Shown here: piece by piece, positions 1-46,549 of the stretch
Numbering within the stretch: the stretch's first letter is position 1
How the letters are laid out: each line of letters opens with the position of its first letter
DNA from: Seison nebaliae
Taxonomy: Eukaryota > Rotifera > Pararotatoria > Seisonacea > Seisonidae
Assembly: GCA_023231475.1 (NCBI GenBank)
Contig: JALJEE010002929.1
Location: forward strand, 1-46,549
Reading direction: 5' to 3'
DNA length: 46,549 bases
Position numbers and translations under genes: made by a program
The notes under the pieces: model-generated
Seen by the model: the letters and a program-made list of their open reading frames with translations, nothing else
Told to the model about the DNA's origin: nothing
Database searches by the model: none

Positions 1-936
1 CTGACAGTCTTGCTGATCAAACCTCTTCAAACTAATGATCTTCCACATTGTTTTATAGAAGATATAGAAACAAATTCATAATATTATTGCATATATTATA
101 TTTAATCTTATTTAATTTTAATCATAATAAATGTTTAATTGGAAACACTCATCTCATTTGGATTCTTATTTTGGAAATAAATATTTAGAAAAACAACGAA
201 TTGTTTTAGATGGAAACAGTTCCATATTCGACTTATTTATAAATGTTGTCCAATTATCATGTCATATTTAATTAATACGTGTTAGTTAGATCGAGGACAA
301 TATACAGAAAATTGGTTTTTGTAATAATATTCAGTTGTCGTAAGTGTAAAAATGTAGAGGATTATTATACCAATGGTCGACAGTGTGTCGCTTTCTAATT
401 TCAATGACTCTAATTAGAAGTATAACGTTAATGAAATTATTTTTATCGTGAATAGATATGTATTATTAGAAAAGGAAATAAATCGAATAGTTCTAGTATG
501 AATAAGATAAAAATTATATATGGACAATCAACTTATGAAACTATTCAGATGAAATATATTGAAAAATAGTTGTAATTTTAGAAATATTAAATATTCTCTC
601 ATTGAACATAATGATCATAATGTATAAGAAATTTGTATGATGTATGTACAATAAAATAACAAATATCATAGAGTATTATAGGTGAAAAAAGGAAAAATTC
701 TCAAATATTTTAATTACTAATTATTTTATGGAAAAAATTAATACAATAAAAAATCAGAAAAGAAAAATCTTTAATAATTGTTGCGTAATATTTATTTAGA
801 ACTCTTAATTGAAATAAAATTTCTGAAAATAATTCTGTTAGTTAGTACAAATAGTGACGTAGATGTAGTAGGAAATAAGTAGTTTTCAGATTAATTTGCT
901 GTCTTATTTGTTCGTTGCTTGGCAACACTTGTAGGA
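1..936. other. Non-coding AT-rich flank upstream of the TRPM-like gene
   Basis: I see no convincing exon, RNA gene or repeat here. The stretch is AT-rich with many stops in all frames. It should hold the promoter and 5' UTR of the TRPM-like gene, and an additional short 5' exon of that gene cannot be excluded. Confidence 0.5.
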
Positions 937-3900
937 ATGAAAAATTCCAAAAAAACTTCCAAATATATATTAAAAAATGCTTTAACTGAAATGACTGAAC
1001 TAGAGAATTCACAAAATGTGGATGATTCGTGCACATCGTTGGAGGAAACAGTATTAAGGAAGATCCAAAGTAAGTTGAATGGATTTTTCCCGTCCGTCAT
1101 CATTTTCATTACTGGTGGTGCCAAAAGAATGAATATTACTACAAAAATGAAACGAGGATTTGAACTTGGTCTAACGCATTATATAGATCATTCATCCTTC
1201 AAATATGAATTATTCAACTATGGTCCGCTGGTGTTCGATGGGGGTAGTTTCACGGGTGTAATGAAATTAATTGGTGATATTTACGCGAAATTGGAAGCGA
1301 TTAAGGAATGCAGACAAGATAAAAGACCAAATAATTTAATATCATTATATAATGAGAAATATGAAAAAAAGAAAGATCATCGTAGAGCTATCTGTGTTCC
1401 ACTCGACAAGAATATTTTTAGCGAACGTTACAAACTGATTGCGAAAGTTTTAACAAATTATTTTAATGAAACAAATAAAGAAGAATTTATTCCTCCGGTA
1501 ATTCTTATAGTTATCGAAGGTGGAATACAATCAATCAAAGAAATTCTCATGATAATCGAATATTTTGATGGAGATGTGATAATTATAAAGAATTCGGGTA
1601 GAGCATCAAATGCTATTGTAGAATTGAAAGAAACTTTGGTAGAAATTGATGTTGAATTTGTAGATAAACATTTCGTCAGTGAATCAAAAGATGATCAAGA
1701 GGTCATAAATATTTTGGAGAAGATACGTCAAAATATTAAACGAATTCACATTTGTCAATTAGCGACGGAGAAGTGTTTGTGTCGAAGCATTCTCGATGTA
1801 TTGATCAGTGAAGGAAAAACTGAGATGCCAAAACTCAAATCTGAACCATTCGATTATGTTAAATTAAAATTTCAAATGTTGCCCACACAAACTGATAGGA
1901 GAATTCCATTTTTGAAGAATATTGGAGAGCAAATATGCAAGTTCGATTATGGAGAACAAATGAAAAATTTTATTTTTATGGATGCTCAAAAGAAACGACA
2001 AGAGAAGGACGACGGAAGGAATGACGTCGTTTCATTTATTGAAGATAAACTGATCGAATATGACAGTTACAAATCAATGGACGTCATATTGGAATTCAGT
2101 TATCTGCATCTAACCAGAAAGAGGGAGGAGGAACTCCTTGAAAAAATAATGAATTACTTCAAATCGAAAGATGGAAAATATCCATGGAGGTCTCTTTCGG
2201 TTTTCCTTAAATATTTGGTGGGAAAAGACAGACACATTTTAGTTATCGACAATGCCTTAATCGCTTCGAAGGCTTGTGGAGATAGAAGTGAACTGTTGGA
2301 AAATATCAACCGTATGGCGAATAGTAATCGTTGGAAGAAGATCTCATCGGAATTTGAAGATATTGCATTTCGCCATTGCAATAAATTACCTGAATCAGAT
2401 TACATAGAGTCAGAATCTGATAATCTTCTGGATTCGATGTTGAAGAATGCAGCTGGAATTAAGAGATTACATTTCTTCTCTAATTATTATGTGACGAAAA
2501 TCATCAGACAAAAATGGTATGGAAATATCGACAAGAAACATTATTCAGGAATACGCGTTCCTCTCACCGTTTGATTTCATCCTACCATTATTTTAATTTC
2601 TCCTTTAATTTAGTTTCTTGTCATTTTGACATTCGTCTTTTCCAAGTTTCTGTCTAGACATAAGAACATAAGTTTCTGGCATCAAATTAAAGGTGTTTAC
2701 ACTTCACCTAACGTCAAATGTTTCTGGTATTTGGTTAATTAGAAGATTTATTGAATAAACTTAACACCATTCTAACACACTCACTTCTTTCTTATATAGA
2801 TCACTTACATCTTCTATTTTCTGGTGAGTACATTTTGGTTGGTGACAAGTGACCTGGAATCTCAATTAACGATTGATAAATTGAGAATTGGAACTAAGCA
2901 TGGTTTTAACGATCAGGAAATTTGGCAATTGCTTTCAATGATATTTGCTATTGCTCACTTAATTGATTTTATTGCTAAATGTTGCACTAGAAGTGAATGT
3001 GGTGCTTGTTCTACCAATTGTCGATGTTGTGATGAAAATGAATGTCGTCAACCCAAGAAACTTTTAATCAGATCATGGGAAATTCTGGATCTGATTATTC
3101 AACTATTGATGGTTCTTGGAATGATTCTACGGTTTACTCCAAGTTCAAATTATAGTCGATATTTTTTTACAATTGCAATTATGGGTATGCCTATCAGATT
3201 ATTGGGAATAACCAGAGCAACGACTATGGTCGGTCCACAGGTACAAATGGTGATACAAATGATGGTTATATTTTTATTTAATATCTTATAAATATATCAA
3301 TTGAATAACTGATAAATTTTTTATAGTATGATGATACGTTAAAATTTGCTATTATATTCATGCCAATTTTCTTCTCATTTGCCATCGCATTTCAATCACT
3401 ATTCTATTTGAGAGATATTTGGAGATTACAAGTTTTTAATATGATGATGATCCGTCCTTTCTTCTATCTTATGGGAGAATTTCGAGCATTTAGCGAATTG
3501 AAATATGGTTAGAAGAACAAATTAAATTCTTTCAGTTCAATAATCTGATTATTAGCTGTTGAGCCATGTTATCCTTTCGACGAATTTGAACGACGATGGA
3601 ATCTGGGACAAAGAAACGTGACAAACTGTTTGGACAGTGTTGGTGGTACTTTCTTTAGTTTCCCAATCCTATTCTTCATTACTTATATGATATTGGGCTC
3701 TCTTCTTTTCATCAATATGCTCATCGCCATGTATTCTAAAACATTTGAAAAAATTATTGTTAGTTCTTTTGAGTAGAAAATCATATATTTCATTTCTAGA
3801 TGAATCGAGGAGCATCAATTTACAGTTTATACGAAATATTTGAGGAATTCAAAGATTATTCTTTTCTTCCTCCACCACTCAATGTATTTTACTGGTTCTT

Positions 3901-3985
3901 CAGATTGTGTCTATGGATAGGTTCCCGTATAAGATGTTGCAAGAAAAGAAAGAATTTCGATGAAGAATATTCTAAAACTAAATAA
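937..3985 (+). CDS. TRPM-like cation channel, six exons, C-terminally short
   Basis: Predicted 928-residue TRPM-family channel of the plasma or organelle membrane. Exons: 937-2568, 2614-2733, 2800-3264, 3327-3507, 3556-3758, 3800-3985, all joining in frame. The N-terminal half is the TRPM SLOG-type homology region: VIIFITGGAKR, FDGGSFTGVMKLIG and ILIVIEGGIQSIKEI followed by NSGRASNAIVE. Exon 2 carries the pre-S1 motif VYTSPNVKCFW. Exon 3 holds S1 (about 579-600), S2 (624-643), S3 and S4. Exons 4-5 hold S5, a pore loop with MGEF and S6 (LLFINMLIAMYSKTFEKI). The last exon has the TRP-helix motif ending FLPPPL. The chain stops about 40 residues after it, so the C-terminal coiled coil and any enzyme domain of typical TRPMs (1,100-2,000 residues) are absent. 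The S2-S3 loop has eight Cys in 22 residues. The first ATG in the frame is 937; a missing 5' exon is possible. Confidence 0.88.
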
Positions 3986-4129
3986 TTTATATTTCTTTCA
4001 TTTTTCACAGTTTATTTTCCACTTATTGGATCTCAATACGAAAATCATTTTTGATCATTGTTATAAAATACCTTTCATTAACTGATTTAGCAATGCATTA
4101 TTGAATTTATATTCTTATTATTTATTACT

Positions 4130-4438
4130 TTAAACTATTTTTTTATTATTATTATTATTGTAATTTATTATCAAAATATTATCAAGTAAAGAACGATTGC
4201 TCCTGTGGAAACAACATATTAATCTCCTGATAAACCGATTGTAGGCGCGATCAATTGACAGAAATGAACGTTGCGTGCATAGGGAAATAGTTTCCAAAGA
4301 ATATACTGGAAGAACTAAAGTCTTAAAAAGTTGTAGGCGTAATTTTAAAGAAACGAACGAATTGTCTTGGGAGAGAAAGAGAAAAAATATCTGCATAATT
4401 TGTTTCGAATGTGATCCAAGGCGAAAGAGGAGAAACAA
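4130..4438 (-). mobile_element. Remnant of a non-LTR retrotransposon reverse transcriptase (3' part)
   Basis: A minus-strand reading frame contains LRLQLFKTLVLPVYSLETIS followed by FLSIDRAYNRFIRRLI. This matches the end of the LINE reverse-transcriptase domain, where a K-x-LYKT-x-V-x-PV-x-LYG segment is followed by an ID-x-AYRRF-x-RR segment. The catalytic YADD part is not present, so this is a short decayed fragment between TRPM and MCFD2. The rest of 3986-5033 shows nothing I can assign. Confidence 0.6.
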
Positions 4439-5033
4439 CGGAGATCGATGGTTGAACCAAGAAAGATAGTTGAGGATTTAAGTGGAACTAGATAAGGATT
4501 TTATGTTTAACAAAATTATTCTAGGTTAATTAACATGATTAATTTCATTCAAACAGAAATACAGTATTTTGTGTTACTATTAATAGAAATATCTCTGAAG
4601 ATAACACCAAATAATGAAATGAATTAATAAGTTTGAGAAAAATTTAATTTATTTACAATTAGTATGAAATTTATTTGGTATAAATAATTTCAGGATTCTT
4701 ACAAGATGGAATGTTAGATGGAACATCTTGACAAGAAGATATTCTGACGCTAAGTCACCTTAGTCGTGGCAAGAGAATAGGTGATAAAATCTTTTCACGT
4801 GCAACAGTTATCGTTAGAGAACAATTTGTCTCATTAAAATTTAGAGCTCTGATATATTAAGTTGAATGGAGAAATAATTTGTTTTATTTGTAAATAAAAT
4901 TCTTTCCATTTTAGTTTGTTCATTCAAATTTCTTTATTTTTAATTTTTCTTTAGTTCTGTTTTATTTTATCTTTTTTCAATTGCTCGAAGTAACACCACT
5001 ATCGGACACTCATAAGCGATTATCTTAAGAGGA

Positions 5034-5472
5034 ATGAAACAAACTATCTGGTTATTTAGTTATATCGTCTATTGTATGGCGAATTTAAATAATGATGGAA
5101 CTCATCATCTTCGCTCTCAAGCTCATAATGAAGAGTTAACTAATTTATTTGCTCATTCTCTTCTTATTCTCATTCGGAAGACACATTAAAGAACATTTGA
5201 AGGAGGAACATTATGCGAAACCAGATGAAATGTCACAAGATGATCAGAATTTCTATTATTTCAAATTACATGACTATGATCACAATAACAAATTAGATGG
5301 AATTGAATTATCCGCCGCTTTTTCTCACGTCGATAATCATGAAGGTCAAGAAGAAAAGATGACGGAAGAGAAAGTTATGGGTTTGGTAGATCATGTACTG
5401 AAAGAAGAAGATGCAAATGGAGATGGATATATCACTTATGATGAGTTCTTAGCAGCAATCAAAAGATCTTAA
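5034..5472 (+). CDS. MCFD2: MCFD2-like secreted EF-hand protein (ER export cargo-receptor subunit)
   Basis: Two exons (5034-5134 and 5181-5472) give 130 residues; the human protein is 146. The first exon encodes a hydrophobic signal-peptide-like start (MKQTIWLFSYIVYCMA). The junction reads HNEEHIKEHL, matching the EHI-x-EHL segment of MCFD2. Two EF-hands follow: DYDHNNKLDGIE (preceded by YYFKLH as in MCFD2) and DANGDGYITYDE near the C terminus. In animals MCFD2 works with the lectin LMAN1 (ERGIC-53) to carry glycoproteins from ER to Golgi; that role is inferred from family membership. ATG 5034 is the only start giving the signal peptide. The single intron is 46 bp and begins GTTAAC. Confidence 0.88.
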
Positions 5473-5700
5473 TTATTTTTCCTTCTAAATTATTTATCCA
5501 ATTCTCTTCGATATATTAAACAATCAATCTGATCATTTTAAATCAAAATACATCTAATTATCATGCTCGTCATCATAATTATCATTTTCTGAGAAATATT
5601 TATTTCAAATTCTTCTTATTTGTTTTTGAGTTCTATTTATTCTAATTTTTTTCCCTTTTCATTAAATTTATGAATATTAGATAATTTCAATATTTTTTTT

Positions 5701-7342
5701 ATGATTTTATTCTTCATTTCACTTATTCAATTAACTTCTGCATTCAACTTATCAACAAGTTTCCACTTCTTATTCGTTTAATTTAAATCCAATTGAACAG
5801 ATCATGACGATTATAAGAATTTGAGAGGATTGATTGAGAATTATAAATTCTATTCAGCTCCTTCAAATTTCCTCAATTCGAGTAAGACGCGTGACAATAA
5901 AATCTCTTACACAATTAAACATTATCTCATCGTTTAAATTGATTCTTATTAATCTTAAAATTTTCATATTTGAAAGGAGAAGCAAAATGTTTTATCCCGT
6001 CGATATCATGTCAACGTTCTATTCCGCATACGAATTGTTATGTTTATAATTGTGCAATTTTAGTTTATAATTTTTCCAGAAATGGGAAGATGGAAAAATT
6101 GAACAATTCCAAAATCAAAATCTTCCAAGTTGACAAATTTTAAATGTTTCAATTATAATTCTTTTCGGAAAGATCTTATTGATTTGACATCATTCACTCC
6201 ATATTTATGGTTGCCGTTGAAACGGTTCGATTTGAAACGACATGATGATGGAGAGATTGTGAGATGGAATCATGAATTAACGTTGAATATCGAAGATAAT
6301 TCATTCACAATCACTTTCCACAAACTTCATCAGATGACTTGTCATTTAATGGATTCATCTGCCAATCAAATGAAATGTGAATCATCAGTTAAATTTAATA
6401 TTCTCATACCAATTTTCAGTTTCTCAGATTTCATTATTCGAACCGAAAATAAAGATGACGAGTCATTTAGAAGGTGATATAATTAAATCTTCATTGTTCG
6501 AAATGGAGAATTTCAAAGAAGAAAATTTTATAATTTCATTCCATCTCCGATTTATGCATCAGATATCAAGTTACGATTTGATTAAAGAGAATTGATATCA
6601 TTTCATAATATAAATTTCAGATATTAACATTTATTTATGTTATTCAATTTTAACTCTTTTGTATTTGTCATTCGGATTGTCAATCGTAAGTAGAGAACGA
6701 ATATATTTATTGTCGATTATTCTCATTCTGGTGACGTTACTTCTCGTTTCGTTCTTTGTTTCAGGTGACATCTTCTCGAAACACTATTATAATCGAATCA
6801 TCTTCCTCACCGTTTATTCGACATTCCTCTGCATTTATATCACTGTCTTCTGGATGAGATTAGCAATTGGTGATCCAAATGTTTTCTTAAAGTTTTCCTT
6901 CAACAACTTTTCTAATTAATATTCTTAAAGAAGATTTCCTCAAATTATGAAATTATTCATTCTGAATTATCTTTCATTTGTCGTCGGGTTATCAGGAAAG
7001 ACAAGAGAAATTTCTGAAGAGATTTTAAAGTTTTTTCTTATTTTAATTTCATGCACTAAATTAATTTATTCATTCGATTGTATTAAATAAATTGGAATGA
7101 TGGAAAGAATGGAGAATGAGAGAATAGATGAGAAATCGAATGATCATTCTCATGAGAATGTCAACGTGTCAACAGAATTGATATTGAGATCATTGAATGG
7201 ACTTTATAATGAGAAGAAGGAGAAACGATTGCAAGAATTGTATCGTTTCCAATGGGAAGTATGTGGAAATGTTATAAATCGATGTTGTTTCTCAATTTTT
7301 ATTTTTTTTAATTTTTTCACTTTTTATCATTTCCTCTATTAA
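5701..7342 (+). CDS. Divergent Cys-loop ligand-gated ion channel subunit, nine exons
   Basis: Predicted 419-residue pentameric-receptor subunit. Exons: 5701-5758, 5801-5931, 5977-6036, 6080-6128, 6173-6387, 6428-6569, 6621-6891, 6931-7029, 7108-7342. It starts with a signal peptide (MILFFISLIQLTSA). The ectodomain has the KWEDGKIEQF (W-x-D) element, PYLWLPLKRFDL in the place of the loop-A 'iW-x-Pd' strand, and the Cys-loop C156 to C168. TM1 spans about 222-241, TM2 245-264 preceded by R-E (nAChR-like E at -1', suggesting cation selectivity), and TM3 276-296. A loop of roughly 90 residues precedes TM4 (about 402-419), which ends at the C terminus. Oddities: the Cys loop has 11 instead of 13 intervening residues and lacks the FP(M/F)D core, TM1 lacks its usual Pro, and no vicinal Cys pair is seen in loop C. 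It is probably a fast-evolving nAChR-like subunit. The ligand is unknown. Confidence 0.78.
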
Positions 7343-7982
7343 ACTATTCTTCTCGCTCCATGAGACATCGCTTGAGATGATGATTGTTGTTGTGCCGTTT
7401 GATGATGATGATGATTTGCTGTCGATGAACTTGTGGCATTTAATTGAGAAATTTCTTTGACTATATTATTGACAATTGTTGAATAATCGAATAATCCACG
7501 AGCATCAATATTCGCTTCTCGAATAAACATTTCCACATCTTCATGAGGCAATGGCTCGCCAAGACTCGTTAATGCATGCTTCAATTCTTGAGCAGAAATC
7601 TTTCCTGTTCCGTCGACATCGAATGTTTTGAATGCGTCAATTAATTCATTAATTCGCGATTCACCATCTGGTAATTCTTTAGCAATCGATGTAAATTGTG
7701 AGAAAGTAATTCGATCTAACAGAAATGAAGTTTGAGAAGATCTAAAAAGAATTGAACCTCCACGATTTCCTACTGATTTAATGATATTTTGAATTTCATC
7801 GTTCGATGGAACTTTTCCTGCAGCTCTCAATGCTTCAACTGCTTGCGTTGTACTCACATAACCGTGTTGGTGAGTGTCATAAAAGAGGAAGACTTCTTTC
7901 AATTCTAAATGAGAATTCTTATTTAAATTTAAATTAAACTTGAAAAAATTAAACTTTTATCGATATCGGAAGCTGGTGCCAT
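7339..7982 (-). CDS. Calmodulin or myosin-light-chain-like EF-hand protein with His/Gln-rich tail
   Basis: Three exons (7982-7955, 7904-7758, 7715-7339) encode 183 residues beginning MAPASDIDKKLKEVF. Four EF-hand-like repeats are arranged as in the calmodulin superfamily. The first (YDTHQHGYVSTTQ) is degenerate, the second is poor, the third is canonical (DVDGTGKISAQE) and the fourth lacks calcium ligands. One competent site plus the phrase LKHALTSLGE recalls myosin essential light chains, which is my preferred subfamily over centrin or calmodulin. The last 35 residues are His/Gln/Ser-rich low complexity. It is convergent with the Cys-loop receptor gene and the two stop codons overlap. Confidence 0.78.
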
Positions 7983-8225
7983 TCTTGAAATAGTTGAAAT
8001 GAAAACGAACAAAAATTATTCAAATTTCTAATGAAGATAAATTAGAAGATATTTTCAGAAAATTGTATTGAAGAAATATTTCCGAGATAATCAGTTTAAA
8101 GATAAAAATATTATTTGAGAATAAACGACCTGAGATCATCTTCATCATCGTCATTATCACATTATGATCATTTGTCAAATAAACCAGAAGAAAAGAGAGA
8201 GAGAGGAGATTAAGAGGATTTTCGT

Positions 8226-10811
8226 TCAATTTGTTGATTCGATTTCTTCCAACTCTGGCAATTTTTCCAATCTCTCCACAATTCTCTCTAACGGCAGAAA
8301 TCGACTACTATGTTCATTAACTCCTGTACATACAAAGAAATGTACGAGAAGACAGAGTAAACAATTGATCAGAAAATGTCGTTCATAAACAGATAAAATT
8401 TCCGTTAAAATATTCGCGTTATTTTCATAACCAATCGTTGTTGTTGTTGTTGGGAGTTTTGAAAAGAAAGAAGAATATGAGAAGGAATGAAAAATGATAT
8501 AACGTGTTTGTTCACCGGTAAAGTTGCCTGCTAGCAACACGGAACGTAATTGTACGTCGTGGAGGTAATAGAGGAAATTATTCTTTACAACAAATTGAAC
8601 AATAGGAATGCGTGCCTTCAACTAACAAGAATGATAAGACGTCAATAATAGTTCCGATATTAACTTTTTTAATTTGTTTCATTGTCGGTTTTAACGGTGG
8701 TCCTTTCGTAGCACCTGCATCATCCAAACGGAAATATGTCCCAAATTTCACCTGAAAACAAAACAATCGACAATAAAAAGAAATTTTCAGTTTTTTCTTT
8801 AACCTCCCTCGGATAAGTTTTCAAGGATGATGATACACCGCCATAATTGTTATCTGGTGGTTTGTCCGCAAATACGTGAGATGAATCGAAACCTTGAAGG
8901 AAGTCTGACAACTTAAAAAAACGATATTTTTCAACAATAAACAAATGATTAATTGACCAACATAAAAAATGTCCGTGACATCAATTTTCGGCATTGAAAT
9001 ACGTAAATTTGTCGGTTCCCATAACGATAAGATTTCTAGGAGGAAACTTTCATTTATGATACTATGTGCACGACGGAATACACGCGGTTTATTCTGTTGC
9101 AACGCTATTAAACTTTCACTTAATTTCAAAGCGACAATATTCTCCGTTTCTTGAGAGTCATATGAATAATATTCATATTCCGACGATTCGTCATCTTTTG
9201 GTACATCTTGTAAAATTTTAGACGGGGTTGGTTTATTCATTTCTTCTTTCTTAACCGTCTTCAATTTGAACGTGGATGGTGGTGGGTTATTAATGACATT
9301 CTCCTTAACATAAGGAGGACTCCAAAGAGTAGGTCGAATGACTCGGTGAAATGGTTGTTTACGGATTGATGTTTTCGTTTCAAGTCCATGCTTACTCTCA
9401 TCATAATGTAGAAGTAGTTTCTTCATTTGTTCATTTGATCGAGGAATCACTAAAGTTAAACGAAGTTTACCCGCTAAATAAATAAAAAGAATTAAGAAAA
9501 TTAATTAAAGTTATTCATCATCAACTCTCATCACTAACAACATAAAGGCATTGCGATGACATGTAAACGTTTCTGCTTATAATATCGATAATGAAAGTCA
9601 GTTGATTGTAGTTCTATATATGGCATCACTTTATTATGTCCAGAATAACAGCGAAAAGTTCCCAAGTAATCATTCCTGAGTGTATGAACATTCCTATCCC
9701 AAAGAGCTAAATTAATTAATTAATTTAATCCAAGAAGATCGAATATAAACTGGTAAATTTTTGAAAGGCAACAATTGTCATTGGGTTCATTTTTTTCATA
9801 TCATTCATACTTAAGAATTTGATGAAAATTCTGACTCGTGGACAAATTCTACGTATTCTGTCTGTGATAGCTTTTCGATGTCTCTCAAATATAACTTCAT
9901 CCTGCGCTTCTGTTAATGTTGCACCATAACAACTGTTGACCTATTTTGAATATGGAATAGAAATGGATACTAATAACTGTAACTGAATGAGTAAAGAAAG
10001 TATTTAATCGATCGTCTACTGGATAAGGTTTAGCAGCAACACTAATAAACGATCGGAAATTCATTCTCAACCGATCACTTATTCCATTGGCGCCATGGAA
10101 TGCGTTCTGATAAACACATTGTACTTCTTCCGTTCGTTTTCTTTTCTAAAGAAATTCTCAACTTTAATTGAATATTTTTCATTTGACTAACTAATAGTAT
10201 ACGATCAAGTTGAGCTTCATTCTTTATGTTTTTTCTTCCCAAATCATCTGCCACTTTCAATAATTCATGTAATGGATTTATACCTTCATCCTTACATAAT
10301 TGTATTAAGTTATCAACCGAATTCGTTTCAGTGACATCAGTTTTAGTTTCTTCATCTTTGAATAGTGACATTTCTAAATTTAATCATAAAAATGAATAAT
10401 TTTAATATAAGATCTGACCGCTTGGATGATGCCAATTTGCATCTATTAATAATTCTCTTAGACAATCGAATAATTTTATTTCAAATTCTCGCACTTTATC
10501 ACAGCTATATGGCAAATTAAGAATATTATAAAGTTCTTGAGCTGTTTTACCTAGTGCACCAGAAGCCAAAAATAAAATTACCGTTGACAGTTGAGTGGGT
10601 GACATGAGAGTTGAGCAACATGGATCTAAAATTAAAGAGAGTAAAATGTTAAAATACAAAAGTTGTTGGAACCTCGATAATATTTGAAGACATCTAAACA
10701 ACTGAGAGCGAAATTCAATTGCTTAAGTCTCACTTGTTTTTTTAAACTAATCACATCATTCGTTGAATAATTGTACGCCCTAATCGTTTTTTCATCTGCA
10801 CACACATCCAT
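8226..10811 (-). CDS. Divergent serpin-fold protein with internal insertions and hydrophobic C-terminal tail
   Basis: Ten exons: 10811-10673, 10625-10419, 10373-10192, 10145-9984, 9940-9751, 9706-9542, 9473-8962, 8911-8804, 8751-8665, 8621-8226. They make 715 residues; serpins are usually about 400. Serpin marks in order: LKQLNFALSCLDVFKYY, then LMSPTQLSTVILFLASGALG (the FFSP..ST..ML..GA helix region), TLWDRNVHT (the 'FKG-x-W' strand), LRLTLVIPRS (the 'i-i-LP' strand), DFLQGFD, and NNFLYYLHDVQLRSVLLAGN (the 'PFLFFIR..tg.iLFmG' end). The presumed hinge reads DDAGATKG rather than E-E-G-x-E-A-A-A-A-T, so it is probably non-inhibitory. About 55 extra residues lie near 116-176, and an acidic Tyr/Glu-rich insert sits in exon 7. 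After the serpin end come 95 more residues with a hydrophobic stretch (666-685). I see no signal peptide. Exon 2's donor is GTC. Confidence 0.8.
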
Positions 10812-11104
10812 TGAAAGAAAAGGTTAAAATTTTCTATTTCGATTTTCAATTTTAACCCAATTTAATTTTCTTATTGAATTGTATACTCAATCATCCTAAT
10901 ATATATTAAATATTATTTTAATTTCTTAACTTGCCAACTAATAAACTTTACTACATAGAAAAATTAAATTTATTATGAATGAGAATATTGGAAATATATA
11001 TTATTAATTGATAAATTAATGAAATTTTTCGACAGTTTAATTGTAATCATTTTATTCCGTGGTCATTTTTTAATAGTTAGACAATTATATAGTTAGATTT
11101 ATAC

Positions 11105-11682
11105 CTACCAGTACTGGTATTCATCAGTAAGAGCATCGTTTGGATCACCAGATAGGGTCGTCAATAAGGGTCGTCCAGAATTTGTTTCCAATGGTGAAGG
11201 CGTAGGTATTTCCGATATCGAACTTTCGGAGATTGAAGAGGAAGTTGTTTGTGGAAGAACCGTAGTAGGATCTTTTCGTTGGATTGAACTATCAACTTTT
11301 GATGTTAGTGATGGTTTTTCAGTTTTGGATCCTGATGAAAATTTCAAACTGTTTGCAGAAGTTAAACGGTTGGAAGAAGTCCTATCTGATTTAATCGAAG
11401 TTCTTTGGGAAACTGGTCTGGTATTGGATTGTTCAACTTGTTCCGTCGAGAGTTTATCACTAAAATCTGAACTTCTAAAGGTAGAAACTGATGTTGAAAT
11501 AGATTGAGGATCATTTGAACTTTGAGTTCCTACAGATTCTCTTGTTGTACTTTTTGTTTTTATGGATGCAGTCGATCGAGGAATATTCGAGAAAGTTCCA
11601 ACTAATATTGATGTTGATGGTTTTCTGGATGGTTTTTTGGCATGAATTGTTGAACTAATTTCTTCGTCGTCCTCGTCATCAT

Positions 11683-11725
<43 letters not shown>

Positions 11726-12363
11726 ATTTGTTGGTGGACTAGGACGTTCATAATCATCATCATCATCATCATCAGTTTCTTCATTATTGTTATTATTACT
11801 ATCAGCATCACCGTTTATAATAGTATTATCAATATCTATGTTTATATCTCCATTGTTATTCTGATTTCCATCATCATCATCATCATCTTCTTGCTCCTCA
11901 TCATTATCATCATCATTATCAACGTTAGTGTTACCATCCTGACCATTTTTATTATCATCATCCTCACGATTCTCGTACGTTTCTTCGTTTCCATTATAAT
12001 TTTGATTTTCCTTCTCATCATTCGAATACTTATCATCATCGTTCATTGATTCGAGATATTCCAAAGCTTCATGTTGATTTTCTTCAAAAAATTCATTTGT
12101 ATCACTTTCACCAATATTCTCATTGTTATTACCAATTTGAATATTAACTTTATTCGAATTCGAACTACCGGAACCTGTTCCAACACCAATACCAACTGAT
12201 GATCCAATAGCCACAAATATTATTATTGAACAAAGGATTCCATTAAATGCCGATTTTCTTCTAAAGTAAAAGAAAGATGTTAATAGAAACGAACGAGAAA
12301 AAGTTTTCAAAGAAACTTAATTTTTTTGCTATTGTTTTTCTTGTTTGAATTAAAAGTGAACAT
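11105..12363 (-). CDS. Membrane-anchored Asp/Asn-rich low-complexity protein
   Basis: Two exons (12363-12317 and 12260-11105) give 400 residues. The short first exon supplies the ATG and a basic Lys/Asn-rich head. The junction reads KKIKRKSAFNG and is followed by one hydrophobic segment (about 23-42), so a signal-anchor or uncleaved signal peptide is likely. The rest is disordered: an acidic Asn/Glu/Asp region with a run of 17 or more Asp, then a Ser/Thr/Lys-rich region with many Ser-Thr pairs, ending DEYQYW. No domain is recognised. The layout (anchor, acidic spacer, Ser/Thr-rich mucin-like part) suggests a cell-surface or secreted acidic protein, but this is only inference. An alternative TTG-started frame at 12310 lacks an ATG, which is why I chose the spliced start. 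Confidence 0.6.
11662..11727. repeat. Asp-codon microsatellite (9-bp unit ATCGTCGTC on + strand)
   Basis: On the plus strand the unit ATCGTCGTC is repeated about five times after an imperfect lead-in. It encodes an uninterrupted Asp run in the minus-strand acidic protein by mixing GAC and GAT codons in a fixed order. The higher-order 9-bp periodicity indicates slippage expansion, so length variation between individuals is expected. Confidence 0.85.
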
Positions 12364-13515
12364 TTTCCATCCAATATTCTTCCGTCCGATCTAGGAATAT
12401 ATAAAAATTCATCAAAATATTTATAGGATAATTTATAACGTCATACTGACCCTTGACGTCATTGATTATGGATTAGATCATTCGATAATATTTTGAATTA
12501 TATGTAGGATTTAAATTATAAAAATTGATTTTAATTCATCGATCAAGCGGAAAATGAAGCGAATGTATTTGTACATATAAGTATAAGGTCAATCGTTAAA
12601 TTTTAAAAAATTCAGAAATTTCTTTTATATATTTCCTATTGAACAACAAAGTTGTCAATAAAACCTACATGAAGTATTTACTGATAAAAATTTCAAATAT
12701 TTGATTTTATAAAACAACCAACTTGAATTTCTACTTCAAAAAAAATCTGTGGATAAGGCTCACCGAAAATCGATGTTTTATTACAGATAATACTAATCAT
12801 CAACATTTTCGATCTTGTTTGACATATGACATGTTATTACGGTGGTATATTCCATTTTCCTGTTCTTCGAACCTCGGAGAATAACCAACAATTCTTCTTT
12901 TTGTTCGACCTTTTTATTCATTTGACTTCTAAAATTGGAATTTCGTATTCATCATGGATATCAAAACTATTAACTACCCACACGTTCTTGCAATCACCAA
13001 GAAAGCTGAAAGAAATTATGCATATCTTAAAAACAACATATGATAAATTTATAAGAAAATTTATTTCTGATTGGATAGTTAAGGTACATTCCTAAGCTAT
13101 TTTATCTCTAATATATTTATGTCCCTAGGATAAAGAATGATCTAGTTATACAGTATTTCTGTTGTATATTTTATTATTATTATTATTTATAAAGAATACA
13201 ATCACAATTTTTGGAATAGAATAGAAACTAAATTCGCAAAAAAATTGGTGAGACCGGAAAAATTATTATTGCGAATTATCCGGTACATACTCATCTACTT
13301 TGAAACGAATAAACATATTTCTGGCATCAGATAAGGATGAAGGATATGTAATTTGATAGTAAGAACAAAAATAACGGAGTAGAAAATTAACTTGTTCACA
13401 TTGCAGAAATTCCGGAAACGGAAACGGCGATGTCAAAATGTTTTCCGACACGAGATACCTCTCAAGCAGAACCACCGGAAAAGGGAGGTACTTCTCCAAT
13501 GGAAAACATCAGAGC
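12364..13515. other. Intergenic AT-rich region, no supported gene
   Basis: Upstream of the acidic-protein gene. Two open frames are present (12826-13095 on plus, 13266-13499 on minus). Neither shows a recognisable domain or splice continuity, and they look like chance frames. A short TTATTATTATT tract lies near 13172. The right edge borders the hAT fragment and may be unrecognised transposon sequence. Confidence 0.5.
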
Positions 13516-14145
13516 TCAGCAAAAAGGTCTAGGACGACCGAGTAAGATTCCAATGCATCTGACAACAATCTGACTTAATGTAATATTGTATTCTCCTAAT
13601 ACTAAATTAAACATTTCCTTGATATTATTTGCATCATGCACCACATTGAAGAGACGCATACCTAAACTAATTTTCCTATCTAAACTTCCATCCATAAATC
13701 TTAAACTTAAACCTATAAATCTGGATTGCATGTGACTCCAGCAGTCGCAGGTTACTGAAATAAATTTTCCTACGATTTCCTTGCGAATAATAGATTTCAG
13801 CCTCTCAGAAATCTCCATTAAAATTGTACGTGTCATTTTCGTTCGAGAAGGTACCACCAATCTGAGATTCATTTCGTGGTAAAAGTCCTTGAACATCTTA
13901 TCTTCTATTAATGATATTGCCACGATATTCATTGCAACCATCAATCCCAATTTTTTCTCGCAAATTGCCTGTTTCTTTGTCGAAAATTGTGCTTTCGAGT
14001 ACTCCTCTTCATGGTTTTTCTCCAAGTGCTTCCATAGCGTCGACGTGCTCTTGCAATTTTTGCTGTAAGTTGCCGAACAATACTTACATAAGATTCGGGT
14101 CTCGTCTTCTTCAAAGTGCTTCCAGGCCTCGCTTCCTTTCGTCAT
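13516..14145 (-). mobile_element. hAT-superfamily transposase, 5' fragment with BED zinc finger
   Basis: A 209-residue minus-strand frame starts with a BED-type finger: WKHFEEDETRILCKYC, then LWKHLEKNH (C-x2-C and H-x4-H ligands). It continues with hAT-like core features: VPSRTKMTRTIL before a long helix, then VTCDCWSHMQSRFIGLSLRF, equivalent to the 'D-x-W-t/s-s-x-n..y..l..h' strand carrying the first catalytic Asp. Homology ends near LSQIVVR, where hAT proteins continue to the second Asp and the C-terminal dimerisation region; I find neither here. This is a truncated, probably dead copy and not a host gene. It lies in a cluster of transposon debris with no introns. Confidence 0.75.
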
Positions 14146-14294
14146 AGTTAGTGCTGTTCTTCATGTTCTTTCGAAAGGAGTAGAAGCTTCTTATGAATTT
14201 ACGACGAATGCTGTCCACAAACGAAGAACTTCTTTTCCTTTTATCTATCAGATAACCAAGAAAGACAGTCTCGTTGCAACACATCGATTTAAGA

Positions 14295-14800
14295 CGAGAA
14301 TATCTGCATAGGAATAAACAGATGGGAACGTCGAACCTCCACATACGAATGAACACTGATTATTACACTGATGAAACAGAAATTACTTAATTCTGCAAAG
14401 ATTTCATTATTCCTAATGAAACTCGGAGATAAATTGAAATCTCCTCCAAATATTATACTCCTACTTCCATTTACGTCGATTCAATCCTCAATGAATGATG
14501 GTTATATAGACGTTCACCAAGATCATTCTTTCCACCTCAATTGCAGCAATATAATCGGAGACCAGCCTAAAATTACAGCATCGGAGACAATTTCTGACGA
14601 GGATCATCAATCCGGCAGAACACCTTCCTTTACCAGTTAGACCGTTGGGTGGAATATCCGGAATAATGTGAAGAGAATGTGTTTTAAGTTCATTGAGTAT
14701 AATAGGAGGAGACATGAGCCATGTTTCCTGCACTAAGACCACATCGAACTTGTACAGTTTATCAATAAACGGAATAAGTCCACTTGGGCGAAATAATAAA
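14295..14800 (-). mobile_element. Decayed LINE (non-LTR) endonuclease-domain fragment
   Basis: Reading the minus strand from about 14800: FDVVLVQETWL, then PDIPPNGLTGKGRCSAGLMI and IAAIEVERMILVNVYI. After a frame change near 14470-14490 it resumes with IFGGDFNLSPSF. This is the order of the APE-type endonuclease domain of LINEs: the QET-W motif, the GG-A/GLMI strand, the NVY strand, then GDFN. At least one frameshift and a stop interrupt it and no reverse transcriptase follows, so it is a dead 5' piece. It may or may not belong to the same family as the reverse-transcriptase scrap at 4130-4438. Confidence 0.75.
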
Positions 14801-14872
14801 TAAACTAATTATCGAAATTGATTTATCATAATCATCTTTATATTGTGACTTCCGATAATCTTCGCGAAATAG

Positions 14873-15249
14873 TCACTTACCAGGGTTAGACGATCTATGA
14901 TCTTCCGAATGTTCTCTCTTATAGAGGTGGGAACATCGTTCATCCAAGAATTTAAACATACTTTTCGTTACTGCAAATGGCCTTATCCCGATATCATTCG
15001 ACCAGAAATCACCATAGTAGACGACATCCATTCCTTTTTTTTTATGCCAACAATGAATTTTTTTTTCCTGCAAGATAGCTGTTTACCGTCGAAAGTTTTT
15101 TCGATGCAGCTTCTCGATGCAGGAACCACGTTCTTCTTCTTCATATACGATTCAATATTCTTTACCGTAACTTGGTTCTGGATGTTGGAGAGCAATATCC
15201 TTTTGGTGGATATTGGAATATTAAGTTGGAATATTGCGACCGTTAACAA
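14873..15249 (-). pseudogene. Two overlapping minus-strand frames, probable frameshifted repeat-derived ORF
   Basis: Frames 15249-14983 and 15073-14873 overlap in different phases. They look like a single protein broken by a one- or two-base slip at an adenine run near 15035-15065: the first ends with FIVGIKKK, and the second restarts with HKKKGMDVVYYGDFWSNDIG. The resulting Lys-rich protein is not one I recognise. Its position between the LINE fragment and the inverted repeat makes transposon origin likely. Confidence 0.35.
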
Positions 15250-15304
15250 TTGTAAAACAGATAAGGAATCTGTAAGATCTGACCGTCACGAGCTGATTCA
15301 ACGG

Positions 15305-15431
15305 TCTAACAACTATTTAAGTTTTTTAAATAGTCTTCTCTTTTCTTCGCACTGACAAAGCAAATAGATCTATTTGTCAAATAGTCCGAAGAAATGAGAA
15401 GACTATTTAAAAAACTTAAATAGTCGTTAGA
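15305..15431. repeat. Long inverted repeat (45-bp arms, 37-bp spacer), MITE-like foldback
   Basis: Left arm 15305-15349 and right arm 15387-15431 are reverse complements over 45 bp with only two mismatches. The spacer contains a second perfect palindrome, CAAATAGATCTATTTG, so the whole 127-bp unit can fold into a near-perfect hairpin. Such foldbacks are typical of MITEs or the junction of two inverted element ends. GTCGTTAG recurs at 15423 and 15438. Confidence 0.85.
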
Positions 15432-16223
15432 ATTATTAGTCGTTAGCTCAGTATGGAATTATTTCGAGAAGAAAAAGATCGACGGAAAATCCTTTGCAGT
15501 TTACAATAGTTGTAGTGAAAAAAATTGCAGAAATAATCATAACGACACATCATAAAGGGTTCACATCATAAAGAAATCGATCTTAATAAAGAAAAAGAAC
15601 AAGGTAACGACTGTGAAAGATTAATCGCGCTCTTGATTGCTGTAAATTTATGCCCAATAAATATAGTAGAACATCTTTTTTTATCGAATATAGTAAAAAG
15701 TTGAATCCCAAATTCAACGTACCGTCTCGAAATAAGATTGTTAACGTTTGTTTGCCAAATAAAGAAACAGCAACAAAATTTTTTCTATTAAATAATCTTG
15801 TAAGATAAATGTTTTCGTAAATACTTTTATTATTCGTTACATAAATAAATATTTATATAGTTGTGCGTATTATATAAGTATTATATGTGCGGAAATCTGA
15901 ACTTTTTAGTTATTACAATAATTATTAATTAATTAAATAATTGTTCAAACTTTGTTCAAACAACTGATGTGAACACTTTTCAAGAATAGCATCTTTGAAC
16001 AATGTATAGGAGTTTCATAAAATCTGTTTTTTATGAATCCAGACTCCACACTTTTAGTTCGAAAAATGTATATTCTGTTCGTGTTCATTCGGACAGCTCT
16101 ATCGTTAACATCATCAATGATGATTCGAACCACTTAATTTAAGTGGTTGGAATATTTGAAAATGAAGGAGTTCAATCGCCCATCTGAAAAGTAAAATGAA
16201 ATAGATAATCATTCATAAAATAA
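15432..16223. other. Intergenic region upstream of the FKBP-TPR gene
   Basis: No supported gene. AT-rich, with small palindromes; the clearest is the 21-base AACCACTTAA-T-TTAAGTGGTT at 16128-16148. The right side should contain the promoter and 5' UTR of the FKBP-TPR gene. Confidence 0.5.
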
Positions 16224-17339
16224 ATGAAAAGCTTCAACCAAATGAATGTTACTAGTCGAACGGTCGTAGAAGGCTCATCGAAAATTTGTGCTCTCACTGC
16301 TGATCGGGTTCGAATTGAATATGAATGGTTGAATGAGACGACTGATGGTAGAGTAGAAGAAACGATAGTAATTGGTAGATATGATTCTTTTGAATCTAAA
16401 TTGCTTCATATGTGTGTGGCTGGATGTCGTGTGAATGAAGAGAAAGAATTTACATTTCATTCCGATAGTTTTAAATCGAATCAATTAAACTTGAAATTGA
16501 TCGATATTGAACAACAGGATGATGGAGTAGATACGACTGAACGGATTATGTCGATGATTAACGAAGCGGAACAATTGAAGATTGGAGGAGATAGAGCATA
16601 TAATAAAAAAGATTGTCGTTTTGCATTGGCGGCATATCGAAGAGCATATTTCATAGCCAATTTTATTGACTTAAAAATTAATTTGAATAACAACACTAAT
16701 ACGATTAATAATGAAGAGACTGGCGATGATGAAGAAATGGAAGTTGGATTACTTACCACCAATATACAATTGGGAATAACGGATGAATTTATCGTTCCAA
16801 AAATGATAATGAAATTGATGAATAATATTCTCATTATTATTTTCAAATTACATTTCGACTCATTACCTTCGATGATAAATGATGCCTTAAATCATTGGAT
16901 GGAGAAAAGAGAATTTGATAAAATTAACCAATTCCAAAAAGATAATAAAGATTTAATTTCAAAGTCATATGAATTGAATGGACTTCTTCTCAAATTGTTC
17001 AACATTAATTATGTCATAAAAGACATTGGAGCTGATCCCAAACATTTAATCACAATTGACAATCGAGCAAATCAACATCTTCTGGAATTTATTATGATTG
17101 AACGATCGTCAATTGTCATTCTGTTGAAAGCACTTATACGCCAAACTTATTTCGCTTTAATTTCCTTCGACATCGAAGTGGCTTTTACTTATCTCAAAAA
17201 AATAATGGAATTGAAGAATGATCATGGAATCAGTTTACAATCATCTATCACTCAATATCTTAAACTATTACAAGAGACATATATAGAACATATCAGAAAG
17301 AAGCAAGAAGAATCGAAAAGATCATTAGCAATCGGCTAA
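16224..17339 (+). CDS. Divergent FKBP-like/TPR co-chaperone, intronless
   Basis: A single exon encodes 371 residues. The first about 105 residues look like a degenerate FKBP domain: VRIEYEWLNETTDGRV followed by SKLLHMCVAGCRVNEEKEFT, comparable to the 'y-g-x-l..G..fd..' and 'G-v..m..GEk..f' strands, then a closing LNLKLIDIEQ strand. No catalytic FKBP pocket is evident. A TPR region follows: EAEQLKIGGDRAYNKKDCRF then ALAAYRRAYF, and later LIRQTYFALISFDIEVAFTY with LKKIMELKND, the usual last TPR motif. An Asn/Glu-rich insert separates the repeats (about 150-170). The layout matches the FKBP4/5/6/AIP-like Hsp90 co-chaperone class. Which member it is cannot be said. An alternative start is the Met at 16242. 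Confidence 0.65.
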   Translation: MKSFNQMNVTSRTVVEGSSKICALTADRVRIEYEWLNETTDGRVEETIVIGRYDSFESKLLHMCVAGCRVNEEKEFTFHSDSFKSNQLNLKLIDIEQQDDGVDTTERIMSMINEAEQLKIGGDRAYNKKDCRFALAAYRRAYFIANFIDLKINLNNNTNTINNEETGDDEEMEVGLLTTNIQLGITDEFIVPKMIMKLMNNILIIIFKLHFDSLPSMINDALNHWMEKREFDKINQFQKDNKDLISKSYELNGLLLKLFNINYVIKDIGADPKHLITIDNRANQHLLEFIMIERSSIVILLKALIRQTYFALISFDIEVAFTYLKKIMELKNDHGISLQSSITQYLKLLQETYIEHIRKKQEESKRSLAIG

Positions 17340-17450
17340 TAAATGAGAGATCGATTAAATAATAAATTTAAAAATGGAAAAAACTTTTTATTTTATGATA
17401 TTCAGTTAATTTTTTTTAGTTTTGATCATAAAAATTTCGGTGGGAGAATC

Positions 17451-18854
17451 TTAAAAAAAATGATAAAATGGAAATTGAAATTCCTCAGGATTGCCATAAA
17501 GGTCATAAAGGAAACAGAGTGCACCACACCAACCTTCAAAGAGAGAGAAAGGACGATCAGGAATTCGAGCTTCTTTAAATGTTTCACTAAATAAAAATTG
17601 ACTGAACATTTTCCCACGTTCCAACCAAATTACATTACCTTTTTTTGTTGAATTAGAAGATGGATTTGAAGAAAAAACTTCTAATCAAATTGGTAACTTG
17701 TTAATTTGAATAAGTAAAGGAACATATAACCGTTACCGGAGATACCATGACAAAGACCTGGTCCTTTTTTAAGTAAACCTTTTTTCCATATTAATTCTCC
17801 GAAATCATTCAAAATTTTCATTTCATCAAATTCTTCTAATGATAAGTTTCTTTCCTTTCGAACATTGTTCATCAGAATCAAAAGTGGAACATAACCAGGT
17901 GCACCATGACACCAATGCACTAATTCAGCTTGTCGATTACGTGATGATTTCGATGATGGAATATTGCCATCTTGAAAATTTTAAATTTTCCAAATTAGAA
18001 AATATCAAGAGAAAATTATAAAAGGGAAACCATGATTTTGGAAAGTTAAAATTCTTCGTATTTTCCTATAAATCAAATTCAATTGTTCGTTATTAAGATG
18101 TCGATGATTCATTAAAAGAGTTCCTACAATTCCACAAACACCATGTGCTCCTCCATAATATTCCTTATCATGCCAATACCATTGGAGATTAGATGTGGAA
18201 TTCTTCATCCCATTTCTCATTATTTGACGAACGACTCCCTCAATCACTTCGTCAATAGTTGAGAGAATATTGGAATAGTTCATTTTAATTAGTAGTTCAG
18301 ATAAATATTTCAATCCCATTAAATATCCTGCTTTTCCTGTCAACATTTCATCATTCTCTAAATAATTTTCATCCTCATTAATCATTCGACCAATATGTAC
18401 ATATTCTTCTACACAGCTCTTAACCAAATTCATATTAACAAAAGGAAATCGAATAAATTGATTGAATATCACCAAAATTGGAAATGATGCGTCTCCATTA
18501 ATAAATATTCGACGTTTCTTACTATTCAAATCATCATTAAACTTTTTAGTAAAATCTCTAATGAATCTATCGATTTTTCTCTCACATTTCTCAAATAACT
18601 GGAGAAGATAATAATAACTTATTTTAGAATTAAATAGAAGATTAAACATGTTTATCGAGATTCTTTATAAAATTCAACATTTTCAATAAAGTCCAACATT
18701 GACCTAATCCGCCCGTATATAATCCACCATTCTCATTGAAATCATTATGGATAATGTCAGAAATGACTACTTTCATTTTCATGAATATCGTTCTCTTATC
18801 ATCAATCTGATGAAGTTGAAGACTATTCCTAAAATATCTCTCATTCCCTCCCAT
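17451..18854 (-). CDS. LANCL: LanC-like protein (LANCL), four exons
   Basis: Exons 18854-18648, 18598-18031, 17970-17698, 17638-17451 make 411 residues, close to the usual 400-450. LanC-fold marks: RYFRN at the N terminus, GGLYTGGLGQCW, LTGKAGYLMGL, WHDKEYYGGAHGVCGI, then the zinc site VHWCHGAPG (C279) and GLCHGISGNGYMFL (C332, H333), and IPDRPFSLFEGWCGALCFLYDL near the end. The three zinc ligands are intact. Animal LANCL proteins bind glutathione and are reported to add glutathione to dehydroamino-acid residues; assignment to LANCL1, 2 or 3 is not possible here. Convergent with the FKBP-TPR gene, 111 bp between stops, with AATAAA-type signals for both strands in the gap. All three donors are GTT. 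Confidence 0.92.
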
Positions 18855-19883
18855 GTCTAACAATGAGAAGTTAAAGGAAATAAAGTTTTAATTTTAAATT
18901 AAATAGACAATTAGAATGAGAAATATGGTGGAAGGATCTGAACACGCTCCATCGAAATACCAAACTCATACGTGTTTCCTCATAGAGAAGAAAGACGAAC
19001 TCAAATAAAAACAATAGGAAGAGAAGAATAATTTCCAAAATATGAGTAAAGAGTATAAAGATATAAATTATTTGCTTTCATCTTTCCAAAATAAGTTGAT
19101 GATGAAATTTAATTTTTATGAAAAATTTAATTGTTAACACGAATTCCAATTGAGATATCGCTGACAACAATAATTTGGCCATGGTAAATTATTTGGTTTC
19201 GATTCGCGTCCATTCCGTTCCAGAGTGACAGAAATGAATATTATAATTTATAAGTTTGTGTGTTACAAATAAGAACATTTGATCAAAATATAGACTGATA
19301 GATAATGTAAAAACATTCACAAATACGAAATATCTTCTTTCTCAAATATTCTGATATTAATCGCAATTGATGATTCATGCACGACAGATGCGTAGTAGAA
19401 GAATGAATGAATGAATGAAGGGAATTGATTAGAATCGATAACCGAATCCTTGGTAATATTTGGCTAACGGAAATGTTAGTAAGGAAAATGAGAGAAAAGG
19501 AAAGTTTTATCTTCCACAAACTCCCAGAACATTTGGAAGGTGAGAAGGAATAGATGGAGAGGAAATCACCATTCACCATCAATAATTAGAGATGAAAGTG
19601 AATTAGATAAATAATAAGATCATCAATCTTTCGATTCGACAAAACGGAATCAATTTACAGATATCATTATTAATATTACACTCAGATGTGTTAACTTCGA
19701 ATTGAGAATTTTGAGAAAGTTTTCTTTGGAGAAAATAGAAAGTTCCCGTCCAATACATTTTTTTTTCTGATGTACAATTCGTCAGAAAAAGTCTTGCACT
19801 GTTTAATAGATGATTTTGGGAGGGGGGCAGTTCAGAAGAGATCAGTTGTCAAAAAACTTCCATTTATCATTTCACTCTCATAT
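18855..19883. other. Intergenic region, no supported gene
   Basis: Between the LANCL start and the RBM12 stop. A 99-residue minus-strand frame (19283-19582) lacks domains and codon-like bias. A G-rich tract GGGAGGGGGGCAG lies near 19816 in the likely RBM12 3' UTR. The remainder holds the LANCL promoter and nothing else I can identify. Confidence 0.5.
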
Positions 19884-22800
19884 TCAGATCAGTAAGAGAC
19901 TGACAATTTCATTGTCAAATTTATGATGATTCAACTTTTCGAAAACATGTTCAGCATCTCGTGCTGTTCGAAAAGCGATGATGACATCACCAGTCGCTAA
20001 GCCATCATCAGTCTGACGTATTTTAATCGATTCTTCAATCGGATTATAATCTCGGAAATAATTATAAATATCAGAGCGACAAGCCTGTTTAGGACAGTTT
20101 GTAGCAATTATTAAACGTCCCTCAAACTTCGTCAATTCTTTAGGAATAGGCGGTAAATTTTTGTCGATGGATTTCGAAGTTAAAAAATTAGAGTCGGTTG
20201 GACCTGTTACAACCAATGAATTATTTCCAATTTTGTTGTTGTTGTTGGTAGTGGTGCTGATGTTATTATTGTTCTTATTAATTGTTGAATTTTGATGATG
20301 ATGATTATGTGATGTATTGATTGATGATTGACTATAAGCCGTAGAGATAATGTTAGAATTATTATTTTCGTTGATATCTACAATGACGAAATGAATTGGG
20401 AGAATTTAAGAAAATTTTTAATATTTGCTTATCTTCAACTAACTAACCGGTTGGTTGGGGGAGTGGAAGTAATGGATTTTTCGAATCAGGTCCATCATTC
20501 GAATAACCGTTTGACGGCGAGTAATTATGATGACTTTTACTCGTCGAATTAACTCGAGTATTTGACGAATGAGAATGCGCATTATGTGAACTACCATAAT
20601 TCATTGAATTTCTCGAATAATTATCATCATTATATGATGAATTGACATCATTTCTCGTTGAATAATTCTTATTTGAATTATTATGAGTACCATTAACAGT
20701 ATTATTGTTGTTATTGTTGTTGTTGCTGTTGTTAGTGGAAGAAGAATTCATACTATAACTCGGTTTCATATAGTTAACTGATCGTGTATTATTCATTCTT
20801 TTTTCTTCATAACTTCTATTGTGATTATTGTTGTTGTTATATGACGGTTTCCCATTTAAACCATTCCCACCAATCGATTTCGTATCAATATCACTCATCA
20901 ATGGTTTTAATGATTTATGATTTCTATAAATATTGTAAAATAATAATATATTTAACTATTTGTTCAAAAACTAACATGCTATTGCCATTGGATGATGAAT
21001 TAGTCGATATAGTATCAGAATTCCGTGAATAAGATCTACTCGGATTACTAGTCATCGGATTTGATCGATTGACATTATGAGAATTTGGATGATATGGATA
21101 AGTATTCTTCGATGAGCTCTGATATCTTCTTTCTGTTGCTTTCCGATAATAATCATCAGATGAGATACAATCAACAAATATTATTCTAATTTAAAAAAAT
21201 ATTTAATTATTTTCAAAAAAAAAACAAAAAAAAATATGAACCTTCCTCCAAATTTTGTTCGATTTAATTTCATTTGAGCATTTCTCGCATCATCACTTAG
21301 AATGAGATGAATGAATGCTACAGTTTGACGTTTGCATTGCCATTCCGTTTCGAGAATATGAACTGATTCTCCATTTGCTATTTGATAATCGGATAGTAAT
21401 CGACAAATGTCATCATTCGTACAATCTCGAGGAACATTAGCGATAGACAAATAATTGAATGAATTCTCTCCATTACCATTAGTAGTTGGATGATGAATAT
21501 TATTATTATTTCCATGAACAGTTGACGGATTTGTCACTTTCGGTTGTCGAAATTTATTTATTGGCGGTTCCATTTCCTGATTATTTCTTGACATTTTCGG
21601 AGGAATTGGCACATCGTTCATATGTAATGAATGTTTGCTAGAACTACTTGTTCGGAACTTACCAAAATATTCGATTAGTTTCTCATCCAAATCTCTCTCC
21701 GACACTTTTTCTACTGTTAACATTTGTCCTAAGAATTGCATACCGTTCGATGAACGACAAATACTCCTCACATCCACATCATTCGGCATCAAAACAATCG
21801 CATTGGAGAATCGTCGTTGTCCAGGTGGATAAGAATAAAGATAAACATCTCGATCCTTCAACGGAATCGATTTAAACAATTGACGAACATCAGACTTTTG
21901 TACTTTCGTTTGGAAGGACGACAATTTGACACATTGTCGATATTCGTCAAGAAGACGTGAATGTTCTGGTTTGTATGAATCAACGAAATTGACGAATTCA
22001 AATTTCGTTATTGGACGAACGACCAATTCTTCGATTTTGCAATTTGGATTAGCTTCGATGAATTTCGCTCGATCGATATTCTTCGTCTTAACAATTCGAT
22101 GAACGTGATAACATTCCTCTTTATGTGAGAGAGAGAGTAGGACACGTCCCGTTCGACAACCATACTCATCATTAATAAATTTCACATTCTTCTTCGTAAG
22201 AAGAACGGGCGAAATGAGACTAAGAATTACTGAGAAGGAGCAATCTTCATCATTTTTGGGGAAACGACTAATTTCTAGACATTCACAAGTAAATTCTAAT
22301 GAATAAGGTGTTTGTTGTTGAATTGGTGAATGTATTTGCGAAGTACGATAATTAGATGGTTCGACTGGAATGTTGTTGTTGTTGTTGTTGTGATTAATAT
22401 TATTATTAATATCTTTATTAAATCTCGTGAGTGAATGATCATAATCTTTCCTCTCATACGAATCGTTTAATTCTCGAGAATCAGTTTTATATGATGCAAG
22501 TGGTGGTGATGATTGCCGTAATCGTTCCGATTCATTCAATTTATCATTATTATACACAACTTTCCGTTGAGTCTGCTCAGGCAAGCTAATGGGTTTTGTC
22601 TCTTTCCCAGTCATTTCACTCTCAATTTGTGGAATGAGTTCTTGCATCTCCTCCATACTACTCTGATAGAGACGAATCTTATTGTCAAAGAACATCTTCC
22701 CATCCAATCTCAATGCTTTCTCCGCATCTTCTCTCGTGACGAATGCGATGAAAGCATTTCCTTCTCGACCTCCAACAACATGAACACCACCGTTCGGAAT

Positions 22801-22893
22801 ATTGAGACCGCGAAACAATTGACGAATATGTTGTGTACGTGCCGAATATGACAAGTTTTTCAAACGAATTATTACTGACGTCGATGCGTCCAT
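19884..22893 (-). CDS. RBM12: RBM12 (SWAN) family multi-RRM RNA-binding protein, four exons
   Basis: Exons 22893-21242, 21185-20976, 20923-20448, 20377-19884 give 943 residues; the human protein is 932. The N terminus VIIRLKNLSYSARTQHIRQL with LNIPNGGVHVVGG is the distinctive first RRM of RBM12/RBM12B. Weak RRMs follow at about 205-290 and 335-425. A clear fourth is FNYLSIANVPRDCTNDDICR to GGRIIFVDC, split by intron 1. The last is EGRLIIATNCPKQACRSDIY to GLATGDVIIAFRTARDAEHV at the extreme C terminus, as in RBM12. Between them lies an Asn/Ser-rich disordered region in place of the Pro-rich region of vertebrates. A nuclear role in RNA processing is expected from the family; targets are unknown. 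The start at 22893 gives MDAST directly before the first strand, so no upstream exon is needed. Confidence 0.9.
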
Positions 22894-23843
22894 CCTGAAA
22901 CGAAGAAACGAACAACCAGAATCGGAGTAACAGGTCGTCGATCAGAATTTTTCAATACTTAATACCTCTCAACTTTTATCCCAATCTTTTAATTCACTTG
23001 AGATTTTTAAACGAATCTCCTTTCTCGGATTTTACTACACTAATTTTCACGAACGATATAATCACTCTGAATATCAGATTTAAATGATGATGATGATGAT
23101 AGTATAATTAAAGCAAATTCTAAATCGATCGATAAAAAGAAAATTCGGTTATGAAATTGCAGACAGAGGAAATATTTTTTTTAGTCAGATAATAAAAATT
23201 GTTCGAACAGTCAAATCTCACGGCAGATAACTACAGCGAAAATAATACAAAGATACAAAATGAAATGAACAAATATCCTTCTTATAAATTCAGAATAATT
23301 CGCCTGTACAATTTGTGACTTGTACATTCTAACATACGATAGTACACCTAGTTGTCCAACATGTGAATATGAATAAATATCTGTTTCTATCTTTCGCTTC
23401 AAATACTTAAACATGGATAATATGATTAGAAATAACACTTTCCGTAGTTAATCTACCACGAATTTTAATAACTAATTTTGTTTTAGAATTTCAAATTTTC
23501 AGCTTATTATCGACAATGTTCAAAAAATAATAAAAAGATATACGATTTTTTCTCATGTTTCACTCCTTTATTCGAAACAGTTTTCAGTCTGACTAATACT
23601 ACTTACAAATGTTAAAAGAGATTAAACCAAATTTACAAAATAAAATAACATCTGTCGAAGGAAAGAGATACTGATTGATCCTATTATAAGGAAATTACAA
23701 TAGTTGACGAAGTTATATTAATACAATTATTATTAGTATAAATTAAAAATTGTTTTGTTAAGTAAATGTTTAATATAATACTACAGTCTTCTTTTTTAAA
23801 GTATTAAATATTTGGCTGAATAATTAATTGGGAATAAGTTGAA
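22894..23843. other. Divergent intergenic region between RBM12 and SS18
   Basis: Contains the two oppositely directed promoters. A short (GAT)n tract lies near 23081-23099. A 75-residue minus frame (23211-23438) is not supported by any motif. No RNA gene is seen. Confidence 0.5.
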
Positions 23844-24632
23844 ATGTCTATCGTTTTTTCTTCTAAAATTGATGACAATGAATATGATGCTTTGATGAAA
23901 GATAAGAATGTGGTAAAAGAATTGTTGGAACAAAATAATTCGATTATTGGTAATATTCGCCAATTGCAGAATCGATGCCAATATAATGAGGTGATGTCTC
24001 AATTGAAAGTTGTACATAGGAATCTCGTATATTTGACGAATGCAGCTAATTTAAAATTTCCAGAAATGAATTCGATGCTCCAACAACCCGAACAGATTTT
24101 GAAGACAAACAATGAGACGAACTCTTTTTTGAATAATTTAAATTATAATTCAAATATTGCTTCCGTTTCTCTCCAATCACCAGCGATAGAAGAAACGAAA
24201 ACTCAACCGGATGTTACAAACAATAATCCATCAATTCCTCAACCATCACATCACCACCATCACCATCACCACCACCACCAACAACAACGTCAATTGAATG
24301 AACAGGAACATTTTCAGAAATCGACTGTTCCTGAACAACGTCAACAACAAAATATTCAACAAACTTATCAGTCTCCTTCACAAACCAATATTTATCAACA
24401 ATCCATCCAACAACAACAACAACAACAACAACAACCACAACAACAAATAATACAAAATCAGATGGTATATAATTCAATTCCTCAACCGCAACCACAATCT
24501 CAATTGAGTAATACGAACATTGATATGAATCCATCAATGTTCCTTCCACCAATTCAATTACCATCAGTTAATGTCAATCCACTTCCGATGACGACAATGA
24601 ATAATATAAATAATTTTAATTCTCAAGAATAA
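23844..24632 (+). CDS. SS18: SS18/SSXT-like BAF (SWI/SNF) subunit, intronless
   Basis: Single exon, 262 residues (human SS18 about 418). Residues 20-75 form the SNH domain: VVKELLEQNNSIIGNIRQLQ, then NRCQYNEVMSQLKVVHRNLVYLTNAA, matching the 'M-L-x-x-N..I..I...Q..G..xE...YQ..LHxNLVYLA' signature. In animals this segment binds the BRG1/BRM ATPase of the BAF chromatin-remodelling complex. The rest is Gln/Pro/Asn-rich, with a ten-His run and a nine-Gln run from CAN repeats, taking the place of the QPGY domain. The stop codon is embedded in a poly(A) signal (AATAAA at 24628-24633). Confidence 0.9.
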   Translation: MSIVFSSKIDDNEYDALMKDKNVVKELLEQNNSIIGNIRQLQNRCQYNEVMSQLKVVHRNLVYLTNAANLKFPEMNSMLQQPEQILKTNNETNSFLNNLNYNSNIASVSLQSPAIEETKTQPDVTNNNPSIPQPSHHHHHHHHHHQQQRQLNEQEHFQKSTVPEQRQQQNIQQTYQSPSQTNIYQQSIQQQQQQQQQPQQQIIQNQMVYNSIPQPQPQSQLSNTNIDMNPSMFLPPIQLPSVNVNPLPMTTMNNINNFNSQE

Positions 24633-24739
24633 AGTTAAAATTTTTGTAGTTCAATGTAGTATTTTCTTCCGATCATAAGTCGTGTCAGATAAGAGTGACA
24701 TAAGATTCATAGTCGACTCTTTGTCGTTCGGTTTCATCG

Positions 24740-24776
24740 GTGGCAAATAAAGATTTGCCACGATATCATGATATCG
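24740..24776. promoter_or_regulatory. Two abutting perfect hairpins between convergent gene ends
   Basis: GTGGCAAAT-AAAG-ATTTGCCAC (24740-24761) is followed directly by the 16-bp perfect palindrome CGATATCATGATATCG (24761-24776). They sit in the 182-bp gap between the stops of SS18 (+) and the HEAT-B gene (-), so they lie in one or both 3' UTRs. A 3'-end-processing, termination or RNA-structure role is possible but unproven. Confidence 0.5.
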
Positions 24777-24814
24777 TTTCAGTAAACTATTATTCGATAT
24801 TAGAAGATTCTCAT

Positions 24815-27427
24815 TTAAAAACATTTTAACTTTTCACTTTGAGGTAGTTCTGAAATTTTTTCTTCGATTTCTTGTTCATGAAAAATATCTCCGAAAACTC
24901 TGAGACATTTTTTAGCGATTGATGAAACTCTCACATCCTTCGAAATCTAATTATAAATTAAATTAGTTTCCACATTTAATTTCAATTGACAATTTAACAG
25001 CAAATAAGAAGATAAGTGGAAGTATTTTCGGAATGAATTTTGGAAAGTGAACTTCATATGAATCATTCATCCATTGGAAAACCTGAAGTGGAATATTATT
25101 AGTTATATTATTATAACACAAAAAACTGAAAAAATAATTTACAAGTTTGCTAAATGACTCAAATAAGACATTCAAATCTGATACTCGATATTGGGCGTCA
25201 CTCGAAATTCCAGGTAGACGATGAACTTGAACTTTGCTATTCAAACTATTAAAACTTCCCAATGGTTGTAAATCTGGAAAAATGATTAGACAAGTATAAT
25301 AATAATATTAATAATAATAATATAAATAATTTTTAAAACCGTTCTCCATTTGTTCATCAGAGGAATGTCTTTCCGCTTTATAAAACATGTCGATCGCACT
25401 ATTGAGAGTGAGTCCATGAATATCTTCATAAATTATTATTGTTGCATTCGTTCCAGCCTAATAATAATTTATTTCTTTTAAAAGGAAATTGAACTGTAAA
25501 TAATTTGTCTAATTTATCAATATTTTCTTCGGTGAGTGTGAGATGTTGAGGAAGATTTCTTAAGATGTTCAATCCTCCGTCAACTGCCATCACTTTATCA
25601 ATAACGTTCTCATCTTCGATTCCAATCGAATTCCTCCAATTCGCAAACTGTAAAACTGTAAATTCTGTCATATAATTTAAAAAAAATTATTTAACTGAAG
25701 CTCGTTCATCTTTAATGTGGAAGAATCTTCGTAGTTGTCGATAAACTTTACTGAATTCTTCTTGATCTTCGTAAGTCTGAGAAAGAATGACTATACATTT
25801 GGCCGCTCCATACCGCAGTTGAGAATCATCATTCGATGTTAAAATGAAGAGAATCGGAAAGAATTTTAAAGTGATTTCATCAGTTATGAGAAATTTCTTT
25901 AGAGTCGATCGATTGGCATGTCCTTTCTTTTCGTAGATGATATGAACTCCATTTAGAATGGCAAGTTTCGATCCATTCGTATGTGTTTCACTCTTGAGAA
26001 TGGAGAGAGTGGCCTCAACAATAATATCGATGAAATGTTTCAATTGTTTAGTAGTCATGAGGAGGATCATATGACAAAAAGCGTTACACGCTGAATCTTG
26101 AGTAGACTCATTTTTACTTAATGTCAATCGCAGAATTAAATCGATTAATAATCGAATTTTCTCATCTTCCCATAATTCGAAATTCATATAATCTTTCGTT
26201 TCTTGAATTCCAGCTAATAATTGCCATGCTTCATTACCATAAATTCGGACGTTATCTGTTATATGTGACCGATTGATGAATAGAGGACAACACATTTTCT
26301 GTGCTAATTTCACCAGCAAATCACTTCGACTCACAGCCGAATGTTTCTTTTGAATTTCTTGAAGTTCTTTTGGTAATTTAGTTTTCATTAAATTTCGATT
26401 ACCATCTAAAATTCGTACAAGTGATCGAATAGTTTTAACTGCAGCTACTCGTATCATCGTCCAATCTTCGAGGAGAGCTTTACTGATGAGATCTAATGTT
26501 TGATTGAATTTCTTCAGAAATGGATTTATGTTCATATAAAATTGATATTCTTCATCACTTAAAATGAAAGGAGCATACGGTATACTTAATCGTTGACCAC
26601 TTGCTATTTGTGTCATTTCTCCTATCGATAAGGAAGCATAGAGACTCGATCGTCTCAATCGATCTTCTTCAATCAATGACGAGTCGATTATTGAACAAAT
26701 TATACGAATTGCTTCTAATGAAATCTCTCTGACATAACGATTCGGATTAGACATACTATAAACCACAGTTCTGTAAAATAGACAATTATCTGCATCTTCT
26801 TCTGACTGATTGCCGAAATGTATCAAAATTTTCCTTTCTAATATTTCAATCATTTTCATCATTAATCTAACATAATAACATAACGATTAAAGTTCATTGA
26901 AAATAAGAGATTATTAACTTATAGGCATATTCCACATGCTTGATAATAGTACCACCACCATCATCTGTATTGTTCAAATGCTCTTGAACACTCAACAACA
27001 AAGTTTGTTCGATAATCTCATAAATGACAATTCCACTAATTCTCACTAATTCAACGAGAACAAAACGAAGAATTCCACGAAGCGACTGAGTCGGATTAGT
27101 GAGAAGTGTATTACCTGAAGATATTCGACCATAACTAATGTTTCCAGTTCTACTTATCGTATTCATCGGTTGCAATTTCAAACATGCATAACATACATCC
27201 TTATGATATTCGAGATCATCCTTTTCCTGATTAATCACCACATTAATAACATGGAGAGCACCAAACTTTTTTTGGACACTTACTGATTCTTCTTTGATTG
27301 TGACGAGAGCAGCCAATTTCACTTCATCCATATATTTCTTGTCATTATTTAAGTCTTTCGATAAGTTCAACAAGATTTGATCACGACGCTGTTTCGTACA
27401 ATTAGAAATGTCTCCAAAAATTTCCAT
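24815..27427 (-). CDS. HEAT/ARM-like repeat protein B (tandem paralogue of the next gene)
   Basis: Seven exons: 27427-26919, 26866-25696, 25647-25495, 25457-25340, 25273-25143, 25082-24999, 24946-24815; 765 residues. The chain is almost wholly alpha-helical with paired helices typical of HEAT/ARM solenoids, for example EDWTMIRVAAVKTIRSLVRI, RYGAAKCIVILSQTY and DVRVSSIAKKCLRVFG. It aligns throughout with the adjacent gene: FYRTVVYSMSNPNRYVRE against LYKSLMNACLCENRYVKD, and LFESFSKL-VFQWMNDSYEVHFPK against LFESFCLM-LAQWLSECYKKNFPK. The C-terminal part faintly resembles Maestro-like (MROH) HEAT proteins; I do not claim that identity. No catalytic motif. Intron 5 begins GTA, the only such donor found. 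Confidence 0.75.
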
Positions 27428-27585
27428 AATACTTAAAATGAACGAGTCCTATTTCAAAGTGTTCGGATTAAGTTGAAAATCGAAAATTGACAATTGAAAT
27501 TTATTTTTATTTGAAATTACTAATCAAATCTAAAATGAAAAATTGTTTCATAAGGAAAGTTGATGGGTAGAAAGTAGAAGGAGAG

Positions 27586-30363
27586 TTAAATGTCCAATGT
27601 GGATTCCTGATCATTGACTACTGGTAGAGCAACTAATAAAGTAGTTTGCAGTTCATTATTTATTGAGATTAATCTATCAAATATCTCAGAAAGAAGTTGG
27701 AAAAAACTAATAAACTTTTCAGAATGTGGCAATTTCTTTAATTCACTTTCCACATTTGATTGTCCGAATTCGATGTTAAGTCTCTTGGCTGTTCGTTTAG
27801 CTGAAAGACTTACTTTCGGATCGTCATAATTCTAAATTTTTTTTTGTATTTCATTTTATTAGAGAATACACAAAATTTGGTTAACTATCAAAATAAAGAC
27901 GATTGGTATTATTCGTTTATAATATTTGGGAAAGTTCTTTTTATAACATTCAGAAAGCCATTGTGCTAACTAAGAAATTGAGGAGAACTATTTCTAAAGT
28001 GAATTTGAAACTAAAATAACCATAAGACAAAACGATTCGAAGAGCACACTAATTTCAGTTATCTTAAAATTCCCAGAAATGGTAACTGCTTTCTGATAAT
28101 TTTGTTCTAATTTCTCATTCATTTCTCCAACATCTTAGGATTAGGAGAATGAATTTCAAATTATCATTATGATGTTTAACCGTTTCCTTTTGCAATTTCA
28201 AGTACTTCTATATTACTTCTTCCTCGATTTAATTTTTCTTGTAGTGCGAATATTTCATCGAAAATGTCGCCAAACTTTTTCTTCGGATAAAATGCATGAA
28301 GATAAATTCGTTCGATTAGAGAAATGGAATGCTAAAAAAAAATTTAGTAAGAAAATAAGAAAAGACCGAACAGCTAAAATAGTGTCGAGAGCTGTCGTAT
28401 GTTTATTTAATTTGGGTAGATAACAGGGAATTTCTCGTTGTATCCGAATTGTCCCATCGATCTCATTAATCAATTTCGCTTCTTGTTCCTTTTTTATACT
28501 TAATGAGTAAATGTTATAAATAGAAAGATTAACTGGTTTTATGGTGTAGATCATTGTCATATGATGGTTAAGTATAGTAAATGTATCAATAGTATCATAA
28601 GTACAGATGATGAGAGTGATGGTATTTGCGGCACCATCTCTCACATCAGAATTGCTGTGACTCAACATTTTCATTAAATTTTGCATTATATGTAAATTCT
28701 GTTTTTTCGAGATTGGTGCAATGTTGCTACTTTTATCAGTATTCTCTTGTTTTGTATAAACATCACCGATTGTCGTAATGAGAGCGATGATACATCCAGG
28801 TGTGTAATTATCATAACTCTTTAAAACATTTAAACAATTTTGAATGATCAAATTCAACATTTCACTATCAATATTAAATTTACATTTATTCATCACATTC
28901 TCCACACCGATCGCTACACTTTCTAGAACGGCTTCTGATGCTTTCGGTAATTCGGTAATTAAAATCTTGACTAAATGTTCGAGATCAGGAGAATCCCATT
29001 CATAAATATCTTTCAAATGATCGAGTTCGATTAATAATTCCCAAATTTCTCTCGCCGCATAACGAACCATATCAGTAATGAAGAAAGTGTTTTGATATAA
29101 AGGAAATTTTACTTTTTTAGTAATCAATTCTAGAACTTTTGGCACAGCGATTTTGTGGACACTATCCTTAAACTTCTTCTCATAATTAACAGATAAAGCG
29201 AGATTGTCAGGTCGATCAGTACGATCATCTAAAAACTGAATTAACGTTTTTAATGCTCTCAATGATGATAATCGGATATTGATCCATTCATTATTCATCG
29301 ATGATTCACTGATATCGATGAAGGTATTGAGATCTTTGAGAATTGGATGAATTGCTCGGAAGAATGTCACTTCTTTCATCGATAACCGTTTATGTGGTGC
29401 TGATATCATTGTCGATATTCTTCCCAAATGTGAACGATGTGACGTCCTTCCTGTAAATCCACTCAATACTGATTTCTTACTTGCAGCAGAAACAGTCGAA
29501 TTAGTTTTATCACTTCTCATTTCTGGAGTAGTAATCAACAACAAGTTTCTGAGACAAACCAATCCCGTATCTTTCACATATCGATTCTCACATAAACAAG
29601 CATTCATCAAACTTTTATATAAGCCACTCGGTTGCTTCTTGTTTGCCATATGGATAATAAGATCATAATCTAACATTAACATCATCTTTTCAATTAATCT
29701 GATAGTTTCTAAGAAATGGAGAATAAAGACAATCATTCCTAACTTTAAAAGAAATTCCACATCAGGATAAGCATGAGCGGACGACTATTGAAGAAATAAG
29801 AAATTTTTAATATCCCTAAAATATTAACATGAACGGAAATCTTATTTTTCGCTGATAAATTATTATCGATCGTTCGACAAACACTCGGTTCCATACTGAC
29901 AAACATGTCCATTCCACCAACTTCTACTAAATGTGTAACTAAACTACCTAAAAAAAAATGAAGAAATTTCATTTAACTGTTACTATTAGGAAAGTTAACG
30001 AATGATTCCTTTAAATCTCTTCTTTGGTGTTAGTAGTACATTAATATCTGGTCTCGTTTCAGTTTCTTTTTCGAAATCTTTTTCTAACAAAACTTTCAAT
30101 GCAACGATCATTATTTTTTCAAGACTATGATTCGCCTTTTGGAACTCTTCCAGGAGAACGTCAAAGAAACAAGCAGCACCATAAACCTCCTCAATTGTGG
30201 CATGTTTATTAGAAAACATCTCCATGGAAATTTTGTAAAATTCCTTCAGAATTGAAGAATCGTTTGTTGCGATTTTGCGAACATCGGACAATTTCTCCCG
30301 TCGTTCATTTGGTTTCATCTCATAAAGTGTAGTGATTTTCCCACGCACATCTTCATTAGACAT
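27586..30363 (-). CDS. HEAT/ARM-like repeat protein A (tandem paralogue of HEAT-B)
   Basis: Eight exons: 30363-30000, 29947-29835 (or to 29829), 29784-28534, 28488-28372, 28331-28181, 28133-28021, 27969-27886, 27831-27586; 812 residues. Solenoid-like helices throughout, e.g. INIRLSSLRALKTLIQFLDD, MVRYAAREIWELLIEL and DVRDGAANTITLIICTYD. It shares order, spacing and five 3' intron positions and phases with HEAT-B, and the penultimate coding exon is 84 nt in both, so it is a tandem duplicate. The N-terminal exons differ in structure. HEAT-B starts 159 bp downstream on the same strand. Several 3' exons are short and would be missed by a single-frame view; they were placed by matching HEAT-B. Family identity is unknown beyond HEAT/ARM-like; a scaffold role is only inference. 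Confidence 0.75.
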
Positions 30364-30491
30364 TTCGTTTTATTTACAATTTAAAAAAAAAATTTTCCAA
30401 TTGATATGGCGAAAAATAAAAGGAATTAAAGAGAGAGAGAGAGAAAGAGAAAGGACTATTTGGACGAACACGAATCAAAATAAAATTCGAT

Positions 30492-33400
30492 TTAGATTGA
30501 GCATTTAATTCGGAATTGAGAATTAAATGATGATCGAATTGCTGAATTTATTTCTTCAGAAATGTCAATTTGTTCGAGATTAAAATTAAAATCTTTTGGT
30601 TTCTCTTCAATTTTATTCTCGGAAAATCTTTCAATTTCCAACAATTCGTCCAATTCTTTATTCTCTTCAACAATTCTATCATGCAAAACATTTGATGTCA
30701 TTCTCTGTAAATAAGAGGGAAGATGCATTTTATGTGGAATTAGTGTCGATGAAATTGTTGGAATATCCTCCAACCACAATCCAAAAAGATTTCGACCATA
30801 ATGACGATTTATTAACGGAAATTGATAGAAATGAGAACAAGTTGCAAATGATTGATCTGGATCAATTATTTCTCGATTAAAAATTCCTCGACTTGATGTT
30901 TCTTCTTCTAGATTGAGATATGATTCCATATCGATTCCATATTTGCATGAAATCGAATAGAATTGATGGAGAATGATTAGAAGACTAAATGGATTCTCTT
31001 GTAAGAGAGCAATGTCGAAGAGACGATGAAGGAAAGCCATTAAGCGGTCCGATTGATTATTTGTTCGATTTCGATATTGAAATAATTGACCTATAATTCG
31101 GATAATTATCACCAACAAATTCTCTTGATTTTCTTGTTGGAGATCGTTGTAGAAAGGATGATTACAAGCAGATAATGCATATTCTTCTACAAAGTTCGAT
31201 GGAACATGATGCACATAACATAGAGATGAGAATCGATATAAATGACTTATAATTCTTTGGGGATCGAAACGAAACATATTTGTCATCGATGATTGATTCT
31301 GCCACAATAAAATTATTGTTTCGATACAATGCAAACAAGATGTCACTGATAGAACATGCTCTTCCATATTACTACTATTATGTCGATATATATCATTGGT
31401 GTAAACATTCAATTTCCTTTCGATCATATCTTTCACATTCTTCCCACCATCCACCTTCCACATTTCTTTCGTTTGTTTCTCCACCATCATCTGTTGACGA
31501 TGAAGAGCCAAACACAGAATATTCACAATATCTCCATAATATTCAACATTGATCAAATGAGAGAATCTATAAAGGATTATATATTGAATTATATATAAAA
31601 TCAAAGTTTAGGAAAATGTCAAGTAATTTTGGAAAATTAAATTTTTGTTTAATGAAAATATTAAATAATGTTATATTATCTATTTCAACTCAAAAACGAT
31701 TTAGATGAGAAGAAATAAAGAATGATATGAAAATAATTTCCGCAATTTTTGACACTGTAGAAGGACATTAGTCGATCAATCCTAATCAGTAACACTAAAT
31801 TGCGATGAAAAAAATATACATATAAATTTTAACTTTCTTAATCCTTTAAGGATGGAAGCCAATAAAATTGATTTATTATCATTCTTCAGTATATGAAAAT
31901 AAACTAAAAATATCTTCTCCAAAATTTTCGTGTGCTGAAAATGAACAAAATGAAATAATTAGAAATAATTATTTTAAAGAAAGAAAAACATTTTGAATTT
32001 TCTTCTTTTGTTTCGTTTCGATATTCTTTTCAATCAATTCTTCTTGAGTCTTCCTTAATCGTTTCATTTCCTATTGAAATTAGCTCATTGAAATTATTAA
32101 ATTATATGATGAAAATGAAACTCTTCTATTTTTGCGGGAAGCTGATTTCTCTTTATCTTTCAATTTCACATTCTCCGTTTTCCTTTCACGTTTCATCAAT
32201 CGTTCTTCTTCTGTTGGACATGCATCCACTGAACAATATGAGAAGATTTCGATTAATTCTTTCGAAACATTGTAATTTCTATTCTTACATAAATGTACCA
32301 GAATGTTAACGATAGCGAGTGATAACTCACCCGTTTCATCATCAACTAAATAACTCCTCAAATAATTTCCAACGATCGTTCTTATCTAGAATATAATAAA
32401 ATTAATTTGTATAATCAAAATTCTTTCATAAATAATTCGAATGTTTTTCATTTCAAACAAATTCTTTTTTATGAAGACAAATAAAAGAATCTATTGAATA
32501 ATGAGATGAAAAATGAGATAATGTAGTTCCTTGTTGACTCCATAGAGACATCGGATATCAGTCAAATGGGAAACACTAGGAACAATAAACAAAAGAAATA
32601 ATTGGAAATCGAACGAACTTCAGTTGACGAATGTCCCATTTTTGTGGCGAAAATGATGATGACATTATTGATATAATTGAAATGAGAGAGATGTAACAAA
32701 ATTTCTCCATAACATTTCAACGCCATTATTTGTAATTTCTACTTGATGAAAATTAAATGAAATTGAGAATTAAAAGAAGAAACTTTAGAAGTTTTCATTG
32801 ATAAATTCTTTTCAAGAATTTCCAGATATTGTTGATATGATGAAAGTAAATGTTCTTCATACTCTCGAAATTCTTTCGTCATTTTCTTCATTCGCTGATC
32901 TAATTCTTTCTCAGTATATTGTCGAATACGATAAGAAGGTAAAATGTCTTTAAATATTTCAACGAGAGAAATACAGGCATATTGTCGAATGATAACCATC
33001 GTATCCTTATTTTTATCATTCCCATAAGATAACAAATTAGTTAATCGTTCCACATTCTTTTCAGGATTGCTGATAATCGATTTACTTAAAAATGATATTT
33101 CTTCTTTTGCTTTTTCTACCAATTTTCGACGATATCGTAATCGTTCCATCGGTTCCATTTTCACTAGAATATCATTGATCGATTTCTTTTTATTCTTCTT
33201 TTGAGATGTAATAGAATTGATATGGTTTAAAGAATTATTATCATATTCTTCAAGTTCTTCCTCCAATTTTGTGCGATGTATTACATTTCCATCTTTACCG
33301 ATAATTGGCAATAGTAATTTTTTGAAGTTTCGTTTTCTTTTATCTAATATATCTTCATCATCATCATCATCATTAGAAGAATAAATGTTATCTTTCTCAT

Positions 33401-33560
33401 TCTCAACTTTCTTTTGATTTTTTGTTACTTTTCTTTTGAATTCTTCCAATTTCTTCTTTTGTCGTTCTCGCAATTTCTCCGTTTTCTCTTTTTTTATTGT
33501 TTTGTGTTTTCTCTGATTCAACTTATTCTGCTTCTTCACCACACTCAATGACTTTACCAT
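30492..33560 (-). CDS. NOC3L: NOC3 (nucleolar complex protein 3), six exons
   Basis: Exons 33560-32784, 32738-32619, 32385-32122, 32070-31990, 31934-31834, 31566-30492 give 805 residues; human NOC3L is 800. A Lys-rich basic N terminus with coiled-coil character and an Asp run leads to the NOC3p core: IRQYACISLVEIFKDILPSY, then MKKMTKEFREYEEHLLSSYQ and QYLEILEK. Then HFNYINN, and DDETGELSLAIVNILVHLCK with NRNYNVSKELI. The CBF/NOC C-terminal domain follows: KIFLVYFHILKND, FSHLINVEYYGDIVNILCLA, RIISHLYRFSSLCYV, and HYGRNLFGLWLEDIPTIS before the end. In yeast and animals NOC3 pairs with NOC2 in 60S pre-ribosome maturation in the nucleolus. Introns 2 and 5 are the longest placed in the window (233 and 267 bp). 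Confidence 0.93.
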
Positions 33561-34314
33561 TCTTCTTGTATCTTATGTATGGATGACTATACAAATTGAT
33601 TGAAGATACAAAATATAAATATTAGAATGATATAAAATGAATGAACATGTGCTGAAATGAAATGAAGTGAAATAGATTAAGCTGAGTTTTTCAATTTGGA
33701 GAATTTTGAAAAAAGACTCAATGAATTGAGAGAAGTGGAACATGGTCAATCATTCGATACTAAGCCGTTAGCAAATGGTGCCATTGTGTTTCAACACGAC
33801 AAATCCACATATCTTACTATACAATAATCTCTTATAGAACGACATTGATTACATTCTTCCTCCCCACTTCCTCAATACATATATATGCAGACATGGGAAT
33901 ATATTTATATATGACCAATTAGATGTGTAGTACATGACAGTCGATGGTGTCTACATCCCACTTGATATCGTCCCAACTAATTTATTTGTAATTCACATGA
34001 AACTCATAGTTTTGCTATGAGTTTTTTTCCAAAAAATTTTTATGAAGAATTTCTTCCCTGGACTTTCCTCCAACCTCATTTGGATTCTCCAAATTATTCA
34101 TATATCTTTCTATTATATAAAGAAAATACTATTTCTATGATTAAACAAAGAATTATTTTCCCTATTCTTTTTTTTTAAAGAAAGAAGTTTTTTTCTTAAA
34201 TAAACCGAAAAAGAAATGTTTTTTGTTTTGTTTTAATTATCATAATTTTAATTTAATTTATCGATATCATTTAAATTTCTTTTATTAGTAATTTAATTTA
34301 ATTTTTGTTATTAG
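33561..34314. other. Divergent intergenic region between NOC3 and fatty acid synthase
   Basis: Holds the promoters of both genes. Runs of T/A precede the FAS start, and a short hairpin lies at 34000-34024. No clear sterol-response element or other operator could be identified by eye. Confidence 0.5.
34000..34028 (+). other. Perfect 10-bp hairpin followed by a T run
   Basis: AAACTCATAG-TTTTG-CTATGAGTTT (34000-34024) is followed by TTTT. It would suit the 3' end of a small structured RNA or a Pol III stop, but no A/B boxes or Sm-bound snRNA body was recognised upstream. It could equally be a 5'-UTR or promoter structure of FAS. Confidence 0.3.
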
Positions 34315-37300
34315 ATGAGTAACGGAGATGTATTATCATCATCATCCAATTTGTATCATACAACATCATTAAGGAAAGATAATGATTTATTGGATGATAT
34401 TGTCATTTCAGGATTTTCTGGGAGATATCCCGAATGTAATAGTGTAGATGAATTTGGAGAAGCGTTATTTGCTCATAAAGATCTGATAACTGAAGATGAT
34501 CGTCGATGGCCAGTTGGATATCATGGATTACCTCGACGACATGGTAAATTGAAGGACATTCAATATTTCGATGCTTCCTTCTTTAACGTTCATCCGAAAC
34601 AGGCTGATAATATGGATCCTCAATTGAGATTATTATTGGAAGTCGTGTATGAAACGATCGTCGATGCTGGTATTGATCCAGAGAAATTAAAAGGATCAAG
34701 AACTGGAGTTTATGTGGGTGCGAGTACATCAGATGCCGCTCAAGCATTTGCAAAAGATCCGGAAAAATTATCGAAATATGGAATGACAGGTTGTGCTCAT
34801 TGTATGTTTGCTAATCGAGTGTCATTCTTCTTTGATTTTAATGGACCAAGTTATATGATTGATACGGCATGTAGTTCTAGTATGATGGCTGTCGATCAAG
34901 CAATGATGGCACTTCGAACAGGAATTTGTGATTCGGCGATTGTTGCCGGTGTCTCATTAACATTCAAAGCACAATCATCAATACAATTCAATGGACTGAA
35001 TATGTTAAGTGAATATGGAGCGTGTCGTGCTTATGATGAATCAGGCGTTGGTTATGTTAGAAGTGAAACGATTTCAGCTATGTTACTTCAAAAGAAAAGG
35101 GATTCTATCCGATATTATGCCACAATTATTCATTCGAAAAGTAATGCTGATGGAGCGAAAGAAAACGGTATTACATTTCCTAGTGGTTCTATGCAACAGA
35201 AATTGTTGAAGGAAGTTTATGAAGAATCGGAAATTCCACCAGAAAATATCGAATATGTGGAAACGCATGGAACTGGGACGAAAGCTGGAGATCCTCAAGA
35301 ACTGGGAGCTATCGCCAATATTTTCTGTAATGAGAAGAGAAATGGTGGATTATTGATCGGATCGACTAAATCGAATATGGGACATCCCGAACCAGCTAGT
35401 GGTGTGGCTGCATTGAGCAAAGTATTGATCGCTATTCAACGGAAAGAATTACCAGCAAATCTTCATTATCAGAATCCCAATAAAGATATTCCATCATTGT
35501 TAAATGGAAAATTAGTTCCAATTGTGGAGAATAAGAAATGGGAAGGTGGATTATGTGCATTGAATTCATTCGGTTTTGGAGGTGCTAATGCACATGTTCT
35601 AATGAAAGGCAATTATAATAATGAAGAGATATGGAATTCAAATGAATTAGGAATTCGATTAATCGGTTTCGCTTCTCGAACATCTGACAATTGTAAAGAA
35701 GCACTTACTCGAATTATTAAGAATGTGAAAGATGAAAAATTCAAAAAATATCAACGACAACTTGAATATCTGATTTGTGAGACGTGTCAACAATCATTGT
35801 CATTACAACCGTTTCGATCATTCGCTTTAATGAAAAATGATGACGTCGTTTATCGATCTGTTTCCAAAGCGAAAAATCTTAAACGTCCAATTTGGTTCGT
35901 ATTCTCGGGAATGGGAACACAATACAGTGGAATGGGAAAATCGATGTTAAAAATAAAAGTATTCGCTGATACGATTAGTCGATGTGCAACGGCATTAAAT
36001 ATAGTCGATATTGATTTATATGAATTAATCAATAATTCAAATGAGAAAACATTCGATGATATTATTCATTCTTTTGTCACTATTGCTGCAATTCAAGTTG
36101 CATTGACTGATACTTTATGCGCATTAGGAATCCGTCCTGATGGAATTATTGGTCATTCAGTTGGAGAATTGGGTTGTGCGTATTCCGACAATTGTTTCAC
36201 ACCGGAAGAAACGGTTCTTTGTGCATATTGGCGTGGACGATGTATCAAAGATGCCAATTTACCTGAAGGTGGAATGGCAGCTGTTGGAATGACATGGGAA
36301 GAATGTAAAATACAATGTCCGAATGGTGTTGTACCAGCATGTCATAATGCCGCACAAACAGTTACGATTAGTGGACCGAAAAAAATGATTTCGGAATATG
36401 TTGAAGAATTAAAGAAGAAAAATGTATTCGCTAAAGAAGTGTTGAGTTCGGGAATTGCTTTCCATTCATATTATATGACTGATATCGCACCGAAATTAAG
36501 AGAAGCGACAGAAAATATTGTCAAGTCCCCATATAAGAAACGATCAGAAAAATGGATATCAACTTCGATTAATTCAGATAAATGGAAAAGTGAATTAGCA
36601 TCATCAGCTTCACCGGCATATATGGCAAATAATTTATGTTCTCCTGTTCTATTTCAAGAAGGATTAAAATTCATTCCAGAGAATGCACTCGTTATTGAAA
36701 TTGCACCACATTCTTTATTACAAGCCGTTCTCAAACGAAGTTTAGATAAATCGGTTGTCTGTTTCGGATTGATGCGACGCGATAAAGAAGATAATGAATT
36801 ATATTTCTATGAACAAATCGGAAATATTTATTCTCAAGGAATTAATATTAATTTTAATGTTTTACAAAAAACACAAGTTCAATTGCCATTAGATGCGAGA
36901 ACGCCTAATATTGCTTCTTTGGTTGGTTGGGAACATATGAGAGAATGGAAAGTGCCACATTATACTGATTTCTTGACAGGAATATCGAATGATGAAGATA
37001 ATTCTTTCAATAAGAAATTATCTTTCAATTATAACATCAATTTGGAAGAAGATAAATGGAAATTTGTTTCAGGTCATCGAATTGACGGTCGAATACTATT
37101 TCCTGCAACTGGTTATCTTTGTTTGGTATGGGATGCAGTAAGTCGTTATAACGGTTACGAATCGACGGATAAATGTCCAATTCAATTTGATGAGATTTCT
37201 ATTCTTCGTGCAACCGTTCTCACTGATAGTTCAATCACATCGACAGTTGTTGACGATGTTATTTTGACAGTGAACTTGTTAGTAGGAGAGAATCGATTTG

Positions 37301-40300
37301 AAATTTTAGAAAATGGAAATGTTGTAGTGAAAGGAGAAGTGAAAGTTGGTGAAGAACCGATATTACAAATGAGAGATGTTATCAACAATTGGAAGAAAGA
37401 AGTGAATGAGAAGAATTTACCATTATCAATGAGTGATATTTATAAAGAATTAAATCTTCGAGGATATGAATATTCAGGATTATTCAATGGAATTCATTCC
37501 ATCGATTCGAATGAGAAACATGGAAAATTGATTTGGAATGACAATTGGATCTCTTTCCTTGACACGATGTTACAATTACAAGTCATGTCGATGAGTACGT
37601 CTTTCGGTTTATATTTACCTACTCGAATCCGTTCCGTTCGTATCGATCCCATCATTCACCATCAATTATTGGAGAAGATGATGGATGTAGTTTATTTGAG
37701 TGAAATTAATTTGTGTGCAGCGGGTGGAATTGAGATTAGTGGTCTTCATGCAACTTATGCTCCGAAGAGAACATTAAAACAAATTCAACCGATTCAACCG
37801 GAAATTGAAGGAATGATTCATCTTCCATTCTTCGAACATTGTAAATGTGAAATAATCGATAAAGAAATTCTCTCAGCAAACAAAGTGGACGGTTTCAATT
37901 TGAATGAGAATGCATCGAATCAATTTAATTTATTAAAAGAAATGGAATTGAATGAAGAGAAATTTATTCGACAATTTCCTTCAGATAAATTGAATGATGA
38001 GATATCTGTATTCCATCCAACGAACAATCTGATATTCAATTTATTAAATAAATATCTCACTCATATTATGGAATTAATAGTTGATCGACTAGTTTCTGAT
38101 CAGAAATCATTAAAACTTAATTTGATGGAATATGTGGATGGAATGACGACGGATCGAGGAGATATTCTCAAAAATATTTTCCATTTATTAACTAATGAGA
38201 AAGTAGATTTATCAGATAAATCCAATTATTTAAAATTATTTCTTTTTTCAATTATCTCTTGGTTAGAGAAAGAGAATTTGATGGATATTCAATTAAATTA
38301 TACGATCGTTATTCGATCAACAACAAATGATTTTGATCTCATTTCTCAATTCATCAATTCCTTAACTCTACCATCAACAATTCAATTAAATATCATCAAT
38401 TCATCTCTTGAACAGTTAAAGAATGAGAATTTCAACGTTATTCTTTCCAATACGAAAGACAAAGATGAACGTAGAAAATTGTGCGATTTGTTATCGGATA
38501 AAACTTATTTAATTCTCTGGAATGACAATGAAATCGATATCGAACAACGACGAAGAAGTTCTCGCTTAAATAAAACCATTTCTCCCACATCCATATCTCC
38601 AATACCAACTGAATCAATTTTATATCGTTGTAAAGATAATGTATGTTGGAAATTGAATGAGAGTTTGATAGAAGTGATGAATTATGGTGATATTCTCTCT
38701 AATCTTCATATTTATCAAATGATAAATGAACGGAAAATTGAAACAATTCTTCTCAATGATCTGACACCATCAATGGTAATTATTGAAAGAATTAAAGAAT
38801 TAGTTCAATCCAAAGAATGTGATCGAATCTGGTTATTGTCAACGAATGATGATTCGGGTGTGATTGGTATGGTGAATTGTTTGAGAAAAGAATATTCATT
38901 AAGTGAAAAGTTTAATAGTAGTTCGCTTCAATCGGATGATAATTATGATAAAATTCGTTGTGCTATGTATACGGAAGAGAAGAAATTGATAGGAGAAGAT
39001 CTCACTAAATTGTTTTTGATGGATTTCCCAATTAATAAGTCGAACAAAGGAGTTTGGGGCAGTTATCGTTATATTCCATTCAAATGGTTGGATGAAATAA
39101 ATGATAATTATAAATCAGATTATGCATACGTCAATACTATTCAACGTGGTGATTTATCATCATTGAAATGGATCGAAGCACCAAAACCATCAACAAATAA
39201 AATTAATGATCTCAAAATGGATGTGGATTTGGATGAGAAATTGATGAATGTCAATGTTCATTATTCCGCACTTAATTTTCGTGATATTATGTTGGCCAGT
39301 GGCAAATTGGCACCTGACGCCATTCCCAATTTCCTCAAATATGGTGACTGTTTATTAGGAATGGAATTTTCGGGAGTAACTGAATGTGGTGAAAGAATCA
39401 TGGGATTGGTACCAGCGAAAGCATTAGCCACCAAATTGCAAGTACCTCAACATACATATTGGACAATTCCTGATAAATGGTCTTTAGCTGAAGCGTGTAC
39501 CATTCCTGTGGCATTTACGACAGCCTATTATGCATTAATTGTACGTGGACGTTTATCGAAAAATGAAAAGATTTTGATTCATTCAGGTTCTGGTGGTGTG
39601 GGACAATGTGCTATAGCAATCGCATTATCTATTGATGCTGAAGTGTTCACGACTTGTGGAAATGGAGAAAAGAAGAAATATTTATTAGATCGTTTCTCAA
39701 AATTTGGTTTAAAAGAAGATCATATTACAAATTCTCGTGATTCCGTCGAATTCGAGAGTCATATAATGAAATTGACAAATGGAAGTGGTGTAGATGTTGT
39801 ATTGAATTCGTTGGCTGGTGAGAAATTGTTCGCTTCCGTTCGACTATTAGGAATGCATGGAAGATTTTTGGAAATTGGAAAATTTGATTTGAGTCAAAAT
39901 TCTTCATTAGGAATGTCGATCTTCTTGAAGAATATCACATTTCATGGAATTTTATTAGATTCTTTATTTAATGACCAAAATAATTTAGAATGGAAATTGA
40001 TCTGTCAATTATTGAATGATGGAATCAATTCAGGTGTCGTCCAACCATTAAATTTCACAGAATTCCCACATGATCAAATAGAGAATGCTTTCCGTTATAT
40101 GGCAAAGGGAAAACATATCGGTAAAGTTCTTATAAGAATTCGAACGGATGATGGTCGAAAACGTAAATCCTTAAACGATTCTTCAATTGATCAGAACGGT
40201 GTTGAATCGCCCATCAATAAGAACGAAATGAAAAAACGGAAATATTCCACTACGAAGAATATGATTTCTGTTATATCGAAGACATGGTTCTCATCTCAAC

Positions 40301-42408
40301 ATTTATTCATTATTACTGGAGGTTTAGGTGGTTTCGGTCTGGAAATGTTACAATGGATGACAGAGAGAGGAGGACGATATTTTGTGTTGACATCTCGTTC
40401 CGGAATCAAGAATGGTTATCAGTTGAGGAAAATCAATAAATTGATGAACGTTTATAATTGTCAAATTGAAGTGGAAGCGAATGATTTATTGACGGAGGAG
40501 AAACTCGATAACTTTATGGAGAAGATACGGAGAAAATTTCCATCGATCAAAATTGGTGGTTTCTTCCATTTGGCCATGGTATTAGATGATGCTTTATTCG
40601 AGAATTTGGATGAAAAAAAATTCGAGAAAGTTATCAATGTGAAAGGGAGATCATTGGAATATATTGATCGAGCATTCACTAAAAATAATGATTTGACGAA
40701 TGAATTATTATATTTCATCATTTTCTCAAGTATCAGTTGTGGTCGAGGAAATGCTGGACAAAGTAATTATGGTATGGCTAATTCGTCGATGGAACGTATT
40801 TGTGAGAGACGAAAGAATATGAATCTTCCAGCAATGGCTATTCAATGGGGAGCGATTGGTGATGTTGGTGTTGTTATTCGATCAAGATCAGAAGCGACAA
40901 ATTCTCTACAAGTCCAAGTAGAGAATATTAATATTGGTGGAACGGCCACTCAACGATTGATGAGTTGTTTGAATACTTTAGATTATTTTTTATGTTGTGC
41001 TCGTGAACAATTGAGAGATCGGTCGATTCCTGTCGTCGTTTCCAGTTATGTTTCGGCGAAAAAAATGAAAGATTATTATTTGGAATTAAATGGAGGAAAT
41101 GAAATGAATGGAGATGAATCCGTTTCCATCGTGATGAATGTAGCGAGAATATTGGGAATTGATGATATTGATTCGATACCAGATGATCGTACAATGAATG
41201 ATATCGGTTTGGATTCATTGATGAGTGTGGAAATTAAACAGATGTTGGAACGAATTACGAAGAAAACGTTTACAAATAAACAATTACAGAATATGCAATG
41301 GATCGAATTGAAAAATATGAATGCACAAAATGATGATATAAATAATTCAAAAGATTCACCTGTCAAAACATCATCATCGACGAAATTGTTGAAAATGAAT
41401 GAACAAATTGAAAGCGAATTTCTCTTACCAACACATCGTCTTTATCCATTCAATGAAATTGACATGAAAGAAAATGAGAAGAATAATATCAATGAAGTTG
41501 TGAAAGGATTAATTATCGTTTTACATCCGATTGAAGGCTCCATCAAAATGATAACGAATTTCTGTAACAGTTTAACGAAAGAATTGAAAAATAATTATTT
41601 TATTTACGGTATTAATTGTGATCAAGAAGCGATCGATAATATGAAAACGGTGGAGACATTAGCCCAACAATATCATGAGACAATCATCAATCGATGGAAT
41701 CTCCTCCATAAATCATCAACCACCTCCAAATTACCAATAAAAGTTATCGGTTATTCTTTCGGCGCTTGTATCGCTGTCGAATTAGCATTGCAATTTGATG
41801 AACGTTATCAACATCATAATGAGATTGATATGGATATTATTCTCATTGATGGTTCTCATTCATTCGTTTCCGTTTATACGGAAGCATATCGATCAGCCGC
41901 CAAAAATGAAGAGTCTTATACTGATACAATGGCATTAGTCGCATATTCTAATCAATTACTTCAAATTCTTTTGCCATTCAAATTCCAAAATGATTTGAGA
42001 ACGAAATGTTCGAATTTGGATGAACGGATCAATTTGTGCATCGATTATTGGCTGAAGGAGAAGAAGTTCGTAAATAATTCACCAGTTGGCGATATGAAAA
42101 TGGAATCGATTTTGAGGAAATCATTTCATGCTTTCTTCAAACGCCTCCTCATTTCCGAACATTATAAACCGATGAATTTTTTCAATGATGATCGACAAAT
42201 TCTACTTATCAAATCATCGACGATGTTAGATGGGAAGACGAGCAACGATCTTGATACATCTTATGCATTGAGTGAATTATATAAGAAGAATAAGAACCAG
42301 ATTGAAATCCATACTATTAATGATTCGAATCATGAATCTCTCATGAACGAGAAGATGAAAATTGGGGAACTTATAAATTATATCGTCAATTTCATCAAAT
42401 CTAATTAG
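34315..42408 (+). CDS. FASN: Animal-type I fatty acid synthase, intronless, 2697 residues
   Basis: Cytosolic multienzyme that builds palmitate from acetyl- and malonyl-CoA with NADPH. All domains are in animal order. Ketosynthase (about 28-445): IDTACSSSM with C186, ETHGTGT with H318, SNMGHPE with H357. Malonyl/acetyl transferase: GHSVGELG with S615. Dehydratase: GHRIDGRILFP with H921, and D1083 in FLDTMLQ. A non-catalytic methyltransferase-like region lies at about 1180-1560. Enoyl reductase: FRDIMLASGKL and HSGSGGVGQ (about 1755). Ketoreductase: ITGGLGGFGLE (about 2002) with Y2152. ACP: DIGLDSLMS with S2301. Thioesterase: GYSFGAC with S2481 and NDSNHE with H2673. All key residues are present, so it should be active. 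Human FAS is 2511; the extra length is spread over the N terminus and linkers. Remarkably it has no intron, unlike most neighbours. Confidence 0.97.
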   Translation: MSNGDVLSSSSNLYHTTSLRKDNDLLDDIVISGFSGRYPECNSVDEFGEALFAHKDLITEDDRRWPVGYHGLPRRHGKLKDIQYFDASFFNVHPKQADNMDPQLRLLLEVVYETIVDAGIDPEKLKGSRTGVYVGASTSDAAQAFAKDPEKLSKYGMTGCAHCMFANRVSFFFDFNGPSYMIDTACSSSMMAVDQAMMALRTGICDSAIVAGVSLTFKAQSSIQFNGLNMLSEYGACRAYDESGVGYVRSETISAMLLQKKRDSIRYYATIIHSKSNADGAKENGITFPSGSMQQKLLKEVYEESEIPPENIEYVETHGTGTKAGDPQELGAIANIFCNEKRNGGLLIGSTKSNMGHPEPASGVAALSKVLIAIQRKELPANLHYQNPNKDIPSLLNGKLVPIVENKKWEGGLCALNSFGFGGANAHVLMKGNYNNEEIWNSNELGIRLIGFASRTSDNCKEALTRIIKNVKDEKFKKYQRQLEYLICETCQQSLSLQPFRSFALMKNDDVVYRSVSKAKNLKRPIWFVFSGMGTQYSGMGKSMLKIKVFADTISRCATALNIVDIDLYELINNSNEKTFDDIIHSFVTIAAIQVALTDTLCALGIRPDGIIGHSVGELGCAYSDNCFTPEETVLCAYWRGRCIKDANLPEGGMAAVGMTWEECKIQCPNGVVPACHNAAQTVTISGPKKMISEYVEELKKKNVFAKEVLSSGIAFHSYYMTDIAPKLREATENIVKSPYKKRSEKWISTSINSDKWKSELASSASPAYMANNLCSPVLFQEGLKFIPENALVIEIAPHSLLQAVLKRSLDKSVVCFGLMRRDKEDNELYFYEQIGNIYSQGININFNVLQKTQVQLPLDARTPNIASLVGWEHMREWKVPHYTDFLTGISNDEDNSFNKKLSFNYNINLEEDKWKFVSGHRIDGRILFPATGYLCLVWDAVSRYNGYESTDKCPIQFDEISILRATVLTDSSITSTVVDDVILTVNLLVGENRFEILENGNVVVKGEVKVGEEPILQMRDVINNWKKEVNEKNLPLSMSDIYKELNLRGYEYSGLFNGIHSIDSNEKHGKLIWNDNWISFLDTMLQLQVMSMSTSFGLYLPTRIRSVRIDPIIHHQLLEKMMDVVYLSEINLCAAGGIEISGLHATYAPKRTLKQIQPIQPEIEGMIHLPFFEHCKCEIIDKEILSANKVDGFNLNENASNQFNLLKEMELNEEKFIRQFPSDKLNDEISVFHPTNNLIFNLLNKYLTHIMELIVDRLVSDQKSLKLNLMEYVDGMTTDRGDILKNIFHLLTNEKVDLSDKSNYLKLFLFSIISWLEKENLMDIQLNYTIVIRSTTNDFDLISQFINSLTLPSTIQLNIINSSLEQLKNENFNVILSNTKDKDERRKLCDLLSDKTYLILWNDNEIDIEQRRRSSRLNKTISPTSISPIPTESILYRCKDNVCWKLNESLIEVMNYGDILSNLHIYQMINERKIETILLNDLTPSMVIIERIKELVQSKECDRIWLLSTNDDSGVIGMVNCLRKEYSLSEKFNSSSLQSDDNYDKIRCAMYTEEKKLIGEDLTKLFLMDFPINKSNKGVWGSYRYIPFKWLDEINDNYKSDYAYVNTIQRGDLSSLKWIEAPKPSTNKINDLKMDVDLDEKLMNVNVHYSALNFRDIMLASGKLAPDAIPNFLKYGDCLLGMEFSGVTECGERIMGLVPAKALATKLQVPQHTYWTIPDKWSLAEACTIPVAFTTAYYALIVRGRLSKNEKILIHSGSGGVGQCAIAIALSIDAEVFTTCGNGEKKKYLLDRFSKFGLKEDHITNSRDSVEFESHIMKLTNGSGVDVVLNSLAGEKLFASVRLLGMHGRFLEIGKFDLSQNSSLGMSIFLKNITFHGILLDSLFNDQNNLEWKLICQLLNDGINSGVVQPLNFTEFPHDQIENAFRYMAKGKHIGKVLIRIRTDDGRKRKSLNDSSIDQNGVESPINKNEMKKRKYSTTKNMISVISKTWFSSQHLFIITGGLGGFGLEMLQWMTERGGRYFVLTSRSGIKNGYQLRKINKLMNVYNCQIEVEANDLLTEEKLDNFMEKIRRKFPSIKIGGFFHLAMVLDDALFENLDEKKFEKVINVKGRSLEYIDRAFTKNNDLTNELLYFIIFSSISCGRGNAGQSNYGMANSSMERICERRKNMNLPAMAIQWGAIGDVGVVIRSRSEATNSLQVQVENINIGGTATQRLMSCLNTLDYFLCCAREQLRDRSIPVVVSSYVSAKKMKDYYLELNGGNEMNGDESVSIVMNVARILGIDDIDSIPDDRTMNDIGLDSLMSVEIKQMLERITKKTFTNKQLQNMQWIELKNMNAQNDDINNSKDSPVKTSSSTKLLKMNEQIESEFLLPTHRLYPFNEIDMKENEKNNINEVVKGLIIVLHPIEGSIKMITNFCNSLTKELKNNYFIYGINCDQEAIDNMKTVETLAQQYHETIINRWNLLHKSSTTSKLPIKVIGYSFGACIAVELALQFDERYQHHNEIDMDIILIDGSHSFVSVYTEAYRSAAKNEESYTDTMALVAYSNQLLQILLPFKFQNDLRTKCSNLDERINLCIDYWLKEKKFVNNSPVGDMKMESILRKSFHAFFKRLLISEHYKPMNFFNDDRQILLIKSSTMLDGKTSNDLDTSYALSELYKKNKNQIEIHTINDSNHESLMNEKMKIGELINYIVNFIKSN

Positions 42409-42710
42409 ACAATCAAAAGAAGAATAAACTTCATTCGTTTTCTAAATAATTCACTTGAATTATTCTCTCTAAATTTTCGTTCGTCTATTTCTAAATGATT
42501 TCCTATATATCCCATTAGTTTCTCGTTGAATAGGATTAATAGAACATTGAATAGATAGTAAGTATCTATTGTCTTTCAACAATTTTCTAATTTTGAAAGA
42601 GATTTTCTATCATTGGGAAAACAAGATCTGTTCTCGACAATTAGCATTTATTAAATTAAATTATCATTCTCTTTATTTTCATTAATTATTTCGGAAGTAA
42701 AATATTTGTT
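42409..42710. other. Gap between convergent FAS and coiled-coil gene ends
   Basis: An AATAAA lies at 42423-42428, 15 bp after the FAS stop, and is a plausible poly(A) signal. A stem-loop AATAGATA-GTAAG-TATCTATT occupies 42550-42570. No gene is seen. Confidence 0.55.
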
Positions 42711-45700
42711 TTAGATACTTTTAGTTGTTTCTGGAAGAATTTGAAATAATTCCAAATCAATCGATAAAGTACCACTCTCACTACAATTCTTTTCTATACA
42801 TAAAAATTAGATTAAAAGAAGAAAATTGAAATTTAATTTAACCTATCTCATTCTCTAAAACCACTTCAGTCATTGGATGTAAAATAAAAGTTTGACTACT
42901 TCTTTCCTCATCTTCCCAATCTTCATCGTCAGGAACGATGGAGTCTGATCTATTATTATTATTATTGCTGTTGGAAAGCAAATAATTCATTTGTGGCATA
43001 TTCTATTCAATTGAAAATTATTAAAAATTTGAATAATTTTCCAACTTTTTCAATGCCACTTTCTGTTGGTTTTGATATAGATATTTTTAGCAGATCTTCT
43101 TTGTAAAGACTATTCTCTTTCAAATCTTCAATAAATGATGATTCTTCATTGTTTCCTGAGAGAGATAAATCCTTCACAATATTATTCTGGAAAATATGTC
43201 GATCGGTTTCTAATATGACTGGTGAAATTTTCGATAATGATGATTGTTTGGAATCGATCTTTTTCTCTGATTCCGGATTAACATTCTGATAAGTTGTCTT
43301 GTTCTTTAAACTCTGATTTTCATTCACATTCTTTTTTTCCATTTTTTCATCCTTACCTACTGTATGATTCTCTTTCACCATTTTAGCTAATAACTTTTTT
43401 CGTGAATTTTTCTTTTTTTCACTTTCTTTAGTTGATGAATTAGATAAGTCGATTATTTGATTAATATTTTCATGAATTTTATTTTGGTTCTCCTTTGTAG
43501 TTGACGATGTCTTCTCAGTTTTTCCACTGTCCTCATGATATGTTTGTTTATCTTTCAGTGTTTTTGATGTTGCTCTACTTGATCTGATGTTGGAGATTGA
43601 AGAAGATTTTATTGATATTTTCTTATTGATAATTCTCCTTTGTAATACATCCGGTGGGCATCTTTTTCCAACATTAATCTTCTCAACTGATTTATCCATC
43701 GCTTCTCTATCTAATGATTCCTTTCTTTTATTGTGCAAGGACGTTCTCTGTAAACGATTAATTCTTCTATGATCCATAAACTGATTGCTTGATAATTGAC
43801 GGGATTTATGTTTCATATTTTTCGGAGGTTGCAAATAATTTACACTTTCACTCCCAGTTAGTAATTTGTTAAGATAACGTTCCTGACCGTGATTTGATGA
43901 TGATCCTTGAGAACACCGAAGGATAAAAGTGATTGTATCAAGTACTTCTTTATTAATTTTAGAAAGATTTTGTGCTCGTCTCATCGTCGGTTCTAACTTT
44001 CTCCTATCCATTCTTTTAAACTTTTCTTTCTTTACAAAATATTCAGGAATTGAGTTCGATTGATTCTTATTATCTAATGCTTTCTTCACGGCCGCCCAAC
44101 CATTACCTGACCGAGATCTACTACGATGTTTTCTCCGATAATTATTTAATTCTTTCATTTTTTTTGGTTGTTCTACTCGATTACCATTATTCTTCATATC
44201 AAGTGACTGAGTTCTCACAGGAACATTATTATTCTTGGATTTATGAGCAACCGGGAAATTGAGATTAAGAATTCGATTATTCCATTGTCGAAGTCTTGTC
44301 AAGTTGTCAGTTACCATATCTTGATATAAATTTAAATGATTTAACGATTCATCTTCATAATATGAAGTATTCAAATTCTCCAATTTCGAAGTGTCGATAA
44401 TAATCGGAAGTCCTTCATGAGGATATGATTTTAATGTTTGGAAAGTCGCTGTCTCCGCAATGTCAAGTCCTGTTCCTTTGTTGATGTTATTTAGTTTAAT
44501 ATCATTTCTCTTCTTTAAATGGACATTCCGATTGCGTAATTTCTGACATTCACTTTTTATATTCTGTTTAGCTATAATTTTTTCCTGAAGATTTATTATT
44601 TGATTTTTCAATTCTTCTACAGTCGTTGACAATTCCGTAATTTTGTCCTTCAATTCTTTATTACCTTTTTCTAATACGTCAATTTTCTTCATTTCTATTT
44701 CATCACTCAACGTTTGTTCGGATCGATTTCTCTTGTCCCATTCATTTAATCTATTAATTGTTTGTTCAATCATAGCACAATCTTTCTTAGCAGCTTCATC
44801 AATTCTAACCATTTGTTGTAAACAATTCATTTGAGTTGATAAAGTGAATTTTGAAAATTCTTTGTTTTCTGAAATCAATTTCGGTTGAGGAGGTATCGGT
44901 GGTTTCTGGATCAATTTTTTTAGTTTACTTCCTATTCCTTTACAGACAACCGGTTTTTCCACTTTATTAATCTCTATTTCATTAATGTCGACTTTTTCTA
45001 TTGTTGATGACTGTTTATTAGACATTGGTGGTAATTTCACTAATTGTTGAAATGTCATATGTTTTATATCGTCGTTAGTTTTGTTGACTTCCACCTTACC
45101 AAAATCAAAAGGCATTTCTTGAGTATTCACCTTCTTGAATTCACACCATTCTATGGGCATTTCAATTGACTTCCTTTTTGAAGTAGTGGTAAGTGTATTT
45201 TCTATTATCGTTGCATCTTCTCGACCAGTGTCTAAACGAAAACTTTCAGATCCTCCCCCTGTATTATCGAACTTCTCTTCTCGATTTTTTCCAGTCACGA
45301 GTTCATTTAATGATTTTTCATATTCTTTATCTATCGCCATTAAACAATTGTCTTTCACTTCCGATGAAATTGGAGGAGAAGAACCGAATTGTGGTTTTTC
45401 AACTTCATCAAAAATCGGATCTGTTTGTTTTTTAGGTTTCTTTTTTTTAGGTACCTTTTTGTGATTTATTTTTCCATAAGTTTTTTTAGTTTGGTTTCTC
45501 CTAACATTATTTCCTTTCACTTTCGCATTTATGTTGTTCCTAGCATCTTTCTTTTTCTGCTTTTCTTCTTGTCGACGTGTTTTCCTTTCTTGTTTAATCA
45601 GCTTTTTGTTTTTCTTCTTTAGAAACGTTTTAATAAATTGCTGAAACGCTACTTTCTCTGTTGATGAAGCGCTACTACTAGTTTTATCTTCACTACTATC

Positions 45701-46054
45701 ATCATTTTTCGGGGAATCTTTCGAACTCGAATGTTGTAATAATCGTTGAAAGAAAGTTACTTTATTTGGATCTAAGTTGTCTTCTGTATTGATATTCTCC
45801 GTATTTTCGTTATCACCCGATCCATTCTCTGTTTTCGTAAATGGGTATAGGGATCCAATGAATGATGATCGTTTCGTTTTCCCAGTGTTTGTATTGGAAC
45901 TCTCTGACTGTCCGTCACTTGGAGTACTTGTTGAAGAAATTGAAGTTGTCGATGTTTGTACTGAAGATGATGAGGTTGTTGTTAATGAAGAGGTTGATGG
46001 TGATGACTCCGAACTCTTTTCTCTTAAACTTTTCTTCTTCCGACTGAATGGCAT
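42711..46054 (-). CDS. Large disordered basic/Ser-rich protein with central coiled coil, three exons
   Basis: Exons 46054-43046, 43002-42843, 42793-42711 give 1083 residues. It begins MPFSRKKKSLREK, followed by a Ser/Thr-rich tail-like region, then a very Lys/Arg-rich segment (about 130-210) resembling nuclear or microtubule-binding basic regions. A heptad-rich coiled coil follows at about 445-515 (for example LKDKITELSTTVEELKNQII). After more basic, Ser-rich and Asn-rich sequence, the last exons add an acidic DDEDWEDEE patch and a short C-terminal end (LELFQILPETTKSI). I recognise no family. Nuclear, centrosomal or cytoskeletal scaffold are all possible. Both donors are GTT. The final two exons are inferred from frame and splice signals alone. 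Confidence 0.65.
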
Positions 46055-46415
46055 GTTCGATTATAACGAATTATAACATAATCTTCCTTTCGAATTATTG
46101 TCAAGAAATTTAGTATTATAAGATATTCAATCAAGTTCGATAGATAATCAAATTAATGTAAGTACGAAATTAAATTAGTTGAAAAAATTATGAAATGAAA
46201 TGAAAATAAAATGTTTCTTGTTTTCCAATTTCATACGTCCTCAATTTCATAACTTTCATTTTCAGTTTGGTTCATTTTAAATAATTTTATTGAATTAATG
46301 AAATGTAAAACAAAGAGAGAAACGAGGGAAATAATGATCATGTTTATAAAATATCGATAAATGAATATAATGCTTTATGGAGACTTATGGGAAAATTGAG
46401 AAAAATTCAAAAAAA
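46055..46415. other. Spacer between the coiled-coil gene and 5S rRNA
   Basis: AT-rich; contains the promoter side of the coiled-coil gene and, at 46409-46415, a seven-base A run that is the T-run terminator of the minus-strand 5S gene. No other feature is seen. Confidence 0.55.
46409..46415 (-). terminator. Pol III T-run terminator of 5S rRNA
   Basis: Seven T residues on the minus strand immediately after the mature 5S 3' end, as expected for RNA polymerase III termination. Confidence 0.85.
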
Positions 46416-46533
46416 GTCTACAACACTTGGTATTCCCAGGCGGTCACCCATCCAAGTACTAACCAAGCCCGACGCTGCTTAACTTCGGTGATCGGACGAG
46501 AACCGGTGCTTTCAACGTGGTATGGTCGTAGAC
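46416..46533 (-). rRNA. rrn5: 5S ribosomal RNA, complete (118 nt)
   Basis: On the minus strand it begins GTCTACGACCATACCACGTT and ends CAAGTGTTGTAGAC, so the terminal helix GTCTAC/GTAGAC closes perfectly. The internal control region is intact, including AAGTTAAGCA and TTAGTACTTGGATGGGTGAC. Sequence details (TCGTCCGATCACCGAAGTTA) are those I associate with arthropod 5S RNA. A T7 run follows directly as Pol III terminator. Only one copy is visible; whether it is dispersed or the edge of an array cannot be told. Confidence 0.97.
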
Positions 46534-46549
46534 ATAAAGGACACAGAAA

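Follow-up and report, generated by a model that had tools for sequence, protein, structure and literature searches.

Introns usually start with GTA or GTG. In the initial annotation of a stretch of 46,549 nucleotides from Seison nebaliae (hereafter, the window), nearly all introns were read as starting with GTT, that is, with T at intron position +3, and the locus thus raises the question of whether GTT is the default donor of this species and, if so, what recognizes it. The host is an animal (Rotifera), as had been assumed. A mite origin was rejected because the best full-length FAS relatives listed were rotifers and other spiralians, and a FAS tree, which carried a long-branch warning, placed the window with rotifers; Proales similis was rejected on a GC content of 45.5%. 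The lamin C-terminus published for Seison, YAMEYNTVVE, was searched for and not found, and the single lamin-tail locus has the end HVQKTIYS, absent from the published table, which had counted against Seison before the 100% LANCL match described below; COX1 was likewise not found. The window introns were re-derived, the earlier list of 52 introns not being the starting point, with a neutral gene model in which the donor could be any GT and the acceptor any AG, and which was blind to +3. With the strict setting, +3 was T in 34 of 36 introns, and with looser settings in 37/42 and 40/48, the background frequency of T after GT being 0.405; GTT as the default donor of the window was therefore reproduced with a model neutral at that position. 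Note that the intron status of some of the 36 strict calls is doubtful (for example, 2569-2799, 7284-7592, and 10780-11114). As for the two exceptions annotated earlier, the letters are as described in both: GTCAGA at 10418 (minus strand) was recovered as an intron by the neutral gene model, and GTAAAT is present at 25142, where the model called no such intron. The introns are collected in Table 1.

Table 1. Introns of the window with their donor letters (+1 to +6). Model, neutral gene model; gene names other than LANCL are those of the initial annotation.
Positions	Strand	Donor	Gene	Basis	Remark
2569..2799	+	GTTTGA	TRPM	model	doubtful; TGA stop at once in frame
3265..3326	+	GTTATA	TRPM	model	
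5135..5180	+	GTTAAC	MCFD2	model	
5759..5800	+	GTTTCC		model	
7896..7954	-	GTTTAA		model	
8752..8803	-	GTTAAA		model	
8905..8942	-	GTTTAT		model	
9474..9541	-	GTTGTT		model	
9707..9750	-	GTTTAT		model	
9941..9977	-	GTTATT		model	
10146..10191	-	GTTAGT		model	matches A6 U1 fully over +1 to +6
10374..10418	-	GTCAGA		model	exception; 3.5 nats above best alternative
10626..10672	-	GTTCCA		model	
10780..11114	-	GTACTG		model	doubtful exception; 335-base call; support 2.0 nats
17639..17697	-	GTTACC	LANCL	deposited protein P0241	unchanged with any donor and acceptor
17971..18030	-	GTTTCC	LANCL	P0241	LANCL2 alignment spans junction
18599..18647	-	GTTTAA	LANCL	deposited Seison protein P0241	unchanged with any donor and acceptor
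20378..20447	-	GTTAGT	RBM12	model	
20924..20975	-	GTTAGT	RBM12	model	
21186..21241	-	GTTCAT	RBM12	model	
25458..25494	-	GTTCAA		model	
25648..25695	-	GTTAAA		model	
26867..26918	-	GTTAAT		model	
28134..28180	-	GTTAAA		model	
28332..28371	-	GTTCGG		model	
29785..29828	-	GTTAAT		model	
29948..29999	-	GTTAAC		model	
31935..31989	-	GTTTTT	NOC3	model	
32071..32121	-	GTTTCA	NOC3	model	
32739..32783	-	GTTTCT	NOC3	loose setting, end 32739; strict setting, end 32386	donor at 32783; acceptor unsure
43003..43045	-	GTTGGA		model	

An independent anchor was provided by the LANCL gene, the window model of which is 100% identical to the deposited Seison nebaliae protein SNEBB_007993 (P0241). P0241 fixes three introns (first bases 18647, 18030, and 17697 on the minus strand), all three of which start with GTT and are compatible with GT-AG ends. 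When neither intron end was imposed, two of the three remained GT-AG, and the third (17971-18030) moved by one base, a shift that yields the identical protein.

Outside the window, introns in kinase and Ras genes were placed by homology with spliced alignment, any GT being permitted as a donor (locus L068 was left out of this sample), and T was found at +3 in 74 of 82. A strict filter, under which introns were required to be removed and unambiguously placed, discarded 22 of the 82 as skippable or ambiguous; the 60 introns that were kept, from 28 loci, had T at +3 in 58 and A in 2 (P = 1e-20 for 58/60 against the background of 0.405). The earlier observation of GTT donors is thus confirmed, and so is its genome-wide character. 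It could be argued that the real donors lie elsewhere or that the gene models are wrong, because the introns were placed by homology or by a gene model, 22 of the homology introns had to be discarded, and a gene model without homology, in which the donor could be any dinucleotide, returned GT in only 18 of 106 introns. Such a homology-free model with a free donor cannot place donors unaided; GTT was nevertheless its most enriched start (15/106, 8x background). When the donor was left free in the homology-based placement, with AG imposed at the 3' end, GT was recovered in 61 of the 82 introns and 60 of the 82 started with GTT; the result also holds for introns within invariant motifs such as HRDLK and WDTAGQE, and the deposited protein gives GTT as well. 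We therefore regard an artefact of intron placement as exceedingly improbable.

The share of T was lower in the GHMM sample outside the window (58/74 in 18 loci). When the support of each donor in the gene-model sample (window included) was taken against its best alternative, the share was 79/95 with no threshold, 47/52 at a support of at least 2, 28/30 at at least 4, and 0/1 at at least 10; judging from this dependence on the threshold, many of the non-T calls of the sample are misplacements. The sole call with support above 10 was a GTATTC donor (L016), and it and a GTATTT donor with a support of 5.3 (L006) look like complete short introns; some of the non-T donors are probably real. Further non-T donors outside the window were GTAATT, GTACAA, and GTACAG, and GTGAGA was seen once with a support of 2.5 (L025) and once in a stretch that could be read through (L039). 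No clear class of canonical GTRAGT donors, such as canonical U1 would serve, was found in the introns sampled; the donor of L029 reads GTTCCG.

The looseness described earlier for +4 to +6 was seen again in the filtered homology introns, with G at +5 in just 18 of the 60, and the 3' ends were ordinary, as had been stated, the base preceding AG being T in 30, C in 21, A in 8, and G in 1 (n = 60). In U12-type introns, the donor motif is longer and reads ATCCTT from +3 to +8. The present donors have T at +3 in 58/60, and C is rare at +5 (6/60) and +6 (5/60), which differs from the U12-type pattern; they also differ from a Fritillaria-type pattern, with non-GT-AG ends in most introns, as GT-AG placements fit. 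By their GT-AG ends and the canonical sites in U2, U5, and U6 (for U2, the canonical GUAGUA was read in two of three copies, L026 and L028), the introns are of the U2 type, with T in place of the purine expected at +3.

From the donors, it had been predicted that the U1 snRNA would be altered at its 5' end in compensation, or else that U6 or other recognition would be relied on. The 36 Mb assembly yielded four U1 genes, three of which read AUACUAACYUG, with A and not U at position 6, opposite intron +3 (A6 U1); the predicted change was thus present in three of the four genes. The fourth has a canonical 5' end, AUACUUACCUG. All four loci exceed the Rfam RF00003 gathering score of 69.5 (112.9, 112.4, 108.0, and 97.4 bits), and two-sided compensating changes were found in 15 of 41 consensus pairs among the four genes; from these scores and changes, the A6 copies are judged to have diverged and yet to be structurally kept. 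Upstream of the U1 genes, no clear promoter common to them was seen at a constant spacing. The U1 5' pattern matched a fifth sequence (C629), which was rejected, as it is not U1 by Rfam. That the genome carries a canonical U1 gene as well had not been foreseen in the initial annotation. This canonical gene shares a contig with one A6 gene, and this, together with the non-T donors that look genuine, counts against a recoding of the pairing between U1 and donor.

The donor letters GUU at +1 to +3 are complementary to AAC of the A6 U1 (three of the four genes found). In the human crystal structure, according to the excerpted text of PMC4383343, U1 position 6 pairs with +3. For the 60 filtered donors, the predicted duplex with the A6 end was stronger than that with the canonical end in 49, equal in 3, and weaker in 8, and the AUC for true donors versus other GT sites (1905 control sites, each locus being counted anew per intron) was 0.64 with the A6 end, which is modest, and 0.51 with the canonical end. 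Because nearly all introns start with GTT and most U1 genes carry the matching change, the donors and U1 seem to have changed together, and from these sequence data we consider it highly probable that the major spliceosome of Seison nebaliae, the one species on which this case is built, uses a recoded U1-to-donor pairing. With A at U1 position 6 and U at intron +3, the central base pair of the U1:5' splice site helix would stay A-U, with its orientation flipped. In the proposed mechanism, U1 from at least three genes would be expressed with A at position 6 facing U at +3 and would bind the GTT donors mostly via GUU, -1 and +5 helping weakly; pairing outside GUU is expected to be weak since G at +5, the partner of U1 C4, is present in only 18/60. 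Upon departure of U1, the donor would be passed to ordinary U5 and U6, and the retained canonical U1 may be needed for the small number of non-T donors or for some other function of U1.

Alternatively, the canonical U1 might do the work, tolerating U-U at +3, with the A6 genes minor or silent and T having accumulated at the donors by drift, in a genome rich in AT, after U1 selection had relaxed. The canonical gene does exist, +3U oligonucleotides compete better with U1-C than without it (as far as the excerpts of PMC4383343 go), and the U1-C of Seison departs from that of human at positions 25, 26, 28, 29, and 32 among others. Drift, however, leaves T in 58/60 unexplained at a background of about 0.4, and the canonical end, at the AUC given above, did not tell donors apart from the remaining GT sites; moreover, compensating changes hold the shape of the three A6 genes, and the loop II letters AUUGCAC, kept in the A6 copies, are lost in the canonical copy (AGAGCAC). 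We consider this explanation quite unlikely.

Intron position +3 touches U6 once the donor is transferred. GTT could be chosen later in splicing, whether by U6, U5, Prp8, or a further protein, with the U1 change as a by-product; the loose +4 to +6 would be odd if U1 pairing were the sole filter, and non-Watson-Crick contacts between donor and U6 are discussed in the excerpted part of PMC13326754. However, the U6 found (L005) keeps the canonical ACAGAGA and the U5 found (L092) the canonical loop GCCUUUUAC, so nothing found in them explains the switch to U, and a methyltransferase-10 family gene with NPPF, of the METTL16 type, is present. A choice at a later step accordingly has very little probability in our estimation. 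With the U6 motif and the U5 loop unchanged in the genes found, it is the U1 alternative of the earlier prediction that fits.

Returning to the recoded pairing, there is perhaps an even chance that it arose genome-wide by way of U1 gene duplication, with nearly all introns passing to the A6 U1s and the canonical U1 being kept as a second, largely orthogonal U1 for residual donors or a non-splicing task. If true, Seison would have an orthogonal splicing code of natural origin, with both parts still in the genome. With donor and U1 changed at one pair and a U1 of the ancestral type retained, it becomes possible to test how a pair on which thousands of introns depend at once is replaced, a long-standing question. 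Genomes like that of Seison may be misread by gene prediction programs that have learned GTR donors. The excerpted description of GA2, the Seison assembly in print, gives 36.5% of the metazoan BUSCO genes as missing, and the donors may conceivably be a cause of this gap. The depositors of the Seison genome annotation may already know of the GTT donors; in the open-licence PMC literature, we found no prior description of a co-changed +3 donor and U1.

As suppressor U1s and human variant U1 genes illustrate, a U1 with an altered 5' end can, through its base pairing, redirect splicing; those are laboratory constructs or minor genes, whereas the A6 pairing of Seison would be the default of a genome. 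In Saccharomycotina, as in Seison, a single donor position leaves its usual base, there clade-wide; according to the excerpts of PMC10581693, the yeast switches are at +4 and tied to METTL16 and SNRNP27K, with U1 ACUUACC invariant in the 236 genomes that yielded a U1 and neither U1 nor U6 reported to compensate, whereas the shift in Seison is at +3 and accompanied by a U1 change. Fritillaria borealis is likewise an animal with donors massively off the norm; in the excerpts of PMC13326754, its GT/AG ends are altered and its U1 5' end is strictly preserved, U2AF duplication and m6A are invoked, and a divergent U1 is named by the authors as a route not taken, whereas Seison keeps GT-AG and changes U1. 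The diplonemid S. specki, like Seison, has a canonical U1 and a U1 with a variant 5' end side by side; unlike A6, that variant contains a stretch of C residues, and its pairing with the usual donor is roughly as good as that of the canonical U1; a single-position donor switch is not among the findings reported in the excerpts of PMC12621601. Finally, unusual donors are common in another animal, Eurytemora affinis, in which, by the excerpted account of PMC5714493, GA and GG donors make up about 12% of introns and the change is at +2, whereas in Seison it is at +3 and in nearly all introns.

The initial annotation had read GTT at 50 of 52 introns in the window, and this was borne out by a gene model that uses codon use and stop codons, accepts any GT donor and any AG acceptor, and does not model the third intron base (+3): of the introns called, 34 of 36 under the strict setting had T at +3, as did 37/42 and 40/48 under looser settings. 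The strict setting also recovered the non-T donor named in that annotation (GTCAGA at 10418), together with a second, doubtful non-T call (GTACTG at 11114, 335 bases). Six further non-T calls were obtained under the loosest setting: three near 14000-14900, where there is no known gene, and three on the strand opposite a gene (two at fatty acid synthase, one at the 8226-12363 gene). Fatty acid synthase itself (34315-42408, plus strand, approximately 8.1 kb) is encoded by an intronless single open frame; many short introns are found elsewhere in the genome. For the LANCL gene, three introns were fixed by a deposited Seison nebaliae protein, SNEBB_007993 (100% identity to the gene model over the query), and all three donors were GTT. 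When any donor and any acceptor were allowed, two of these junctions were unchanged and the remaining one moved a single base, leaving the protein as it was; the third junction along the gene is independent of the gene model, because the query stopped short of it.

The assembly analysed is a draft genome of Seison nebaliae (Metazoa, Gnathifera, Rotifera, Pararotatoria, Seisonidae) with 36.03 Mb in 846 contigs, the window being contig C101, and the GC content of the sampled DNA was 31.35%; the published assembly GA2 (GC 31.9%, 43.9 Mb, 3301 contigs; PMC8351084) may differ from it. Twenty contigs were sampled by twenty 10 kb stretches, with the same model and filters as the window, and T was at +3 in 58 of 74 calls outside the window. 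Because many such calls were weak, each donor of the sample, window included, was scored against its best alternative; T was at +3 in 79/95 calls with no threshold, 47/52 at a support of at least 2, 28/30 at least 4, and 12/13 at least 6, and the sole call with support above 10 was a GTA donor (GTATTC, locus L016). Non-T donors do exist in the Seison genome. The sole lamin-tail locus found (L091) has an exon ending in HVQKTIYS, unlike published Seison lamin ends; another lamin gene or alternative end exons may lie beyond the DNA fetched there.

Donors were also placed by homology. A genome search gave 139 protein kinase and 79 Ras GTPase matches, of which 39 interrupted-looking loci were taken for spliced alignment with profiles built from members of these families that are uninterrupted in this genome, together with ten outside kinases. 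The 82 introns placed had T at +3 in 74, A in 4, C in 2, and G in 2; 16 of them keep the frame open if retained and are possible protein inserts (T 11, A 1, C 2, G 2), and the 66 requiring removal had T in 63 and A in 3. For the 60 of the latter without a near alternative (28 loci, median length 49), the counts were T 58 and A 2, and the probability of at least 58 T in 60 is 1e-20 against a background of 0.405; among 1905 other GT sites within these loci, 664 were followed by T. With all 16 donor dinucleotides permitted and the 3' AG kept, 61 of 82 introns started with GT, 60 of these with GTT. The donor information of the 60 introns was 1.33 bits at +3, 0.29 at the last exon base (-1), and 0.24 at +5.

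Either a compensating U1 change or recognition through U6 or other means had been predicted from the window, and the former was found: three of the four U1 genes identified have A instead of U at position 6 (A6 U1), and one has the canonical 5' end. In human U1, pseudouridines 6 and 5 pair with donor +3 and +4 (PMC4383343). At least four U1 genes were identified with the Rfam U1 model (41 of 293 first-look candidates scored), all passing the gathering score, and a pattern search for both 5' forms returned the same four plus one extra match, which is not U1 by Rfam. The copies are widely divergent, with at least one two-sided compensating change at 15 of 41 consensus pairs, which, at the sequence level, argues for functional RNAs over recently arisen pseudogenes. 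The U1A-binding letters of loop II, AUUGCAC, are kept in all three A6 copies, and the canonical copy (L002 1501-1664, plus strand) has lost them (AGAGCAC). The canonical gene lies approximately 1.5 kb from an A6 gene, tail to tail, and does not come from a stray contaminant contig, because the two share one contig.

Table. Location of U1 genes, GTA introns, and a 5S rRNA gene in the Seison genome.
Feature	Location	Strand	Detail
A6 U1	C208:8280-8439		5' end ATACTAACCTG on own strand
A6 U1	C647:4426-4585		5' end ATACTAACCTG on own strand
A6 U1	C762:47440-47598		5' end ATACTAACTTG on own strand
Canonical U1	C208:6576-6739		5' end ATACTTACCTG on own strand
Genuine-looking GTA intron	L016 3129-3176	+	donor GTATTC
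Genuine-looking GTA intron	L006	-	donor GTATTT
5S rRNA gene	window 46415-46533	-	117.7 bits

One A6 copy (L004 1501-1659, minus strand) differs further in having U at position 9 (ACUUGG), a potential partner for A at -1; A ranks second in frequency at that donor position (14/60 introns). The A6 change creates UACUAAC, the classic branch-point sequence, at the 5' ends of all three A6 copies (L001, L003, L004); these ends are thereby complementary to GUAGUA, with which Seison U2 binds the branch site. A 9-mer, TCACACTTT, lies upstream of two U1 genes (A6 copy L004, -73; canonical L002, -95) and a U2 gene (L026, -91), at no fixed distance, and is possibly part of an snRNA promoter.

The mean predicted duplex of the 60 donors was -3.64 with the A6 end versus -2.18 with the canonical end, the A6 duplex being better at 49 donors, equal at 3, and worse at 8; at the remaining GT sites in these loci, both ends gave much the same mean (-2.22 and -2.18, respectively). 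True donors were ranked with an AUC of 0.64 (A6) and 0.51 (canonical). These calculations suggest that the A6 change supplies what canonical U1 lacks. GUU is predicted to provide most of the A6 pairing, the remainder of the helix being weak, and features besides U1 pairing must be needed for donor choice; the very short introns may be one of them.

Recognition letters are unchanged in U5 (GCCTTTTAC), U6 (ACAGAGA), and the two U2 copies read of three found (GTAGTA). The U1-C gene is present (L089; first intron donor GTTATA; joined exons starting MPKYYCDYCD), and a Methyltransf_10 gene with NPPF is also present. Seison U1-C is otherwise well kept, but its zinc-finger region (THNQGKNHKGNV, aligned to human THCSGRKHKENV) departs from the human protein at Cys25, Ser26, Arg28, Lys29, and Glu32, among others. 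Arg28 and Lys29 are near the phosphate backbone (PMC4383343), and the aligned Seison letters are K and N.

We infer that A6 U1 would bind GUU donors via an A-U pair at position 6, after which U5 and U6 would take over the donor as usual, and that canonical U1 may serve rare donors, for which the GTATTC and GTATTT introns are candidates, or another task. A likely history would start with U1 duplication, pass through a stage at which donors of both kinds could be recognised, and end in near-total loss of GTR donors.

Searches of the open-licence PMC literature gave no account of an animal with GTT donors, nor of A6 U1 as a genome default. According to the portions cited here, donor switches at +4 among 240 yeasts and outgroups took place without U1 or U6 change, and U1 ACUUACC was invariant where U1 was found (227/230 and 9/10, respectively; PMC10581693). 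Unlike in Seison, the U1 5' end is strictly preserved in Fritillaria, whose authors regard divergent U1 as a route not taken (PMC13326754), and the Bigelowiella nucleomorph is described as retaining the canonical U1 motif with the donor motif absent (PMC6461891). The nearest precedent found is the C-rich second U1 of the diplonemid S. specki, reported, in the text cited, without a matching donor switch (PMC12621601). The donors of this one species, Seison nebaliae, would be those of a variant major spliceosome.
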